From Chitinophaga sancti (GTDB lineage Bacteria; Bacteroidota; Bacteroidia; Chitinophagales; Chitinophagaceae), in NCBI RefSeq assembly GCF_034424315.1, contig NZ_CP139972.1:372001-436000 (forward strand): DNA of 64,000 nt. Direction: 5' to 3'. Below, piece by piece: positions 1-64,000 of the stretch. The position numbers and the translations under genes were made by a program. The first letter of the stretch is position 1; each line of letters begins with the position of its first letter. The notes beneath the pieces are model-generated. The model was not told the origin of the DNA, did no database searches, and worked only from the letters and a program-made list of their open reading frames with translations.

Positions 1-155
1 ACTCCATCAATCTCCAATACCCAGAAATGATCGGGGAAAGACTGTAAGCGTTTAATAAATGTAGTTCGGCTTGCCGCTTCATTTGGAGGAAAGCAAATAT
101 TTTCAAGGGCAGTGATAGCATCTAAATCTGTTAGGGTGGCAATTCTGAGTCTCAT
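1..155 (-). CDS. GNAT-family N-acetyltransferase, N-terminal fragment
   Basis: The window start cuts this gene; 51 codons are visible. The protein begins MRLRIATLTDLDAITALENI and continues with CFPPNEAAS and a segment ending FWVLEIDG, the usual first beta strand and helix of GNAT acetyltransferases, which move an acetyl group from acetyl-CoA to an amine. The acetyl-CoA loop is outside the window, so the substrate cannot be guessed. A perfect -7 box (TATCTTTG on the minus strand, 161-168) ends only 5 bases before the ATG, so the mRNA may have almost no leader. Family assignment rests on the N-terminus alone. Confidence 0.65.
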   Translation of the reverse strand, partial: MRLRIATLTDLDAITALENICFPPNEAASRTTFIKRLQSFPDHFWVLEIDG

Positions 156-160
156 GTATT

Positions 161-168
161 CAAAGATA
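161..168 (-). promoter_or_regulatory. -7 box of the GNAT gene
   Basis: The minus strand reads TATCTTTG, a perfect match to the Bacteroidota -7 consensus TAnnTTTG, five bases upstream of the ATG at 155. No convincing TTTG -33 element was found at the usual distance. Confidence 0.4.
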
Positions 169-353
169 TAAATAATGATTCGTTTGCTTGTATTTCATGA
201 TTATTTTAATTTAGCCCCGGTAGACCGTTTGGGTATAAAGGGGTCATACTCTTTTTAGCCCCGCTGGATGGATTCATAGTTAATGGTGGCTTGAAAATCA
301 AATTGTAACTTTAACCACATAACAGATACTTTCCACATAGTAACATTAGGAAT

Positions 354-983
354 ATGGAAGAACAATATTCACTCAGACAGCTATTTCCGGAACTGGAAGA
401 GGAATTATATAAAGAAATAGAACAACACGGGGAAATCCGCGAGATGCCTGCCGGCACGGTACTTTTAAAAAAAGGCCAGACCATCCGCTATACCATGCTC
501 ATCTTAAAAGGTATTGTAAAGCTTTACCAGGAGGACGATGAAGGCAATGAATTCTTCATGTATGATATCGAGCCTGGCGAAGCCTGTGCTATTTCTATGG
601 TCTGCACGTACAGACAGGAGAACAGCCAGGTACTCGCAAAAGCGATGACTGATGTAAGTGTATTGATCATCCCCTTGGAGTATATGGATGAATGGCTGGG
701 CAAATACAAAAGCTGGCATTACTTTGTGATCAGAACCTGGCGTGCCCGATATGAAGATTTGTTGCATACTGTCAACGCCATTGCTTTTAAGAAGATGGAT
801 GAGCGACTGGAACATTACATCAAAGAACGGGTCCGCACCATGGGCCGGCATATAAAGCTTACCCACCAGGAAATAGCAGCAGATTTAAATTCTTCCAGGG
901 AAGTGATCAGTCGCCTCATGAAGAAGATGGAGAAAGACGGCTGGATTATTATTCATCGGAATGCATTTGAATGGATCAGATAA
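354..983 (+). CDS. Crp/Fnr-family transcription regulator
   Basis: A 209-residue protein with a cyclic-nucleotide-binding-like beta barrel in the first 120 residues (PAGTVLLKKGQTIRYTMLIL, then GIVKLYQEDDEGNE) and a Crp-type winged helix near the C-terminus (HQEIAADLNSSREVISRLMK is the recognition helix). It has no Fnr-type cysteine cluster. It faces a CoA-disulfide reductase/rhodanese gene and lies near a sulfur-transporter remnant; in Bacteroidota such regulators often accompany sulfur or persulfide genes, so it may sense a sulfur or redox signal (inference). The region before it carries GTAAC half sites at 305-309 and 340-344, resembling the palindrome at 2763-2776, which would fit autoregulation. 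Confidence 0.85.
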   Translation: MEEQYSLRQLFPELEEELYKEIEQHGEIREMPAGTVLLKKGQTIRYTMLILKGIVKLYQEDDEGNEFFMYDIEPGEACAISMVCTYRQENSQVLAKAMTDVSVLIIPLEYMDEWLGKYKSWHYFVIRTWRARYEDLLHTVNAIAFKKMDERLEHYIKERVRTMGRHIKLTHQEIAADLNSSREVISRLMKKMEKDGWIIIHRNAFEWIR

Positions 984-984
984 A

Positions 985-1029
985 AAAAGATTGTCTCAAA
1001 AGTCATCTGAACTTTTGAGACAATCTTTT
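985..1029. terminator. Bidirectional terminator between crp-like gene and CoA-disulfide reductase
   Basis: A perfect 19-bp inverted repeat (arms 985-1003 and 1011-1029, 7-base loop) lies between two convergent genes, with A runs on the left and T runs on the right, so it can end transcription from both sides. Confidence 0.85.
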
Positions 1030-1051
1030 CTTCTTTTATTGGCTTTCTTTT

Positions 1052-2689
1052 TTAACTCTCTTTCATACAGATCTTCCAGGTTCTGAACCCTCCTGACATA
1101 TTCCACACCCTGCTAAATCCACTCTGCAATAAGATCCTTTGTGCCAGGTAGCCTCTCAATCCTGCCTCACAATAAATATATATATCCTTATCCTTTGGTA
1201 TCTCTGACAGTCTTCCCCTCAACTCATCCAGGGGAATATTCAATGAACCTTTCACATGCCCCATTTCATATTCGTCCGGTGTACGTACATCAATCAATGC
1301 ATCTTCATAGAAATCCAGGTTCTCCAGGTCATCCCAGTAAATTACCTGCAATCTCTTTAAGAGAATATTTTCCGCTACCATACCCGCAATATTAATCGGA
1401 TCCTTTGCAGAAGAAAACGGCGGCGCATATGCCTGCTCAAACTCAATCAGGTCATAGATGGTCTTGCCCTGCTGTATAAGGGTAGAGAATATATCCAATC
1501 TCTTATCAACACCATCATAGCCGGCAATCTGTGCTCCGAGCAACCGTCCGTCAGTTGGCGTAAAGGAAATCTGAATGGTCATCTGTTTGGAGCCGGGATA
1601 GTAACTTGCGTGAGAAACTCCATGTGTCGTTGAAACAATATGCTCGGTCTCAGCGGCCTTCAGGTGTTTGGATGCAATACCAGCAGTACCCACTGTCATA
1701 TCAAAAACCTTGAGGATAGCTGTATTGATAGAGCCATTATATTTCTGCGTATTTCCAAATGCCAGGTTATGCGCCACGATACGGCCCTGTTTATTTGCAG
1801 GTCCGGCAAGTGTCGTTACACTGGCATTGCCTGTCAGCGGATTGTCGAACTCGATCACATCGCCTACAGCATAAATATTAGGATCAGAGGTTTGCAGGTA
1901 TTCATTGACAATTATTCCTTTATTGGTTTCCAAACCTGCTTCTGTAGCAAGATGCAGATCCGGCTTCACACCGATAGAGAGAATTACCATATCTGTTTCA
2001 ATCACATCCCTGTTATCCAGCACCACTTCGTTTCTATTGAAAGCAGCCACCGCAGCATTCAGGTGCATGGTGATTCCTTTCTTCCTGATATGTTGCTGAA
2101 TGATTGCTGCGATGGGGAAATCCAAAGGTGCCAGGATCTGCGGCCCTCTTTCCACGATCTCAACTTCAATACCGAGACCATGAATATTTTCTGCCATTTC
2201 CAGCCCAATAAAGCCAGCACCCACAATGACTACTTTCCTGATATTTGCCTTTGTAATGTGGCTTTTGATCATATCTGTATCTACTACATTCCTGAGCGTA
2301 AATACATTTTCGTTATTAATCCCTGGCAGCGGCGGACGAATAGGTTCCGCACCTACAGAAATTACTAATTTATCGTAAGTTTCTTCGTAAGTATTACCCG
2401 ATGGATGGTGAAAAACAGTCAGGGTCTGACGGGCAGGATCAATAGAAGTGACGATAGAATTGACCCTTACGTCGATATTAAAACGTTTTGTAAAAGAAGC
2501 GGCGGTTTGTACAAAGAGTTTATTCCTGTCTTTGATCACATCTCCGATGTAATAGGGAAGGCCGCAATTAGCATAAGAAATATATGCGCCTTTTTCAAAA
2601 ATAATAATTTCAGCATGCTCATCTAATCTTCTTAACCGGGCGGCAGTTGATGCTCCTCCTGCTACTGCACCAATAATCAGATACTTCAT
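1052..2689 (-). CDS. CoA-disulfide reductase / FAD-NAD(P) oxidoreductase with C-terminal rhodanese domain
   Basis: A 545-residue flavoprotein. The FAD Rossmann start is KYLIIGAVAGGASTAARLRR, followed near residue 43 by SYANCGLPYYIG with the redox cysteine typical of the CoA-disulfide reductase/NADH oxidase family. A second dinucleotide fold shows VVIVGAGFIGLEMAE at about 155. The last 95 residues form a rhodanese domain (LIDVRTPDEYEMGHVKGS) with catalytic loop CEAGLRG. This two-domain form (CoADR-RHD, about 550 residues) reduces CoA disulfide, CoA persulfide or polysulfide using NAD(P)H. The nearby Crp regulator and the YeeE/YedE remnant support a sulfur or persulfide role. A GTAACttttGTTAC palindrome sits 74-87 bases upstream. 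The exact substrate is not shown by the sequence. Confidence 0.88.
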   Translation of the reverse strand: MKYLIIGAVAGGASTAARLRRLDEHAEIIIFEKGAYISYANCGLPYYIGDVIKDRNKLFVQTAASFTKRFNIDVRVNSIVTSIDPARQTLTVFHHPSGNTYEETYDKLVISVGAEPIRPPLPGINNENVFTLRNVVDTDMIKSHITKANIRKVVIVGAGFIGLEMAENIHGLGIEVEIVERGPQILAPLDFPIAAIIQQHIRKKGITMHLNAAVAAFNRNEVVLDNRDVIETDMVILSIGVKPDLHLATEAGLETNKGIIVNEYLQTSDPNIYAVGDVIEFDNPLTGNASVTTLAGPANKQGRIVAHNLAFGNTQKYNGSINTAILKVFDMTVGTAGIASKHLKAAETEHIVSTTHGVSHASYYPGSKQMTIQISFTPTDGRLLGAQIAGYDGVDKRLDIFSTLIQQGKTIYDLIEFEQAYAPPFSSAKDPINIAGMVAENILLKRLQVIYWDDLENLDFYEDALIDVRTPDEYEMGHVKGSLNIPLDELRGRLSEIPKDKDIYIYCEAGLRGYLAQRILLQSGFSRVWNMSGGFRTWKICMKES

Positions 2690-2762
2690 AAATCAAAATG
2701 GTGGTTTTAATTAAATAGTTTTCATCTGGAGACAAAACTATCATCTGGCGAAGATGCTGAAA

Positions 2763-2776
2763 GTAACTTTTGTTAC
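2763..2776. promoter_or_regulatory. Candidate Crp/Fnr operator, GTAACttttGTTAC
   Basis: A perfect inverted repeat of 5+5 bases with a 4-base spacer lies between the divergent CoA-disulfide reductase gene and the sulfur-transporter remnant. Its size and symmetry suit a Crp/Fnr dimer, and the local regulator at 354-983 is the obvious candidate. Binding is inferred. Confidence 0.5.
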
Positions 2777-2873
2777 ATATAGCTATAATCCTGTTTGTAG
2801 ATGACTTTTATCATGATGTGATATTTGTCACTGAACGAAATCAGGAGTGCGGATATGTTTTCCGGGAAAAAGA

Positions 2874-3137
2874 ATGATTGATGTTTTAAGGGCGGCCTGG
2901 CCATGGTATGTGGCGGGGTCATTATTAGGGCTGCTTGTACCCCCACTTTTGTTACTGCGAAATGAGCATTTTGGCATTTCGGTTAACCTTCGTCATGGAT
3001 GTGCAGCTTGTTTCCCGGCAGAAATCCCCTTTTTTCAGTACAAATGGAGGAAGGAGCGCTGGAATATGCTTTTTGTAGCAGGGATTGTAATTGGGGCGGC
3101 CCTGGAAGGTGGATGCCGGGAAGGATGGTTATTTTAA
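2874..3137 (+). pseudogene. YeeE/YedE-family sulfur transporter, truncated remnant
   Basis: From the ATG at 2874 the frame encodes MIDVLRAAWPWYVAGSLLGL, then LVPPLLLLRNEHFGISVNLR, a CAAC segment, and RWNMLFVAGIVIGAALEG. This matches the start of YeeE/YedE thiosulfate or sulfur transporters (PWPWYVAGPLIGL..., SSLRHICAAC..., two first membrane helices with their conserved cysteines). The homology stops near residue 79 and the frame closes at 3137 inside a degenerate tandem repeat. A full transporter has many more helices, so this copy is dead. It is divergent from the CoA-disulfide reductase gene and shares the GTAAC palindrome, as expected for a former sulfur regulon. A GTG at 2847 opens the frame further but lacks homology. 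Confidence 0.7.
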
Positions 3138-3400
3138 GGGTCAATTGCCTCAGCAAGTGGGGGCAGGGTATCTGGAAGTATGGCTTGTTTTAGCGGTAAA
3201 TTGCTTTTTTAGCTATTGACAAGTGGATACCGGGTGTCCGGAGTATGGTTATTTTATTGGTAAATTGCTTCATTAACTTATTGGCAAGTGAGAACCGGGT
3301 ACCTGGGTCATGCTTATCTGAGGGGTAAATAGCCTCATTAACCCTTTGACAAGAGGGTATCGGGTTCCCGGAAATATAGTTATTTGAGGGTGAGTTAACC
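3105..3400. repeat. Degenerate tandem repeat, period about 65 bp
   Basis: Five diverged units can be aligned on the motif atggttattttannggtaaattgc: it begins at 3125, 3180, 3245, 3310 and 3376, so the spacing is 55, 65, 65 and 66 bases. Each unit also carries a gacaagnggataccgggtnnccgg-like part. The first unit overlaps the broken end of the YeeE/YedE remnant, including its stop codon. No coding potential of its own was seen. Confidence 0.7.
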
Positions 3401-3524
3401 ATGCTAATCCGCCATGGGCTTGAAAACAACTGGAAGTAGCGTGAAAACAACCAATAGTTGTGCGCAATATATCCCCGGTTGTTTTCCCCGCCTATATCTT
3501 CGCCATATCCAAAAAAACATCATT

Positions 3525-4373
3525 ATGATCGGTAACAAAATAGCCCTGGCCCGTAAGAATATGAATATGACCCAGGCACAATTGGCGAAGCAATTATTCA
3601 TCACCCCACAGGCTGTGGGCAAATGGGAACGGGATGAATCCATCCCTGATATTGCAACAATGAATCGCCTGGCTGAGATATTAATGGTAGATCTTAATTA
3701 TTTCTCTGATAATGAAGTCAATTTTACCCCAAAAGAGAAGATTAAAGCAAAACCCAGCTGGGATATGTCTCTGGGCAATTGGGTAGATGCTGACTTCTCC
3801 GGAATCAACAACCTGCACGAGAAATTCAGTACCTCCAATATACTGCGCTCAAAATTTGTTTGCGCAGAGCTGGCCGGTATCCACATGAAAGGCAATAGTA
3901 TCGATAAGTGTGATTTACGGGGAGCAACCTTTGATGATGGGCAACTGGAGAAATGCTATATCATTAATGACAATTTTAAAGACTGTAGCCTCAGGGATAC
4001 GCAACTCATAGCCTGTTATTTGAAAGACTGTGATTTCTCCGGATCAGATTTCACTGGTACTGTATTTACCTCCTGTTATTTGCAAAAAGTGCTGCTGTCC
4101 GGTGCTGTGTTGAATGGTACATCCTTCAAGGGAACGAGCCTTGCAGATATTGTATTTGAAGGACTGGTTGAGAATTGTGTGTTTGATAATGGAAGTTTTT
4201 CGAAGGTGATATTTCAAAATGCAACCCTGGTCAATACTTTTTTTAAATCTAAAAGCCTGAAAAAGATCAAATTTGTGGATTGTAAGGCAGATAAATTGAC
4301 ATATGAGTTCTTGAAAAGCGGCCAGGGAGATCTGAATGGGGTAACCTTATTGGAAGAAGAACCACTTATTTGA
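3525..4373 (+). CDS. XRE-type HTH protein with pentapeptide-like repeats
   Basis: A 282-residue protein. The ATG at 3525 was chosen because the helix-turn-helix starts at once: IGNKIALARKNMNMTQAQLA, then TPQAVGKWERDESIPD, a Cro/C1-type DNA-binding domain in residues 1-65. Residues 90-265 are a right-handed quadrilateral beta-helix type of repeat, with five-residue periodicity and central L/F/C (KCDLRGATFDDG, DCDFSGSDFTGT, SGAVLNGTSFKG). Pentapeptide proteins can mimic DNA or act as scaffolds; an XRE fusion suggests a transcription factor whose C-terminus is a sensor or a partner surface. Its stop overlaps the end of the convergent dnaE2 gene by 8 bases. Target genes are unknown. Confidence 0.8.
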   Translation: MIGNKIALARKNMNMTQAQLAKQLFITPQAVGKWERDESIPDIATMNRLAEILMVDLNYFSDNEVNFTPKEKIKAKPSWDMSLGNWVDADFSGINNLHEKFSTSNILRSKFVCAELAGIHMKGNSIDKCDLRGATFDDGQLEKCYIINDNFKDCSLRDTQLIACYLKDCDFSGSDFTGTVFTSCYLQKVLLSGAVLNGTSFKGTSLADIVFEGLVENCVFDNGSFSKVIFQNATLVNTFFKSKSLKKIKFVDCKADKLTYEFLKSGQGDLNGVTLLEEEPLI

Positions 4374-7300
4374 AATCTCTCGAATCCGGAATCACCGTCA
4401 TATTTCGTAATAGCTTTGAGAAATTATAACATTTCTTAACAATTACATGTACTACCTGCTCCTCCCGCTGTAAAGTACCTTCTACCATTAGCAGTTTCGA
4501 CTGCACGATATCGCTTTTGAACTGGGTGAAAACGTGCTGGAATACCACCAGGTTACTACACCCTGTTTCATCTTCAATAGTGATAAAACATACGCCCGAT
4601 GCGGTACCGGGGCGTTGCCTAACCAGCACCAATCCGGCTACCTTCACGGGGGTACCGTTGACAGCATTGTTCACATCCTGTGTAGTGGAAATGTGCAGTG
4701 CGGCCAATTGTTCTCTTACAAAACTGACAGGATGGGCTTTCAGTGATAGTGCTGTCGTGGCATAATCCTGTACTACGTGTTCCGGCATACTCATGAGTGG
4801 TAGTTCGATCTGTGATTCAAAAGTAGTTTCAGAAGGTTGTCCGGCAAATAAGGCAATAGGGTGGTCATGTAATGCAGACACTTCCCAGAGCGCTTTTCTC
4901 CTATCTAATCCAATAGATCGGAAGGCATCCGCATTGGCCAGTTTTTCTAAAGTGCTTAGCTTAATACCGGCATCATATAGTTGATTAACCGAGTTGAATC
5001 CTTCTGCGCGGTGTTGGAGGAGCTGTTTGATATCGTCTGCCCGTAAACCAGTCACCTGTCTGAACCCTAGTCTCATCGCGCAATAAGCGCCTGACTTTTC
5101 TTCTAATGTATTGTCCCATATAGAATGATTGATATCAACAGGTCTTACTTCCACTCCATGTTTACGTGCATCAGAAACGATCTGCGCGGGTTGATAAAAT
5201 CCCATCGGCATACTGTTCAGCAGGGCGCTGGCAAATACATCCGGATAAAAGCATTTCAGCCATGAAGAAACATAGACCAGGAGCGCAAAACTGGCTGCAT
5301 GTGATTCAGGAAAACCATAGGCACCGAATCCTTCCAATTGTCTGAATACCCGTTGTGCGAAATCCTGTTTGTATCCCTTTTTCACCATACCATCGATCAG
5401 TTTTCTTTCAAACTGTGTCACCTGGCCCTGTGCTTTGAAAGTGGCCATGCTGCGCCTTAGCATGTCCGCTTCGGCTGGCGTAAAGCCTGCAGCCACGATG
5501 GCGATTTTCATAGCTTGTTCCTGAAACAGTGGTACACCTAGTGTCTTACCAAGAATATCTTCCAGTTCTTTGGATGGATATTCAACGGCTTCTTCTCCGT
5601 TCCGTCTTCTCAGGTAAGGGTGCACCATGTCTCCCTGAATAGGCCCGGGCCGAACGATAGCGACTTCGATCACCAGGTCATAAAATTTTTCAGGGCGTAG
5701 CCTGGGAAGCATAGATTGTTGTGCCCTGCTTTCAATCTGGAATACGCCAATGGTATCCGCATTGCTGATCATTTCATACACCCGGGGATCATCCTGGGGA
5801 ATATTTGCAAGGGTCAGGTGCAGGTCATAATGCTCCCTGGCCAGCACAAAAGCTTTGCGGATACAGGTAAGCATACCCAGCGCGAGGATGTCAATTTTCA
5901 GAAATCCCAGGGCATCAATATCGTCCTTATTCCATTCGATATTTGTCCGGTCTTCCATGCGGGCATTCAGGATAGGGCAGAGGTCAGTCAACTGATCCTG
6001 GGTAATGATGAAACCACCGGTATGCTGCCCTAATTGTCTTGGAAAGCCGATCATCTGGTTGGTGAGTTCCACTACTTTTTTAAGATTCGGATCTTCAGGA
6101 TTAAGGCCTTGTTCAACCAGCAACCGGGCATCAAAGGTTTCAGTATGCCTGCTGATTGCTTTGGATAATTGTTGCAGGGTATCGACAGAGAGGCCCATAG
6201 CTTTGCCTACATCACGAAGGGCTCCTCTGAAGTGTTGCTGGGTAACGGTGGCGACGATAGCCGCCCTGTTACGGCCATATTTATTGTAGACGTACTGGAT
6301 CACTTCTTCGCGCCTTTCATGTTCGAAATCGACATCGATATCGGGTGGTTCATTACGGGCAGAGGAAATGAAGCGTTCGAATAGGAGATCGAATTTGGTA
6401 GGATTAACGGCAGTAATGCCGAGGCAGTAACAGATGGTAGAATTAGCGGCGGAGCCTCTTCCCTGACAGAGAATACCCTGGGAGCGGGCGAATTTTACAA
6501 TGTCGTAGACCGTGAGGAAGTAGGAAGCGTAATTCATTTCTTCGATGAATGTAAGCTCGTGGTTGATGGCGTTGGAGATGGAATCGGGAATGATGTCTCC
6601 AAAGTGTTCATGAGCACCTTCCCAGGCAAGGTCGGTGAGCTGCTGGAGAGGTGTTTTGTTTTTATCAAGAATTTCTTCGGGGTAAACATATTCTAATGTA
6701 TCCAGGTCGAACTGGCAGGCGTTTGCGATCTCGATGGTTCTTTCGATGGCGTTGGGGTATTGCCGGAAAAGTCGGATCATCTCTTCCGGCGCTTTCATAT
6801 AGCGTTCGGCGTTGGAGTGTAGTTTGAAGCCGGCCTGGGTAATGGTGCATTTTTCTCTGGTGCAGGTGAGGACATCCTGGAGCTGGCGGCGGGATTTTTC
6901 ATGGTAATGGACGTCGTTGGTGGCAACGAGGGGGATGTTGTGTATTTGGGCTAATTGGTGTAAACGAAAAAAGCGTTTTTGATCCAGGCCATGATAGGTA
7001 CGCACGGCGGCGAGGGAGAGGGCATTTCCCAATGTTTCTTTGTATTCTTTTACAGCTTGTTTGAATGGGGGGTCGAAATCAAATTTATCATTTAGTTCCT
7101 GGGGAGGGATGATGATGAATTGGATATCTTCTTTGTGGGCGTAGACATCTTTTTTATAGAGTTCGCATTTACCTTTTTCCGTGCGGAGATTGCCGGTGGT
7201 AAGAAGTTTTGAGAGGCGGCCATAGGCGGTTTTGTTGGTGGGCAGGGCGAGGAGGGAGGGGCCATCCTGGAGCTTAAGCGTGGCGCCGGGGATGATGCGC

Positions 7301-7476
7301 ATACCTTTGGCTTTTGCGGCTACGTGGGCACGAACAACGCCGGCAAGGGTGTTGTGGTCGGTGATGGCGATGGCAGAGTAGCCGTATAGAGAGGCTTGCG
7401 CTACGAGTTCCTCTGGATGGGAGGCACCGCGGAGAAAGCTGAAATTGCTGGTTATTTGTAGTTCGATGTAGTTCAT
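4366..7476 (-). CDS. dnaE2: Error-prone DNA polymerase III alpha subunit DnaE2 (ImuC)
   Basis: A 1036-residue C-family polymerase. It has an N-terminal PHP domain (ITSNFSFLRGASHPEEL, AITDHNTLAGVVRAH), the palm with the catalytic aspartates in PPDIDVDFEHERREEV near residue 380, fingers, and a C-terminal OB fold (VKVAGLVLVRQRPGTASGV). The length, about 100 residues shorter than replicative DnaE, and the close imuA and imuB genes identify the translesion form, which copies damaged DNA with ImuB and the beta clamp and causes damage-induced mutation. It is transcribed after imuA and imuB but is separated from imuB by 263 bases that hold degenerate repeats, so it may have its own promoter. Confidence 0.95.
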   Translation of the reverse strand: MNYIELQITSNFSFLRGASHPEELVAQASLYGYSAIAITDHNTLAGVVRAHVAAKAKGMRIIPGATLKLQDGPSLLALPTNKTAYGRLSKLLTTGNLRTEKGKCELYKKDVYAHKEDIQFIIIPPQELNDKFDFDPPFKQAVKEYKETLGNALSLAAVRTYHGLDQKRFFRLHQLAQIHNIPLVATNDVHYHEKSRRQLQDVLTCTREKCTITQAGFKLHSNAERYMKAPEEMIRLFRQYPNAIERTIEIANACQFDLDTLEYVYPEEILDKNKTPLQQLTDLAWEGAHEHFGDIIPDSISNAINHELTFIEEMNYASYFLTVYDIVKFARSQGILCQGRGSAANSTICYCLGITAVNPTKFDLLFERFISSARNEPPDIDVDFEHERREEVIQYVYNKYGRNRAAIVATVTQQHFRGALRDVGKAMGLSVDTLQQLSKAISRHTETFDARLLVEQGLNPEDPNLKKVVELTNQMIGFPRQLGQHTGGFIITQDQLTDLCPILNARMEDRTNIEWNKDDIDALGFLKIDILALGMLTCIRKAFVLAREHYDLHLTLANIPQDDPRVYEMISNADTIGVFQIESRAQQSMLPRLRPEKFYDLVIEVAIVRPGPIQGDMVHPYLRRRNGEEAVEYPSKELEDILGKTLGVPLFQEQAMKIAIVAAGFTPAEADMLRRSMATFKAQGQVTQFERKLIDGMVKKGYKQDFAQRVFRQLEGFGAYGFPESHAASFALLVYVSSWLKCFYPDVFASALLNSMPMGFYQPAQIVSDARKHGVEVRPVDINHSIWDNTLEEKSGAYCAMRLGFRQVTGLRADDIKQLLQHRAEGFNSVNQLYDAGIKLSTLEKLANADAFRSIGLDRRKALWEVSALHDHPIALFAGQPSETTFESQIELPLMSMPEHVVQDYATTALSLKAHPVSFVREQLAALHISTTQDVNNAVNGTPVKVAGLVLVRQRPGTASGVCFITIEDETGCSNLVVFQHVFTQFKSDIVQSKLLMVEGTLQREEQVVHVIVKKCYNFSKLLRNMTVIPDSRDFK

Positions 7477-7515
7477 TATTGAGCAGAATCTCTGGGTGGT
7501 TGTTATGGAGGGTGA

Positions 7516-7730
7516 TGAACCGGATGAAAGATTGCTAAAGCAAAAGAGGCTTAATGCAAAAAGAAATTAATGACCGGTAGAAATGTTCTTTGCGCAAAAG
7601 CGCTTTTGTGTAACCAGTAGAAATGTTTTTATTAAAAAGCGCTTTGAATAATCAGTAGAATAGGTTCTTTATTCAATAGACCTTTGAATAATCGGGTAAA
7701 GATGCCTGGCGCAAAAAAGAGCAATTAATG
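7516..7730. repeat. Degenerate 40-bp tandem repeat between imuB and dnaE2
   Basis: Units starting with an (a/t)(c)c(a/g)gtagaaatg-like motif are seen at 7573, 7613, 7651 and 7691 (spacing 40, 38, 40); a weaker unit begins near 7516. Each unit also has a ...aaaagcgctttg(a)ataa part. The array fills almost all of the 263-bp gap in the otherwise tight mutasome cassette. Confidence 0.6.
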
Positions 7731-7739
7731 AAAGATCTT

Positions 7740-9287
7740 TTAAGCAAAAAATCCATGAATGAACCATTGTGATTGATTAACTGCATAATGTCCAAGCCGG
7801 AAAATCCAATACCGTCTGCCTGCTGCATCTTCTACGATGTAATAATCCCGGTGTTCTCCATCATCCAACCACCATTCTCTTTCTATCCGTTCCGGCCCGT
7901 CAGCTTTTTTAATTTCATGCAGGCGGCCGAGGAAACGGAAATTCATAGGTGGGTAGTCCGGAATTGGCGCAGTGACTTCAATTGGCAGTGGGGTAGGAAG
8001 GAGCTTTTCCGGGCGGGGAGTAGATAGATTTAATAGTAAATTCTTGTCCTGTAAAAGATTTACCTGTTCTTTATTGTCACCCGCATTCATCATTTTTTGC
8101 TCCTCTTTCACACCTATTACCTGCACCGACATCTCAGGCCAGTAATGCTCCACTACCTGGTACCTTTTTACACTCCCAACTCCAATCTTACTTTCAATTC
8201 TGTCCAGTAACTTCGTTATATTATTATCGGCCGACCCCGTAGCTGACCAGATCTTTTCCTGCGCCGCAATCACATCTTCCACCAGCGATGCCTGCAAAAT
8301 AAATAGATCAATCCCCGGCCCCGGAGCCAGCGTTGGTATTTTTAATTCAAATAATTTAAGTAGATGAGCTGCATTATTTGAAGCCCCATTCGTGCCAATC
8401 GTAATTTGCACCACCTGGTCATCTATTCTGTAACATAACAGCGTAGCTGTACGGATCCCTTTCCCTTCCTGCTGTAATTTATGACAGATAACATCCAATA
8501 AATTAGTCAGCGCGATGATAATGGCCTTCGCTGTTTTAATAGGATCCTGACTGGAAAGCCGTTCTTCATATACAGGCGGCACACCAATTGGAATAATGTC
8601 TTCCCTTTCAGCTCCCAGTGCCTGCTTTAATCGTAAAATAAACACCTGCCCAAATCTTCGTTTCAAGGCATTTAAAGGCAAATGAATAAAATCCTCAATT
8701 TTATGAAAACCCAGCTGCTGTAATTTAGCCAGAAGTGCTTCTTCCAGTCGCAAAGAAGCAGGTGGAAGTGGCCGTAACGCCTTCCTTTCAAATCCGCCAG
8801 CTACAATGATCGTATCGCTGCTATACCTGGATACTGCCCATGCAGTGCCAATCGTATCTGCCATAGCACCCCGTACATCGTACCCGTAAGCTTTGAGTTT
8901 AAGAATAATTTCAGTGAGGTAATTTTGTTCACCACCCCATAGGTGAGCACAACCGGAAGCATCAATGAGAAGGCCATCAGGCTGGTCGATGGCAACTACG
9001 GGCGAATAGCGTATGCACCATTGGCCAAGCGCGTTGAGTAATGTATGTTCCTGGTCGGGTGTATAAGCAGTGACCTGCAGTTCTGGGAAAATAGCTTTGG
9101 CATCGGCTACAGCCATCCCCATATAAATACCCGCATCTTCGGTTTTTTTGGAAGTGGCGGTTATTACCTGCTTACCCCGTTGATTTATTGAAAATACAAG
9201 TGGCAGGTTGCCGCAATCAGGATGTTTGCGGATATACCAATCGGTCAGTAGGTGACGAAACCATATGGCAATATATCTCTTTGCCAT
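7740..9287 (-). CDS. imuB: ImuB-like Y-family DNA polymerase homologue, probably catalytically dead
   Basis: A 515-residue Y-family protein. The N-terminus reads KRYIAIWFRHLLTDWYIRKH where active DinB has a metal-binding Asp (VDMDCFF), and the second acidic site reads AIDQPDGLLIDASG instead of the usual SxDE. Loss of these carboxylates is the mark of ImuB, which acts as a bridge between the beta clamp, ImuA and DnaE2 rather than as a polymerase. A little-finger-like region and a long C-terminal tail (RPEKLLPTPLPIEV..., GEHRDYYIVEDAAGRRYW) follow; the tail binds partners in known ImuB proteins. The gene begins 2 bases after imuA ends, so the two are co-translated. Confidence 0.9.
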   Translation of the reverse strand: MAKRYIAIWFRHLLTDWYIRKHPDCGNLPLVFSINQRGKQVITATSKKTEDAGIYMGMAVADAKAIFPELQVTAYTPDQEHTLLNALGQWCIRYSPVVAIDQPDGLLIDASGCAHLWGGEQNYLTEIILKLKAYGYDVRGAMADTIGTAWAVSRYSSDTIIVAGGFERKALRPLPPASLRLEEALLAKLQQLGFHKIEDFIHLPLNALKRRFGQVFILRLKQALGAEREDIIPIGVPPVYEERLSSQDPIKTAKAIIIALTNLLDVICHKLQQEGKGIRTATLLCYRIDDQVVQITIGTNGASNNAAHLLKLFELKIPTLAPGPGIDLFILQASLVEDVIAAQEKIWSATGSADNNITKLLDRIESKIGVGSVKRYQVVEHYWPEMSVQVIGVKEEQKMMNAGDNKEQVNLLQDKNLLLNLSTPRPEKLLPTPLPIEVTAPIPDYPPMNFRFLGRLHEIKKADGPERIEREWWLDDGEHRDYYIVEDAAGRRYWIFRLGHYAVNQSQWFIHGFFA

Positions 9288-9289
9288 GC

Positions 9290-10069
9290 TTAAATTATTT
9301 TTGATTGAAGGTGGCTTGCTTTTAATGGCGGCTTTTGCAATGGATTTAATAAATCCCCCTGACGTAAAAGCTCCCCATCCATTCCCATTACTTCAAACCC
9401 TTCCAACATCCAGGCCACTTTCCAACTCCCCGGTTTCCCATTCCTTACCTTCACCAACTCCACCTTCCACTGCGGGAACCCCACTCCCGGCATCCCATCC
9501 AAACACAAGCCCGGCAATGGCGAAATGTGCCACTTCGCCACACTCGCCAACACATGCTGTGCTTTAAATGACCGAAGCAGAAATCCCGTTACCTTACTTT
9601 TCTCTACCGCCAACTGCAATCTCCTGGATTGAGAAAATGAAATCCTCGGAATCTCTCCCACCACCACAGCAATCCCATCACATTTCAAAGCCTCTTCCAT
9701 CACCCACAAACTCTCCTGATCAGTCGCCGTCTCAATAAAAATAATCCTCGTCGTTTCTATATTAAATTTCTTCAAGGCCAACGGAAACAAATTGCGACTG
9801 GGGCAAACCCAGATACACGGCCTTGCATCCGTCATTAATTTTGATAATACTCCACTCACAAACCCAAATGTAGCTGCCGTCTCCTCACTACCCTCACTTA
9901 CAAATTCATGTATCACACCAGTCGCAAAAATCCCATTGGGAAATGCCGCCTCCACCGGGCCTAAACCCAATAAATGCTCCTCACTGTTTTTTGATTTAAA
10001 TCCCTGAAGATGCAATATATCCTGCTGCAGGCGTTTAATCACCTCAGCTTTATTTGTTAGCATAGACAT
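9290..10069 (-). CDS. imuA: ImuA-like RecA-fold protein of the mutasome
   Basis: A 259-residue protein with RecA-core features: GPVEAAFPNGIFATGVIHEF, the Walker-A-like place is SEGSEETAATFGF and does not fit GxxxxGKT, and a Walker-B-like strand CDGIAVVVGEI. The RRLQLAVEKSKVTGFLLR helix and the C-terminal WKVELVKVRNGKPGSW are typical of ImuA/SulA-like proteins of Bacteroidota. It is the first gene of imuA-imuB-dnaE2 and links the complex to RecA in studied systems. The ATG at 10069 was used; a second Met is two codons later. Two perfect palindromes lie upstream. Confidence 0.88.
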   Translation of the reverse strand: MSMLTNKAEVIKRLQQDILHLQGFKSKNSEEHLLGLGPVEAAFPNGIFATGVIHEFVSEGSEETAATFGFVSGVLSKLMTDARPCIWVCPSRNLFPLALKKFNIETTRIIFIETATDQESLWVMEEALKCDGIAVVVGEIPRISFSQSRRLQLAVEKSKVTGFLLRSFKAQHVLASVAKWHISPLPGLCLDGMPGVGFPQWKVELVKVRNGKPGSWKVAWMLEGFEVMGMDGELLRQGDLLNPLQKPPLKASHLQSKII

Positions 10070-10100
10070 GGGTTTTAAATGAATACTAAAATTATTAGCA

Positions 10101-10125
10101 AGTATACTACAATTTTTAGCTAAAA
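10101..10125 (-). promoter_or_regulatory. Candidate damage-response operator upstream of imuA
   Basis: An 8-bp palindrome AGTATACT (10101-10108) and a 12-bp palindrome TTTTAGCTAAAA (10114-10125) lie 32-56 bases before the imuA ATG. On the minus strand TATACTTG in the first one is one base off the TAnnTTTG -7 box. Repression by LexA would fit the cassette, but no LexA consensus for this organism is known here. Confidence 0.35.
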
Positions 10126-10149
10126 CTATTTTTTTCTTCAGAAAACAAT

Positions 10150-10540
10150 CCTTAAATCCCCTTGAACAATTCTATGAAACAAACCCTGATGCGCAATACT
10201 TTATTGGCACTCCCTGCTGGCTGTTGCTAAACCCCTACACCGAAAATATCCCTGCATCCAAACCCTTAATCTGAAACAATTACTGCTACCCGTAACCCGG
10301 ACAGTTCTCCCGGCAAGTATCCCGTAAACAAGAACACTTAGGAGTCAGAAAGGGCTGCAAAACATACCACCCTGAAGGGGCGTTTCAATGGAATCCCCGT
10401 ACCGTGCAAATGGAAGAAATAATACTGCTGACCGACCAGCATACACTGCCTTCATTGGTAGCCATCGATTCCCTCGGTAATTAAGGCAATAAAATAGAAA
10501 CAGTGGTGCTAAAACGGCTTGCCAATGTGAAAGAAAAAGA
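10150..10540 (+). pseudogene. Unidentified coding remnant
   Basis: All frames are broken by stops, yet pieces look protein-derived. From 10173 a frame reads MKQTLMRNTLLALPAGCC and stops, which resembles a lipoprotein signal; further on another frame gives EEIILLTDQHTLPSLVAIDS. The pieces could not be assigned to a family. It lies directly before the TonB barrel remnant. Confidence 0.3.
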
Positions 10541-10546
10541 TACCTC

Positions 10547-10876
10547 TTAAATACACATAACGATTTTAGTATTAGTGCCGGCTGGCATGCGGAGCTAAGT
10601 GGTTGGTATAATTCAAAAGCGATTTATGATATTACGACTGTGCAGCCTGGAGGTGCGCTGAGTATGGGGGTAAAAAAAGAAGTCGTTAAAAAGAAAGGAA
10701 GTATAAGTCTGGATGTTGCTGATCTGTTCTGGATAGATTTTTTCCTGCATACGGATGTTTATTTAAATTCCTATTCTCCATCAAGGAAAGTTACCCTGAG
10801 TTTCAGCTATAGATTCGGGAAGGTGATCAGTCAAAGCGGAATAGCTCCTGAAGAGGTAAACAGGGTGCAGAAATAA
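10547..10876 (+). pseudogene. C-terminal remnant of a TonB-dependent outer-membrane beta-barrel protein
   Basis: One frame stays open to the stop at 10876 and reads NDFSISAGWHAELSGWYNSK, GGALSMGVKKEVVKKKGSIS, DVADLFW and ends VTLSFSYRFGK plus a short tail. This is the end of the outer-membrane beta-barrel family found in Bacteroidota TonB receptors: alternating strands, then a last strand with FSYRFG. The plug and most of the barrel are absent, so about 110 codons of a gene that should have about 800 remain. Upstream frames are broken. Confidence 0.6.
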
Positions 10877-10981
10877 TGGGGCTGGCTAAAAAGCAAAATG
10901 AAGGCGCTGTGAATTGCGTTAAAGCCATTTGGTCTCCATCCTCCACCTGGGAGGGGGTACCCTTTTTAGGCAGCCCCACCC

Positions 10982-11569
10982 TTACTTTTTCAATTGCAAT
11001 AACTCTCCATAAGCTACGGCTGCTTTATGCACCTGCACCAGCCAATCCTCCGCAGCATTATCATCCGCACCATCAGAAATATATTTCAAACAAAGAAAGG
11101 GGATCTTTTCTTTCATCGCAATCAGTGCAATCGCATATGCTTCCATATCCACCACCTTATAAGCACTGGAAGAATGCCCCATTTCAAAATTATCTCCTGT
11201 TCCGCAAGTCGCTACATTTACTCCATCCATTGTCAAACCATATTCAAGTAATGGTGGTACACCAGATAAGGGTGTTTCATACTGTGCATATCCCAAACCT
11301 CTTACATCCATATCCCGCTGTATAAACTTCGTGCAGCAAACCACCTCTCCTTTCTTAAAGAAATTACTCCCCGCAGAACCCAGGTTTACAATCACTGCCG
11401 GTCTTTTAACCTGTATCGCTTTCGTCAGTTCATAAGCTGCATTCACCTTTCCAATCCCTGTAATCAATGTATGATGACTTTCAAATACCTCTGCCGCTTC
11501 AGCTGCCAGTGCAAAAGAGAACAATACATTTTCAAGAGGGAAAGAATATTCCTGATTGATCTTAATCAT
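10982..11569 (-). CDS. Nucleoside phosphorylase-fold nucleosidase (MTA/SAH nucleosidase-like)
   Basis: A 195-residue protein of the PNP/UDP phosphorylase fold. It shows the GIGKVNAAYELTKAI motif near residue 38, VNLGSAGS in the middle, VVDMEAYAIALIA (the ME pair binds the ribose) and KYISDGADDNAAEDW with the catalytic Asp near 165. These match MtnN-type enzymes that cut adenine from methylthioadenosine or S-adenosylhomocysteine. It is shorter than MtnN (about 230), so another nucleoside is possible. It stands alone, with a perfect -7 box 23 bases before the ATG. Confidence 0.75.
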   Translation of the reverse strand: MIKINQEYSFPLENVLFSFALAAEAAEVFESHHTLITGIGKVNAAYELTKAIQVKRPAVIVNLGSAGSNFFKKGEVVCCTKFIQRDMDVRGLGYAQYETPLSGVPPLLEYGLTMDGVNVATCGTGDNFEMGHSSSAYKVVDMEAYAIALIAMKEKIPFLCLKYISDGADDNAAEDWLVQVHKAAVAYGELLQLKK

Positions 11570-11591
11570 TCGTTTTTTCTTGATTTGGGCG

Positions 11592-11599
11592 CAAAGTTA
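11592..11599 (-). promoter_or_regulatory. -7 box of the nucleosidase gene
   Basis: The minus strand reads TAACTTTG, a perfect TAnnTTTG. A TTCG about 20 bases further upstream can serve as an imperfect -33. The upstream area also holds a 16-bp direct repeat, CATTTTCACGAATGAA, at 11612-11627 and 11671-11686. Confidence 0.5.
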
Positions 11600-11774
11600 T
11601 CATTTATTCGTCATTTTCACGAATGAAGAGGTGCTTACGCTACCCTATATTCCTGCTGGCTAATTTCCCCCATTTTCACGAATGAACCAATGCCCTCAAC
11701 ACTTCAATGCAATTTTGCAAAATGAATAGCGTATACTCGTCTATCAATTTCATAAGTTCACCCCGGCCCAAAAT

Positions 11775-11801
11775 ATGAGCGCCTGCCTGGCAGGCACTCA
11801 T
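11775..11801 (-). terminator. Terminator of the aldo/keto reductase gene
   Basis: A 12-bp nearly perfect inverted repeat (ATGAGCGCCTGC and its partner, 3-base loop) begins 8 bases after the stop codon; on the minus strand it is followed by ATTTTG. Confidence 0.6.
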
Positions 11802-11808
11802 AGCAATC

Positions 11809-12771
11809 TTATCGTTGCAGATAAGTACCACCCAATATCGCTCCCGGTGCAAACGTACTATTCAAAATCTCCAGCTCAGCTGGTGTAAACACAATCTCCA
11901 TCGCCTGCAAATTCTCCGGCAGACGTGATCTCCTGCTCATACTTACTAATGGCATAATATGATCACCCTGTGCATTCACCCATGCAATTGCCAGTTGGGT
12001 AGGGGTAAATCCTTTATCTTTCGCCATCTTCTTTAAAACCTCTACCTTTTCCAGGTTCTTCACCAGCTTTTCTCCCTGGAAACGTGGAAAGTGCGCCTGG
12101 TAACTACCCGCCGGCAGTGGAGCCTTCATATCACCTGTAAGCAGCCCTTCTGCTGTGTTCGCAAATGCCACTACACCAATACCCAATTCTTTCGCCGTTG
12201 GCAACAACTCATTTTCTATCTGCCGGTCCGCCAGTGAATAACCTATTTCCAGCGCACTTACAGGATATACGCTATTTGCTTTGCGCAACTGAGCCGGCGT
12301 GATCTCAGATACTCCCAGGTAACGTACCTTGCCTTCTTTGATCAGGTCGGCCACTGTTCCAATTACATCTTCAATGGGCACACTATTGTCAAGTCTGCAG
12401 GGTTGATACAAATCAATCGTATCTATACCCAGGCGCACAAGGGAATAGTTAATGAAATTCCTGATTGCAACCGGACGGATATCCAGCCCTAACATATGTC
12501 CATTGTCGAAGATCGCACCAAACTTTACACTGATAAATGCATCGTCTCTTCTGCCTTTAATAGCCTTGCCTACGAGCAACTCATTGTGTCCCGCACCGTA
12601 GAAATCACCGGTATTGAGAAAATTAATCCCGCTATCCAGTGCCTGCTGAATCGTAGCCACGCTCTCAGTCTCGTCATTGGTAGGGCCTCCCCATACAGAA
12701 GACATGCGCATACAGCCCAAACCGATTTTGGAAACTAGCGGACCGTTTGTACCTAATTGTATTTTTTCCAT
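11809..12771 (-). CDS. Aldo/keto reductase family protein with altered catalytic tetrad
   Basis: A 320-residue TIM-barrel protein with the AKR start SKIGLGCMRMSS and the NADPH-binding end (MPLVSMSRRSRLPENLQAME). The usual DTADxYG motif is NTGDFYG (residues 53-59): the tetrad Asp is Asn, while Tyr58 and the following Lys (FISVKFG) remain. The LHR/HRxD site is YQPCRLDNSVPIED, so the tetrad His is replaced. An AKR subfamily with this pattern exists; whether it reduces carbonyls the usual way is uncertain. It is monocistronic and close to no obvious pathway. Confidence 0.82.
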   Translation of the reverse strand: MEKIQLGTNGPLVSKIGLGCMRMSSVWGGPTNDETESVATIQQALDSGINFLNTGDFYGAGHNELLVGKAIKGRRDDAFISVKFGAIFDNGHMLGLDIRPVAIRNFINYSLVRLGIDTIDLYQPCRLDNSVPIEDVIGTVADLIKEGKVRYLGVSEITPAQLRKANSVYPVSALEIGYSLADRQIENELLPTAKELGIGVVAFANTAEGLLTGDMKAPLPAGSYQAHFPRFQGEKLVKNLEKVEVLKKMAKDKGFTPTQLAIAWVNAQGDHIMPLVSMSRRSRLPENLQAMEIVFTPAELEILNSTFAPGAILGGTYLQR

Positions 12772-12953
12772 TGTGCTTGCATTGTTGATTAATAAAACAA
12801 AGGTCAGACATAAATTGTTAAGCAGTATTGCACAGAAAGCTCAATTTACTTTCACATACGGCTCATCCCTGACTACAATCAGGAATTTATAAGACGTCAT
12901 TCTTCCTTTCCTAAATAATATTATATACTTTCGCAGGAACTATTGTACCCGCA

Positions 12954-13337
12954 TTGCGAAAACTAGCCGTCATATTGAGTCCTTTCCTGTTTTTAATCTT
13001 CCTGGTTGGGAGTATGAAAACCTCAATATTATATGCTATCTACGAATACGATACCCAACTCTTTGTCAGTGCTTTTTGTGAAAATAAGAACAAACCAGAG
13101 TTACATTGTAACGGTAAGTGCCAGCTGGCAAAAATGCAAAAGGAACAAAGAGAGAACAGTACCGAGAAATTATTAAAAGAACTACAGTCAGAAGCCCTGG
13201 CCTGCCCTGTTCCTCCTTGTATAAACTTCACCAGACAAGAGTTTACACAAATGGGAGAGAGGAAATATCCTGTCTTTACAAATCCTCAATATACTTACCT
13301 GTTTACTGACCCTCGTAAGAAACCTCCACAGGCTTAA
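12954..13337 (+). CDS. Small membrane-anchored Cys-rich protein, first gene of the copper-uptake operon
   Basis: A 127-residue protein starting with TTG at 12954. Residues 1-28 form a membrane segment (AVILSPFLFLIFLVGS). Then comes SAFCENKNKPELHCNGKCQL, a C-x10-HC-x3-C cluster found in small proteins located before TonB receptors in Bacteroidota, and CPVPPC in the C-terminal half. The cysteines could bind copper. It is followed by a Met/His-rich lipoprotein and an OprC-like receptor on the same strand. In Bordetella a Cys-containing upstream ORF (DUF2946, CruR) controls a TonB receptor in response to copper; a similar sensor role here is inference. A TACTTTCG box near 12926 may be its -7 site. 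Confidence 0.7.
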   Translation: MRKLAVILSPFLFLIFLVGSMKTSILYAIYEYDTQLFVSAFCENKNKPELHCNGKCQLAKMQKEQRENSTEKLLKELQSEALACPVPPCINFTRQEFTQMGERKYPVFTNPQYTYLFTDPRKKPPQA

Positions 13338-13377
13338 GTCATTTCAGTTTTTCAGTTTTCAAATCAAATATTACAGA

Positions 13378-13488
13378 ATGCCCTGCGCATGCTGCGTGAA
13401 TGTGTATTGCTTATTAAAATATTGCAGGCACATAAGGGTAAACCTATACCCATTACTTTCTAAATATTGCAACAATGAACTTACTTAA
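13378..13488 (+). CDS. Possible 36-residue Cys-rich leader peptide
   Basis: In the 137-bp gap between the first two genes of the copper operon there is an ORF starting MPCACCVNVYCLLKYCRHIR with six cysteines in 36 residues. Its end overlaps the start of the lipoprotein gene (ATG 13475) by 14 bases in another frame. Such an overlap permits translational coupling. It may be chance, as no homologue is known to me. Confidence 0.3.
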   Translation: MPCACCVNVYCLLKYCRHIRVNLYPLLSKYCNNELT

Positions 13489-14290
13489 ATCTCTTTTGAT
13501 ATTAATATCCTTTTCCTGTTTTGTATCCTGTAGTAAAAAAGACGATGCTGTGGTAACAAACGATCTGGAAGGATTCACCCTGGTAACTACACTGAATAAT
13601 AATACCCACAAGATAGAGCTGTATACTACCAGTGGCAAATTCCAGACAGGTTATAATGAAATATATGTCCGGATTAAAAACGCACAGGGCAACACGGTAA
13701 ACAATGCAACTATTACCTGGACACCAACTATGCATATGATGGGTATGACACATTCCTGCCCGGCTTCCACTATCAGTAAAAATAAAGGATACATCGTTTT
13801 CCAGATGGCCGGTACAGAAGAAGAATACTGGGATCTGAAGGTTAATTACACCATTGACGATGTTGCTTATACTGTAACAGATACCATACAGGTTGCCGCC
13901 TCAGCAAAGCGTGTGGTAGAAACATTTCAGGGTAGTGATAATAACCGTTATGTGCTGGCACTGGTCAACCCTGTTAAACCTGCCGTAGCAGTGAATGATA
14001 TTTCTGCAGTGTTGTACAAAATGGAGTCTATGACAAGTTTTGTGGTAGTCAATAATTACACTATTAAGATCGACCCGAGAATGACCGGTATGGGCAATCA
14101 TACCTCTCCCAATAATGTTAATCTTACACAGGGAACAGCTGGTATGTATTATGGTAAGCTGAGTTTGACAATGACTGGTTACTGGAAGATTAATTTGCAA
14201 CTGGCAGATGCTACGCAGACAATCATTAAAGGCGAGGCAGTAACTGATACAAATGAAGGTAGTAGCATCTATTTTGAACTGGAATTCTAA
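13475..14290 (+). CDS. Met/His-rich lipoprotein with FixH/YtkA-like domains, probable periplasmic copper binder
   Basis: A 271-residue lipoprotein: lipobox in SFSCFVSCSKKDD with the acylated Cys at about 20. Residues 40-140 look like a YtkA/FixH immunoglobulin-like fold that contains TPTMHMMGMTHSCP, a typical cuprous or cupric ligand set. A second similar unit near 205 has DPRMTGMGNHTSPNN followed by GMYYGKLSLTMTGYWKINL. It starts 137 bases after the Cys-rich protein and ends 11 bases before the TonB receptor, so it is in the same operon. It likely holds or passes copper at the outer membrane; the metal is inferred from ligands and neighbours. Confidence 0.78.
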   Translation: MNLLKSLLILISFSCFVSCSKKDDAVVTNDLEGFTLVTTLNNNTHKIELYTTSGKFQTGYNEIYVRIKNAQGNTVNNATITWTPTMHMMGMTHSCPASTISKNKGYIVFQMAGTEEEYWDLKVNYTIDDVAYTVTDTIQVAASAKRVVETFQGSDNNRYVLALVNPVKPAVAVNDISAVLYKMESMTSFVVVNNYTIKIDPRMTGMGNHTSPNNVNLTQGTAGMYYGKLSLTMTGYWKINLQLADATQTIIKGEAVTDTNEGSSIYFELEF

Positions 14291-14301
14291 AACGGGATTG
14301 T

Positions 14302-16254
14302 ATGTTTCGCCTGACTCTTTTATTTATACTTTGCAGCATTACCGTTTATTCGCAGGATACCATTAAGACAGATTTGCTCAAAGAAGTTGTGATCATTCAC
14401 AAGCGCTCATTATCAGATCAGACAGATAAACCATTATCTACACTGGATAAATACCTGGAGAAATCCAATATGGTAAACATGGTGAGGCGTGGTGCTTATG
14501 CCTGGGAACCTTATTTAAATGGTATGACGGCAGAAAGAAGTGTGGTAACTATAGATGGTATGCGCATCTATGCTGCTTGTACCGACAAGATGGACCCTGT
14601 TACATCTTATGTAGACATCACCAACCTGGCAAAGGTGAATGTGCACAGTGGCCAGTCCGGTTCCGCTGGTGGTGCTGCCATTGCAGGCAGCCTGGACCTT
14701 GTGAGAAACAAAGGAACCTTTGGTGAAAAGAATTTGTCCGGTATGCTGTTCACTGGTTTTGAAACGAATAGTCAGCAACAGGTGATCGGTGGCGCCATGG
14801 CATATGCACAACCTAAGTTGTTTGCCAATCTTGACTTTACTTACAGGCATGCCGGTAATTATAAAGCAGGCGGTGGCGAGGAAGTTTTATATTCTCAGTA
14901 TACCAAATACAATGTATCTGCGATAGCTGGTTACAAAGTGAATGAACATGCCCGCCTGGAGGCTTCCCTGATCTATGATCGTGCGGTAAATGTCGGTTAT
15001 CCTGCATTGACGATGGATGTGGGGCTGGCAAGAGGGGTGATTGCTTCACTGGCGTATATTCGTCATGGATGGGAAACGAAAGTATACTACAATACAATCA
15101 CGCATGTGATGGACGATACGAAACGACCTGTGGTCGCTATTCGTATGGATATGCCGGGATGGAGCAAGACAGCGGGATTTTACTCCTCCTTACAGGGACT
15201 TAGCCAAAAACATAGCTGGAAGGCAAATATCAGCGGGCATTACAATAAATCCCTGGCTGAGATGACGATGTTCTCCAATACCGCCGGAGAAAAGGATATG
15301 TTCATGCTTACCTGGCCAGGTGTGCTTACTTATTACGGTGATGTGTATGGGGAAGATAATTACGCAATTTCTAAACATTGGCGTGCAACGATCAATGGAG
15401 GAGCTGGTGTGCAGGATAACATAGTGGATGATCACCTGGGATTGGAAAGTTTAAAGATCTTTTATCCCGGCATGGAGCGTAGTAAACTTCGATTGCTAAA
15501 GCGCTTGTCTACTGCCCTGAATTATACAAATGACCATGTTCAGTATACGCTTGGCGTCGCTTATGGCGAGCGTGCACCCAGTGTATCAGAAGGCTATGGC
15601 TATTATTTATTCAATAGTTTTGACCGCTATGATTACATTGGTAACCCGGAAATGAAGAATGAAAAATCAGTTAGTTTAAATGGGGCTGTGTTGTTTCATC
15701 GATCATGGTTTTCCGGAAAACTGTCAGCGTCTTATTTTCACCTGATGGATTATATCATTGGAAGACCCCGTGCAGGATTGAGTGTGATGACGATTGGAGC
15801 CGCCGGCGTGAAAGTGTATGAACAGCTGGCCTATGCAAATATTTTCAATATTGGTGTAGAGGGAGATTTTAAACTAAATAGAAATTTCACCTGGAGCAAT
15901 CGTTTGGGCTATCGCAGTGGTTCGGGAGAGAATGTTAAGCATTTGCCTTTGATACAACCTTTCACCTATAGTTCAGGATTAGCGTTTAGCTTGAAATCAT
16001 TCACGGCAGATGTGACCTGTAATGGGGCAGCAGCGCAGGATAGGTACAATCCTGAGTTTGGCGAACAGGCTTTGCCGGCGTATGCGGTATTGAATGTGTC
16101 TGCTTCATATAAGTTTAATTTTGGAAAGCAGTCATTGATGCTGAAGACGGGTGCAGAGAATTTGTTTGATAAGAAGTATACCACCTTTGCGGATTGGAAC
16201 CGGGTTCCGCGAATGGGGCGGAATGTATTTGTAAATATAATCTGGAGTTATTAG
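14302..16254 (+). CDS. OprC/NosA-like TonB-dependent receptor, probable copper importer
   Basis: A 650-residue outer-membrane receptor with a signal peptide (LLFILCSITVYSQ), a plug (residues 25-135) and a 22-strand type barrel ending NVFVNIIWSY. The plug has IDGMRIYAACTDKMDPVTSY; Cys93 and Met97 form the CxxxM of the copper receptor OprC, whose equivalent reads CPNRMDPPTSY. His268 and Met270 (THVMDD) match the HxM of the same site. All four ligands are thus in place. OprC imports copper across the outer membrane under TonB. The Met/His-rich lipoprotein and the Cys-rich protein before it support the assignment. No carboxypeptidase-like N-terminal domain is present. Confidence 0.85.
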   Translation: MFRLTLLFILCSITVYSQDTIKTDLLKEVVIIHKRSLSDQTDKPLSTLDKYLEKSNMVNMVRRGAYAWEPYLNGMTAERSVVTIDGMRIYAACTDKMDPVTSYVDITNLAKVNVHSGQSGSAGGAAIAGSLDLVRNKGTFGEKNLSGMLFTGFETNSQQQVIGGAMAYAQPKLFANLDFTYRHAGNYKAGGGEEVLYSQYTKYNVSAIAGYKVNEHARLEASLIYDRAVNVGYPALTMDVGLARGVIASLAYIRHGWETKVYYNTITHVMDDTKRPVVAIRMDMPGWSKTAGFYSSLQGLSQKHSWKANISGHYNKSLAEMTMFSNTAGEKDMFMLTWPGVLTYYGDVYGEDNYAISKHWRATINGGAGVQDNIVDDHLGLESLKIFYPGMERSKLRLLKRLSTALNYTNDHVQYTLGVAYGERAPSVSEGYGYYLFNSFDRYDYIGNPEMKNEKSVSLNGAVLFHRSWFSGKLSASYFHLMDYIIGRPRAGLSVMTIGAAGVKVYEQLAYANIFNIGVEGDFKLNRNFTWSNRLGYRSGSGENVKHLPLIQPFTYSSGLAFSLKSFTADVTCNGAAAQDRYNPEFGEQALPAYAVLNVSASYKFNFGKQSLMLKTGAENLFDKKYTTFADWNRVPRMGRNVFVNIIWSY

Positions 16255-16260
16255 GCGTAT

Positions 16261-16375
16261 AGAGGTTGTATCAAAGGCAATTTTGAGGCATTGAGAATTT
16301 CATAAACACTCACTCACTCCCTCATGTATCCGGATAAGATCCGGGAAATTTCACCTTTGATACAACCTCTTTTTA
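16261..16375. terminator. Long-loop bidirectional terminator
   Basis: A perfect 17-bp inverted repeat (16261-16277 and 16354-16370) with a 76-base loop that contains a smaller hairpin (CCGGATaagATCCGG) sits between two convergent genes and is followed by TTTTTA. The loop is far longer than usual. Confidence 0.55.
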
Positions 16376-16376
16376 T

Positions 16377-17321
16377 TTACCATTTCTTTAATCCTAACAA
16401 TTTTTCTCCCAGCTCCGTCAGTGTGGCTAAAGGTTGTTGTTTTTCCCTCTTCAAAGGATCACCCGGGAATGCATATCCATCAGGTGCCACTTTTTCTCTC
16501 CAGGAGCGAATACGCCATTGCCTCATTTCTTCATTGCTTTCATCGGCTGGCATCATGGAAATATATTGTGCAATGCGCACTTTATCCTTACTGTTATTGG
16601 CTCGTATGCCATGTGGCTGAGCACTGTTAAAGATGAGCAGATCTCCTGCTTCCAGTTTCACTTTGGTTGGTGTAAACCCGGTCGTATCAGGTTTAAAATG
16701 ATCACGCCCTTCAGGCTGGGTCAGTTTCCAGGTATCATAAGTTCTGAAGAGCTCCGGGATGCATTGAAAGCCTCCCATATTTTCGTCGGTCTGATCTGCG
16801 AGAGCGAGTACTCCCTGAACATTTTGTGGTTTGGTTTCCGGATCATAATCCCAGTGAATGAAGCCTTTGTATTCATGACCAGGGCGGATGGGAAAATTGA
16901 GGTTTGCGCGGTCAATGGTCACCCAGAGTTCCTCCATGCCCCAGATGTCGGCAAATGCCTGGTGAATACGGGGAAACTGGCGGTTATCCCAAAGGTATTG
17001 ATGCTGGTAAATCTCTACCATGCCGGTATTGGTGAGTTCCGTCATTTTCATTTGTTGGGTTGGTGTGTACCAGGTATCCGGGTTTTGTGGGTCCTTTCCC
17101 TCAAATTCCCAGAGGTAATTGGCAAGGCGGGTAGCTTGTTCGCGGGGAACGGCCTGTTTGACGATGATGTAACCATTTTCTATCCAGAATTTCCAGTCGG
17201 CTTCGGAGAGGATGCGTAATTTCCCGCCATGGGGGCGGGTATTGAGTTGACGAGTGCTGGTGGTGGCAACGGAGGGGTTACCAGGAATAGCTTTGTGCGC
17301 GGTGTTAAGTGTGTGATTCAT
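16377..17321 (-). CDS. Phytanoyl-CoA dioxygenase-family Fe(II)/2-oxoglutarate oxygenase
   Basis: A 314-residue double-stranded beta-helix enzyme. The iron ligands are visible as HWDYD (HxD, near residue 175) and QPHGIRANNS (distal His near 241), with a following Arg (KVRIAQY) that would hold 2-oxoglutarate. The N-terminal ILSEADWKFWIENGYIIVKQ is the typical start of the PhyH family. Substrates in this family vary from fatty acyl-CoA to secondary metabolites and sugars, so none can be named. A divergent AraC-type regulator begins 93 bases away and is a likely controller. Confidence 0.8.
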   Translation of the reverse strand: MNHTLNTAHKAIPGNPSVATTSTRQLNTRPHGGKLRILSEADWKFWIENGYIIVKQAVPREQATRLANYLWEFEGKDPQNPDTWYTPTQQMKMTELTNTGMVEIYQHQYLWDNRQFPRIHQAFADIWGMEELWVTIDRANLNFPIRPGHEYKGFIHWDYDPETKPQNVQGVLALADQTDENMGGFQCIPELFRTYDTWKLTQPEGRDHFKPDTTGFTPTKVKLEAGDLLIFNSAQPHGIRANNSKDKVRIAQYISMMPADESNEEMRQWRIRSWREKVAPDGYAFPGDPLKREKQQPLATLTELGEKLLGLKKW

Positions 17322-17414
17322 AGACGTGATTTATGTCAAAATTCCGGAATTGGCGGCAGGGAAATTCTCCCTGTAATGACTGAAAATTGCCCTGTATTGA
17401 TTATTTTAATGCTC

Positions 17415-18257
17415 ATGAAGATCAGGAAAGAGAAAATAGAGATCCAACTTGGGCACTCCTTTAAATTGTTCTCGCCCAGCATGCGGAAGAATTTTTACTG
17501 GCATTTCCATCCGGAGATTGAATTGGTGTATGTAGAGGCCGTGAGTGGGATCAGGCATGTAGGGAGGCATATTTCGGGGTATACAGGGAGTGATCTGGTA
17601 CTGATAGGGCCGAATGTGCCACATTTGAACTTTGATTATGGGTTGGAGACGGAGTATAAGCAGATCGTGGTACAGCTGAAGGTCGATTTCCTGGAGGCAT
17701 TGATATTACCAACCGCGGAATTTGGGGAAATAAGGGCTTTATTTGAGCGATCACATAAAGGGTTGGCTTTTTATGGAGACACGAAGGAAAAGGTCGTAAA
17801 ACGGCTGAAAGAGGTGGATATGGAGCACCCGTTTGAGGCCTTGCTGGGGCTGTTGGAAATTTTTCAGTTATTGGGCAGGTCGGGGGAGGTAGAAGTGTTG
17901 AATGAGGGGGATACGGGGGTAAAGTGGTTGTTGAATGATAAGGTGAGGATGGGTACGATTTATGACTATGTGCATGAGAATTATGATAAGGAGCCGGATG
18001 TGAATGAGATAGCGGCCAGGGTGCATTTGGGTACAGCGGCATTTTGCAGGTATTTTAAGCGGCAGACGAAAATGACTTTTACAGATTTTGTGAATCAGTA
18101 CAGGATGAGTAATGCGAAAAATTTGTTGTTGCAGGGGAAGAGTGCGGGGGAGGTATGTTATGAGGTGGGGTTTGAGAGTGTGAGCTATTTTAACAGGTTG
18201 TTTAAAAGGGTAGTCGGGGTCACGCCGGCGGTGTTCAGGAGAGGGTATAATGGATGA
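17415..18257 (+). CDS. AraC-family transcription regulator with cupin sensor domain
   Basis: A 280-residue regulator from the ATG at 17415 (MKIRKEKIEIQLGHSFKL). The cupin part contains FYWHFHPEIELVYVEAVSGI, and two AraC-type HTH motifs occupy the last 95 residues (DVNEIAARVHLGTAAFCRYF and SAGEVCYEVGFESVSYFNRL). The frame stays open up to 17229, but that would run into the divergent dioxygenase gene and has no homology. AraC proteins with this cupin often sense sugars or aromatic compounds and control the adjacent gene, here the PhyH-type oxygenase. Confidence 0.85.
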   Translation: MKIRKEKIEIQLGHSFKLFSPSMRKNFYWHFHPEIELVYVEAVSGIRHVGRHISGYTGSDLVLIGPNVPHLNFDYGLETEYKQIVVQLKVDFLEALILPTAEFGEIRALFERSHKGLAFYGDTKEKVVKRLKEVDMEHPFEALLGLLEIFQLLGRSGEVEVLNEGDTGVKWLLNDKVRMGTIYDYVHENYDKEPDVNEIAARVHLGTAAFCRYFKRQTKMTFTDFVNQYRMSNAKNLLLQGKSAGEVCYEVGFESVSYFNRLFKRVVGVTPAVFRRGYNG

Positions 18258-18267
18258 ATTTTATCCT

Positions 18268-18275
18268 TAATTTTG
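18268..18275 (+). promoter_or_regulatory. -7 box of the second AraC gene
   Basis: TAATTTTG matches TAnnTTTG perfectly and lies 16 bases before the ATG at 18292, suggesting that this AraC gene is transcribed on its own despite the 34-bp gap. Confidence 0.5.
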
Positions 18276-18291
18276 CAGCAAATTCAAATCT

Positions 18292-19173
18292 ATGCAGGAT
18301 ACGAAAGGGATGTTAGAGAAAATCAGGCACCACGATAAATTATCAATCGCGTTGAATCAAAACTGTGCGATACCTTTACCGGAAGATGTGATGGAGATCT
18401 TATCCCAGCCGCATAGGTTGACCTTTTATTATTTCCAGTTCATAGTAAGTGGTGCGGCCACCTTTGTGACAGATCTGAACGAATTCAGTATTGCAGATGG
18501 CGGGTTGGTATTTGGCTTGCCAAACCAGGTGTTTACGAAACTACCTTACGATAAAAATAATTTTCAATATGCGTTATCATTTGATGAGCGCACGCTGATG
18601 TTGTTGCCGGGAACTTATCCTTTCCTGGTGAATCCTTACAATGTAAATGCGATTTCCTTTGATCCTGCGTCACAGTTGCGGGTGAAGAACTTATTGTCTG
18701 GTTTGTTCCAGTTATTGCATGCGCCGGGCAGGCAGCGGAAAGCGGAGGTGATACTGGCACATTTGCATACGGTGCTGACAGAGTTTAATACGGCATATTT
18801 TGAGCAGTATGGAGAGCAGGATGTGCATACGGGCGCGAAATTGTCAAAGTATATCGCTTTTAAGATGGCGGTAGAAACGAATTTGAGTGAGCAGCATGAT
18901 GTGCAGGGGATAGCAGATCAGTTGGCATTGACATCAGGAACTTTGTATGGGATAGTGAAAGAGTTTGCAGGGGTATCACCGAAGGAATGGATAACGAACA
19001 GGTTGATGTTGGAGGCGCAGCGGAAGCTGCAGTACACGAAGGTGTCGGTGAAAGAATTGGCTTATGAGTTAGGGTTTAGTGATCCAAGATATTTCTCCAG
19101 GGTATTTAAAAAGAGTACGGGGAAGAGTGTGAGTGAATATTTGGAAGAGTTGCAGGAGTTGGGGAATAATTAG
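18292..19173 (+). CDS. AraC-family transcription regulator
   Basis: A 293-residue protein with an N-terminal ligand-binding-like domain (residues 25-165, LTFYYFQFIVSGAATFVTDL) and a C-terminal AraC HTH pair (VQGIADQLALTSGTLYGIVK; SVKELAYELGFSDPRYFSRV). It is only 34 bases after the previous AraC gene, which belongs to a different subfamily, so it is not a recent duplicate. The next gene on the same strand is an SDR oxidoreductase, 447 bases away behind repeats. The gene it controls cannot be told from the sequence. Confidence 0.85.
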   Translation: MQDTKGMLEKIRHHDKLSIALNQNCAIPLPEDVMEILSQPHRLTFYYFQFIVSGAATFVTDLNEFSIADGGLVFGLPNQVFTKLPYDKNNFQYALSFDERTLMLLPGTYPFLVNPYNVNAISFDPASQLRVKNLLSGLFQLLHAPGRQRKAEVILAHLHTVLTEFNTAYFEQYGEQDVHTGAKLSKYIAFKMAVETNLSEQHDVQGIADQLALTSGTLYGIVKEFAGVSPKEWITNRLMLEAQRKLQYTKVSVKELAYELGFSDPRYFSRVFKKSTGKSVSEYLEELQELGNN

Positions 19174-19203
19174 GACTTATCCGGCAGTAATTATATTATT
19201 ATT

Positions 19204-19230
19204 AGAACTTATTTCATAGATAGGTATTTC
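19204..19230 (-). repeat. Half copy of the 73-bp palindromic element
   Basis: AGAACTTATTTCATAGATAGG and the next bases match the right end of the element family, in reverse orientation. It abuts the complete copy at 19237-19308. Confidence 0.55.
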
Positions 19231-19236
19231 TAGCCT

Positions 19237-19308
19237 GGAATTCATTTCATAAATAGGCATTTTCAATTGATAATCAATACTTAAATTTCAATTATGAAAT
19301 GAGTTCTA
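19237..19308 (-). repeat. Palindromic 73-bp interspersed element, copy A
   Basis: Full copy in reverse orientation. Ends GAATTCATTTCATAAATAGG and ATTATGAAATGAGTTCTA, core ATTGATAATCAAT. It is downstream of an AraC gene and next to a half copy, as if one element had entered or duplicated at another. Confidence 0.8.
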
Positions 19309-19327
19309 ATTAGAAAGATACCGCCTT

Positions 19328-19574
19328 CTACGATTTATCCCGCAATCATAAATTATCTCCTAATCTGATTCATCCTCTAATCATAATTTATCCCACAATC
19401 ATAATTTATCTCCTAATTTGATTTATTCTGTAATCATAATTACCCCGCAGTCATAATTTATCTCCTAATCTGATTTATCTCCTAATCTGATTTATTCTGT
19501 AATCATAATTACCCCCGCAATCCTGATTTATCCTCTAATCACGATTTATCCCACAATATTAATGATTTGTCCTC
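19328..19574. repeat. Tandem array of 13-14 units, 17-18 bp each
   Basis: Head-to-tail units around TCATAATTTATCTCCTAA, each 17 or 18 bases. Identical or nearly identical units begin at 19346, 19381, 19399 and 19451; a TCTGATTTATTCTGTAA-type variant occurs at 19417 and 19486. There are no spacers between units. The array fills the space between the palindromic element and the SDR promoter. Confidence 0.85.
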
Positions 19575-19620
19575 ATTGGCCTGTTTCTGCGGCGGTACCT
19601 TCGTTTCATAAATCGAAATT

Positions 19621-20346
19621 ATGAAATCAGCATTAGTAACTGGGGCCAATAAAGGTATTGGCTTTGAGGTAGCAAAAATACTTGCGCAAAAAGGATACTT
19701 TGTTTATTTAGGTAGCCGCAATCCTGAAAATGGCATTGCCGCAGTTGAAAAATTGAAATCCCAGGGCTTGCAGAATCTTTCTGCTGTTCAATTAGATGTG
19801 AGCAGCCAGGCATCGGTGGATGCAGCCAGGAACGCCATTCAATCCTTGGATATATTGGTGAACAATGCCGGTATTTCAGGCGGCCTGGAGCAGTCTGCTC
19901 TTAGTTCTGCCGCGGATCAGTATCTATCTGTGTATGAGACGAATGTATTTGGTGTAGTAAGAGTAACGCAGGCTTTTATTGATTTGCTAAAACAATCATC
20001 GGCCCCCAGGATTGTCAACGTCAGTACAGCGATGGCGTCTCTTTCACAGGCAGCGGATCTGGATAATGCTAATTATCCGAAGCGTTACGTCATCTATCAG
20101 TCTTCCAAGTCTGCATTGAATATGTACACGATAAACCTGGCTTATGAACTCCGGGATACTGCATTTAAGGTGAATGCGGTGTGTCCGGGGTATACACAAA
20201 CGGATTTTACGGGCCATCAGGGAACGAGTACACCGGAAGAGGCTGGGCAAAGGATTGCTAAATACGCATTGATAGGAGAGGATGGGCCAACAGGTAAATA
20301 TTTTAGTGAAGAATATTTCCCTGCACCGGCGACTTGCCCCTGGTAG
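19621..20346 (+). CDS. Short-chain dehydrogenase/reductase
   Basis: A 241-residue classical SDR. It has the cofactor motif TGANKGIG (residues 7-14), DVSS after beta-4, NNAGISGG near 81, a catalytic Ser in VNVSTAMASL and the YQSSK pair near 160. VCPGYTQTDFTG marks the PG motif. LGSRNPENG at the end of beta-2 (Arg rather than an acidic residue) favours NADPH. Related enzymes reduce carbonyls in detoxification, but the substrate is unknown. It is monocistronic, with repeats upstream and a hairpin terminator downstream. Confidence 0.88.
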   Translation: MKSALVTGANKGIGFEVAKILAQKGYFVYLGSRNPENGIAAVEKLKSQGLQNLSAVQLDVSSQASVDAARNAIQSLDILVNNAGISGGLEQSALSSAADQYLSVYETNVFGVVRVTQAFIDLLKQSSAPRIVNVSTAMASLSQAADLDNANYPKRYVIYQSSKSALNMYTINLAYELRDTAFKVNAVCPGYTQTDFTGHQGTSTPEEAGQRIAKYALIGEDGPTGKYFSEEYFPAPATCPW

Positions 20347-20363
20347 CTGGAACTTTGATTATT

Positions 20364-20410
20364 GAAAGGTGAGAAGGAATAATTAGGAACCAACTCACCT
20401 TTCGGATTTT
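20364..20410 (+). terminator. Terminator of the SDR gene
   Basis: A 10-bp inverted repeat (GAAAGGTGAG at 20364-20373 and its complement at 20394-20403), followed by GGATTTTT. Confidence 0.6.
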
Positions 20411-20543
20411 TAATTCATCTTTCGTTCCCCACTCATCGTTCTTCGTCATCCATCACCCATTCTCCATTCATCCTCCTCCAGCCTTCCTTCTCCATTCCCT
20501 ACTCAAAAATATTTATTTTTGTCGTTGAAAAAACTCAAGTAAC
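20411..20543. other. Pyrimidine-rich intergenic stretch, no gene seen
   Basis: The + strand is strongly C/T-rich from about 20410 to 20510, with irregular CCATTC/CATCC repeats. No frame looks coding. The region from 20617 to 21009 likewise holds no recognisable gene. Confidence 0.4.
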
Positions 20544-20616
20544 TAGAACTCATTTCATAATTACTATTTATGTATTGATTATCAGCTGGGAATACCTATT
20601 TATGAAATTAGTTCTA
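20544..20616 (+). repeat. Palindromic 73-bp interspersed element, copy B
   Basis: Full copy with TAGAACTCATTTCATAA at the left and ATGAAATTAGTTCTA at the right, so a TA dinucleotide is present at both ends. It is between the SDR and the thioredoxin genes. Confidence 0.85.
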
Positions 20617-20983
20617 ATATCGAGGAGCCAATTAGAGGGGGATTCGCATTATAGGATTAACATGCTCAAAATGCGTGATTGGAAGGCTTCCAATGATCTT
20701 CCTGCTTTCAATTTACTGAAGTTATTCTAACCTATTTTTATTTACAAATTTTTTCCTAATCAAAACGATCCTGCACGATATTTTTTTAATTCCCGTATTT
20801 CATCTCCCTCCAGGAATAAGCAGTCCTTAAAATACCCCGGTAATTTTTTAAAATTATTACTCCCTATTTATAGTAGCCAGCTAACTATCACTCCAATTAT
20901 TCACCTATTCCATTTTCCTAAGACATCTCCAGTAATCCTCCCAATCCCCCCACCCATCACCTCACCTGTAAAACCCAACTCCC

Positions 20984-21017
20984 TACTTGACACATAATAA
21001 TTAAAATCATAACTTCG
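20984..21017 (+). promoter_or_regulatory. Promoter of the thioredoxin-gene cluster
   Basis: TTGA, 19 bases, then TAACTTCG (21010-21017), one mismatch in each Bacteroidota element (TTTG-N19-TAnnTTTG). The ATG of the first small gene follows 7 bases later. Confidence 0.4.
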
Positions 21018-21024
21018 TCACCCT

Positions 21025-21213
21025 ATGGGAGCGACACTATTACACAAACTAAATCACATGCCACAGCATATCCTGCTGTCTTTCACACTTGTGCCAATAT
21101 TACTATCCTCCTGCCCGCTAAAGCGTGCAATCAACACCCGGATGCTCTTCCCTGCAAAAGAAGAACTTTCATTCCAACCGAAAACTGCCCCCAATTATTT
21201 ACCTGCTATATGA
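21025..21213 (+). CDS. Possible small lipoprotein
   Basis: A 62-residue frame with a hydrophobic stretch and lipobox (HILLSFTLVPILLSSCPLKR) and an otherwise featureless tail. A promoter-like site lies just upstream and two secreted thioredoxins follow. The ATG at 21061 would place the signal peptide at the very start. No family is recognised, so it could be spurious. Confidence 0.4.
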   Translation: MGATLLHKLNHMPQHILLSFTLVPILLSSCPLKRAINTRMLFPAKEELSFQPKTAPNYLPAI

Positions 21214-21258
21214 TGATAGCCAATAAAATCATCTATGCTCAACCTGCACAATAGACGA

Positions 21259-21774
21259 ATGAATATGAAAATAATAATTGCAGTTCATACACTCCTGATG
21301 TTGACCTGCTTTACAATAACAGCGAGTGCTACCAGCATTTCCACTTCAGACACTACCACTACTCCGGATTTCTCCCTTATAGACAGCAACGGGAAAAATA
21401 TCTCCATCCATTCCCTCCAGGGCAAAGTGGTATTTATCAACTTCTGGGCTACCTGGTGTCAGCCTTGTGTACAGGAAATGCCCTCCATCAATGAATTGAA
21501 AGAGTCTTTCAATGGAAACGACCAGGTCGTATTTCTGACTATAGATGTAGATGCAGAATTGCCAAAGTCAAAAGCCTACATGGATAACAAGCATTTCACC
21601 CTCCCCGTATATGCGGCCACCACTGCGATTCCCCGGGTGTTTTATTACCATTCCATCCCAACCACCACCATTCTGGATAAAAACGGAGAGATCATCTGGC
21701 ATGTGGAAGGAGGGAAGGACTATACCTCTCCTGAAATACGCAGGATCTTAACTGAGCACATAGAAAGTAAGTAA
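21259..21774 (+). CDS. Periplasmic TlpA-like thiol-disulfide oxidoreductase
   Basis: A secreted thioredoxin-fold protein of about 171 residues. The start at 21259 (MNMKIIIAVHTLLMLTCFTI) gives a proper signal peptide; an upstream in-frame ATG at 21235 adds a polar NLHNRR segment. The AhpC/TSA-type core has TPDFSLIDSNGKNISIHSL, then NFWATWCQPCVQEMPSI with the redox CQPC. The cis-Pro loop is SIPTTTILDKNG. Proteins of this kind reduce disulfides or supply electrons for cytochrome and cell-surface proteins. A paralogue follows 4 bases after its stop. Confidence 0.85.
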   Translation: MNMKIIIAVHTLLMLTCFTITASATSISTSDTTTTPDFSLIDSNGKNISIHSLQGKVVFINFWATWCQPCVQEMPSINELKESFNGNDQVVFLTIDVDAELPKSKAYMDNKHFTLPVYAATTAIPRVFYYHSIPTTTILDKNGEIIWHVEGGKDYTSPEIRRILTEHIESK

Positions 21775-21778
21775 CCCT

Positions 21779-22369
21779 ATGAACAAACAGAACATCCTGC
21801 GCTTTCTAAAAAAGAACCTGAATACGATGATATGGGGCCTCCTGATCATCGTATTAGTCACCAATACAAGCGCAAAAGCCTGGGTACTCAGGAGAATGAT
21901 GGATCTGGGCATCTTCAATGCACATATTAAACCAGGGCCTTCGCATGAAATCGTTTCTTTTAATTACCGGGATGTTGCGACTGGCAATGTGGTTAATACA
22001 TCTTCGCTTCGGGGAAAGGTGGTGTTTATCAATTGCTGGGCTTCCTGGTGCCCGCCATGCAGGGCGGAATTTTCCTCTGTCATGTCTTTATACAATCGTT
22101 TCAAAGATAACCCCCAGGTGGTATTCATCCTGATCAATGAAGATGATGATTTGGCAAAAGCAAAAGAATTCCTTCAAAAAGAGAATTGTAATTTACCCAT
22201 ATACAAGGCTCTGGATATTGTTCCGGTATCTGTGTATAATGGTACCTTGCCAACGACTGTAATCCTTGACAAAAAGGGTAAGATCAAGTATCATCACGAA
22301 GGGCTGGCTGATTATGGCAGGGAAGAATTCGCCAACCAGATCAATGAGGTCATCCGCTCTTTTGAGTAA
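21779..22369 (+). CDS. Membrane-anchored TlpA-like thioredoxin
   Basis: A 196-residue protein with a non-cleaved N-terminal membrane segment (TMIWGLLIIVLVTNTSA) and a thioredoxin domain with NCWASWCPPCRAEFSSVM (CPPC active site) and TLPTTVILDKKGK as the cis-Pro loop. It starts 4 bases after the first thioredoxin gene and shares its architecture, pointing to a tandem duplication followed by divergence. The pair may act as a relay, one soluble or released and one anchored (inference). Confidence 0.85.
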   Translation: MNKQNILRFLKKNLNTMIWGLLIIVLVTNTSAKAWVLRRMMDLGIFNAHIKPGPSHEIVSFNYRDVATGNVVNTSSLRGKVVFINCWASWCPPCRAEFSSVMSLYNRFKDNPQVVFILINEDDDLAKAKEFLQKENCNLPIYKALDIVPVSVYNGTLPTTVILDKKGKIKYHHEGLADYGREEFANQINEVIRSFE

Positions 22370-22482
22370 TTTGATCATCGGTTTTTTTAGCAAATTTGCA
22401 GTAGAGTAATAAAAAGACCATGGTAGTTTCTCTATCCTGAATAAAGGGGGAAAGAATCTCTACTTTTCCTTAATTTCCCACC

Positions 22483-23985
22483 ATGATAAGAACAGCCATC
22501 CTATTATTACTCACAGGAATATTTCCATTCCACGCCAACTTAGACCTCATCAGAGTAGATGGAGGCACCATTTCAGGCACCCACGCCGGCGACATCCATA
22601 TTTACAAAGGCATCCCTTTTGCCGCGCCTCCTGTCGGAGACCTGCGCTGGAAAGCGCCTCAACCAGTAATCCCCTGGTCTGGAACTAAACAATGCAGCAC
22701 CTTCGGCCCAAGTGCCGTACAAGGCGCCCCCCTGCCATTTGGCCCATGGAGTGAAGAATACCTGATACCCAAGGAGCCCATCAGCGAGGATTGCCTCTAT
22801 CTCAATGTCTGGAGCGGCGCAAAATCAGCTGCCGAAAAACGCCCGGTATTGGTCTACATTTATGGTGGTGCCTTTGCCGGTGGCGGAGCCGCCTGCCCGA
22901 TCTACGATGGCACGGCAATGGCAAAGAAAGGAATCGTATTCGTAAGCCTGAATTACAGGGTCGGCATCTTAGGTTTCATGGCTCATCCAGATCTAACTGC
23001 TGAGTCTAAAGACCACGCCTCAGGGAATTACGGCCTCCTGGACCAAATCGCTGCATTGCAATGGGTACAACGTAACATCGCATCATTTGGCGGAGACCCT
23101 GAAAATGTAACCATCGCAGGACAATCAGCAGGATCCATGAGCGTACATTGCCTGGTGGCATCCCCTTTAGGAAAGGGCTTATTTAAGCGTGCAATTGCTG
23201 AAAGCGGAGCCATGTTTGACGAATCCCCGGCCACATTAAAACAGGCAGAAGAAAGAGGGGCTGCTGTAGGTGCTAGCATCAATGATCTAAGAAAACTATC
23301 CACCGCAGAATTATTAAAAAAGCAATGGCAGGGCCGTGGTCCAATTGTAGATGCTTATGTATTACCTCAATCTGTTAGTGCCATCTTTGCGGCTGGAAAA
23401 GATAATAAGGTAGACTTGCTGACTGGCTGGAATGAAGACGATGGTGTTGATTTTAGCAAAAAAACGGCGGCAACATTTACAAGAGAAATAGATAATGAAT
23501 ATGGTGCTGATGCGGCGAAATTGCTAAATTACTACAAGGTGAAGAATGATACTGATATACCTGCAGCACAGACGCACTATTCGAGAGATATTGTATTTGG
23601 CGTGCAGAATTACACCTGGGCAGGCGTGCAGGCCGCAAAAGCGGGCAAAGTGTATGTCTATAATTTTACGCGTAAACTGCCAGCCTCCGGAGAATATATA
23701 AAATACGGGGCATTCCATACAGGTGAAGTAGCATATGCTTATAACAACCTGAACTTTGTAAAACGTTGTAATTTCACAACAGCGGACTTCAAACTGGCAG
23801 ATATCATGAGCGGCTATTGGGTAAATTTTGTAAAAACAGGAGATCCTAATGGAAAAGGCTTACCTGAGTGGCCGGAATATAATACAAAGGAATATTCCAC
23901 CCAGCTCCTCGGAGAAAAAATAGTAACAAAACCTCTGCCAGGAAAACAAGTATTAGATATAATAAAACGACATGCTAATCTGTAG
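22483..23985 (+). CDS. Secreted type-B carboxylesterase/lipase
   Basis: A 500-residue alpha/beta-hydrolase with a signal peptide (LLLLTGIFPFHANL). It shows the type-B start VDGGTISGTHAGDIHIYKGI and PVGDLRWKAP, SEDCLYLNVW, the oxyanion hole YIYGGAFAGGG and the nucleophile elbow TIAGQSAGSMS (Ser near 214). GAFHTGEVAYAY near 413 carries the catalytic His. Family members cut p-nitrobenzyl and other short esters. It is monocistronic, ending at a perfect hairpin. Confidence 0.9.
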   Translation: MIRTAILLLLTGIFPFHANLDLIRVDGGTISGTHAGDIHIYKGIPFAAPPVGDLRWKAPQPVIPWSGTKQCSTFGPSAVQGAPLPFGPWSEEYLIPKEPISEDCLYLNVWSGAKSAAEKRPVLVYIYGGAFAGGGAACPIYDGTAMAKKGIVFVSLNYRVGILGFMAHPDLTAESKDHASGNYGLLDQIAALQWVQRNIASFGGDPENVTIAGQSAGSMSVHCLVASPLGKGLFKRAIAESGAMFDESPATLKQAEERGAAVGASINDLRKLSTAELLKKQWQGRGPIVDAYVLPQSVSAIFAAGKDNKVDLLTGWNEDDGVDFSKKTAATFTREIDNEYGADAAKLLNYYKVKNDTDIPAAQTHYSRDIVFGVQNYTWAGVQAAKAGKVYVYNFTRKLPASGEYIKYGAFHTGEVAYAYNNLNFVKRCNFTTADFKLADIMSGYWVNFVKTGDPNGKGLPEWPEYNTKEYSTQLLGEKIVTKPLPGKQVLDIIKRHANL

Positions 23986-23993
23986 TAAATATG

Positions 23994-24032
23994 AATATTG
24001 AATAGACAGCCCTTGTCTATTCAATATTTTCC
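23994..24032 (+). terminator. Terminator of the carboxylesterase gene
   Basis: Perfect 15-bp inverted repeat AATATTGAATAGACA with a 5-base loop (23994-24008 and 24014-24028), followed by TTTCCC. Confidence 0.75.
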
Positions 24033-24086
24033 CTTCCCGAACACTTTGCCTGCCCACCCCCCATGAATAATCTCCAACCCCACTTA

Positions 24087-24482
24087 TCAAGGCAATGACA
24101 AATAAACCACCTCCGGCTCCTTCCCCCAGCTCTTAAGCCCTTCCCTCTTCAATAATTCCGTACCACCCAATTCCCCACAATAATTACTATACACCACCGC
24201 TGCAATCTTATAATGCCTGATCACATAAGCACAAAGCATACAAGGCTCCATATTCGAATACAAAACCGCCCCCTCACAAGACCCATACCTATGCACCGCA
24301 TCCAGCACCGCCACCACTTCCGCATGCCTTGTTACATCTTTCAGCCTGCGGCTTTGCTCCGTACCTTCGCCTATAATAAGCCCGTCTTTTACAATGACAC
24401 AGCCAACAGCACTTTCCCCTGCCTGCGCAGCTTCCCGCGCTAATGCAAGACAACGCTCTAAATAAGGTAGATGATTTTCCAT
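24087..24482 (-). CDS. Nucleoside/cytidine-type zinc deaminase
   Basis: A 131-residue deaminase from the ATG at 24482. Zinc ligands are plain: HAEVVAVLDAV (His, with the proton-shuttle Glu) and EPCMLCAYVI (two Cys). AAQAGESAVGCVIVKDG precedes them as in CMP/dCMP-, guanine- and tRNA-adenosine deaminases. The length and the missing tRNA-binding features leave the substrate open; guanine or a modified base is possible. It is divergent from the HAD phosphatase gene with only 34 bases between the two start codons. Confidence 0.82.
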   Translation of the reverse strand: MENHLPYLERCLALAREAAQAGESAVGCVIVKDGLIIGEGTEQSRRLKDVTRHAEVVAVLDAVHRYGSCEGAVLYSNMEPCMLCAYVIRHYKIAAVVYSNYCGELGGTELLKREGLKSWGKEPEVVYLSLP

Positions 24483-24488
24483 GTCCTG

Positions 24489-24511
24489 CAAAGATAGGTT
24501 TATTATATTTG
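24489..24511. promoter_or_regulatory. Back-to-back -7 boxes of the deaminase and HAD genes
   Basis: TATCTTTG on the minus strand (24489-24496) and TATATTTG on the plus strand (24504-24511) are both perfect TAnnTTTG boxes. Each ends 5-6 bases from its ATG, so both mRNAs would be leaderless or nearly so, and the -33 regions would lie inside the opposite gene. Confidence 0.45.
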
Positions 24512-24516
24512 CTCAT

Positions 24517-25149
24517 ATGATGTTTGAAAACAAGAAAGCCGTAATTTTCGATATGGATGGTGTTGTTATCGACAGTGAAAGATTTTGGTCGATAGCAGAG
24601 CGCGAAATCTTTACATCATTAGGTGTGAAAATAACAGCAGAAAATTGCCGCTTAACCCAAAAGATGACGGTGACGGAAGCCTCGAATTTCTGGTTCGGAA
24701 TATGCCCCTGGAATAAGGTGTCTATCCAGGAGGCCGAACAAATGGTTGTAAACAGGGTGATTGAGCTGATTAAATCATGCGATTGCGAAATAGCCCATGT
24801 AAGAGAATTTATTAAACATCTGAAATCCCGGGGCTGTAAAATTGGCCTGGCTACCAATTCCCCTGCATACTTTATTCCCATCTGCCTGGAGCGTGCCGGC
24901 ATTGCGGACCTCTTTGATGCAGTCGCGTCCGCAGAAGATGAAAAGAATGGGAAGCCACACCCGGATGTATACCTGACCGCCGCCAGAAAACTGGACGTAA
25001 AACCAGGTGAATGTGTAGTGATCGAAGATTCCTACCATGGCATACTGGCAGGAAAAAAAGCCGGTATGACGGTGATCGGCTTCACTAACGGAAACCCGGA
25101 AATATCATTCGATATTGCAGATTATATGTTGCATAGTTATGTACGTTGA
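24517..25149 (+). CDS. HAD-superfamily phosphatase (beta-phosphoglucomutase/HxpB-like)
   Basis: A 210-residue HAD enzyme. Motif I is FDMDGVVIDSERFW with the nucleophile Asp, motif II LATNSP, motif III GKPHPDVYLTAARKL and motif IV VIEDSYHGILAGKKAGM. The helical C1 cap lies between motifs I and II. The nearest relatives are hexitol/2-deoxyglucose-6-phosphate phosphatases and beta-phosphoglucomutases. The start at 24517 gives MMFENKKAVIFDMDG. Its stop overlaps the next gene by 11 bases. Confidence 0.85.
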   Translation: MMFENKKAVIFDMDGVVIDSERFWSIAEREIFTSLGVKITAENCRLTQKMTVTEASNFWFGICPWNKVSIQEAEQMVVNRVIELIKSCDCEIAHVREFIKHLKSRGCKIGLATNSPAYFIPICLERAGIADLFDAVASAEDEKNGKPHPDVYLTAARKLDVKPGECVVIEDSYHGILAGKKAGMTVIGFTNGNPEISFDIADYMLHSYVR

Positions 25150-25843
25150 ACTACCACCTTCACCGGATCTGGCCCCGTTCATTAAATGCTTTTGGTTGTT
25201 TGATAATAATTCAGGCGCTGATCTTAATTATACCACATTGCCGGATGGTTGTCTTGAACTGCTTGTCTTCTACCAGCATGGCCTCCTTAAAAGCATTAGC
25301 GTATTCGGTATACAATCCGAAGCCTATGATATACTGATGCCAGCGCATGAACTCAAAATCGGTATTCGCTTAAGACCACTTGCGAAGGAATATTACCTTG
25401 ATAAATGCACAACCCTGGACCGCTTTGCTGACTTCACGAAAACCTTGTCACTGCAACATTTTTCAGAGCTGGTAAGCGCAGATATTCGCGCTATGTCTCC
25501 TGCAATAGATAACCGGAAACAGCTCCTCTTTGATCTGCTGCAAAAGCACGCCGGTAATATTGAGGTAGAATCCCTGGCCACACAATGCTTCTGGAGCTCA
25601 CGCCAAATCAACCGTTATTTCAATAAGCAACTGGGCCTGTCATTAAAAAGCTATTGCAATATTTTGAAATGCTACGCATCCTACAAAGAAATCAAAGCCG
25701 GCGATCTCAACCCCGATACAGGATTCTATGATCAATCACACTTCATCCGGGAAATAAAGAAACATACAGGCACAACGCCCAAAAAGCTCCTTAAAAACGA
25801 AGCACAGCGCTACGTACAGTTTAACTCCCCGGAAGATGTCTGA
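25139..25843 (+). CDS. AraC-family regulator with DUF6597-like N-terminus
   Basis: A 234-residue protein from ATG 25139 (MYVELPPSPDLAPFIKCFWL). The N-terminal half resembles regulators with a SPxLxPFIxCFW start (HGLLKSISVFGIQSEAY); the C-terminal half has an AraC HTH (IEVESLATQCFWSSRQINRY; DTGFYDQSHFIREIKKHTGT). The start overlaps the HAD gene, so translation is probably coupled. A VOC protein follows, as is common for this type of regulator, and may be its target. Confidence 0.8.
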   Translation: MYVELPPSPDLAPFIKCFWLFDNNSGADLNYTTLPDGCLELLVFYQHGLLKSISVFGIQSEAYDILMPAHELKIGIRLRPLAKEYYLDKCTTLDRFADFTKTLSLQHFSELVSADIRAMSPAIDNRKQLLFDLLQKHAGNIEVESLATQCFWSSRQINRYFNKQLGLSLKSYCNILKCYASYKEIKAGDLNPDTGFYDQSHFIREIKKHTGTTPKKLLKNEAQRYVQFNSPEDV

Positions 25844-25873
25844 TTTATCCTATTTTCAGGTAAGTCCACCCGC

Positions 25874-25899
25874 TAATTTTGTATTCTAAATTTGAATAC
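25874..25899 (+). promoter_or_regulatory. Promoter and inverted repeat before the VOC gene
   Basis: TAATTTTG (25874-25881) is a perfect -7 box. It runs into GTATTC-n7-GAATAC (25881-25899), a 6-bp inverted repeat at the expected start of transcription, which could be an operator. Confidence 0.45.
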
Positions 25900-25900
25900 A

Positions 25901-26272
25901 ATGAGACTGAATCACCTGAACCTTGTCGTGAGTGACATTGCCAAAGCCATCGGATTTTTTGAACAACACCTCGGCTTTACATGCATCGAAAACAGGAAAG
26001 ATGCCATCGGCGTACTAACGAATGAAGACAAATTCGTATTAATTCTATGGGCCGCAAAATTAAACAAAACCCAGGCAGTCAGTTACCCGGAGAACTTCCA
26101 CATTGGTTTTTACCAAAACGATCAGGAGGCTGTCATAAAGATCTATGAAGGCCTGAAATCCGGTGCTGACGGCCTCGTATTCGACAGCGAACCCCGCAAA
26201 CTAAGAGATACCTTCGGCTTTTACTTCCATTTCGACAATTTGATGATAGAGATTAGTGTATTGCCTGCATAG
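25901..26272 (+). CDS. VOC/glyoxalase-fold protein
   Basis: A 123-residue single VOC domain: MRLNHLNLVVSDIAKAIGFF, then HLGFTCIENRKDAIGVL and FHIGFYQNDQEAV, ending with FYFHFDNLMIEIS. Metal ligands would be H5, the His of FHIGF and a final Glu (MIEIS). Such proteins include glyoxalases, fosfomycin-type thiol transferases and ring-cleaving dioxygenases; nothing decides between these. The ATG at 25901 is used; an earlier TTG adds three residues. Confidence 0.75.
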   Translation: MRLNHLNLVVSDIAKAIGFFEQHLGFTCIENRKDAIGVLTNEDKFVLILWAAKLNKTQAVSYPENFHIGFYQNDQEAVIKIYEGLKSGADGLVFDSEPRKLRDTFGFYFHFDNLMIEISVLPA

Positions 26273-26321
26273 TTCTTTGTAAATTTGCACTGCTATCAAT
26301 TAAGTCGCGAATGAAATTTTT

Positions 26322-26345
26322 AGTTCAGGTACTACCTGAACTTTA
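26322..26345. terminator. Terminator between VOC and glutaminyl cyclase genes
   Basis: AGTTCAGGT-act-ACCTGAACT hairpin (26322-26342) followed by TTATTT. It contains the stop codon of the convergent minus-strand gene. Confidence 0.6.
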
Positions 26346-27147
26346 TTTCAAATAAATAAGGCCATTGCTTCCCCGTTACCAAAAAACTTCCCCTCGCACT
26401 ATCATACGCAATTCCATTCAACACATCTTCATTCGGATCCGGCAACAACGCAGGCTTATACACCTTTCCTCCATGCGCAAAAATATCAGTCAGGTCCGCC
26501 TTGGCTACCACCTTCCCGGTTTCAGCATTTATCTTCAATATATTATTCGTCAAAAATTGATTGGAATAAATAAACCCATCCACATATTCCAGTTCATTAA
26601 TATTATTCACCGGGCCATTCTCATCTGTCACAGGCAGCTTCTTTTGCACCTGCAGCGTATTCGGATCCAGGTATTGCAGTTCTGAAGTACCCGTACTTGC
26701 TATCAGGCTCTTCCCATCATGCGTAAGTGACCAACCCTCTCCAGGCCATGGATACTCCGCAATCTTTTTAAAATCCTTCAGGTCGTAAACGAATACCTTG
26801 TTACTACGATAGGTGAGCTGGTAAATCTTGTTATCAAAAATCACAATACCCTCCCCAAAAACAGCCTTATCAATATAATGCTCCCTTACCGCCTTACCGG
26901 TGCTAAGATCTACCTGTGCAATCTTACTGAACCCTTCACGACCCGTGCTCTCATACAGTTCATTGTTATGTACTAACAGCCCTTCTGTATACGAAGATGT
27001 ATCATGTGGAAATACATTCACCACACTATATTCCATAAATGCAGGTGAAGTGACAACACTTGAACTTCCTTCCTGTGGCTTATTGTTATTATTACACGCT
27101 GTGAAAATTAAAGCTATGGCTAATCCGGTTAAAACATGTTTCTTCAT
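26332..27147 (-). CDS. Glutaminyl-peptide cyclotransferase (plant/bacterial type), lipoprotein
   Basis: A 271-residue lipoprotein (lipobox LIFTACNNNN, Cys near 18). The body is a five-bladed propeller of the Glu_cyclase_2 family: VFPHDTSSYTEGLLVHNNEL, STGREGFSKI, FGEGIVIFDNKIYQLTY, GEGWSLTHDGKSL, NNINELEYVDGFIYSN and VLNGIAYDSARGSF. These match bacterial QC enzymes, which turn N-terminal glutamine into pyroglutamate. It lies in the cell envelope, before a GH3 gene in the same direction with 21 bases between, reading GH3 first. Confidence 0.85.
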   Translation of the reverse strand: MKKHVLTGLAIALIFTACNNNNKPQEGSSSVVTSPAFMEYSVVNVFPHDTSSYTEGLLVHNNELYESTGREGFSKIAQVDLSTGKAVREHYIDKAVFGEGIVIFDNKIYQLTYRSNKVFVYDLKDFKKIAEYPWPGEGWSLTHDGKSLIASTGTSELQYLDPNTLQVQKKLPVTDENGPVNNINELEYVDGFIYSNQFLTNNILKINAETGKVVAKADLTDIFAHGGKVYKPALLPDPNEDVLNGIAYDSARGSFLVTGKQWPYLFEIKFR

Positions 27148-27168
27148 GCCACTAAGATATAAAAAACC

Positions 27169-29478
27169 TTATTTATGATATCGCTCATTCCTCGCATCCC
27201 TTATCACCCCTTTCCAATCCAGTCCATACCCAAAATCATAACTATGCCCATCCGCATCCTCATAACAATCCATATCATACGGAACATCCTCATTTTGTTT
27301 CTCCACCGTCGCCATATCCTTCGGCATCTGCAATGGCAATAAACCAGAAGGCGCCGTCTTCCCTGAAATAATCTCCATCAATGCACCCGTAGACACCCCA
27401 AAATGCACCAGCAATCCATCCACCCGTTTCTCAAACTCCCCAAACACCATCGGCTTACCTACATTAACTGCCACTATCACAGGTTTCCCATTCATCACAG
27501 ACCGGGTATCCAATATCGTTTGCAGATCCATAAAATTATTGGCCATCACCTCCTTGTTTTTATAAGACCTGTTCTTCACTGCCGGCGCTACTACCGGGTC
27601 TCCCGCGGCAATACTCTGTTCCCGTGCTTCCACAGCCTTGTACATACCGTATTGCAGGGTGATAGGCTTGTAGCCATTCCCACCTGCTTTCCTGTCTTCC
27701 GCACTATATCCATTATCGCCACTCACCGGGCTGGCCACAAACACGATGGCAAAATCTGCTTTCTCAGGTGCATTCGTGATGTTGTAGTACTTTTTGATCG
27801 TATTGGTATCCACTGGGTAATCGAAATGTGGCAAAGTGGCCATTCCCCACCAATTCTTCGACATCGGGTAATAGATCTTCGGAATATACACCGTTTTCCT
27901 GCCTGTTACAGGCAACACATTCCCATGATTCTTCAGCAGCACGACTGATTTCAGCTGCGCCTCAAAACCCGCTTTCATAAATTCCGGGTTGCCAACAAGC
28001 GCCTTACTTTTTTCACTATCCAGGTAGGGGTTTTCAAACAATCCTACCCTGAAGATATTCTTCAGTAAGCGCACGGCTGAACGCTGAAACCGCTCTTTCA
28101 TAAATGCCTCCCCATGTTCTTTTACGCCCATCTGGTAAGCAGCCATCACCGGTTTCATATCATTATTCCCTCCAAACTGATCCACACCTGCCATCAATGC
28201 CTGGTAATGCCTTTCATCCACCGTCTTTGTCTCCATGCCCCATGGCTTTCCCTCAAATACATCCGGCGCAGCCCCTTCATTCCCCGTAATCATCCAGTCT
28301 GTACATATTACCCCATCATAATGATACTGGCCCCTGAGCAGGTCCGTAAGCAGGTATTTACTATACCCGTTACCCACGCCTTTGGGATCAATGCCATAAG
28401 AGATCGTATAATAAGGCATCACCGCCGCCGCTGCTTTTGTTTTACCCCCCAGTTTTAAAGCACCATCCACAAAAGGTGAGGTATGTGCCGCAAAATTCTT
28501 TCCCGGGTATACTGCATACTTCCCATATGCAAAGTGCGCATCCCTGCCACCTTCTTCCGGACCGCCGCCAGGCCAGTGTTTCACCATGGCGTTGACACTG
28601 GTCCATCCCCAGCCATCTTTAATTTCATCTCCACCCACAGATGTCTGGAATCCATCTATGTAGGCCCGTGCCATGTCTGCAGACAACACCGGACTTTCCC
28701 CGAATGTTGAGATTAGCCTATACCACCTGGGTTCTGTGGCAAGGTCCACTTGCGGAGACAAGGCCGTTGTTATTCCCAAAGCCCTGTATTCCCTGGCGGC
28801 AATGCTCCCAAATTGTTTTACGATACCCGGATCAAAAGTCGCTGCCATCCCCAGTCCATCAGGCCATTGAGAGATTTCACCTCCTGCCCCTGCATTGAAC
28901 TCAGCATTGGCCTGCACCACATGCCTGGGATCAGAACTGTTATTTACCGGGATACCCAAAGGCAATCCTTCCACATAGGCCTGCACGTTATTGTTCCATG
29001 CTGCCGCTACTGCCGGACTCGCAACTGTTGTAATTAATATATGCCGGAGATTATCAGATTGCAGGAACTGTTTCTGCTGGTCGCTGATAGCTGAAGGTGC
29101 CTCCCCACTCTTGCTGAATGGCTGCCCGTTATACGTGCCGGCGGCAAAACCTCCCTCATGAGAAGGAATGGCCTGGTGAAGACTATACAACATCAGACCC
29201 GCCATTTGCTCTACCGTCATCTTCGATACCAGGTCTTTTGCCCGCTCTTCGACAGGCAGGCGCCAGTCCTCATATTTATCCAGTTTCCCGTTCTTGTTTA
29301 AGTCTTTAAAATACAATTTCCCGATGTGCAGGATCTTTACGCCCGAACTGCTGGCATAACCTAATGCAGGGCCTTTCGGGTTCGCAATGGTCAGGTAATT
29401 TTGGCCTTGTACATACATCACTCCCAGTAAAAGTGATAACGTGATAATTCCCTTTATCATTTCGTAGGATTTTTTCAT
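27169..29478 (-). CDS. Secreted glycoside hydrolase family 3 enzyme
   Basis: A 769-residue protein with a signal peptide (IITLSLLLGVMYVQGQ). The GH3 N-domain has LVSKMTVEQMAGLMLYSLHQ, PLGIPVNNSSDPRH and VDLATEPRWYR, and the nucleophile loop GVICTDWMITGNEG with Asp near 395. The C-domain holds SVVLLKNHGNVLPV and a final LQMPKD segment. The long variant with GRDAHFAYGKYAVYPGKN resembles beta-glucosidase or beta-xylosidase groups. It likely releases monomers from plant glycans outside the inner membrane. The glutaminyl cyclase gene follows, 21 bases on. Confidence 0.9.
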   Translation of the reverse strand: MKKSYEMIKGIITLSLLLGVMYVQGQNYLTIANPKGPALGYASSSGVKILHIGKLYFKDLNKNGKLDKYEDWRLPVEERAKDLVSKMTVEQMAGLMLYSLHQAIPSHEGGFAAGTYNGQPFSKSGEAPSAISDQQKQFLQSDNLRHILITTVASPAVAAAWNNNVQAYVEGLPLGIPVNNSSDPRHVVQANAEFNAGAGGEISQWPDGLGMAATFDPGIVKQFGSIAAREYRALGITTALSPQVDLATEPRWYRLISTFGESPVLSADMARAYIDGFQTSVGGDEIKDGWGWTSVNAMVKHWPGGGPEEGGRDAHFAYGKYAVYPGKNFAAHTSPFVDGALKLGGKTKAAAAVMPYYTISYGIDPKGVGNGYSKYLLTDLLRGQYHYDGVICTDWMITGNEGAAPDVFEGKPWGMETKTVDERHYQALMAGVDQFGGNNDMKPVMAAYQMGVKEHGEAFMKERFQRSAVRLLKNIFRVGLFENPYLDSEKSKALVGNPEFMKAGFEAQLKSVVLLKNHGNVLPVTGRKTVYIPKIYYPMSKNWWGMATLPHFDYPVDTNTIKKYYNITNAPEKADFAIVFVASPVSGDNGYSAEDRKAGGNGYKPITLQYGMYKAVEAREQSIAAGDPVVAPAVKNRSYKNKEVMANNFMDLQTILDTRSVMNGKPVIVAVNVGKPMVFGEFEKRVDGLLVHFGVSTGALMEIISGKTAPSGLLPLQMPKDMATVEKQNEDVPYDMDCYEDADGHSYDFGYGLDWKGVIRDARNERYHK

Positions 29479-29557
29479 AAAACGTAGAATCTGTGGGCAT
29501 TAGCTATCAATGCCTCGGTGCGAAGCAATGATAAAGATATTTTCTGGATTTTCAAGA

Positions 29558-30256
29558 TTAATGTGTCGTCCACCGCTTTTTAAGCAGCCTCATATTGACC
29601 CGGAAGAAATCGTAGAACATGGCAATGATCAGCACACCGCCAGCGATATAAAAACAATGATAGCTGAATCTTAAAAAGGCGAAGCCGCCAATGATACCAC
29701 CCAGCAGGAAGAAGAGGATTATAGTGCACCTGAGCAGGATCTTTTTGCGCACCCTGGGGAATTTCATAAAAGCGGCTGCCAGGTCAATCCCCAGGTCAGT
29801 AAACATCCCTGTGAGATGGGTCGTTCTGACCACGGACCCGGAAATCATGGATACCAGCGCATTCTGCATACCCATTGCAAAAAGCAGGCTCCCGGCAAAG
29901 TATTCTGTTTTCACCACACTCTTGTCAAAAGTGTGCCCGAAATATCCAACCAGGGCAAGGATCACAATTTCTGCCAGGATAGGCAGGGTATAGGCATTGG
30001 TTTTTGAAATGTACAGGCTGGAACAGAATGCCCCCGAAAGAAAGAGTACCAGCCAGAGCGCCACCATTCTTACTGCACGCAAATCTCCTTCGGTGATCTT
30101 TACGGCCAGCAGGGCAGCATGACCGGTAATGTTGGTAGTCAGTACAAAGAAGCCTAAAAATCCTGAAGCATTGACAAAACCTGCGGTTAAACAAAGCATA
30201 ACGGCTAAGCGTATATTATGCTGAAAGCTTCTTTTCGGTCCACGATGCCTGAACAT
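29558..30256 (-). CDS. YoaK-family (DUF1275) membrane protein
   Basis: A 232-residue integral membrane protein with about six helices. The family pattern is clear: LAVMLCLTAGFVNASGFLGF, TTNITGHAALLAVKITEGD, and GSLLFAMGMQNALVSMISGS followed by RTTHLTGMFTDLGIDLAA. The function of the family is unknown; transport or membrane signalling has been proposed. It starts 3 bases after the methyltransferase gene, so the two form an operon, divergent from a Crp regulator. Confidence 0.85.
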   Translation of the reverse strand: MFRHRGPKRSFQHNIRLAVMLCLTAGFVNASGFLGFFVLTTNITGHAALLAVKITEGDLRAVRMVALWLVLFLSGAFCSSLYISKTNAYTLPILAEIVILALVGYFGHTFDKSVVKTEYFAGSLLFAMGMQNALVSMISGSVVRTTHLTGMFTDLGIDLAAAFMKFPRVRKKILLRCTIILFFLLGGIIGGFAFLRFSYHCFYIAGGVLIIAMFYDFFRVNMRLLKKRWTTH

Positions 30257-30259
30257 TTC

Positions 30260-30862
30260 CTATTCTGTTTTGATCCAGCAACTAAATAAGGTGTCGATAT
30301 CACACTTCACCAGTTGATACGAGGCCGGAATTCTCGTAAGTGAACTCTGGTAGGTGGCCAGCCGGGTACCAGCAGGTCTTTTATCCAAAAGGTTATAGAG
30401 GTAGGTTGCATAGTATTCATACAAACTCTCCGAGTGGTTAATGCTGTCATCTATATGCAGACTCTCATCTACCAGGTTCTCATAGAAAGGGTTGTAGAAA
30501 TAGAAATGATCGAAAGCAGAGAAATCCAGTTGGGTGAAATCGCCGTGAATGAAAGAGGTATTTTTCAACCCCAGTTGCTCCTGTACCTGCCTGGCTATGC
30601 TGACCAGGTTACTCCTTTGCTCTACCCCGTAAAAATTGCAGTCATTGAAATAATACCCTGCATTCAGGCAGAACTTGCCAACACCGGAGCCGATGTCGAG
30701 AATGTTTGAACCGGGGGTAACTGCCAGGAAAGAAGCAGCCTGTTGGGCGATTTCTATAGGGGTCCAGTGCAGGTAAGATATGCGGCGAATAGGACCGGGA
30801 TATAACTGATCAAAATTCTTATTTGTCGAATAGACGCTCTCTTTTGTAGTATTACTTATCAT
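30260..30862 (-). CDS. Class I SAM-dependent methyltransferase
   Basis: A 200-residue Rossmann-fold methyltransferase. The SAM site is NILDIGSGVGKFCLNAGYYF (motif I), followed by FYGVEQRSNLVSIAR (acidic end of beta-2) and FIHGDFTQLDFSAFDHFYFY (motifs II and III, ending NPFYEN, an NPP-Y-like motif). The NPFY could mean an N-methyltransferase acting on an amino group (inference). It is the first gene of a pair with the YoaK-like gene. A TAATTTTG box lies 39 bases upstream. Confidence 0.78.
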   Translation of the reverse strand: MISNTTKESVYSTNKNFDQLYPGPIRRISYLHWTPIEIAQQAASFLAVTPGSNILDIGSGVGKFCLNAGYYFNDCNFYGVEQRSNLVSIARQVQEQLGLKNTSFIHGDFTQLDFSAFDHFYFYNPFYENLVDESLHIDDSINHSESLYEYYATYLYNLLDKRPAGTRLATYQSSLTRIPASYQLVKCDIDTLFSCWIKTE

Positions 30863-30900
30863 ACACTGTCCTGTAATAAAATTGTACCTTTATTCCGCCG

Positions 30901-30969
30901 CAAAATTACCAACTTCCGGGGGCAGTAACTTTGCAGGTTGTCAATTTGAAAGTTGATAAAAATTAACTT
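30901..30969. promoter_or_regulatory. Divergent promoters of methyltransferase operon and Crp-like gene
   Basis: TAATTTTG on the minus strand (30901-30908) and TAACTTTG on the plus strand (30926-30933) are perfect -7 boxes. An inverted repeat AAGTTgA...T-AACTT (30950-30969) lies between the plus -7 box and the crp start and could be an autoregulatory site. Confidence 0.5.
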
Positions 30970-30971
30970 TT

Positions 30972-31679
30972 ATGAGTTTAAAGGGGATATTTCCGATAGA
31001 TAAGTGGATCTTTCGCTCCAGGTCAATCATGGAGAGCTTGTCAAAGGAGGAGATGGAAAGGTTGTTATCGGACATGGTAGAGCAGGAGTACAAAAAGGGG
31101 CAGATCATATTCAGGGAGAATAACCCCGCTTTTGGTATTTATTACATCAAACAGGGCAAGGTTAAGAAATACAAGCAGGACAGGAATGGCAATGAGCATA
31201 TCATATATGTGGCAAACGAAGGGGAACTGATCGGCTATCACCCGGTATTAGCGGGGAGCACTTACCCTGACTCGGCTGCTGCGCTCGAAGATAGCAGGAT
31301 AGCATTTATACCCAGGGAATCGTTTTTGTCAGCCATGGAGTGGGCACCAGGCCTTACCAAACACCTCCTGAGCGCGCTCAGCTACGAATACAGTGTGCTG
31401 GCCAACAGCCTGTCAATCGTAGCGAAACATTCTGTGCGGGAGAGGCTGGCGATCTCACTGATTGTATTGAGAGAAAAGTACAAAGTCTCCGCCCAGGATA
31501 CCAGTGATGTGTCAATTAATATTTCGCGCAAGGACCTGGCCAGTATGACCGCTACAACAGAGGAAAATGTGGTCAGGATCCTGAAAGAACTAAAGGAAGA
31601 AGGGATCGTTGGTACGCAGGGAAGAAAGATTATTATTCATGATGTAAAGGCATTGGTGGAGATGGCGCATTACCAGTGA
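30972..31679 (+). CDS. Crp/Fnr-family transcription regulator
   Basis: A 235-residue regulator. The cNMP-like barrel spans residues 15-135 (YKKGQIIFRENNPAFGIYYI, GKVKKYKQDRNGNEHIIYVA, GELIGYHPVLAGSTYPDSAA) and the winged helix lies at 165-225, with NISRKDLASMTATTEENVVR as the recognition part. It has no iron-sulfur cysteines. It is divergent from the methyltransferase/YoaK pair and shares a 110-bp region with it, so it likely regulates that pair. It is only distantly similar to the Crp at 354-983. Confidence 0.85.
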   Translation: MSLKGIFPIDKWIFRSRSIMESLSKEEMERLLSDMVEQEYKKGQIIFRENNPAFGIYYIKQGKVKKYKQDRNGNEHIIYVANEGELIGYHPVLAGSTYPDSAAALEDSRIAFIPRESFLSAMEWAPGLTKHLLSALSYEYSVLANSLSIVAKHSVRERLAISLIVLREKYKVSAQDTSDVSINISRKDLASMTATTEENVVRILKELKEEGIVGTQGRKIIIHDVKALVEMAHYQ

Positions 31680-31794
31680 TGTGATCCCACCCGGCTTATT
31701 AGCTGATAGCATCCGGCATGTATTTAAAGAGGCTATGCAAACCTTCACTAAGAAAAATCCTCCCTAATTATTATTTTGCTGCAAAATCCAAAGA

Positions 31795-32220
31795 ATGCTG
31801 AGAAAGATAAAAATAGTACTGTCCTTGTTAGTTTTTATCAGTGCTGCCGTACATGCGCAACAGTACAGTGGAAAGCTGAAGATTGAAAAATTAGTGGACA
31901 CCAGCCAGAATAGTATTGGCCAGAAGATTGTTTATCCCCAGTTTAAAGATCCGAAGGTGACGATGTGTAAGATTACCTTTCCTCCCGGTGAGAATACGGG
32001 CTGGCATAAGCATTTGATCCCGGTGTTTTCATATGTGTTACAGGGAACATTGACGGTGGAGATAGAAGGGAAGGGTACTGTGGAGTATAAGGAGGGGAGT
32101 AGTTTTGTAGAATCTTATGATACTTACCATAGAGGGATTAATAAGGGAAATACGGATGTGGTGTTGTTTGTGGTGTACCTTGGGGGAGATGGACAGCGCC
32201 TGGCGATAAAGAAACAGTAA
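31795..32220 (+). CDS. Secreted single-domain cupin protein
   Basis: A 141-residue protein with a signal peptide (VLSLLVFISAAVHAQ) and a small beta barrel. Cupin motif 1 is PGENTGWHKHLIPVFSYVLQ with two His, then GTLTVEIEGKG; motif 2 is DTYHRGINKGNTDVVLFVVY. Metal binding is likely through these His. Related proteins act as isomerases or sensors of unknown ligands. It may be cotranscribed with the Crp gene 115 bases upstream, but a TTATTTTG site just ahead suggests its own promoter. Confidence 0.8.
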   Translation: MLRKIKIVLSLLVFISAAVHAQQYSGKLKIEKLVDTSQNSIGQKIVYPQFKDPKVTMCKITFPPGENTGWHKHLIPVFSYVLQGTLTVEIEGKGTVEYKEGSSFVESYDTYHRGINKGNTDVVLFVVYLGGDGQRLAIKKQ

Positions 32221-32312
32221 ATCTTTTGGGTATAAGGGGGGTGGTTTCTCGTGCTCCCTTTTTAAATTCAAGCCGATACGCCACCAAAATAACCTTTACC
32301 CTCAAATAAAAT

Positions 32313-32384
32313 TAGAACTCATTTCATAATTACCGTTTATGTATTGATAATCAATTGAAATGCCTATTTATGAAATGAGTTCTA
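32313..32384 (+). repeat. Palindromic 73-bp interspersed element, copy C
   Basis: TAGAACTCATTTCATAA at the left, TTATGAAATGAGTTCTA at the right: perfect terminal inverted repeats with TA on both sides. The last three bases are the stop codon of the minus-strand small gene at 32382-32555. Confidence 0.85.
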
Positions 32385-32555
32385 GTCAATAGATTCAATG
32401 TAAAAGTTCATTCCCATGCTTTTAAAGTAATCTTTTGACGATTCGTCCAGGCGTTTGAAAAATGCGTCGGGATCGTTACGTAATTCTTCACTTAATTTAG
32501 CGCGCGTTTTTCTTAACTCTACTAAAAAAGGTGGTTCTTTTTTTCTCTTTGACAT
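32382..32555 (-). CDS. Small basic/acidic protein, candidate antitoxin of the PIN pair
   Basis: A 57-residue protein starting MSKRKKEPPFLVELRKTRAK and ending with MGMNFYIESID. The central part, LSEELRNDPDAFFKRLDESS, is a charged helix as in the short partner proteins of PIN toxins (LRKxRAKLSEE). It starts 3 bases after the PIN gene stop, so the order is toxin then antitoxin, the reverse of the usual VapBC. Its TAG stop is provided by the end of the palindromic element copy C. Confidence 0.6.
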   Translation of the reverse strand: MSKRKKEPPFLVELRKTRAKLSEELRNDPDAFFKRLDESSKDYFKSMGMNFYIESID

Positions 32556-32558
32556 AAC

Positions 32559-33014
32559 TTATGGATTTAAAATGGCATGGGGCGTTTTGATTTTTATTGT
32601 TCTTAACCCCATATTTGTATTGATTTTATTAAAACGTTGAATCCTGCTTTCATTGGCCATATGCTTAAAATTCCAACTAGCTACTACATCTGCGTTTTGC
32701 AAAGTAGCAGTGGCAATATGCATGGCGTCTACCTCGCTGTCATAACCTAAAATACCTTCTGCTATATACCTGTTTGCAAGTAGGCGCGCTTTAAAAGGTG
32801 CCTTTGTCCAAACACAATGCATCAATGGAACCTGGAGAGGCTGATTTCTTACTTCATTTCTGGCGGCTTTTAGTTCTTCAGATACAAGATTGGAATACAT
32901 CATCTTTTTACTTCCCCGCTTAAATTCCTCCATCAATTTTAAGCTGTCTTCCATAAACTCTTTGTCAAAACATCCCCCAAATACAGAGGTGTCTACATAA
33001 ATTATTTCCTTCAC
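32559..33014 (-). CDS. PIN-domain protein, probable VapC-like ribonuclease toxin
   Basis: A 151-residue PIN-fold protein that starts with GTG at 33014. YVDTSVFGGCFD at residues 6-17 has the first catalytic Asp, YSNLVSEELK a conserved Glu, and SEVDAMHIATATLQNADVVA a pair of acidic residues, with SWNFKHM afterwards. PIN toxins cut RNA; this subgroup (VDTSVFGGxFD) is common in Bacteroidota and Cyanobacteria. The small gene downstream is likely the antitoxin. A role in defence or stress is inferred, not shown. Confidence 0.75.
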   Translation of the reverse strand: MKEIIYVDTSVFGGCFDKEFMEDSLKLMEEFKRGSKKMMYSNLVSEELKAARNEVRNQPLQVPLMHCVWTKAPFKARLLANRYIAEGILGYDSEVDAMHIATATLQNADVVASWNFKHMANESRIQRFNKINTNMGLRTIKIKTPHAILNP

Positions 33015-33394
33015 AAAAATACTGTTTTTTCTATATGGTTAACAATCTAAAAATGGCTGGAAATCCCCAATAAGAAAGGCATTCACAGAATTGTGGTTAA
33101 CGAAATCAATTTTGTAATTGGAGTATCTTTTCTGAACTTCCTACGCTTAAATTAACAAAAAATAATTGCCTATATTTTTTTCTCGCTGTTCATTTTCTGT
33201 TCATTCCTGTTCAATATAATTTCTCACCGCTCAGCCGCAGGCATAAATTCTTCCTTTTCGTAAAGCAATATGATCCGTTAAGGATTTTTAACGCAAAAAT
33301 GGATGCTCTTTACCCATAAAAAATACTGAATCGCTATTGCGTTTTGCTACCATATCCCGCGTAAACGCTCAAATTTCTCCGGGTGTTTAAAAAA
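33015..33394. other. AT-rich intergenic region, no gene seen
   Basis: About 380 bp upstream of the PIN gene. No frame is convincing. Short AACGCAA/TTGCGTT inverted repeats occur near 33289 and 33337. Confidence 0.35.
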
Positions 33395-33660
33395 AATGTA
33401 ATGCCTGAAAATCCCTCGTCCAATTCGGGAAATTCCTCCATCCTTCCCACTATCCCCCCCATACCCTCCCGAAAACCCAGACATATACCACCCCAAAATA
33501 TCCTCCATCCTTCCCCGCAGCCCCCATTCCATTCGGCTATTCCTCCATCCCTCCCGAAAATCTCCCCGATACCCTTCTTCAATTTCCCGCTATCCCCCTC
33601 ATCCGCTCCCAAAAATCCTCCAAAAAAATCTCCCCCAAATCCCCCCTCATCTCGCTTTTC
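33395..33660. other. Extreme C-rich, G-poor tract
   Basis: The + strand is almost without G and rich in C and A, with irregular CCTCCATCC(C)TCCC and GAAAATC/TCCCC repeats. The minus strand therefore has many G runs, including one of seven. The 108-codon plus frame through it is Pro/Ser-rich low complexity and is not considered a gene. Confidence 0.5.
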
Positions 33661-33683
33661 CTTAATATATTGCCGCCTGATTC

Positions 33684-33714
33684 TTGTAACTTCTCCGCGA
33701 AGGGGCTAAATTTG
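33684..33714 (+). promoter_or_regulatory. fabV promoter
   Basis: TTGT at 33684-33687, 19 bases, then TAAATTTG at 33707-33714: a near-perfect Bacteroidota -33/-7 pair, 42 bases before the ATG. Confidence 0.65.
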
Positions 33715-33756
33715 TACCGGAATTGAACAAGATATATCTAATACTGATATCAAATT

Positions 33757-34938
33757 ATGATCATAGAACCAAAAATGCGTGGCTTTATTTGCCTGACAGC
33801 TCACCCTGCTGGCTGTGCTGAGAACGTAAAAAGACAAATAAGCTATGTCGAATCGCAAAAACTCCCGAACGGACCCAAAAAAGTACTGGTAATCGGCGCT
33901 TCCACCGGTTTCGGCCTCTCCTCCAGAATAACTGCTGCTTTTGGCGCCGGAGCCGCCACTATCGGGGTATTTTTCGAAAAAGAACCCCTGGAAGGCAAAA
34001 CTGCTTCAGCAGGTTATTACAACACCGTCGCCTTCCACGAGGAAGCTAGCCACGCAGGCTTATACGCTAAAAGTATCAATGGCGACGCCTTCTCAAAAGA
34101 AGTAAAGCAGGAAACCATCGACCTGATTAAACAAGACCTCGGCACCGTTGACCTGGTTATCTATAGCCTGGCATCCCCGGTACGTAAACATCCTGAAACC
34201 GGGGTTTTGCACCGCTCCGTATTAAAACCTATTGATCAAAGCTATCAGAACAAGACCGTTGACTTCCATACCGGCATCGTTACAGACGTGTCTATCGAAC
34301 CAGCGACAGGTGATGATATTCCTAATACCATCGCTGTAATGGGCGGGGAAGACTGGCAACTGTGGTTAGAAGCCTTGCGGGGCGCCGGCGTACTGGCACC
34401 AAACGTGATAACCGTTGCTTATTCCTATATCGGTCCTGAACTGACCAACCCGGTTTACCGCCATGGTACCATCGGTAGGGCAAAAGATCACCTGGAAGCA
34501 ACCGCAGCCAGGATCACCGAACAGCTGAAAGACCTGAATGGCAGTGCTTTCGTATCTGTGAACAAGGCCCTGGTAACACAGTCCAGTTCTGCGATTCCGG
34601 TAGTACCGCTGTACATTTCCCTCTTGTACAAGGTGATGAAAGAGAAGAATATCCATGAAGGTACCATTGAGCAGATGTCCCGTTTGTTCCATGATCACCT
34701 GTATGCGGCACAACCGGCAGCAAAAGATGCGCAGGGTCGTATCCGTATCGATGACTGGGAACTACGTGAGGATGTACAGGCAGCAGTGGCAGAGCTGTGG
34801 AAAGGGGTGTCTACTGAGACCATTTCCCAGATCGGTGACCTGAAAGGGTATAAGGATGACTTCCTGAACCTGTTCGGCTTTAGCGTACCTGGTATCGATT
34901 ATACCAAAGAGGTAGATGAGATGGCAATTATCAAATAA
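33757..34938 (+). CDS. fabV: Enoyl-[acyl-carrier-protein] reductase FabV
   Basis: A 393-residue enzyme typical in length for FabV. It starts MIIEPKMRGFICLTAHPAGC, has a Rossmann motif KKVLVIGASTGFGLSSRITA, the fused FEKEPLEGKTASAGYYN and the catalytic Y-x8-K in YRHGTIGRAK near residue 235. FabV reduces trans-2-enoyl-ACP with NADH in the last step of each fatty-acid elongation round, and it is naturally resistant to triclosan. It stands alone with its own promoter and a strong terminator. Whether it is the only enoyl reductase of the cell cannot be told. Confidence 0.95.
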   Translation: MIIEPKMRGFICLTAHPAGCAENVKRQISYVESQKLPNGPKKVLVIGASTGFGLSSRITAAFGAGAATIGVFFEKEPLEGKTASAGYYNTVAFHEEASHAGLYAKSINGDAFSKEVKQETIDLIKQDLGTVDLVIYSLASPVRKHPETGVLHRSVLKPIDQSYQNKTVDFHTGIVTDVSIEPATGDDIPNTIAVMGGEDWQLWLEALRGAGVLAPNVITVAYSYIGPELTNPVYRHGTIGRAKDHLEATAARITEQLKDLNGSAFVSVNKALVTQSSSAIPVVPLYISLLYKVMKEKNIHEGTIEQMSRLFHDHLYAAQPAAKDAQGRIRIDDWELREDVQAAVAELWKGVSTETISQIGDLKGYKDDFLNLFGFSVPGIDYTKEVDEMAIIK

Positions 34939-34952
34939 AGTCATTATAAATA

Positions 34953-34993
34953 ACAAAAGGGCTTGGTAATCATAGATTATCAAGCCCTTTTGT
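34953..34993 (+). terminator. fabV terminator
   Basis: ACAAAAGGGCTTG... pairs with CAAGCCCTTTTGT; the stem is about 17 bp with one mismatch and lies 14 bases after the stop codon. Confidence 0.75.
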
Positions 34994-35071
34994 ATAAACA
35001 AATTTATAGGCACCCATAAATCACCTTATTTTATTTATAGCTTCCCGGTACCGAAATTTGTGTAAAAACAC

Positions 35072-35968
35072 ATGGAGATCTTAGCTCAGGTACAGGATGC
35101 CCTGGACTTTATTCATTCGGTGGATGTGTCGCATATTGACGATCAGTTACTGGCAAGGAGGGCGTTTTATGATAGCCTGGCACCCCTGGCAGGGCAGGTT
35201 GAAGCGGTTTGGCAGGTAGATGATACAATGACCGATACACAAATAAAACTACGCATATACCGGCCTGCTGATACCCCCATTCTGCCGGCAGTGGTCTTTT
35301 TTCATGGGGGTGGATTCAATTCCGGCAGCCTGGTTTCCCACGATCGACCTTTGCGGCAACTGGCTAATTCATCCGGGGTAATTATTATTGCTGTGGATTA
35401 CAGGTTGGCTCCTGAATACCCCTTTCCTGGCGGATTGAATGATTGTATGGCGGCGACCAGGTGGGTGTTTGATCATGCGACTGAATTGGGGATTGAGCCT
35501 TTACGCATTGGCGTGGCAGGAGATAGTGCAGGGGGGACCCTGGCGACAGCGGTTGGGGGGAAAATACCAGGTCTGAAGTGCCAGGTATTGATCTACCCGG
35601 CTATTGATCCTGCGCTGGATACAGGCTCCTGGAAAGCCTTTGCAAACGGACCAGTGATAACATTGGAACGGATGAGAAAAATATGGGCGGAGTATGCTGC
35701 TGGCAATAAACAGGCTGCCCCGGTATTTGAAAAAGATCTTTCAGGGATGCCCGATACATTTGTGATAATGGGGGAGTATGATCCGCTGGTGGATGAAGGG
35801 AAAGCTTATGCGGAGAAATTAAGACAAGGCTATGTGCAGGTAACGGAAAAAGTATATCCGAAAATGATTCATGGATTTTTCCAGATGGGAGGAGTGATGG
35901 CGCAAGGGCAGGCTGTGATCAAAGAAATAGCCGGTTATCTAAGATATAAATTAGAACTCATTTCATAA
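35072..35968 (+). CDS. Alpha/beta-hydrolase of the hormone-sensitive-lipase type
   Basis: A 298-residue esterase. The HSL motif HGGGFNSGS (oxyanion hole, near residue 85) precedes the nucleophile elbow VAGDSAGGTLA (Ser near 151). Asp is in GEYDPLVDEG and His in KMIHGFFQMG. These enzymes hydrolyse short acyl esters. The last codons, LELIS and stop, are encoded by the left end of a palindromic element that begins at 35952, so the original C-terminus has been replaced. The catalytic set is unaffected. Confidence 0.88.
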   Translation: MEILAQVQDALDFIHSVDVSHIDDQLLARRAFYDSLAPLAGQVEAVWQVDDTMTDTQIKLRIYRPADTPILPAVVFFHGGGFNSGSLVSHDRPLRQLANSSGVIIIAVDYRLAPEYPFPGGLNDCMAATRWVFDHATELGIEPLRIGVAGDSAGGTLATAVGGKIPGLKCQVLIYPAIDPALDTGSWKAFANGPVITLERMRKIWAEYAAGNKQAAPVFEKDLSGMPDTFVIMGEYDPLVDEGKAYAEKLRQGYVQVTEKVYPKMIHGFFQMGGVMAQGQAVIKEIAGYLRYKLELIS

Positions 35969-36023
35969 TTGCTATTTAAGTATTGATTATCAATTACAAA
36001 GGCCTATTTATGAAATGAGTTCT
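35952..36023 (+). repeat. Palindromic 73-bp interspersed element, copy D
   Basis: TAGAACTCATTTCATAA at the left and TTATGAAATGAGTTCT at the right. The left 17 bases form the last codons and the TAA stop of the hydrolase gene; the right end is 11 bases from the end of the convergent MDR gene. Confidence 0.85.
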
Positions 36024-36033
36024 TGTCAATGCC

Positions 36034-36930
36034 CTACAATACAAACACCGCCTTCCCAACAATTCCCCCTCTCTTCACCTCCTCATAACCCTTTCTAAAA
36101 TCCTCCCATGCATACCTCTTCCCAATCACCACCTTCAACCCACTTTTCGCCAGAGCCTTCAACTTCTCTGCCGTTGGCTTCAGCAACAACACCTTGTACC
36201 TTCCTGAAACAAAACTCCCAAGGATATCCAGGACCCCAGGCGAGGTATTCACGTACACCCCCTTCGCCTTCAACATTCCCCTGGCCCCAGCAAACCTCAT
36301 TTTCCCCGCCAGGTCCACCACCAAATCAAACCTGCTCGCTATTTTCTCTACATCCGAAGATCTATAATCTAACACCACGTCACTACCCAACTCCCTCACC
36401 ATTTCCATTCCAACCGCTCCAACCACAGCCGTCACCATCGCCCCCTTCCTTTTCGCCATCTGCACCAAAAAAGGCCCGATTCCCCCTGCCGCACCATTCA
36501 CTAACACTTCCATCCCTGCCTTTACCTTCCCAATCTCTTCCACTATCTGCCATGCTGCCCCACCTGCCACCGGCAAACACGCTGCCTCCTCAAATGATAG
36601 ACCCTCCGGCTTCAAGGCGATATCCGCTGCATTTACATCCACAAATTCTGCCATCGCTCCACCCTTAAAAATCGTCGCCAGGCCAAACACTGCATCGCCT
36701 TCCTTATACTGCGCATTTCCCTTAAAAACCACCCCGGCAAAATCGATTCCCAGCTCTTTTGGAAACTTCTTACCACCCATCATCGTCATTTCTCCCTGCC
36801 ACAATTTCCAATCCAATGGGTTCACTGAAACTGCCTTCACTTTTACAATGATCTCTCCCGCCGGCATCGCCGCCTCCACCATCTCCAATACTTCCGTACC
36901 GCCAAATTGTTTATATATTATCTTTCTCAT
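36034..36930 (-). CDS. Quinone-oxidoreductase-type medium-chain dehydrogenase/reductase
   Basis: A 298-residue MDR without zinc-site cysteines. It starts MRKIIYKQFGGTEVLEMVEA, has VSVNPLDWKLWQGEM and ELGIDFAGVV in the catalytic domain, and an NADPH Rossmann motif VLVNGAAGGIGPFLVQMAKR near 142. This is the QOR/AdhP-like group that reduces quinones or enones. Its ATG overlaps the stop of the upstream ene-reductase gene by 4 bases (ATGA), so both are translated as a pair and probably act on electrophilic enones. Confidence 0.88.
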   Translation of the reverse strand: MRKIIYKQFGGTEVLEMVEAAMPAGEIIVKVKAVSVNPLDWKLWQGEMTMMGGKKFPKELGIDFAGVVFKGNAQYKEGDAVFGLATIFKGGAMAEFVDVNAADIALKPEGLSFEEAACLPVAGGAAWQIVEEIGKVKAGMEVLVNGAAGGIGPFLVQMAKRKGAMVTAVVGAVGMEMVRELGSDVVLDYRSSDVEKIASRFDLVVDLAGKMRFAGARGMLKAKGVYVNTSPGVLDILGSFVSGRYKVLLLKPTAEKLKALAKSGLKVVIGKRYAWEDFRKGYEEVKRGGIVGKAVFVL

Positions 36931-37991
36931 AAGCTTGCATAATCCGTATAACCCACCGGACCAGGTGTATAAAGTGTATTATAATCAGGTTGATTTAATG
37001 CAGCTCCTTCCGCAATTCTTTTTTCCAGATCCGGGTTTGCCAAAAAAGCCCGTCCAAACGCTACCAGGTCCGCAAAACCTGCCTGCAACGCTGCCTCCGC
37101 AGTCTCTGGTGTAAGCCCGTTGCAAAGAATGATCGTGCCTTCAAATCCCGCTCTGATCGCATCCAGGGTCCGTGCTGGTATCGCTGCGGACACGCCTACA
37201 TGCACATACGCAATATTCAGTTTGTTCATTTCCTTCGCCAGCAAAGCGTAGGTATCATGCACCACCTGCTCCCCGTAAGCAGGCAAATCGCCCAGTGTTG
37301 AATAAGGTGAGAAACGTATGCCTATCTTCTCCGCACCAATCGCAGCGGCCATTGCCGATACAATGCTGATCGCGAGTTTTGCCCTGTTTGCGATGCTACC
37401 TCCCCATTCATCATTCCTGTTATTGACATGCGGATTTAAAAACTGTTCTACCAGGTATCCATTTGCGCCATGCAGTTCCACCCCGTCGAAACCTGCTTCC
37501 ACCGCATTCTTTGCTGCGTTCACAAATTCAGCAATGAGTGATGGGATCTCTGCTGTTTTCAGCATTTCAGGTGTGGGATAAGGTTGTTGCCCCAGGGTGT
37601 CCGTCCAGATCTCGCCCTCTGCTTTAATCGTTGATGGTCCTACCAAACGCGCTCCCGCAGGCAGGTTCGCCGGATGGCCAATACGCCCGGTATGCATCAG
37701 TTGCAAAAAGATCCTGCTACCGCCGGCATGTACTGCGGCAGTGATCTCCTTCCACGCATTTGTTTGTTCTTTGGAAAATATACCCGGAATCCTGGAATAA
37801 CCCAGTGCATCGGGTGATGGTGCAGTGCCTTCGGTAATGATCAATCCCGCACCGCTTCGCTGCGCATAATACGCCGCCATCAGTTCATTGGGTAAATTAT
37901 TGATAGCCCGGCTACGGGTCATAGGAGCCATGACCAGGTGATTCTTCAATTGTAAAGCGCCTTTATGATAAGGCATCAGCAATTTGTTCAT
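36927..37991 (-). CDS. Old Yellow Enzyme-family alkene reductase
   Basis: A 354-residue FMN TIM barrel from the ATG at 37991 (MNKLLMPYHKGALQLKNHLV). Signature parts are APMTRSRA, LQLMHTGRIGHP, and VELHGANGYLVEQFLNP with the His/Asn pair of the substrate site and the Tyr nearby, then NDEWGGSIANRA. It fits the NemA/xenobiotic reductase branch, which reduces enones, nitro compounds and nitrate esters with NAD(P)H. A nine-residue earlier start is possible but less likely. An AraC regulator lies upstream on the same strand. Confidence 0.92.
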   Translation of the reverse strand: MNKLLMPYHKGALQLKNHLVMAPMTRSRAINNLPNELMAAYYAQRSGAGLIITEGTAPSPDALGYSRIPGIFSKEQTNAWKEITAAVHAGGSRIFLQLMHTGRIGHPANLPAGARLVGPSTIKAEGEIWTDTLGQQPYPTPEMLKTAEIPSLIAEFVNAAKNAVEAGFDGVELHGANGYLVEQFLNPHVNNRNDEWGGSIANRAKLAISIVSAMAAAIGAEKIGIRFSPYSTLGDLPAYGEQVVHDTYALLAKEMNKLNIAYVHVGVSAAIPARTLDAIRAGFEGTIILCNGLTPETAEAALQAGFADLVAFGRAFLANPDLEKRIAEGAALNQPDYNTLYTPGPVGYTDYASL

Positions 37992-38070
37992 ATCATTGTC
38001 GTTTTGATGACAACACAAAATTGCTCCATTGGGCAGGGTTAAAATAGTTCCTTATGTCAGAAAAATAGTC

Positions 38071-39051
38071 TTATCCGCCGCTTGCATATTTTTTAGGCTT
38101 CACACCATGGTATTTTTCAAAGAGACGACCAAAATGACTAAGATTCGCAAAGCCCAGCTGGTAACCGGTCTCAGATACAGATAAGCCCCCATGTTTCAGC
38201 AAAAACGCCGCTTCTTCCATCCTTGCCTGCAGGTAATAGTTATAGATCGTATCTCCAAATACCTGTTTAAACAGGTCCTTCATCTTCGTTTCTCCGAAGC
38301 CCGCCATTTTTGCCAGTTCCGGCAGACTTGGAGGCACAGATAAATCTGCCAGTATTGCCGTTCTGATCAATGATAACTTTTCTGCATCGTCCTTATGGAT
38401 AATATTATGATTGATAGCTTCCCGTTTTTGCAGTTTCTCAAATACCAGGTATAATAATTCCTGCACCTTTACCCGCTGATAAAAATTCCCCAGGTCATTA
38501 TCTTCACGCGCATCTGTCACCTGTTTCAGGAGCTTATGAATTTCCACTGTCATGCTTTCATAATACAGAAATCCAGGTGCCGCATTCAGTATGGTCTGTA
38601 CGACAGGATTCGGGTTTTTAATCATGAGTAGTTCTTTCAGGGTGTCTTTCATGATGCCCACTACCATGAAATATATATCTGTATTAGCTGGAAAACGGAT
38701 CTGGGAATTGAGATCTGTAGAGGCGATTTGTATTGCGAATGCGCTGCTGCGTGATAGGGGATCTGCAGTACCACCGGTATTCACACTGGCCCCATCTTCA
38801 TTGCTGTGGAAGATCACGCTGACAAGGTCATTAGGTCCGTCAATGCCTATCCGGTTGAGAACGAAGTCCTGTTTTAAGCGGTAATGATGTACAATGAGTT
38901 TCAGTCCGGGAGATAAGGCGATGCGACGGATACTGCCGTTACCCATTACAGGAGGAAGGACCAGGCGGTCTCCTTCAAGCGGGAGGTCGAACTTGTTGGC
39001 AAAGCTTGCCAGGAAGTCAAACTGAGGGTTGGGTACGAATTCAAAATACAT
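38071..39051 (-). CDS. AraC-family transcription regulator
   Basis: A 326-residue regulator with a C-terminal AraC domain: SLPELAKMAGFGETKMKDLF and SVSETGYQLGFANLSHFGRL, ending YHGVKPKKYASGG. The N-terminal part (residues 30-180) is a sensor of the pentapeptide-less pyochelin-regulator-like type (LKLIVHHYRLKQDFVLNRIG). It is 80 bases upstream of the ene-reductase/MDR operon on the same strand and likely activates it in response to the electrophile (inference). Confidence 0.85.
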   Translation of the reverse strand: MYFEFVPNPQFDFLASFANKFDLPLEGDRLVLPPVMGNGSIRRIALSPGLKLIVHHYRLKQDFVLNRIGIDGPNDLVSVIFHSNEDGASVNTGGTADPLSRSSAFAIQIASTDLNSQIRFPANTDIYFMVVGIMKDTLKELLMIKNPNPVVQTILNAAPGFLYYESMTVEIHKLLKQVTDAREDNDLGNFYQRVKVQELLYLVFEKLQKREAINHNIIHKDDAEKLSLIRTAILADLSVPPSLPELAKMAGFGETKMKDLFKQVFGDTIYNYYLQARMEEAAFLLKHGGLSVSETGYQLGFANLSHFGRLFEKYHGVKPKKYASGG

Positions 39052-39593
39052 CCGTAAATATAGTCAATCCTTTCGCTGCAAGTCAAACCAGTTGAGCAGC
39101 TTTCTTTTATCCGCATATTGATCTATTATTTAATACATCCATAATTAGGGTCTGCTGAATAAATTCCCGATCTGTTATTTTTCATTTTTACACCGAACCG
39201 ATTTACCCTTCTTAATGTCTCAGATATCGGGATATAAATTCCTTTTCCCACATCAGATTTTTTGCAAGTTCGAATCCAGCTTCTTAGAAGCTGGATTCAT
39301 TCATAGTTCCAATTTAACATTATTAGGGAGTTTAAAACAGAGGCATCAAAATTTGAAAGATGAATTCTTTTATGAAGCAAGATTATATTTTGGGGTATCA
39401 GTTAGTACTAATGAATTTAATCACACGCTATGGTTACGGCATAGTCATTAGAGTTAATAAGAAATTTTGCGACATCTTTCAAAGTGAATCAAAAATTACA
39501 ATATTGACAGTCATCGTTTTATAAACTACAGTTGTGTACAAATTGATTTGTCAAATACTTTTTGATGAGATAATTTCAAATAAAATTTCCACT
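39052..39593. other. AT-rich intergenic region before yhcG-like gene
   Basis: More A/T-rich than the flanks. A plus frame at 39215-39451 exists (78 codons) but has no recognisable features and includes a perfect palindrome, so it was not called. Confidence 0.4.
39272..39298. repeat. Perfect 27-bp palindrome
   Basis: GAATCCAGCTTCT-t-AGAAGCTGGATTC: 13-bp arms with a single central base. It has no T tail and no gene ends here. Confidence 0.6.
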
Positions 39594-40649
39594 ATGAATG
39601 AAGTTCAGCCTGGCTACATAGAATTTATCACGAGACTAAAAAGGGTAATTCATGATGCAAGATTGCAAACAATTCAAACAGTAAATCAACAATTACTAAT
39701 TCTATATTGGCAAATTGGAAACAAGATTCTACAAATGCAAAATAAAGAAGGATGGGGTACCAAAGTAATAGATAGAATCAGCAATGACCTGAAAAGAGAA
39801 TTCTCTGATATGAAGGGGCTTTCCTCTCGTAATCTCAAATATATGAGAGCATTTGCAGAGACCTATCCGGAATTTCAAAAATCATTATTAATTGATAATC
39901 AATATATTGTTGACGATGAGTCAATTGTGCAAGCACCACTTGCACAATTGACCTGGTACCATCATATTACCTTACTAGACAAGGTAAAAGATTCAGAAGA
40001 ACGTATCTTCTATATTTACCAAACTGCCCAGCATGGTTGGAGCCGCAATATACTCGTGCATCACATAGAAAGTAATTTATATCATAGACAAGGGAAGGCT
40101 ATAAATAACTTCACCCACACTTTACCGTCAGCCCAAAGTGATTTAGCCAGGGAAATCATAAGAGATCCGTACAAGTTTGATTTTTTGACTATGGGTGAAA
40201 GGTACCATGAAAAAAATTTAGAAGATGCATTGATAACTCATATCACAAAATTCTTACTAGAATTAGGCGCAGGTTTCAGCTTCGTAGGACGTCAGTATAA
40301 GATAGAGATGGGAAATCAGGATTTCTATATTGATTTATTATTCTACCATCTTAAGTTAAGATGTTTTGTGGTTATAGAATTAAAAACGGGATCTTTCATA
40401 CCTGAATATGCAAGCAAACTAAACTTTTACTTAAACGTTGTAGATGACAAACTTCGACATACCTCTGATCATGTCACGATAGGAATATTGATATGTAAAG
40501 AACGAAATAAGATCATAGCAGAATATGCACTTCGCGGAATTAATAATCCCATAGGGATAGCGGAATATGAATTAACCCAATCCATACCTGATAATCTAAA
40601 AGGCGATTTGCCGTCAATTGAGGAGCTAGAAAGAGAATTGGAAAGGTAA
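39594..40649 (+). CDS. YhcG-family (DUF1016) PD-(D/E)XK nuclease-like protein
   Basis: A 351-residue protein from ATG 39594 (MNEVQPGYIEFITRLKRVIH). The N-terminal DUF1016 part has ARLQTIQTVNQQLLILYWQI and FSDMKGLSSRNLKYMRAFAE, then PLAQLTWYHHITLLDKVKD. The C-terminal nuclease fold has FYIDLLFYHLKLRCFVVIEL followed by KTG, i.e. the D-x(n)-ExK core. Members are often found in or near restriction-modification and defence islands and may come from transposon-linked nucleases. It stands alone here and is AT-rich in codon use, which suggests recent transfer. Confidence 0.9.
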   Translation: MNEVQPGYIEFITRLKRVIHDARLQTIQTVNQQLLILYWQIGNKILQMQNKEGWGTKVIDRISNDLKREFSDMKGLSSRNLKYMRAFAETYPEFQKSLLIDNQYIVDDESIVQAPLAQLTWYHHITLLDKVKDSEERIFYIYQTAQHGWSRNILVHHIESNLYHRQGKAINNFTHTLPSAQSDLAREIIRDPYKFDFLTMGERYHEKNLEDALITHITKFLLELGAGFSFVGRQYKIEMGNQDFYIDLLFYHLKLRCFVVIELKTGSFIPEYASKLNFYLNVVDDKLRHTSDHVTIGILICKERNKIIAEYALRGINNPIGIAEYELTQSIPDNLKGDLPSIEELERELER

Positions 40650-40892
40650 CTGATTATTGAGAATTCGCAAGTTGTTAATAATTAAGAACATGTTTAAAAT
40701 TCCGAACGACTCATTTTAGAAGTATATTAATGAAAGCTACCTGGATGAATGAGTTCAGGATAGAATTTTAAAAGGATTTCAGCCCGCCAGAAGACGGGCC
40801 GGTTTCAAATTGTTTATTGTTATAAAACTTCGCTAGTAATTATTATCTGGGGCGAAATTATTCCCCAATTCTGTTGAAATTCTGAATTTTCA

Positions 40893-41474
40893 TCATTTCC
40901 CTATCAACAGCGCTTCATTTTTTTCCTTCCCCCGCGATAACTCCTTCAAACAATAAGTCGTATAAAACTGGTGTTGCTGCATAAACTTCAAACTCATCGC
41001 CACTTTATTCTCAAACTTCCGCCCTTTTCTTGCCTCCAGTTCCTGCCACACCCGCGCATCCTCCCGCCAGAACTCCTTCGTTCCCAAATGCCAGGTATCT
41101 GCATCACAAAGTATCATTTCCAATAAATTCATGGGGTGCACCGGCATTTTTGTAGCCATAATACATACCTGTATTTTCTCAATAATATGCGCAGGCAAGG
41201 TCTCCCCCAGGAACTTCATCATCACCTCTGTACTTCGCTCCTCATGCTTTTCCATCTCCCCGAATAAATGCCCTGTATCATGAAACCATGCTGCCGTCAT
41301 CAGGATAAAATGATCGCCTTCACCCAGTTGATAATATGCAGACATAATCGCTGTGTGCTCCGCCACCCTCTCTGTATGTGATAGGTTATGATAGTATAAA
41401 TAACTTTGCTGATGAATGGCAAATAAGTTCCGTACGTAAGATTCAATTTTCATCAGCAATATTGCATTTTCCAT
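40893..41474 (-). CDS. HD-domain phosphohydrolase
   Basis: A 193-residue HD protein from the ATG at 41474 (MENAILLMKIESYVRNLFAI). YYHNLSHTERVAEHTAIMSA gives the first metal His, AAWFHDTGHLFGEMEKHEER the HD pair, and MILCDADTWHLG the last Asp. Such enzymes cleave phosphate from nucleotides or signalling nucleotides. It begins one base after the PAP2 gene stops, so the two are translated together. The C-terminal EFWREDARVWQELEARKG region is common in Bacteroidota homologues. Confidence 0.85.
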   Translation of the reverse strand: MENAILLMKIESYVRNLFAIHQQSYLYYHNLSHTERVAEHTAIMSAYYQLGEGDHFILMTAAWFHDTGHLFGEMEKHEERSTEVMMKFLGETLPAHIIEKIQVCIMATKMPVHPMNLLEMILCDADTWHLGTKEFWREDARVWQELEARKGRKFENKVAMSLKFMQQHQFYTTYCLKELSRGKEKNEALLIGK

Positions 41475-41475
41475 C

Positions 41476-42156
41476 TCAAGGATTTTCGAAGTGAGTAGTG
41501 TGCTTACCCCATTTATACTGGTGTGTCCAATACGCAACTTTCATAGAAAGGATCCCAATTCCGGCACCCAGCAATACATCAGAAATGTAATGACGGTTAT
41601 TCGCCATGCGCAGCATACCTACCCCACTCGCCAGCCCATAGGCCGCATAAGGCATCCAGGGTAAGCGGTCTTTATATTCCTCACTGAGCAGGGTTGCAGC
41701 AGCGAATGCCTGCGCCGTATGCCCGGAAGGGAAGGAGTTATACGTAGACCCATCCGGCCTTAACTGATGGGTATACTTTTTCAGTATTGACACACTCCCC
41801 ATCATCAACAGCTCTCCCTTCACGAGGATGGCAGATCTGTTCAGCAGGTCTGTCTTCGATTTCACGCCAGCAGCATCCAGGCCATAAGCTATCGCCAGTG
41901 GAGCAAACTGCAGGTAATTATCTACGCTGGTATGAAACTTTGCCATATGCTCATTCCTCTCTTCCGCTACTTCCTTTTTGAAGGACTCACGGCCATTGCC
42001 ATTGGCAGCAATACCCAGCACAGCCAGCGTGAGCGGAAGACTTAATTGACGAACTGTGAAGGAAGGATAAGGTGGGGCAATGATGCTATCCCGGATCTGC
42101 GCATGCCCAAACGATAGGAAGGAGGTACAAAGGAAAAACAGTAACCACTTTTTCAT
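41476..42156 (-). CDS. PAP2-family phosphatase, exported
   Basis: A 226-residue protein from the ATG at 42156, with signal peptide KKWLLFFLCTSFLSFGHAQI. The three acid phosphatase motifs are complete: KKYTHQLRPDG (KxxxxxxRP), SFPSGHTAQ (PSGH) and NNRHYISDVLLGAGIG in place of SRxxxxxHxxxD. Membrane helices flank the motifs. Enzymes of this kind remove phosphate from undecaprenyl-PP, lipid A or phosphatidate. A 12-residue earlier start was rejected because it spoils the signal peptide. Confidence 0.88.
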   Translation of the reverse strand: MKKWLLFFLCTSFLSFGHAQIRDSIIAPPYPSFTVRQLSLPLTLAVLGIAANGNGRESFKKEVAEERNEHMAKFHTSVDNYLQFAPLAIAYGLDAAGVKSKTDLLNRSAILVKGELLMMGSVSILKKYTHQLRPDGSTYNSFPSGHTAQAFAAATLLSEEYKDRLPWMPYAAYGLASGVGMLRMANNRHYISDVLLGAGIGILSMKVAYWTHQYKWGKHTTHFENP

Positions 42157-42434
42157 ATGATGCTTAGTTATGAGCACAAAAGTGAACCACAATTTGGTAG
42201 AAATTCTGAATTGCCTGCCCGGTATTGCTACAACATCAGCTGCAGCCCTGCAACCCAGGAACTACACACAAACCTGTATGACAGGGCTTTTCGTACTAAG
42301 TATGGTGCCTTTCTTACCCGTAAATACGTTTCAGCAGACAGATATAGAAATGTTAAAGTTTGCCTCCCTAATTTCAAATTGATTCTCCGGGATAATTTCA
42401 GATCTTTATCCGCGGGTAATTTCCCGCTCATAAA

Positions 42435-43052
42435 ATGAATATATTAATCATCAACGGCTCTCTTCGTGGTACTTCCGGCAACTCTGCCGCTCTTGCAAAA
42501 CATGCTGCCGCTATCCTCGGTAAGCAGGCCACCATCCTCACTTTATCAGACCCGCTGCCAGGTATCCGTGAAATGTACCAGTTGCTGGCATCCAGTGCAG
42601 GATTCCTGGTGATTAGTGGTGTTTACTGGAACAACTGGAGCTCACCGCTGCAACGCTTTATTGAAGTCGTATCAGCTTTTGAAAATACACCCGCTTTTTT
42701 CGGCAAACCAGTAGCCTGTGCCGTATCTATGGACTCTGTAGGAGGCATTGAAGTAGCTGCCCGATTACATGGGGTATTTGGTGGATTAGGATGCTGGACA
42801 CCACCTTGCTCTACCCTGGTCATATCCCGAACAGGGCAAGAGGCGATTGCTGCCAGTGCCGGTAAAGAAAATGACCCGAATGAAGATGTATGGCGGCTGG
42901 ATGATCTTTCCGTAGTATTACACAACCTGCAGACGGCGGCTGCTATGCCACAACCCGCCTGGAAAGCCTGGCCGCACAGAGAATTGCAGATTGCAGACGG
43001 TCCATGGCCGGGAAGTGGTGCACTGGATTTGGAATCACCGAAGTTCTTGTAG
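42435..43052 (+). CDS. NADPH-dependent FMN reductase/flavodoxin-fold protein
   Basis: A 205-residue flavodoxin-like protein. It starts MNILIINGSLRGTSGNSAAL, with the FMN phosphate loop NGSLRGTSGNS, and continues with LVISGVYWNNWSSPLQRFIE, the second FMN contact. CAVSMDSVGGIEVAARL and GLGCWTPPCSTLV follow. It probably reduces FMN, quinones or nitro compounds. A 278-bp non-coding gap separates it from the divergent PAP2 gene. Confidence 0.8.
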   Translation: MNILIINGSLRGTSGNSAALAKHAAAILGKQATILTLSDPLPGIREMYQLLASSAGFLVISGVYWNNWSSPLQRFIEVVSAFENTPAFFGKPVACAVSMDSVGGIEVAARLHGVFGGLGCWTPPCSTLVISRTGQEAIAASAGKENDPNEDVWRLDDLSVVLHNLQTAAAMPQPAWKAWPHRELQIADGPWPGSGALDLESPKFL

Positions 43053-43116
43053 AAAACAAGTTTTTACAAGGTAAGAGCGCTTTATAGGTAAAATAAAATC
43101 TTTACCGAAAAAAAAT

Positions 43117-43225
43117 GGATCCTTTCAGTTTAATGAATCTTAAACCTATTCCTGAAAAAGCACCCCGGATTCTTTCAGCTCAATGAATCCTAAACCTAAT
43201 CCTGAAAATGCACCCTGGATTCTTT
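43117..43225. repeat. 50-bp direct tandem repeat, two full units
   Basis: GGATcCTTTCAG...AATGAATC...TAAACCTA...TCCTGAAAA.GCACCC occurs at 43117 and again at 43167 with an exact 50-base period; a third GGATTCTTTC begins at 43217 and is cut off. The units differ at about seven positions. Confidence 0.8.
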
Positions 43226-43256
43226 CCAACCCACTCACTGATCTCCCCAAACAAAA

Positions 43257-43290
43257 TCGCCTTATCCGGCGCTAAACCCGGATAAGGCGA
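43257..43290 (-). terminator. Terminator after the secreted hypothetical gene
   Basis: A perfect 13-bp inverted repeat TCGCCTTATCCGG with an 8-base loop; on the minus strand it is followed by TTTTGTTTGG. It begins 19 bases beyond the stop at 43309. Confidence 0.7.
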
Positions 43291-43308
43291 TGCAAATATG
43301 TGCTATAA

Positions 43309-44070
43309 TTAAAACTTAATATTCAATTTCACAGATACCAGTTTTTCCTCTTTATAATATTCAAAATACCACTCTCCATTCCTCTTAAACACGATCCCTT
43401 TTGCTACACCATCATCAGCAATAAAACTATCCTGCTGGGAGGTCTTTAACAGGGTCATTACTTTTTTAGGAGAAGTATCTATCAGCTGGAACCCATTGGC
43501 ATTCGCCTGTGCATACAATATATCCTTACTATCACTCACGGATGCCGGTGTAGCCGGGCTGATTACCGGTGCTGCAGCAACAGGCGCAGACATTGCCGGT
43601 GCCGCCGTATTCGCTGCTGGTGCACTAACAGTAGTGGCTGTACTATCATATTTATATTGCGCCGCATTCAATGATACAAACGCATTCCTCAATGCCTCTG
43701 TATAGGCTGCCTGCCATTCCTTTTCCCTGCTCTTCCCTTCCTGGCCTTGATACACAATTGTACCCTGGCAATCTTTCAATATCAAAATAAGCCCGGTAGC
43801 GAGAAACTTTTTCTTCTCCACCAACTCCGCTTTCAATGCCCCACACTTATTGTTTGCAAGATCCGCCGGCAGTTGCTCATCAGTCATGTATGCTTTAAAA
43901 CCCACCCCTTCCAGCAGAGATTTCGTCATCGTGTTCATCCCATACTGATCCTCATTCTTAAAGATATCAAACCGCTCAGGTACCAATACATACCTGTAAT
44001 GATTAATCGTATTCTGTGCGGATGCTACAACGGAAACAGCCATAGCAAGCAATAAGGTAAATACTTTCAT
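43309..44070 (-). CDS. Secreted protein of unknown function
   Basis: A 253-residue protein with a signal peptide (KVFTLLLAMAVSVVASAQ). A first domain (residues 20-135, NHYRYVLVPERFDIFKNEDQ, GVGFKAYMTDEQLP, LILKDCQGTIVYQG) is typical of Bacteroidota envelope proteins of unknown role. An Ala/Pro/Val linker of about 40 residues (140-185) leads to a small C-terminal domain (GIVFKRNGEWYFEYYKEEKL). It is close to the sigma-54 regulator gene but is separated from it by 44 bases. Confidence 0.75.
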   Translation of the reverse strand: MKVFTLLLAMAVSVVASAQNTINHYRYVLVPERFDIFKNEDQYGMNTMTKSLLEGVGFKAYMTDEQLPADLANNKCGALKAELVEKKKFLATGLILILKDCQGTIVYQGQEGKSREKEWQAAYTEALRNAFVSLNAAQYKYDSTATTVSAPAANTAAPAMSAPVAAAPVISPATPASVSDSKDILYAQANANGFQLIDTSPKKVMTLLKTSQQDSFIADDGVAKGIVFKRNGEWYFEYYKEEKLVSVKLNIKF

Positions 44071-44114
44071 GCAAATTGATTATCAGCGAATATACATAAA
44101 TCACCTGTAACCCA

Positions 44115-45956
44115 TTAATGTATATACTCTTTTTTTATCCCTAATTTCTTCATCTTCGATTTCAGTGTAGAAGGGTTCAGGTTCAGGATTTCTGCCGCAG
44201 CACCCGGCCCCCAGATCCTTCCATTACACTTCTTCAATACTGCTATGATATAATCCCGCTCATTCTCAGCAATCGTTTTCATAGCCGCCTCTTCCACATC
44301 CGCTACCCAGTCCTTTTTTTCTACCGTAGGCAAAGGCATTTCCTCGATCACAGATCCCTTCGTCAATAACACACTCCTTTCCATCAAGTGCTCCAGCTCC
44401 CGGATATTCCCCGGCCATTTATACACCATCATTTTTTTAAGCACACTCTCTGATATACCACTGAGTTTTCGGCCCGCCTTATCTGCAAAGTGATTCATAA
44501 AATGATAGGCCAGTGCAGGAATATCTTCCTTCCGCTCCCGCAATGCCGGCAGGGTAACCGGGAATACATTCAGGCGATAATACAGGTCCAGCCTGAATCG
44601 CCCGTCTGCCACCTCTTTCTCCAGGTTCTTATTGGTCGCCGCAATGATACGTACATCTACTTTGATCGTTTCCCGTCCACCCACTCTTTCAATTTCCATT
44701 TCCTGCAATACACGCAGTAGTTTTACCTGCAATTCCACCGGCATGTCGCCCACTTCATCCAGGAAGAGCGTACCTTTGTCTGCCCGCTCAAAGATCCCTG
44801 GCCTCTTCTCATGCGCCCCGGTGAATGCCCCTTTCTCGTGACCGAATAATGCTGACTCGATCAGGTCCGGAGACAATGCTGCACAGTTTATTTTAATAAA
44901 AGGCCTGTTTCTCCGGTTTGATAAATCGTGTATACTACTGGCAATTTTTTCTTTTCCCGTTCCGGTTTCACCTAATATCAGTACTGCCGTTTCAGTGGGC
45001 GCTACCTGTGCCAGCTGATCAAATACATTTAAAAGCAGGTGACTTTTACCAATGATGCCATTCAGCTCTTTTGGCGGCTTTGCAGATGACGTAGCCGGTT
45101 GGGCCGTATCCTGTAACAATGCCTCAATGGTCTGAATCAAAGTTACCTGGATGCTTTCAAAGAGTTCGAGTTGCTCAGCAGCATATGCAGCCGGTCTCTT
45201 ACTATATAGCCCTATACTAAATGCCTGTCCATCGCGGATCCGCAAAGGTATTTCAAACCCTGATTTTAGCTGGAAGCCGGCGAATGTCTGGATCGCTGCT
45301 TCATCGTAGTACATCGCCTTTGCTGGCAGTGGATGTACAGCTGCTGGCTTACCCGTGATAGTAGCCAATTCATGAACCCCTATCGCCTGGTATTCATCAA
45401 AGCCTATTCTATAATAGCATTTTAAAAACGCCTGCTCAAGGCTGGTTGTAAAAAGATCAAAAGGGATGAAAGCCTGTAAAGCCCTTACTACTTTCAATAA
45501 TTTTTGTTCCCAGTCACCGCTATCGCTGATGATTGCCTTCAGCTGTCTGCGTATAAGCGTTTCCTTATGATACCTGGCCGCTACATGATGCGCATGCCGG
45601 TACCTGGCTATTTCCAGGGCTACCAGCAGGTCCTTTTCCCTGAAAGGCTTGACCAGGAAACCATAGGGCTGCGTTTGTTTGGCCGCATTCAATACATCTT
45701 CGTTGGAGTTGGCAGACAGGTATACAAAAGGAATATTGTCAGCGGCTAATAAGATAGCGAGATCAATACCCGTTTGCTTCCCTTTCAGGAAAATATCCAG
45801 CAATACAAAATCAGGTCTTTTTTGTTGGATCATTTCCTGTGCCTGTGGCACCGACCGGGCAATGCCGGTGATGCCATAACCAGCCTGCTCCAGCAGCAAT
45901 CTTAAATAGTCTGCTTCTACAAACTGATCTTCTACTATAAGGATTTGTTCTTTCAT
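44115..45956 (-). CDS. Sigma-54-dependent NtrC-type response regulator
   Basis: A 613-residue protein from ATG 45956. The receiver domain (residues 1-118) has EQILIVEDQFVEADYLRLLL with the acidic pair, DFVLLDIFLKG with the phospho-Asp, and a Lys in GFLVKPFR. A GAF-like region (140-300) follows. The AAA+ domain has GETGTGKE (Walker A), GHEKGAFTGAHEKRPG (sigma-54 contact loop), TLFLDEVGDMP (Walker B) and RLNVFPVTLPALRERKEDIP. A Fis-type HTH closes the protein (GAAAEILNLNPSTLKSKMKK). It overlaps the upstream histidine kinase gene by 4 bases, its likely partner. Confidence 0.93.
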   Translation of the reverse strand: MKEQILIVEDQFVEADYLRLLLEQAGYGITGIARSVPQAQEMIQQKRPDFVLLDIFLKGKQTGIDLAILLAADNIPFVYLSANSNEDVLNAAKQTQPYGFLVKPFREKDLLVALEIARYRHAHHVAARYHKETLIRRQLKAIISDSGDWEQKLLKVVRALQAFIPFDLFTTSLEQAFLKCYYRIGFDEYQAIGVHELATITGKPAAVHPLPAKAMYYDEAAIQTFAGFQLKSGFEIPLRIRDGQAFSIGLYSKRPAAYAAEQLELFESIQVTLIQTIEALLQDTAQPATSSAKPPKELNGIIGKSHLLLNVFDQLAQVAPTETAVLILGETGTGKEKIASSIHDLSNRRNRPFIKINCAALSPDLIESALFGHEKGAFTGAHEKRPGIFERADKGTLFLDEVGDMPVELQVKLLRVLQEMEIERVGGRETIKVDVRIIAATNKNLEKEVADGRFRLDLYYRLNVFPVTLPALRERKEDIPALAYHFMNHFADKAGRKLSGISESVLKKMMVYKWPGNIRELEHLMERSVLLTKGSVIEEMPLPTVEKKDWVADVEEAAMKTIAENERDYIIAVLKKCNGRIWGPGAAAEILNLNPSTLKSKMKKLGIKKEYIH

Positions 45957-48082
45957 GGTTTTTCGCAAATAAAATCAATGAGTATTTCGGTACCCTCATC
46001 ACTGTTGATCATCAGGCAGGCTTCCAGGTCATCTCCCAGTCCCCGCATCAGTTTCATACCCATAGAAGCCTGCTCCCTATGTTCAAATCCTGGCGGAAGG
46101 CCAATGCCATTGTCTTTTATAGAAAGTACGATATGTTCGTGATAAGTCCTTTTTAATACAATCGTGATTACCGTAGGAAATGCATGTTTTATCGCATTCG
46201 TAACTGCTTCATTCAATATCAGGCCCAGGGGCACACAATGCGATACATCCAGCTGCACCGCCTCAATATCCAGTTTATATTGAATCCGGGTACTGGTATG
46301 AAAACTATCCTTCAGGTAATCGATCAGTTCATGAATATAATCAGCCATGTTAATGGCCGATAAATTGTCCGACTGGTATAATTTCTGGTGTACCAGCGAC
46401 ATAGCCTGGATCCTTTGCCTGCTTTCCGTTATCGCTTCTATCGCTTCCTTTCCCTGCAGGTATGCAGCCTGTGTATGTAACAATCCCATTACAATATGGA
46501 AATTGTTTTTCACCCTGTGATGGATCTCTCTTACCAGCCATTCTTTCTCTTCCACGAGATGCTGTAGCGAAATATTCTTTTTCTCAATGAGTAATTGCGC
46601 TCTTTGTTTTAGGCGTGCCCTATTCACCAGCAAGCCAATAATTACAATCAAGAGCAAACTCACGCCAATGATCCAACGTTTTGTATTTTGTTCTTTCGTT
46701 AATACAGCCTGCTGAATCCGTTTCTCCTTTTCGAGTAAGTGGATACTCTGTTCTTTTTTACCGGTTTCATATTGTATAGTCAGTTCCTCAATCTGCTTGC
46801 TCTTTCGCTCGGTATAAATTGAATCATTCAGGAACTGGAATTGCTCCAGGTTCTTAATCGCAGCAGCATAATTCCCGATGGCAGAATCTGCAGTAAACAG
46901 CATATGATACAATTCCTTCTGATCTACAAGACGGTCATCAAACCTATATTCCAGGGCAGTATCCAGGTAGCGGTGCGCTCTTGCAAACTGGCCATGTTGC
47001 AGGTAAAAGCGACCGGCATCCATATTCACGATAGAGATCAGTTCAGCGCCGGCATCAATCCCTTTGAACCAGGCAATGGCAGCCAGGAAATTTTGTTCTG
47101 CCTCCGGGTACCGTTTCAGGCCATCAAAGCAATAGGCATAATTCTGTGCTGCAATTCCTTTTTCATACCTTGACTTAGCCGGTATTTTCGCAATCAGGCT
47201 ATCCATCAGCGCCAGCGCAGCCCTGCTTTTTTGTAGTTTTACCAATTGGCGGATCAGCAGGCCTGCTGTTCTGAAAATTACCACCGGGTCTCCCTGGTGT
47301 GCGATCCTTGTAGCCAGTGTTTTTCGATACCATTGACAGCTCTCTTCTGCGCGATCCATTTCATCATATACCAGGGCCAGCTCTCCGGAATATACCTCCA
47401 TTCTCAGTGTATCATGATTGTCAACCGCATTGTCCACGCACTTCGTTGCATAGGAAAGCGCTTTCTCATAACTGCCCAGGTAGCGGTTGTTCAGTGACAG
47501 GAAATAATACACATTCGCCAGTTGCCGGCTGCCTGCCTGGTGCAGCAAATCCAATGTTCGCAATAGTTCTTTCTCAGATTGACTATACCGGTTTGCGCGG
47601 TATAAATAGTCAGCGTGATGCAGGCGGGCTGCCGCCTCCTTCTCCATATTATGTGTCTGCTGGTATAATGAAATTGCCTTTGCAAAAAAGAGCTCCTGCT
47701 GCCGGTTTATGTTTTTGGCTAGTTTCAGCCAGGTATCTGCTTCCATATCCAGGTCGCCTTTGCGGTGATAAATATCTGCTGCTTCCTGCAGGATCTTTTC
47801 GCCCTCCACCTCTTTTCCCCCTGCACAGTAGGCGATTCCTTTCAGAACCATGCTTTTGTTCTTTAAATCTTCCAGCTGCAGGGTATCACTCAGGCGGATG
47901 GCATGGTCAAAGATCTCAATGGCGGTATCAACCAGCAGTTGCTTTATAGGGCTAAAATTTTGAGCCAGGTAACTTTTACCTAATTGATGCAGGGCGATAA
48001 TCCGGGTGCTATCCTTTACCTGGGCGTAGGCTGGTACAAGTGTTGTCAACAAAAAGAAAGTATATAAAAAATACCTGCGCAT
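45953..48082 (-). CDS. TPR-containing histidine kinase (HisKA_2 type)
   Basis: A 709-residue sensor with a signal peptide (LYTFFLLTTLVPAYA), about eight TPR-like helical repeats in the periplasm (residues 25-425, e.g. ADYLYRANRYSQSEKELLRT), a coiled coil, a membrane segment (IGVSLLLIVIIGLLV, about 472-487), the HisKA_2 motif LVREIHHRVKNNFHIVMGLL with phospho-His near 518, and an HATPase_c domain (LGLILNEAVTNAIKHAFP, IKDNGIGLPPG). The ATGA overlap with the next gene shows that it is co-translated with the sigma-54 response regulator. The periplasmic TPR part probably binds another protein. Confidence 0.92.
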   Translation of the reverse strand: MRRYFLYTFFLLTTLVPAYAQVKDSTRIIALHQLGKSYLAQNFSPIKQLLVDTAIEIFDHAIRLSDTLQLEDLKNKSMVLKGIAYCAGGKEVEGEKILQEAADIYHRKGDLDMEADTWLKLAKNINRQQELFFAKAISLYQQTHNMEKEAAARLHHADYLYRANRYSQSEKELLRTLDLLHQAGSRQLANVYYFLSLNNRYLGSYEKALSYATKCVDNAVDNHDTLRMEVYSGELALVYDEMDRAEESCQWYRKTLATRIAHQGDPVVIFRTAGLLIRQLVKLQKSRAALALMDSLIAKIPAKSRYEKGIAAQNYAYCFDGLKRYPEAEQNFLAAIAWFKGIDAGAELISIVNMDAGRFYLQHGQFARAHRYLDTALEYRFDDRLVDQKELYHMLFTADSAIGNYAAAIKNLEQFQFLNDSIYTERKSKQIEELTIQYETGKKEQSIHLLEKEKRIQQAVLTKEQNTKRWIIGVSLLLIVIIGLLVNRARLKQRAQLLIEKKNISLQHLVEEKEWLVREIHHRVKNNFHIVMGLLHTQAAYLQGKEAIEAITESRQRIQAMSLVHQKLYQSDNLSAINMADYIHELIDYLKDSFHTSTRIQYKLDIEAVQLDVSHCVPLGLILNEAVTNAIKHAFPTVITIVLKRTYHEHIVLSIKDNGIGLPPGFEHREQASMGMKLMRGLGDDLEACLMINSDEGTEILIDFICEKP

Positions 48083-48106
48083 TATCTGAGATTAAAAATT
48101 TACCGC

Positions 48107-48145
48107 GATATTTCACGGTCCGGATCGTACAAACCATGAAATATC
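48107..48145. promoter_or_regulatory. Candidate enhancer site (UAS) for the sigma-54 regulator
   Basis: Perfect 9-bp inverted repeat GATATTTCA (48107-48115) and TGAAATATC (48137-48145) with 21 bases between, in the 150-bp gap between the kinase gene and the divergent hydrolase gene. Its width fits a Fis-type HTH dimer. Confidence 0.4.
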
Positions 48146-48192
48146 ATTAGCTACAATACATTAGATCATTAACCCACAATTACTTATAGAAA

Positions 48193-48208
48193 AGGCACTG
48201 TAATTGGC
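48193..48208 (+). promoter_or_regulatory. -24/-12-like (sigma-54) promoter element
   Basis: AGGCAC-TGTAA-TTGGC has the GGCAC of the -24 box, the right 5-base spacing, and TTGG where TTGC is expected. It lies 25-40 bases before the hydrolase ATG and about 50 bases after the inverted repeat. One mismatch is at the important C of the -12 box. Confidence 0.35.
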
Positions 48209-48232
48209 ATGGCATTGCCATAATTGCTACAC

Positions 48233-49018
48233 ATGGAAAATAGTCGTTCTAAAACAGTTGTGTTTATCACTGGCGCGTTTGTTCATCATAGTTGCTGGGA
48301 TGAATGGCAAACCTTTTTTAAAGATAAAGGTTACCGCACAATTGCACCGCCCTGGCCACATAAAAATGCTGCTGCCGAGACACTGCGCAATAGTCATCCT
48401 AACAAAGATATTGCATCTAACCGGCTTTCTGCACTAATTGATCATTATGACCAGATTGTGCGGGAGCAGGCAGAGAAACCGATATTGATTGGTCATTCTA
48501 TCGGGGGGCTGATTGTACAGTTGCTTTTACAGCGGGGATTGGGTGTGGCTGGCGTTGCTATACATCCAGTGCCACCACAGGGGATTATGACATTCAAATT
48601 TTCCTTCCTGAAAGCGGGCTGGGGGCCGCTGGGCTTTTTTACTTCTACCCGACAGAGTTTCCTCATGTCTTTTAATCAATGGAAGTATGCGTTCACCAAT
48701 GGGATGGATTACGAGGCGCAGAAAGAGGCGTATTACAAATTTGCGATCCCGGAATCGAAGTTGATCGTGAGGGATACGATTACCGCAGCGGCTAAAGTGG
48801 TTTTCGAAAACCCGCATGCGCCCTTGCTGATCACCTCGGGTAGTACGGACCATACGATACCCGCCTCCTTAAATGAATCGAACTACAGGAAATACCGGAA
48901 CAGTAATTCTGTCACTGCTTACAAGGAATTCCAGGGCAGAAATCACTTCGTGTTAGGGCAGCCTACCTGGAAAGAGGATGCCGCGTACATCCTGGATTGG
49001 ATTAATAAACTACCATAA
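48233..49018 (+). CDS. Alpha/beta-hydrolase
   Basis: A 261-residue hydrolase from ATG 48233 (MENSRSKTVVFITGAFVHHS). The nucleophile elbow is LIGHSIGGLIVQ (Ser near 88); the acid is in SGSTDHTIPASL and His in FQGRNHFVLGQP. It resembles serine esterases that have a long lid (GMDYEAQKEAYYKF). Another hydrolase gene begins one base after its stop. The gene is divergent from the kinase/sigma-54 regulator operon and has a -24/-12-like site upstream, so it may be their target. Confidence 0.85.
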   Translation: MENSRSKTVVFITGAFVHHSCWDEWQTFFKDKGYRTIAPPWPHKNAAAETLRNSHPNKDIASNRLSALIDHYDQIVREQAEKPILIGHSIGGLIVQLLLQRGLGVAGVAIHPVPPQGIMTFKFSFLKAGWGPLGFFTSTRQSFLMSFNQWKYAFTNGMDYEAQKEAYYKFAIPESKLIVRDTITAAAKVVFENPHAPLLITSGSTDHTIPASLNESNYRKYRNSNSVTAYKEFQGRNHFVLGQPTWKEDAAYILDWINKLP

Positions 49019-49019
49019 T

Positions 49020-49934
49020 ATGATGAGAACACTAATTATTGCAATCGGACTTTTATTCGCGGGTTTTAGTAGTAAGGCTACTTCCCCCGCTAATCCCCCG
49101 GCAAATTTTAAGCATGCTTATGCGAAGGTGAACGGGATTGATATTCACTACGTGATTGGTGGAACCGGGGAGCCGCTGGTATTACTCCATGGTTTTGGGC
49201 AAAACTGGTATATGTGGAATCGTTTGTTGCCCGAATTATCAAAGCATTTTACGGTCATCGCCCCTGATTTGCCCGGTCTGGGAGAATCCGGAAAACCGGA
49301 GAGTGGGTATGATAAGAAAACCCTGGCCATTTATATACATGGGGTGGTACAGAAGTTGGGCTACCAGCAAATTAACCTGGCAGGCCATGATATTGGGTTA
49401 ATGGTTGCGTATGCTTATGCGGCGCAGTTTTCAAACGAGGTAAAGAAACTGGCGCTGATGGATGCCCTGTTGCCGGGTGTGGAGCCGGTATGGAGCCAGG
49501 TGAAGGGGGCGGCCTGGTGGTTTGGGTTCTTTTCATTCCCTGCATCAGGAGAATTGGTAGCTGGTAAAGAGCGGCTGTTCCTGACCAATTTCTGGCCGGT
49601 GGTAGGGCATGTAAAAGACCCGTTTACGCCTGAAGAAATAAATGAATTTGTGAGGGCTTATGAAGTAAAGGGTGGTACGACGGGCGCTTTCCATTGGTTT
49701 GGGGCATTTGAGCAGGATGCGAAGGATAACCTGGAATTTATGAAAACGAAGTTAAAAATGCCTTTGCTGGCGATGGGCGGAGAATATTTTGGTGCCGCGT
49801 TCCTGGTAGATCATTGCAAGCTGGTGGCGGAAGATGTAAGGGGGTCTAATATCAAAGGGGCTGGCCATTGGGTGGTGCAGGAGAATACGGCGCAGGTGCA
49901 GCAGGATTTGCTGGATTTCTTTCTCAGTAAATAA
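49020..49934 (+). CDS. Secreted alpha/beta-hydrolase, epoxide hydrolase-like
   Basis: A 304-residue protein with a signal peptide (MMRTLIIAIGLLFAGFSSKA). HGFGQNWYMWNRLLPEL is the oxyanion region, and the elbow reads LAGHDIGLMVAYAYA, so the nucleophile is Asp as in epoxide hydrolases and haloalkane dehalogenases rather than Ser. His is in GAGHWVVQE. The start at 49020 is one base after the stop of the preceding hydrolase gene. Two different hydrolases made together, one secreted, point to detoxification or use of an ester or epoxide (inference). Confidence 0.85.
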   Translation: MMRTLIIAIGLLFAGFSSKATSPANPPANFKHAYAKVNGIDIHYVIGGTGEPLVLLHGFGQNWYMWNRLLPELSKHFTVIAPDLPGLGESGKPESGYDKKTLAIYIHGVVQKLGYQQINLAGHDIGLMVAYAYAAQFSNEVKKLALMDALLPGVEPVWSQVKGAAWWFGFFSFPASGELVAGKERLFLTNFWPVVGHVKDPFTPEEINEFVRAYEVKGGTTGAFHWFGAFEQDAKDNLEFMKTKLKMPLLAMGGEYFGAAFLVDHCKLVAEDVRGSNIKGAGHWVVQENTAQVQQDLLDFFLSK

Positions 49935-49977
49935 AGGGGCTGTCTATAGTTCCAGATAGACATTATAACTACATTAG

Positions 49978-50020
49978 AAGGTCATCTCAATATCTAATTG
50001 GATATTGAGGTGACCTTTTA
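49978..50020 (+). terminator. Terminator of the hydrolase pair
   Basis: AGGTCATCTCAATATC (49979-49994) pairs with GATATTGAGGTGACCT (50001-50016) with one G:T, followed by TTTTA. Confidence 0.7.
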
Positions 50021-50110
50021 ATGTAATATTTATACCTATTTAGTATAGAAGATGTACTATATCTTCACTATATTCAGTAACATTGTTATTATAATCTCCA
50101 AATCATTTTT

Positions 50111-50650
50111 ATGGCCATTGTTGTAGATAACCTATTGCTTAAACTCGTTCGGGGCAGCCTCGGCGATGAAATCACTATTTATGAGCGTAACGGCCAGATC
50201 ATCATGGCTAAAAAACGTGGTCCTTCCCGGAAAAAGCCAACAAAGAATCAGCTGGAAGCCCGTTACAAAATGAAGGTAGCAGCTGCCTATGCGAAAATGA
50301 TGCTGGAAGACCCGGAACTGAAGGCGTATTATAAATCCAAAGCAGGCCCTGGGCAGAATGCCTGGAATATGGCCATAAAAGATGCCTATAATTCTCCGGA
50401 AATCCAGCATATCCAATTCGAAGACACTACCGTGATCGTGACTGCAAAAAACGATTTCAGGGTTGCAGATGTGACGGTAATGATCATTGATGGTGCAGGT
50501 GCTATTCTTGAAAGGGGAAAGGCTGCTTTATCCTGGAATGGAGTGGATTGGCATTACAAGGCACTGAGTCTGTCGCCGGGAAGCACGATCCGGGTCATTG
50601 CAGAGGATTTGCCAGGAAATACCTCGATTAAGGAGCTCAAACTGGACTGA
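50111..50650 (+). CDS. Conserved Bacteroidota protein of unknown function
   Basis: A 179-residue protein. It starts MAIVVDNLLLKLVRGSLGDE, has a Lys-rich segment KKRGPSRKKPTKNQLEARYK, then an alpha-helical part (AYAKMMLEDPELKAYYKSKA) and a C-terminal Ig-like beta domain (FRVADVTVMIIDGAGAILER, WHYKALSLSPGSTIRVIAED). It resembles proteins common in Chitinophagaceae with no known function. No signal peptide is seen. It is monocistronic. Confidence 0.7.
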   Translation: MAIVVDNLLLKLVRGSLGDEITIYERNGQIIMAKKRGPSRKKPTKNQLEARYKMKVAAAYAKMMLEDPELKAYYKSKAGPGQNAWNMAIKDAYNSPEIQHIQFEDTTVIVTAKNDFRVADVTVMIIDGAGAILERGKAALSWNGVDWHYKALSLSPGSTIRVIAEDLPGNTSIKELKLD

Positions 50651-50807
50651 TCATTTTTTATTCTGACTACAGTCATTAATTTTTCCGGCTGATTGATTGC
50701 TGAAAGCGTTTTTATTCTTTTAGCTTGTGACAATGTATTGTGAATGCTTATTCGTTAGCTCATAAGAAATTATGGGAGGTAACTTATTGCCTATATTTTT
50801 CATCACT

Positions 50808-50880
50808 TAGGACTCATTTCATAATTACTGTTTATGTATTAATTATCAGTTGGAAATACCTATTCATGAAATGAGTTCCA
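50808..50880 (+). repeat. Palindromic 73-bp interspersed element, copy E
   Basis: TAGGACTCATTTCATAATTA at the left and CATGAAATGAGTTCCA at the right; a few bases differ from the consensus, so it is an older copy. It is in a 400-bp gap with no other gene. Confidence 0.8.
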
Positions 50881-51039
50881 GTACTTTTGAAATTGAACTG
50901 GTAGAAGGAGCCTTATGATTTCTTCATGGATCCTGGGCAGGAAGAATATTGGAAGCCAGCATATCTGTAACGGCTAAGGCATCCGGATCATAAGAATGCA
51001 AGCATTCCACGATTTATTAATGTAAAATCCAGGATTCCT

Positions 51040-51047
51040 TAAATTTG
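51040..51047 (+). promoter_or_regulatory. -7 box of the lipoprotein gene
   Basis: TAAATTTG, a perfect match, four bases before the ATG at 51052. The resulting mRNA would be leaderless or nearly so. Confidence 0.45.
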
Positions 51048-51051
51048 CAAG

Positions 51052-51579
51052 ATGAGGTGTTTCTTGATTTTTTTAATAGCAATTTTTGCCAGCTGTACGA
51101 GGAGGTCTAATATAAAGACTATTCAAAAAGAACCGGAGGATTCCATTTCTTTTTTCTGGACATATAAGGATTCGGTGACTATCCTGAAATTTGGTTTTAA
51201 CCGGGAGAAAATGCAATACAGCTGTACTGATCCCAGGGAGTCTTTTACTTTATTTTATGACTCGGTGCAGCAAAAATGGTTATTTAAAGATAGGGTGGAT
51301 AGTTGTACAATGTACGTCGAAAAAGAAGATGGATACAACGAAAATGGAACCTGGTATCATGTAAGCAAACTCATTTTGGATAAAGGTGTAACGGATGGAG
51401 AGGTTACTTATGTTGTTGAAGAAAAGGCCGGTCTGCTGGCCAGAAAATCAAATACATGGCGGTATGCGATGTTCCGTAAAACGGATGATGCTCATTTGGC
51501 AGCGATTATGTACAGGGTGATTTCGGATCGTGATTTTTATGATAATGATACAGCGGGTATGAGGCAGAATTTAAAATAG
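51052..51579 (+). CDS. Lipoprotein of unknown function
   Basis: A 175-residue lipoprotein with lipobox LIAIFASCTRRS (Cys near 15). The rest is a beta-rich domain (DSVTILKFGFNREKMQYSCT, KWLFKDRVDSCTMYVEK) with a second Cys pair that could form a disulfide. No family is recognised. It has its own -7 box and stands alone. Confidence 0.65.
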   Translation: MRCFLIFLIAIFASCTRRSNIKTIQKEPEDSISFFWTYKDSVTILKFGFNREKMQYSCTDPRESFTLFYDSVQQKWLFKDRVDSCTMYVEKEDGYNENGTWYHVSKLILDKGVTDGEVTYVVEEKAGLLARKSNTWRYAMFRKTDDAHLAAIMYRVISDRDFYDNDTAGMRQNLK

Positions 51580-51622
51580 CATATGAAAAATAAGTTGCCC
51601 GGGAATGTAATTAACAGCGCTC

Positions 51623-51817
51623 TTATACTTTATCCAGGGTAGGGTTAATGATGAACATCATTCTTTTCCTGGGAAAATAATTTTTCAAATAGCCCTGGTG
51701 TAGTAGCGATAGCATTGTATACTGGCTTGTCCGCAGAGAGGTAGCCAGGAACGGCGTTCCGTTTTGAAAGATATACAACCGGGGTGAGTTTTCAACCATT
51801 TTTGTATAAATTTGCAA
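51623..51817 (-). CDS. Unassigned short ORF
   Basis: A 64-codon minus-strand frame, with GTPFLATSLRTSQYTMLSLL and KNYFPRKRMMFIINPTLDKV. Its composition is protein-like, and a GGAACGGCGTTCC palindrome lies within it. It may be part of an unknown repeat or a decayed gene; no homologue is recognised. It shares its upstream region with the promoter of the following plus gene. Confidence 0.2.
   Translation of the reverse strand: MQIYTKMVENSPRLYIFQNGTPFLATSLRTSQYTMLSLLHQGYLKNYFPRKRMMFIINPTLDKV
51807..51814 (+). promoter_or_regulatory. -7 box of the small membrane-protein gene
   Basis: TAAATTTG, 21 bases before the ATG at 51836. Confidence 0.45.
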
Positions 51818-51835
51818 TCACTTATACCTATTATT

Positions 51836-52279
51836 ATGGAACTGAATACTTCCCGTGAATACCCTATGTTCCTCATAGATATCACCCGCTTTCCGATATT
51901 AATCTATTTATTTCCGCTTTTCTTTTTTGATAAAAATGTCTCTTTTATTGGCTATCTTTTTATTTTATATATCGTCCTTGCGCAGCTGAATTATAAATTC
52001 ACAACAAGGGTTCATCTCGATGAAGGGAGACTGATCATTCAGTACAGGCGGTTTTTTATTAGGAGGGAAAAGGTGATTGGGTTGAAGGGAATGGTGATGA
52101 CGATGCAGGATTACGAGGATGTGTTAGTGAAATTGTTTTCTTCGCGTCGGGTAAATCAATTGTTGACGATTAAAGTGAATGGAGACAAGTTATACAGATT
52201 GGATACGAGAGAAGGGTATACTAAAGAGGCATTTTTGGAATTGATGCAGGCGGTAGGGAGAGCTCCGGTACTGGAATAA
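51836..52279 (+). CDS. Small membrane protein with PH-like domain
   Basis: A 147-residue protein from ATG 51836 (MELNTSREYPMFLIDITRFP). Two membrane segments lie in residues 15-60 (ILIYLFPLFFF; FIGYLFILYIVLAQL). The cytoplasmic part, RVHLDEGRLIIQYRRFFIRR through LTIKVNGDKLYRLDTREGYT, resembles the bacterial PH-like domains next to membrane helices. The start at 51812 (TTG) was rejected because it overlaps the -7 site. Function is unknown. Confidence 0.6.
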   Translation: MELNTSREYPMFLIDITRFPILIYLFPLFFFDKNVSFIGYLFILYIVLAQLNYKFTTRVHLDEGRLIIQYRRFFIRREKVIGLKGMVMTMQDYEDVLVKLFSSRRVNQLLTIKVNGDKLYRLDTREGYTKEAFLELMQAVGRAPVLE

Positions 52280-52362
52280 ATGAATCCGGGAGCTGATTTG
52301 AATCATTAAGGAGTATGGAATAATGCTAAAAATATAAGTGCTGCTTATTATCTTTAGCCATT

Positions 52363-53310
52363 ATGGTTACTCAGAAATTATTTTTTTGCATTGCATTATT
52401 TGCCACGTTTATTTCCACAAAATGCCTGGCACAACAGCCGTCTATATTCCTGGCTGATCCAACCATTTTTAAGGACAAAGGAAAATACTACCTCTACGGA
52501 ACGGGCAGTCCGAATGGATTTCCTGTGTATGAGTCAGCGGATCTCAAAACCTGGAAACCCGCAAGAGGGCATGCAGATAGCCTCGCGCTGACCCGTGGCA
52601 ATGCCTATGGCACAGAAGGCTTCTGGGCGCCCCAGGTATTCCAGCACAAGGGCGTTTATTACATGGCCTATACTGCCAATGAACAGATTGCAATAGCGAC
52701 TGCTAAGCACCCGGCAGGCCCTTTTAAACAGGATAGCATCCATGCACTCAGGAGCAGGGGAAAGCAGATTGATCCTTTTATATTTTTTGATGACAACGGC
52801 AAGGTTTACCTCTATCATGTTAAGTTAGAACATGGTAACCGCATCTTTGTAGTAGAAATGAAACCTGATTTGTCTGATATTATTCCCGGTACAGAAAAGG
52901 AACTAATTGCAGGCACTGAGCCATGGGAGAATACGGCAAAAACTGACTGGCCTGTAACAGAAGGGCCGACTGTTATTAAAATCAAAAAGACCTATTACCT
53001 GGTTTATTCTGCAAATGATTTTCGTAATAAGGATTATGCAGTAGGATATGCTACGGCCACCTCTCCATTAGGGCCCTGGGTGAAGGCAAAGAATAGCCCG
53101 TTTATCAGCAGGCATAATATGGGTGAGAATGGAACCGGGCATGGAGACATTTTCTTTGATCAGCAGCACAATATGTACTATGTGTTACACACGCATCGTT
53201 CTGCAGATAAGGTTTCCCCTCGTGCTACGGGAATGGTTAAACTGAAATTGGTAAATCCGGCAAGATTGGTTGCTGATTCAACTTCTTTCCAATGGTTAAA
53301 AGCCGGGTAG
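52363..53310 (+). CDS. Secreted glycoside hydrolase family 43 enzyme
   Basis: A 315-residue five-bladed propeller with a signal peptide (FFCIALFATFISTKCLA). The GH43 acids are seen as FLADPTIFKDKGKYYLYGTG (base), KQIDPFIFFDDNGKVYLYHV (pKa modulator) and WPVTEGPTVIKIKKTYYLVY (general acid Glu). GFWAPQVFQHKGVYYMAYTA and HGDIFFDQQHNMYYVLHTHR are typical blades. GH43 enzymes release arabinose or xylose from plant polysaccharides. It is monocistronic and not in a classical polysaccharide-utilisation locus. Confidence 0.92.
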   Translation: MVTQKLFFCIALFATFISTKCLAQQPSIFLADPTIFKDKGKYYLYGTGSPNGFPVYESADLKTWKPARGHADSLALTRGNAYGTEGFWAPQVFQHKGVYYMAYTANEQIAIATAKHPAGPFKQDSIHALRSRGKQIDPFIFFDDNGKVYLYHVKLEHGNRIFVVEMKPDLSDIIPGTEKELIAGTEPWENTAKTDWPVTEGPTVIKIKKTYYLVYSANDFRNKDYAVGYATATSPLGPWVKAKNSPFISRHNMGENGTGHGDIFFDQQHNMYYVLHTHRSADKVSPRATGMVKLKLVNPARLVADSTSFQWLKAG

Positions 53311-53317
53311 AAATATC

Positions 53318-53348
53318 ATCAGCGTGGTAGCCAAGCTACCACGCTGAT
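53318..53348. terminator. Bidirectional terminator
   Basis: Perfect 14-bp inverted repeat ATCAGCGTGGTAGC with a 3-base loop between the convergent GH43 and lipoprotein genes. Confidence 0.75.
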
Positions 53349-53355
53349 CAAACTA

Positions 53356-54336
53356 TTAAATCTTGCCAAATGACCCGAGCATTTCCCCTTTTGTCACTGT
53401 CTTTACCTCTCCGGCCTCGTTGTACAATTTACATGTAAACCGGATCTTTGTTTTTAAATACAGGGTGCCTGTAACATCTCTTGCATCTTCAATACTGATA
53501 ATACTAAAGGTGCTACCCGTCTGATCTCCGCTACCATTATTCGATTGCCATTGTACACCATTGGGGTCTTTCCACCCGATACTAACACCATCCATAGTGG
53601 AGAAATCTTTGGTATAATTGCGGGTGCCTGCAGCAAAGAAGGCCCTAAACTGACTGTCTGAAGCTTTAAGATAACCGTGCATGGTACCGATCTCGATTCC
53701 GAAGCTGGTGGAGTTTGCGGGAGCATCATCATAGCCATAGATGATACTGGCACCGAAGCTCACATCATCTACTCCATTCAGGAAGGAACCGGGTTGCCAG
53801 TTGTTATACATCGTTGCGGACTGGGAATATTCCTTGCCATCAATGGTAATGGAATAGTGGTAATCCGAACTACTTCCACTGTTATCATTGCCGATAGCGG
53901 TAACGGTTACACTACAAGAGGTAGTGCCTATTTTATAGGAAATAGCGTTGGAGCCGGCGGCGATGGGCACCCCTGTACCCTGTAAGGTAATGGTTTGCGC
54001 ACCGGTGGTGCTGAATGAGCCGGCACCCACAAAGACCATCCCATTTACGGCGCCGGTGGCCATGGACCAGTCGCCGGCTTTAGTAACATTTAGTTTAATT
54101 TTTATCAGGGCATCTGATCCTAAAGCTTTACCCACCTGGTAGGTACCGCTGATGCTGGCATCTTCGCAGCTGCTGATGTTATATTGGGCTGTTCCTCCCG
54201 TTACTATTCCTGTCGTGTCAGATCCTCCTGTTTGTCCAGTCGGCGGATCGATAGATTTTTCTTTTCCACAACCAAAGCTGATGACCAGCATGATGGCTAT
54301 GAATGGCCGGAAAAGCCATTTGAGATCACAAAACAT
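53356..54336 (-). CDS. Lipoprotein with Bacteroidota beta-sandwich repeats, function unknown
   Basis: A 326-residue lipoprotein (lipobox VISFGCGKEK, Cys near 23). Residues 45-145 form a GTYQVGKALGSDALIKIKLN... MVFVGAGSFSTTGAQTITLQ ... ISYKIGTTSCSVTVTAIG unit, a beta-sandwich found in many Chitinophaga surface proteins. A second domain (155-326) begins YHYSITIDGKEYSQSATMYN. Probably surface-exposed. It is convergent with the GH43 gene, so a direct link in function is not shown. Confidence 0.72.
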   Translation of the reverse strand: MFCDLKWLFRPFIAIMLVISFGCGKEKSIDPPTGQTGGSDTTGIVTGGTAQYNISSCEDASISGTYQVGKALGSDALIKIKLNVTKAGDWSMATGAVNGMVFVGAGSFSTTGAQTITLQGTGVPIAAGSNAISYKIGTTSCSVTVTAIGNDNSGSSSDYHYSITIDGKEYSQSATMYNNWQPGSFLNGVDDVSFGASIIYGYDDAPANSTSFGIEIGTMHGYLKASDSQFRAFFAAGTRNYTKDFSTMDGVSIGWKDPNGVQWQSNNGSGDQTGSTFSIISIEDARDVTGTLYLKTKIRFTCKLYNEAGEVKTVTKGEMLGSFGKI

Positions 54337-54613
54337 ACTTTATTATTATTGTTTAATGCTAATACGGAACAATGCCAGGGGCACAAGATATCGATAATCG
54401 CAGTGCGAATGTATTAATTTCATGGTGAAATAGGAAAACAGGGTAGGGGTTGAAGTGAGTAAGGGCGTATTTTTTTAAGCTCTTAGGAAAGGAGATCTGG
54501 ATTTAAATTATTGATTGCCACATATAATAGGAGTTCCCCGGGAGTAGCAAAAAAAAATTACCAATTACTGTAAGTTTTTGAGCGGATACGCTACTAATGA
54601 ATAAACACTTAAA

Positions 54614-55513
54614 ATGAAAGGACTGAAGTATTCCCAAACCATTGTAATCTGTATTGTGTTCTTATTAGCTGGCCTGAATGCGGCTATTGCCCAACAAAGG
54701 AAAGGCCTGTTGTGGGAGATCTCAGGTAATGGCCTGAAACAACCTGCTTATTTATTTGGTACAGTACACGTGTATGATACGACCCTGTATGCCTTGCCTC
54801 AGTTGCCGGCCGGCCTGGTGGATAAAATTGATAAGGTATATTTTGAAATGGATTATTCAAAGATAGACCAGGCGGAATTGATGGCGAGTATCCTTATAAA
54901 AGATAGTGCACAGTATTTGAATAAACTATTAGATACCGGAGCGATAGCAAGTCTTAAAAAGCTATCGGCATCGTCTCCTATGTTGAAAATGATGGGTAAC
55001 CAGATTTATGCGGTTAAGCCATTCATCCTGATGTCATGGATTTCGGCGGGTGGGACGAAGGCAGCTACGGTGGATTTTGAATTGTTTAAGATGATGGTTG
55101 CGCAGCAAAAGCCCGTTGGCGGATTGGAAACGGTCAAAGAGCAGATGGCGGCGGTAGATGCGGTGCCACTGTCTAAGCAGGCGGATATGCTGGCGAAAGC
55201 GCTTGATGGAAGATTTTCGCTGGAGCAGCAGGTAAGCCGGGTGACGGAGGTGTATACAAGGCAGGAACTGGATAACCTGATGACAGTATTGAATGATAAT
55301 ATACCAGTGGATGCAAGTTTTGATGATGCGATACGCTTAAACAGGAATGTGACGATGGCTGATAAGATAGCGGCAATTCTTCGTACTGAGCATCCATTGA
55401 TAGCTGTTGGGGCGGGGCATTTTGGTAATAATGATGGATTGATTGCTTTGTTAGAGAAAAAGGGGTATAGCCTGAAGAGTGTTCCGGTGCTTATCAGGAA
55501 GGTGAGGGAGTAG
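54614..55513 (+). CDS. TraB/GumN-family protein, secreted
   Basis: A 299-residue protein with a signal peptide (IVICIVFLLAGLNAAIAQ). The family marks are LLWEISGNGLKQPAYLFGTV followed by HVYD (GTVH), a Glu in KVYFEMDYSK, GGLETVKEQMAAVD and the second GxxH motif IAVGAGHFGNNDGLIALLEK. These conserved His and Glu belong to the TIKI/TraB protease clan, so it may be a metalloprotease. Its stop is directly followed by a duplicated segment of the sigma-factor leader. Confidence 0.82.
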   Translation: MKGLKYSQTIVICIVFLLAGLNAAIAQQRKGLLWEISGNGLKQPAYLFGTVHVYDTTLYALPQLPAGLVDKIDKVYFEMDYSKIDQAELMASILIKDSAQYLNKLLDTGAIASLKKLSASSPMLKMMGNQIYAVKPFILMSWISAGGTKAATVDFELFKMMVAQQKPVGGLETVKEQMAAVDAVPLSKQADMLAKALDGRFSLEQQVSRVTEVYTRQELDNLMTVLNDNIPVDASFDDAIRLNRNVTMADKIAAILRTEHPLIAVGAGHFGNNDGLIALLEKKGYSLKSVPVLIRKVRE

Positions 55514-55661
55514 AGATTGATTTAAAGAGCATTCTATTTGTCATCAAAAGGTAGTGTGATAATAGTTAAATTGAATAATTATTAATTCCAAAATATGAGA
55601 TCTAACCTAAAGAGCATTCTATTTATCATCAAAAAGGCAGTGTAGTAATGGTCAAAACTGA
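55511..55661. repeat. Duplicated leader segment before the sigma-factor gene
   Basis: About 60 bases around TTTAAAGAGCATTCTATTTG/A-TCATCAAAA-GG-AGTGT-TAAT-GTTAAA occur twice, 85 bases apart (core at 55524 and 55609). The second copy ends in the ATG of the ECF sigma gene; the first has ATA at that position. Confidence 0.7.
55595..55645 (+). CDS. Possible 16-residue leader peptide before the ECF sigma gene
   Basis: ATG at 55595 opens MRSNLKSILFIIKKAV with a TAG that ends two bases before the ATG of the sigma gene (TAGTAATG). The upstream duplicate keeps the same frame as LKSILFVIKR then stop, so this reading frame may be under some constraint. Coupled translation is possible. Confidence 0.3.
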   Translation: MRSNLKSILFIIKKAV

Positions 55662-56148
55662 ATTTCTACAATTGACTATGCCGCACCAGGGGATCATATT
55701 TAAGGTAGTGAATATCTATGCTGATCATAAGGAGGATAAGGATGATTTGTTGCAGGAAATATGGTTGCAGTTATGGTTAGCCTACCCCCGGTTTAAAGCG
55801 GCGAGTAAAATTTCAACCTGGATGTACCAGGTAGCTTTGAATACAGCACTTACGTATACACGTAATTCTGCAACGAGAAGTAAACACCTGCAGCATTTAG
55901 CAGCGGCACCGGCGCCAGTGGCAGATGACGATGATAAAGTGAAGCATGAGCAGGAGCGGCTGCTCTGGGAAATGATCCGATCGCTTCCGAATGCAGAAAA
56001 GGCACTCATCCTTTTGTACATTGAAGGGATTGGGTACCGGGAAATCGCGGAGATCACGGGAGAATCGGAGAGTAATGTAGGGGTGAAGCTAAACCGGATC
56101 AAACAGAAAATGAAGAGTAATTTGAATACTAACACTAAAAAACAATAG
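55648..56148 (+). CDS. ECF-type RNA polymerase sigma factor
   Basis: A 166-residue sigma-70 family factor with region 2 (KVVNIYADHKEDKDDLLQEI, WLAYPRFKAASKISTWMYQV) and region 4 (LPNAEKALILLYIEGIGYRE, ITGESESNVGVKLNRIKQKM). Region 3 is absent. It is followed after 2 bases by a small membrane protein that could be its anti-sigma factor. The gene has an unusual leader with a duplicated segment and a possible leader peptide. Confidence 0.9.
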   Translation: MVKTEFLQLTMPHQGIIFKVVNIYADHKEDKDDLLQEIWLQLWLAYPRFKAASKISTWMYQVALNTALTYTRNSATRSKHLQHLAAAPAPVADDDDKVKHEQERLLWEMIRSLPNAEKALILLYIEGIGYREIAEITGESESNVGVKLNRIKQKMKSNLNTNTKKQ

Positions 56149-56150
56149 TG

Positions 56151-56750
56151 ATGGAAATGCAGGACGACTTCGAATCTCTGTTAAAAGGAGCGGCCGGTAA
56201 TTTTGGCCAGGAATCGCTTTCTGAGCAGGCCCTAAGTGAGATGATTGATGATAGACTGATGGAAAGCAGGAACAGGTTGAGGGCTGAATTCCGTAAGGAG
56301 ATCATGTTGATTGTAGTCACGTTGGTGTCGATCATTTATTTACTGGTGCAGTTGTATCGGCATCCACATCAGTACCGGCCACAGTTTTATGATAGTTTAA
56401 GGGTGGCAATACTGGGCGGGGTGGTATATTTAGTGGGTAGTTTTGTATTGTTCCTGCGCCTGGTGCAGGTTGCGAAGACACAGAAAGATATGGGTGTAAG
56501 GGGGTATATAAAGGGGATCTATACAAAAACGGAGCGGGCTTTGCTAACGTATCTGTGGGTTTCTACGATTGCATCTACAGGTACGCTGGCGACGGTATTG
56601 GCATGGAATCCCAAATTGGGGTGGTATTGGATGGTAATTGGTATTTTTTTGATGGGAGTGGGGATGTATTATTTGAATAAGATATATACGGATAAGAGGT
56701 TTGGAAAAAGGTTGAGGGAGATGAAAGGATTGCTGGAGGAGTTTGAATGA
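56151..56750 (+). CDS. Membrane protein next to the ECF sigma, possible anti-sigma factor
   Basis: A 199-residue protein starting MEMQDDFESLLKGAAGNFGQ from ATG 56151. A cytoplasmic N-terminal 55 residues with acidic helices is followed by three or four membrane segments (IMLIVVTLVSIIYLLVQLY, VAILGGVVYLVGSFVLFLR, WVSTIASTGTLATVLAW, WMVIGIFLMGVGMYYL). No zinc-binding anti-sigma motif is seen. The two genes lie 2 bases apart, so regulation of the sigma by this protein is plausible but only inferred. Confidence 0.65.
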   Translation: MEMQDDFESLLKGAAGNFGQESLSEQALSEMIDDRLMESRNRLRAEFRKEIMLIVVTLVSIIYLLVQLYRHPHQYRPQFYDSLRVAILGGVVYLVGSFVLFLRLVQVAKTQKDMGVRGYIKGIYTKTERALLTYLWVSTIASTGTLATVLAWNPKLGWYWMVIGIFLMGVGMYYLNKIYTDKRFGKRLREMKGLLEEFE

Positions 56751-56812
56751 CATCCCCTTCAGCCGTTCATCACGCCGCAGTGCAGGGTTGAAAATATTTG
56801 CCTATCTTAGGC

Positions 56813-56885
56813 TGGAACTCATTTCATAATTGCTATTTATGTATTGATTATCAATTGAAAATGCCAGTTTGTGAAATGAGTCCCG
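56813..56885 (+). repeat. Palindromic 73-bp interspersed element, copy F
   Basis: GGAACTCATTTCATAATTGC at the left and TGTGAAATGAGTCCC at the right, core ATTGATTATCAAT. The right arm has diverged. It ends 25 bases before the ATG of the next gene, so it lies in the promoter region. Confidence 0.8.
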
Positions 56886-56909
56886 ATAACCCATATCAAC
56901 CTTACAATT

Positions 56910-57995
56910 ATGAATTCCCGTCGTGTATTCCTGCAAAACGTAGCCATGGCTTCTATGGCCATCCCGTTCACCAATTTCAAGCTGTACGAAGAGAAAACCC
57001 TTCGCGTTGCCATCTGTGGCCTAGGTAGCTACGGTACCCGTGTAGCCGAAGCCATCCAGTCCTGTTCCCGCGTCAAGCTGACCGGTGTGATTAGTGGCAC
57101 GCCTTCTAAAATTAAGAAGTGGCAGGAGAAATATAATATCCCCGATAAGAACTGCTATAGTTACGAGAACCTCGACAAGATCAAAGACAATCCCGATATA
57201 GATGCTGTGTACGTCATTACGCCGAATGCCCTGCACCATGTCCAGGTGATCCGGGTAGCCAAAGCAGGGAAACATGCTATTTGTGAAAAGCCGATGGCTG
57301 TTAATGCGAAGGAAGGGCAGGAAATGGTAGATGCCTGTAAGCAGGCGAATGTAAAGCTGTTAGTGGGGTATCGCATGCATTTTGAACCAAATACCCTGGA
57401 GGTGATCCGGATGCGGAATAAAGGAGATTTTGGAAAGGTGCTTTTCTTCCAGGGATTGTGTGGGTTTAAAATAGGTGATCCTTCCCAGTGGCGGCTTAAT
57501 AAGCAGTTAGCCGGCGGCGGATCGCTGATGGATATAGGCATCTATGCCATCAATGGTGCCAGGTATATGACAGGAGAAGACCCTATATGGGTGACTGCGC
57601 AGGAGAGCAAAACGGATCATGTGAAGTTTAAGGAAGGGGTAGATGAAACTATCCAATTTCAGTTTAGTTTCCCCAGTGGAGCGACTGCTTCCTGTTTGTC
57701 AACTTATGCAATGAATAACCTGGATCGGTTCTTTTTGAATGGTGAGAAGGGCTTTGCCGAGATGCAGCCTTCTACAAATTATGGTCCTATTAAGGGGCGT
57801 ACTAATAAGGGAGAACTCGATAAGCCACATACGATTCATCAGGCGGTACAGATGGATGAAATGGCGGCTATTATTTTTGATAATAAGCAAGCGGTGGTGC
57901 CTGTGAATGGCGAAGAGGCGGTAAAGGATCTGAAGATTATTGATGCGATTTATGAGGCAGTGCGGACGGGGAATAAAGTGAGTTTGAAGTTATGA
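56910..57995 (+). CDS. Gfo/Idh/MocA-family oxidoreductase, probably exported by Tat
   Basis: A 361-residue protein with a twin-Arg type N-terminus (MNSRRVFLQNVAMASMAIPF). The NADP Rossmann fold reads RVAICGLGSYGTRVAEAIQS near 32. The family catalytic motif is HAICEKPMAVNAKEG (EKP near 127), and GGGSLMDIGIYAINGARYMT carries the conserved D-IG-Y pattern of glucose-fructose oxidoreductase relatives. It likely oxidises or isomerises a sugar in the periplasm with a tightly bound cofactor. A palindromic element is just upstream and a 40-bp tandem array starts at its 3' end. Confidence 0.9.
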   Translation: MNSRRVFLQNVAMASMAIPFTNFKLYEEKTLRVAICGLGSYGTRVAEAIQSCSRVKLTGVISGTPSKIKKWQEKYNIPDKNCYSYENLDKIKDNPDIDAVYVITPNALHHVQVIRVAKAGKHAICEKPMAVNAKEGQEMVDACKQANVKLLVGYRMHFEPNTLEVIRMRNKGDFGKVLFFQGLCGFKIGDPSQWRLNKQLAGGGSLMDIGIYAINGARYMTGEDPIWVTAQESKTDHVKFKEGVDETIQFQFSFPSGATASCLSTYAMNNLDRFFLNGEKGFAEMQPSTNYGPIKGRTNKGELDKPHTIHQAVQMDEMAAIIFDNKQAVVPVNGEEAVKDLKIIDAIYEAVRTGNKVSLKL

Positions 57996-58150
57996 GATAA
58001 TGGGGAGGAAGAATCAGGGAATTCTGAATTTGTATAGCAGTGAGGAGAGAGAATAAAGTAATTCTGAATTTATGGGATAATGCGAACCAGGAATTAAGTA
58101 AGTCTGAATTATAATGCAATGCGCTCAGTGCATTATATAATGCCGAATTC
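57969..58150. repeat. 40-bp tandem array that starts in the 3' end of the oxidoreductase gene
   Basis: The block (t/c)(t)(c/t)TGAA-TTATG(a/g)GATAATG recurs: TCTGAATT at 58023, 58063 and 58103 and CCGAATTC at 58143, an exact 40-base period. The 3' codons of the gene (TTTGAAGT at 57983) are the first unit, so the stop-codon region itself has been copied. Inner parts have diverged. Confidence 0.8.
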
Positions 58151-58286
58151 ATAATTATTGTTTCAATCCAGACTGTAACTTGCATACAGATAGCTACAGT
58201 TATTTCGAATCGTAGCTTCGGAACAAAATAATCTACATTCCCGCAAACTATGTGGAATCAATTTTCATAAGCCTGTATTTCATTCA

Positions 58287-58496
58287 TTAATGATGCGTCT
58301 GCGGATGCAATAGCTTAAACAACTCCATCTTCAGATCTTCATCCTTGTACTTATTCAGTTTCTCGGTCTCAATCTCGTACCAACCCTTCTTAGTGCCTAA
58401 GGTGCCGATAACGAATGTATGACCAGCCTGAGCGGGTTCTCCTGTTTGGGGGTGCTTTTTGGAAAGCGCAACCACCACATCTTTGTATTTTGACAT
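58287..58496 (-). CDS. Small conserved protein of unknown function
   Basis: A 69-residue protein, MSKYKDVVVALSKKHPQTGE, then HTFVIGTLGTKKGWYEIETE and a His-rich end. It is mostly beta strands and charged and seems cytoplasmic. No family function is known to me. The tail PQTHH is adjacent to a short upstream ORF in the same direction. Confidence 0.55.
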   Translation of the reverse strand: MSKYKDVVVALSKKHPQTGEPAQAGHTFVIGTLGTKKGWYEIETEKLNKYKDEDLKMELFKLLHPQTHH

Positions 58497-58542
58497 ATCG
58501 TGAATTTACTATTAAATCACCAGATGCAGCGCATGATTCCAA

Positions 58543-58641
58543 TCAGGCTAACTTCACTTCATTCATATATGGATCTAATACCCGGTATACCTTCCCCGGC
58601 CCGAACTCCGCTATAATATAGCGTGAGCCGGCGGCCCGCAT
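58543..58641 (-). CDS. Possible 32-residue protein
   Basis: A minus frame from ATG 58641 reads MRAAGSRYIIAEFGPGKVYR and VLDPYMNEVKLA, then stop. A GGAGGG run lies 8 bases upstream and the previous in-frame stop is just beyond that. The residue mix is protein-like. It may be a complete small protein or the C-terminal piece of a lost gene. Confidence 0.35.
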   Translation of the reverse strand: MRAAGSRYIIAEFGPGKVYRVLDPYMNEVKLA

Positions 58642-58707
58642 CGACAGCCCTCCTCAACTTGTAGCATCTCATGGCAATTATTTGAATTAGTTGTATTTTC
58701 CCTCCTT

Positions 58708-60189
58708 ATGAACTTATCAGGTACAAAGCTGGGATTTTTGAGTAATAGTGAAAGGGCGCTGAAAATTTTAAACAGGGATTGGTCCAACCACCCCTTAGGT
58801 GCTCCCGAAGAATGGCCACAGAGCCTTTGCACAGCTATTTCAATGTGCCTGTATGCCCCCACGTCACAATTGATCTTCTGGGGAGATGAATGTTTTCAGT
58901 TTTATAATGATCATTATAATGGACCGGCTGCCATCGGAGAGCCATTCCGCGACCCTGTGCAACTGCCATTAATCAGGCAGGTCATGCAGAGCGGCGAACC
59001 TGTTATCGCAGGAACCCGCCATTATAGTCCTATTCATATTGAAAACGGAAAGCCGGGGGGAGTTCTCTGCACGATCACCCAATCAACAGGCAACATCTAC
59101 CAGCAACAACTACTTCGTGATATTATTAAGCAGGCATCAGATCCTATTTTCATCCTCACGGGTGATGAGATGGCGCTGACCATCGCTAATGAAGCGCTTT
59201 ATAAACTATGGGGCATTGACAGCACCTCCCTGGGTAAACCCCTGCCAGAGATCTTTCCGGGCACCAACGGACTGGAGATTGCTGCTATGTTTGAAGACGT
59301 GTACCGGAATAACAGGATCGTGAAGGGGCATGAAAAAGCCTTCGTTGTAAAGAACGCAGAAGAAAATCTGCAGACCTCCTACTTTAGTTTTATTTGCCTG
59401 CCCTTTGTAGACATTGATGGTACCATTACCGGCGTAACGGTCATTGCTAATGACGTGACCGCCCAGGTGACCGCGAAGAAACTGCTGACCGAAAGTGAAC
59501 GTTTATTCAGTGCATTGGTCAGGGCTACCTCTACCTTAGTATATCGCATGAGCCCAGACTGGATCGTCATGCGCCAGCTGGAAGGAAAAGGTTTCCTGGA
59601 GGATGCTGGGAACCCCATCCCGAACTGGATTGAACATTACATCCCGGAAGAACAACATGAAAGTGTATGGGCGAAAATCAGGGAAGCGATTCAGCAGAAA
59701 TCCGTTTTTGAAATGGAACACCAGGTGATACTGGCTGATGGCAATGTGGGGTGGACCTTTACAAGAGCGATTCCTGTGCTGGACGAAGCGGGGGAGATCT
59801 TTGAATGGTTTGGAGCGGCTTCTGACATTACCTACCGCATAAATACCGAAAAGGAATTGCAACTGGTCAAGGATGAATCTGATCAGACAAAGCGTTTATT
59901 GCAGGCCGTGTCCAACAGTACGCCAGACCTTGTATATGTATTCAATCTCAATTACGAGTTTACCTACGCAAATAAGGCCCTGCTGGATATGTGGGGATTG
60001 ACCCGGGAAGAGTCTATCGGCAAGCGTCTGCTGGAAATTGGCTATGAGCCCTGGCATGCGGAGATGCATGAACGGGAGATCGATGAAGTGGTGGTAACGA
60101 AGAAGAGTATTCGTGGAGATGTGTCTTTATTAATGCAATTCTTACTGCCTTCAAATTACGTTTGCTACCACCTCATAGTTCCTTCCTGA
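58708..60189 (+). pseudogene. PAS-domain sensor kinase lacking its kinase domain
   Basis: The 493-codon frame encodes three PAS/GAF-like sensor segments: residues 1-125 (SERALKILNRDWSNHPLGAP, a start typical of Bacteroidota PAS kinases), 130-255 (ITGVTVIANDVTAQVTAKKL) and 265-390 (EWFGAASDITYRINTEKELQ), and part of a fourth (TPDLVYVFNLNYEFTYANKA). The fourth PAS breaks off after IRGDV near residue 472; the remaining 20 residues (LLMQFLLPSNYVCYHLIVPS) are foreign and run into the end of the convergent gene. No HisKA or HATPase domain remains, so the kinase part was probably deleted. Confidence 0.75.
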
Positions 60190-61360
60190 TCGCTTTCAGG
60201 TATTTCGGTTTATTGGATTTCGCAAATACAATTTCTCTGCAGCCATTGAATTTCATAAATTCCTGCAGGGATTTTATCAGCTTTTCAAGAACCGTTTCAT
60301 CCAGCGTGACATCCTCGAAATGTAAATTGTGCACCATCAATATTTTCCCTTTACGATCTGCTTTTGCATCCATCCTGGCAATGAAAGTTTCGCCTGCCAG
60401 TATTGGCAATGAGAAATAACCATAAATGCGTTTGGGTGCAGGTACAAAACATTCAATCTGGTAGTCGAAATGGAAGAAATCTTTCAGGCGGTGACGGAAT
60501 ACGTTGAGGATATCAAAGGGAGATAAAATAAAGACCTCGTTAGATAATTTTACATTGATCTTTTGGTCAGGCAGCATATAATAAGGCCCTTTCAAACCTT
60601 CTACAGTTACGGACTTTACTTCCCCTGAAGCAACCATTTTTTCAAGCTCTTTCTTTACCAGGTTGCCTTTTACCCTACGTGCCCGCCAGGCCATTTCTTT
60701 CGGAGAAGCGATACCGAGTGCGCCAATGGTACGAAGAATCACGAATCGCGCATATTCTTCTGCGCCAGGCATTGTTACATCCGTTTCCTGCGGCACCAGG
60801 TTGATCGGAAGATCATATACTTTTTGAAATTTCTTTGTACGGCTGATCATCAGTGTACCATACATGTACAATCTTTCCAGCGCCACTTTTGCCGGCCGCC
60901 AATCCCACCAGCCGGTGCTTGCTTCCTGTCTGTCGTTTTCAAAGTCTCCTACCATGACCGGGCCATCGCGTTCTATCTGGTCGATCATTTGTTTCATCAG
61001 CTTGCTTTCTGCAAGACTAGCTGTTTTACTATGCGCTTTAAACGCTTCTTTTACAGGGAGCGTAAACCGAAAATCGTTCATAGGAAGGAAGCCTGCATCG
61101 GAAGTGAAGTATTCAAAGACGCGCCCATCTTCACATAGATCTGCCAGCCATTCAAGCTGATAGCCGGGTATACGTGCCGCCATCACGTGATGGTGGGCAC
61201 GCTCCACAACGTAGTTGGTATCGAGTTGTACAAACCCCAGGTGGTCTATGACCTGGTAAACGGCTTCAATACCTTTTCCGAATTGGGCTTTGCGGGCAAG
61301 ACCTGCTGCTTCAAGAATGATCTTTCTGGCCTGGCTTTTTGTGAGGGCAACTGCTTCCAT
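60173..61360 (-). CDS. YcaQ/AlkX-family winged-helix DNA glycosylase
   Basis: A 395-residue protein of the HTH_42 family. The core reads LTKSQARKIILEAAGLAR, FVQLDTNYVVERAHHHVMAA, which holds the QxD and the ERAHHH of YcaQ, then GRVFEYFTSDAGFLPMNDFR. The C-terminal winged-helix parts have LILRTIGALGIASPKEMAWR and FILSPFDILNVFRHRLKDFF. YcaQ removes bulky N7-alkylated guanines and unhooks interstrand crosslinks. It overlaps the truncated kinase gene by 17 bases at the 3' ends. The reading frame is intact. Confidence 0.85.
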   Translation of the reverse strand: MEAVALTKSQARKIILEAAGLARKAQFGKGIEAVYQVIDHLGFVQLDTNYVVERAHHHVMAARIPGYQLEWLADLCEDGRVFEYFTSDAGFLPMNDFRFTLPVKEAFKAHSKTASLAESKLMKQMIDQIERDGPVMVGDFENDRQEASTGWWDWRPAKVALERLYMYGTLMISRTKKFQKVYDLPINLVPQETDVTMPGAEEYARFVILRTIGALGIASPKEMAWRARRVKGNLVKKELEKMVASGEVKSVTVEGLKGPYYMLPDQKINVKLSNEVFILSPFDILNVFRHRLKDFFHFDYQIECFVPAPKRIYGYFSLPILAGETFIARMDAKADRKGKILMVHNLHFEDVTLDETVLEKLIKSLQEFMKFNGCREIVFAKSNKPKYLKAIRKEL

Positions 61361-61436
61361 CTTACTAAGGTAAAAAAATCTTTTTTGGAGGGCTGCATAT
61401 TATTAATGATTAAATTTAGATAGAATACTTTAACCT

Positions 61437-61535
61437 ATGGCACAACAAATACTGATCCTGGGGGAACTAACTTCATTGGCAGAAACCTGTTGGAAAGATC
61501 GGTGGAGTTTCCGCAATACGAAAAAAGACACCATT
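61437..61535 (+). pseudogene. NAD-dependent epimerase/dehydratase, 5' remnant with frameshift
   Basis: ATG 61437 opens MAQQILILG; after a run of five Gs (one G missing) the next frame continues GTNFIGRNLLERSVEFPQYE. Together they form the start of an extended SDR (ILGGTNFIGRNLLE). Homology ends near 61530 and no further domain is found before the S41 peptidase gene. It is thus a very short remnant of a gene of about 330 codons. Confidence 0.65.
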
Positions 61536-61588
61536 GCATGTTATGATGAACTGGGATGGCCCATGCATCAATTTTAATCTTTACAAGT

Positions 61589-62974
61589 ATGAGATACCTT
61601 AGTCTGCTGTTCCTGTTTATTACAGTTCATGCTTTTGCCCAGGATTGTAATTGTAGCACACAATTTAAATTCGTTAAAAAATATTATGAGGAAAATAACC
61701 CTGCCTTTCAGCAAATAAAAGCGGATCGGAAATTGTTGAACGCATATAACGATAGTGTCCGGTTCATCAGCAACCAGCTTTCGAAAATGCAGGGAAATGA
61801 TCTGTGCAATATTTACTTTAGCCGGTATGTAAATTTATTAAAGGATCATCATAGCGGGATAGCCTTACAATTGCAGCGGGTTGTTAGTTTTTCTTCGCAG
61901 GCGGTGATCGATAGTTTTAAACAATCAGCGGCATATCGTGCGTTTGAAATAAAAGCCATTGATACCACGCAGGTATTGGAGCACTTAAAAAGTAAATCCC
62001 GGGATGCTATAGAGGGGATTTATACTTTAGGCAATAATATCAGGGTTGGTATTTTGGAAAACGGGAAGGATCATTATGAAGCAATTGTATTAAAGAAAAC
62101 GAATTTACTGGAGCTGGGGCATATCCTGCTAACGCTGGATAGAATAGGTGAAAATGCGTATTCCTGTTTTTATAATATGGGCTTGTTAGGTTTTAATTTT
62201 AACCAGGTTTATACTGATCAGATTCACCTGGTGGATGGGAACTTGCCCCAGTTGGGCTATTTTAAAGCAGGTAGTGCTGCTGTTACTAACCAGTGGGAGT
62301 TTAAGATCCTGGATAGCAGTACCTGTTATCTCGCCATCCGGTCTTTCCTGGGAGAGCTGCAGCCACAGCTGGATTCATTGTACAAGGCCGTGATACCCGA
62401 GATACAAAAAAGAAAATACCTGGTACTGGATGTGCGGGATAATGGAGGCGGCGCCGAGCGGAATTATTTTGATTTACTGCAATTGATGTATACAAAGCCA
62501 CTGGAATTGGACCAGCTGTCCGTTTGGGTCAGTCCTGACAATATCAAGGCATTAGAGACGCAGCAGACACCTGATACAAGGCTGATTGCGGCAATGAAGA
62601 AGGTGCCTTTATACACCTTTCTATCGCTCAATAAAGGTAAGCAGGAAACCTGGACAATGCAGGCTTCAGATTATCCTGAAAAGGTGGCGCTGATATATAA
62701 CCACGGTACCGCGAGTGCAGCGGAAGGCCTGATTGTGTATGCTTTGCAAAGTAGTAAGGTAGTGACGATGGGGGCGCATTCCGGGGGATATATGGGATAT
62801 GGAGATGTAACGACGGTGGACATTCCCTGCGGGAAGTTTGTGTTGCGGACCACGACTACGAAATGGAAGAATAAGTCAAAATATGAATTTATTGGAATAC
62901 CGCCGATGGTTGTACTAGAGGAGGGAACGGATTGGGTGAAGAAGGCAGGAGAAGTGCTTTCCCGAAAGCACTAG
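61589..62974 (+). CDS. Secreted S41-family (C-terminal processing) peptidase
   Basis: A 461-residue protein with a signal peptide (YLSLLFLFITVHAFAQ). After an N-terminal helical segment (QFKFVKKYYEENNPAFQQIK) comes the S41 core: KYLVLDVRDNGGGAERNYFD, KVALIYNHGTASAAEGLIVY with the catalytic Ser near 374, and a GAHSGGYMGYGDVTTVDIPC segment ending in the substrate-binding FVLRTTTTKW. It resembles Bacteroidota S41 enzymes without a PDZ domain. It probably trims proteins in the periplasm. The start at 61589 was selected for the signal peptide. Confidence 0.85.
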   Translation: MRYLSLLFLFITVHAFAQDCNCSTQFKFVKKYYEENNPAFQQIKADRKLLNAYNDSVRFISNQLSKMQGNDLCNIYFSRYVNLLKDHHSGIALQLQRVVSFSSQAVIDSFKQSAAYRAFEIKAIDTTQVLEHLKSKSRDAIEGIYTLGNNIRVGILENGKDHYEAIVLKKTNLLELGHILLTLDRIGENAYSCFYNMGLLGFNFNQVYTDQIHLVDGNLPQLGYFKAGSAAVTNQWEFKILDSSTCYLAIRSFLGELQPQLDSLYKAVIPEIQKRKYLVLDVRDNGGGAERNYFDLLQLMYTKPLELDQLSVWVSPDNIKALETQQTPDTRLIAAMKKVPLYTFLSLNKGKQETWTMQASDYPEKVALIYNHGTASAAEGLIVYALQSSKVVTMGAHSGGYMGYGDVTTVDIPCGKFVLRTTTTKWKNKSKYEFIGIPPMVVLEEGTDWVKKAGEVLSRKH

Positions 62975-62982
62975 CACCTTCA

Positions 62983-63471
62983 TCAGCGGAGCCATCTATC
63001 CATATGCGGATAAGGTGTTTGCCCGCGTGTAGCGGAGGTCATACCGAGACTATCCAGCATCAGCATGCCTACGTATTCATTCTTGTCACAGCTATCCATA
63101 ATGTCAATACTGCCGCCTCTATAGCCTTCTTTGTGAAAAACAAATGCGGGGTCGATATCCAGGTGGATACAGGCTGCATAAGACCAGGCGATTGCCATTA
63201 CTTCTTCTGCTTCTCTGTCTTTTCTTTTGATGAGGGCGGTAGCACTGAGACCTGCACGGTCTTTGGAGGGTACAACAGCGATGTGCCCGGCTTCGTGAAG
63301 GAGATCTCCCGGGTATTGGAGCATGTTGGTGTCGATGACGATATTGCCGTTTTCTATCTGCAGGCCCGGCAGGAAGCTGGAGTCGTCAAGGGCTCTGAAA
63401 GAGGTGTTGATTCCGATGTCGTTAAGAAAGGCGATGCATTTGTTGAAGTCGTTTTGCTCGTTTTTTATCAT
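62983..63471 (-). CDS. Small putative zinc metallopeptidase-like protein (HEAGH)
   Basis: A 162-residue protein from ATG 63471 (MIKNEQNDFNKCIAFLNDIG). Residues 55-80 hold YPGDLLHEAGHIAVVPSK, with the HExxH zinc motif. A conserved acidic helix follows (DREAEEVMAIAWSYAACIHL), as a third ligand or support. Such single-domain metalloproteins occur in Bacteroidota without a known job. It ends 9 bases from the convergent S41 gene; no signal peptide is present. Confidence 0.7.
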   Translation of the reverse strand: MIKNEQNDFNKCIAFLNDIGINTSFRALDDSSFLPGLQIENGNIVIDTNMLQYPGDLLHEAGHIAVVPSKDRAGLSATALIKRKDREAEEVMAIAWSYAACIHLDIDPAFVFHKEGYRGGSIDIMDSCDKNEYVGMLMLDSLGMTSATRGQTPYPHMDRWLR

Positions 63472-63537
63472 ATGATTACTAAGGTACGAAACAATGTTGG
63501 AAGGGGCGTACTTATTATCAGGGCGCATTTACTTGCA

Positions 63538-63573
63538 AAGCGGATGTCTCATGCAGGCAGGAGACATCCGCTT
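63538..63573 (-). terminator. Hairpin between metallo-hydrolase and HEAGH gene
   Basis: Perfect 13-bp inverted repeat AAGCGGATGTCTC (63538-63550 and 63561-63573), 3 bases after the stop of the gene at 63577; the T-run is short. Confidence 0.55.
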
Positions 63574-63576
63574 CTT

Positions 63577-64000
63577 TTATGCAGGAAATGCATACGTTTC
63601 TGCCACCCATTCAAACTCATTTCCATTTGTACGCACATGACCTAAACCCGGCCATGGTAAATGATACCCGATCGCTTTTGTCCTGGAATCAGCCAGCGCT
63701 TTCATCACCCTTCTCCTTGTTTTCGTTGCTAATTCAATATCTGTATCTCCATTAAATCCCCATTCGGGATGCGGGAATAATAACACATCAGAGTGGACCA
63801 GATCTGCGATATGTACCAACTGGTCACTGCCGGAATAGATATGTGTGACACAATGCCCGGGAGTATGACCTGGAGCCAGTTCCATCCGGATACATCCCAG
63901 TATTTCAGCTTTGTCTTCGAATAAGTGTAGTTGTGACTGTAATAATTTGAATGTTTGCTGCGTAATGGCAGTGAATTTGGCCAGCAGGTCCTTATCCTGG
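63577..64000 (-). CDS. Metallo-beta-lactamase-fold hydrolase, C-terminal part
   Basis: The gene enters from beyond the window end; about 141 codons are seen, the frame being open to base 64000. APGHTPGHCVTHIYSGSDQL has a His of the MBL zinc site, HIADLVHSDVLLF the bridging Asp and IGYHLPWPGLGHV the last His. These are metal ligands of the hydrolase group typical of lactonases and glyoxalase-II-like enzymes. The N-terminal HxHxDH is outside. Substrate unknown. Confidence 0.8.
   Translation of the reverse strand, partial: QDKDLLAKFTAITQQTFKLLQSQLHLFEDKAEILGCIRMELAPGHTPGHCVTHIYSGSDQLVHIADLVHSDVLLFPHPEWGFNGDTDIELATKTRRRVMKALADSRTKAIGYHLPWPGLGHVRTNGNEFEWVAETYAFPA

Follow-up and report, generated by a model that had tools for sequence, protein, structure and literature searches.

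The palindromic repeats scattered through this stretch of Chitinophaga DNA are most probably a family of miniature inverted-repeat transposable elements (MITEs); we put at about 0.88 the probability that they are internally deleted derivatives of an IS5-family insertion sequence (IS) of IS427-group-like plan, moved in trans by its transposase. We find many copies with shared ends, a bias towards TA at their borders, one site that is empty in sister genomes and, in two of these genomes, a complete, TA-flanked IS with closely similar ends. The family is new, while the kind of mobile element is well known and ordinary. A group of Bacteroidota gains a high-copy marker of past transposition together with a candidate parent IS, and an example of a MITE that supplies a stop codon, settles just upstream of a gene and seeds tandem arrays; the general understanding of MITEs is unchanged.

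Copies in the window and across the genome

The window, by which we mean the whole 64-kb stretch analysed, comprises bases 372001-436000 of the genome G000, a single contig of 8.42 Mb (8,421,768 bases). Sequence reading and a profile search confirm six copies and one half copy where the original prediction had placed them, and the profile search likewise gives no match in the first 19 kb. Copy 1 (19238..19306, minus strand, flanks TG and TA) is oriented opposite to copies 2 to 6, all on the plus strand. Copies 2 (20546..20614, TA and TA), 3 (32315..32382, TA and TA) and 5 (50810..50878, TA and CA) were, like copy 1, defined by sequence and profile search, copy 4 (35954..36022, TA and TT) by sequence reading, and copy 6 (56815..56883, TG and CG), whose site is empty in G031, G014, G086 and G081, by sequence reading and alignment. 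The core measures 68 bp in copy 3 and 69 bp in the other five. The half copy (19205..19233, minus strand), one arm preceded by TA, matches the profile at 391204-391233 in genome coordinates (E=0.0056). Two details of the prediction change: the terminal inverted repeat is 15 rather than 16 bases long, GAACTCATTTCATAA, its supposed leading A being part of the flanking TA, and TA borders both sides of two of the six copies (2 and 3), the other four having it on one side or neither. That the window holds no transposase stands for the 48 ORFs scanned against Pfam, out of 84 listed (at least 100 aa). A 12-base end alone, with up to two mismatches, gives 25 matches in the window against a shuffled mean of 9.6, so that single ends at such stringency are partly chance. 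As a separate observation, an operator-like tandem array of ~18-bp units (GATTTATCCCACAATCATAATTTATC...) lies at 19330-19575, with an AraC-type regulator on one side and a short-chain dehydrogenase on the other; about two units are seen by eye in G031, G014 and G081, and the array looks like an expanded operator.

Genome-wide, the consensus search proposed with the prediction reveals a multi-copy family, above controls. With 40 of 117 candidates scored, the 73-nt consensus has at least 41 matches of 89-97% identity; a 27-mer pattern that overlaps an end of the element hits 65 times against 0 for the reversed control, and the 15-bp end with up to two mismatches occurs at 180 sites against 17, 100 of the 180 being among the matches listed. 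At E<1e-3 the profile yields 88 matches, 76 of them near full length, in 428,272 of 8,421,768 bases; these bases were chosen around known copies, so they are not a random sample of G000, and the counts take array units one by one and an IS-split copy as two pieces. Twenty further 20-kb samples of the genome gave one weak partial match (E=0.002). Among the 77 copies with both ends readable, the core from GAACTC to GAGTTC spans 67-70 bp in 67 and 69 bp in 45. The elements are short and non-coding and carry 15-bp terminal inverted repeats, as MITEs do. Their distribution shows clustering: G000:C1:5906446-7491920, 1.58 Mb or 18.8% of the genome, is free of listed copies (61 pattern sites, array counted once). 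A gap as large as this one (5.91-7.49 Mb) arose in 3 of 20,000 random placements of 61 sites, and a cluster like that of the window, six sites within 40 kb, in 8 of 20,000; random placement ignores regional differences, and the statistic does not give the cause.

Two pairs of copies (4812263/8250886 and 2476372/7804528) are 100% identical within unrelated flanks, and therefore arose by movement, not by segmental duplication. Divergence amounts to 6% in the ends versus 12% between them, a difference that fits recognition of the ends by a transposase. Some copies have been reshaped. Mini-elements of 37 bp, two among the 77 copies with readable ends, may be explained by deletion between two internal CTATTTATG repeats; the product computed for such a deletion is identical in every base to the mini-element at G000:7518964. 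An array at G000:C1:5585260-5585678 consists of six head-to-tail 70-bp MITE units, neighbours sharing one TA, and a three-unit array lies at G000:670121-670332; these 70-bp arrays show tandem amplification of the MITE. A 1.8-kb element at G000:C1:1059946-1061740 (L060 4947-6741), considered as a full-length parent, was discarded: it is another IS, with ends GGGTCTGCTGA, that splits a MITE copy. Another repeat of ~60 bp adjoins a MITE copy at G000:C1:1530648-1530710 (L064 3649-3711); G014, G081 and G031 contain many matches to it, partly in tandem, and its core motif is absent from the window.

The TA target and an empty site

Flanking dinucleotides were counted for 77 of the 88 copies, the remaining 11 lacking two readable ends. 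Against a background of 7.3% (0.073), TA stands on the left in 52/77, on the right in 53/77, on at least one side in 68/77 and on both in 37/77; nine copies have it on neither side, two of these being AT/AT. Position by position, the commonest outer bases spell A-Y-TA to the left and TA-R-T to the right. The MITE would be expected to insert at TA within a wider AYTA/TART context, the TA being duplicated.

The comparison of occupied with empty sites that the original prediction called for succeeds at copy 6. Aligned by eye, the four sister genomes G031, G014, G086 and G081 have an empty site of equal length, 16 bp each (CTTAGGTACTTAACCC in G031, CTTAGGTAAATAACCC in the other three), and G000 minus the core and one dinucleotide is 16 bp too. 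An empty allele thus exists, its length fitting a core plus 2 bp, that is, a target-site duplication at one equal-length site seen in four genomes; the picture of sites fixed in all relatives, named in advance as speaking against mobility, does not apply. The four alleles are not four independent observations, because G014 and G086 are near relatives (98.5-99.8% identity over five shared loci), and the letters TA rest on the flank statistics of the 77 copies, because the flanks of copy 6 itself have decayed to TG and CG. At copies 1-4 the spacers of the compared genomes diverge too far to display an empty site. Taken together, copy number, TA flanks, the one empty site and the transposon ends of sister genomes support the predicted MITE with TA duplication.

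One copy in G014 sits in a 47-bp tandem array, at the TA of a single unit, and the remaining units carry no copy. G086 is without this copy, but its array is also shorter, and the comparison is confounded by contraction. The array itself is intergenic (L159 1583-1792, G014:C1 3262834-3263043), differs in unit number among G014, G086 and G081, and is missing at the corresponding site in G000 and G031.

A candidate parent and its relatives

Which transposase could have moved these elements? The search for an enzyme with the same terminal repeats, also proposed with the prediction, led through a contig-end match in G031, used as query, to a complete IS5-type IS with near-matching ends in G014 and G081. 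An 843-bp core is flanked by TA on both sides at unrelated sites in the two genomes, and in G014 its ends are identical to those of the MITE at 13 and 14 of 15 positions; G014 and G081 thus hold an autonomous element with matching ends. Both copies encode overlapping frames of 187 and 161 aa. The first matches PF13340 (DUF4096, E=4.9e-30) and the second PF01609 (DDE_Tnp_1, E=2.5e-19), each in both elements, and both frames match NF033580, the NCBIfam IS5 model, which was run on the G014 pair; Pfam and NF033580 together indicate an IS5-type DDE transposase. An A6G5 run, AAAAAAGGGGG, within the frame overlap of the G014 copy is a candidate frameshift motif. The available part of PMC3281130 describes IS427-group elements as 832-865 bp long, with two overlapping ORFs, a frameshift motif and a direct repeat (DR) of 2 bp in all but one, the exception having a DR of 4. 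Measured against that partial description, the IS has the length (about 0.83-0.87 kb), the 2-bp DR and the two overlapping ORFs of the group. It would therefore be an IS5-family element that we call IS427-group-like, a group name taken from architecture.

Beyond the ends, IS and MITE show a weak match, 7/10 at positions 16-25 of one arm, with a shuffle P of 0.023 that belongs to the best among several comparisons, and nothing in the 843-bp IS was seen to correspond to the MITE centre. The IHF-like motif reported for IS427 elements is present exactly in 0/67 copies and with one mismatch in 49/67, a count made without a chance control. Of the IS, G000 retains 133 bp at 91% identity and an end fragment of 115 bp at 79%, and end-site and fragment searches found no intact parent IS in it. 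Of its 180 end sites, 158 fall within fetched stretches, where two lie outside any catalogued copy; because the remaining 22 are close to the number expected by chance, these site counts make it unlikely that a complete IS with such ends is hidden in G000. Seven near-identical 259-aa IS5-type copies of G000 were considered as mobiliser and set aside: the ends of the single copy read are GAGTATGTTTAAA and do not resemble those of the MITE.

We infer that the lineage of the 843-bp IS made and moved the MITE copies; as the actual mobiliser it is a candidate. Its transposase would bind the 15-bp ends and would move the non-coding MITEs in trans. Given that the source is only fragmentary in G000, the identical pairs moved before it was lost, or in trans. 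For the same reason the copies of G000 are now probably immobile orphans, kept where genes stay unbroken.

The family is clade-restricted: the search of 79 genus genomes, in each of which part of the candidates was scored, showed full-length copies in four (G000, G014, G086 and G031), and the copies per genome are lower bounds. At E<=1 some match appears in 55 of 59 genomes; those beyond G000, G014 and G031 are partial (for example, 52 bases at 77% in G020, E=8.8e-4, and 34 bases in G054, E=2.8e-5) and are taken as chance. A scan of viral sequences with a 20-bp end matched one stretch. A search for exact ends shows identical 15-bp ends around palindromes of 50-56 bp at four loci, three of them in two Herbaspirillum genomes and the fourth in a betaproteobacterial MAG. 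TA flanks both sides of two palindromes (L141 and L146), and the flanks of the other two read TG/CA and AT/AT. These palindromes share the 15-bp ends with our MITEs, whereas their centres differ, they are shorter and they belong to another phylum. Ends common to Bacteroidota and Betaproteobacteria are the only feature that would set this family apart from ordinary MITEs. A bolder and rather doubtful idea is that GAACTCATTTCATAA ends with a TA target serve miniature elements in both groups through horizontally spread IS427-type transposons, that any of these could move minimal two-ended palindromes as short as 37 bp, and that orphan MITEs could be re-mobilised by a foreign IS.

As far as the accessible parts of the sources go, several known systems are comparable. 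IS1248 and ISPaes1 of the IS427 group (PMC3281130) resemble the parent IS in their two overlapping ORFs, IS5-family DDE transposase and similar length and DR, a likeness of architecture; unlike such ISs, the present MITEs carry no ORF. In three plasmid relatives the candidate ends are repeats of only 7-13 bases, and the proteins of the IS share less than 60% identity with every plasmid relative reported. BrickBuilt and MITE464/PgRS, both of Porphyromonas gingivalis, and Neisseria ATR also combine IS5-type ends with the lack of a transposase, and a link to tandem repeats is a further likeness; BrickBuilt and MITE464 are likewise found in Bacteroidota (PMC4596501, available part). However, the ends of the BrickBuilt group (GAGACC/GAGACT...) are unlike those of our MITE, the target-site duplication of BrickBuilt varies in length, and in that group a minisatellite lies inside the MITE (same part of PMC4596501), whereas in our family the whole MITE can turn into the unit of a tandem repeat. 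MITECca01 of Cardinium is another Bacteroidota MITE traced to an IS by its ends, its parent being the IS982-family ISCca4, unlike the candidate IS5-type parent here (PMC9769881, accessible part). A literature search, with most subscription papers outside it, found no paper that pairs Chitinophaga with "miniature inverted-repeat" and none that contains the exact 15-base end.

Gene context and competing explanations

According to a home-made ORF caller, none of the 88 copies overlaps a predicted gene by 40 bp or more. Copies favour gene ends: 40 of the 87 placed copies lie between convergent genes, a figure raised because tandem arrays were counted unit by unit, and 6 between divergent genes, although convergent and divergent spacers are about equal in total length (15.9 and 16.3 kb). 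This bias, with 63 of 87 copies nearest a stop codon, is one ground for regarding the repeats as REP-like elements or RNA hairpins under selection to terminate transcription or stabilise mRNA at gene ends; another is that each of the six window copies folds more stably than its shuffled versions (z -2.6 to -8.1, -15.9 to -24.8 kcal/mol). The same bias is also expected if promoter-near insertions are purged, the divergent spacers are not empty of copies, copy 6 lies near a start codon and flank composition displays no T-run after the element. Despite the end bias, 24/87 copies are nearest a gene start; a distribution that follows transcription ends only, the other outcome named in advance, is therefore not observed. 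In a table of 62 rows, leaving out array units and odd lengths, the paired share of the 16 outermost pairs is 89.0% versus a shuffled mean of 88.5% (12/1000 shuffles reach it), an excess of half a percentage point that relatedness without structure can yield as well. Over all pairs the paired share does not stand out (54/1000), and double changes number 4 versus a mean of 2.2 in the 16 outer pairs (168/1000) and 16 versus 13.9 in all pairs (256/1000). Sliding the partner by 1-3 columns lowers the paired share from 73% to 28-51%, which tells solely that the element is a palindrome. With a pairing excess in the ends that is very small at most and double changes not in excess, we rejected selection for an RNA hairpin: the palindrome is real, and the alignments give no good sign that a hairpin is selected, which leaves this explanation improbable. 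The REP-like label also fails against the available part of PMC3733652, where a REP is a GTAG- or CGTC-tagged palindrome of 20-40 bp; the consensus here is 69 bp and has neither tag at its ends.

The original prediction had named an IS630/Tc1-type enzyme, and movement of the MITE by an IS630/Tc1-mariner transposase would agree with the TA target and the short palindromic build known from RUP-like elements, which combine both features. A TA target is found here as that family requires, yet it is common to IS427-type elements and so not diagnostic. Both complete elements with such ends encode IS5-family proteins; Pfam at E<=0.001 finds IS4/5-type and DDE_Tnp_1-type domains only and no IS630-type domain in them, and the searches brought up no transposon with these ends from any other family. 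We consider this enzyme very unlikely. Dispersed binding sites of a regulator, not mobile DNA at all, would likewise be palindromic and intergenic with a conserved centre (ATTGATTATCAAT). A 69+2 bp insertion at the otherwise conserved site of copy 6, copies that are identical although their loci are unrelated, an IS with closely similar ends, and full-length copies in just four of the 79 genus genomes make that account hardly credible. A MITE family derived from an IS5-family element is the reading we retain.

At individual genes the insertions have left visible traces. The claim that all window copies lie between genes or at gene ends needs correction at copy 4, which is only partly intergenic: the ORF at 35072-35968 takes its TAA stop from the left terminal repeat (35954-35968) of this copy. 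The copy replaces the C-terminus of this alpha/beta hydrolase ORF (PF07859), which ends in ...RYKLELIS and a stop, versus ...RYKLFF and a stop in G031; G014 has at this site only a broken gene remnant ending in RYKLS and a stop. A GFO/IDH/MocA oxidoreductase gene has its start codon 26 bp beyond copy 6, and 4 bp upstream of the copy the alignment shows a TATCTTAG box (56803..56810, plus strand), kept in five aligned genomes, which by the Bacteroidota consensus we take to be a putative promoter-like element. Copy 6 may thus lie within the mRNA leader of the oxidoreductase gene. Elsewhere in the window, 39534-40649 encodes a YhcG-type PDDEXK nuclease (PF06250, PF17761), of a kind frequently associated with defence or genome maintenance.
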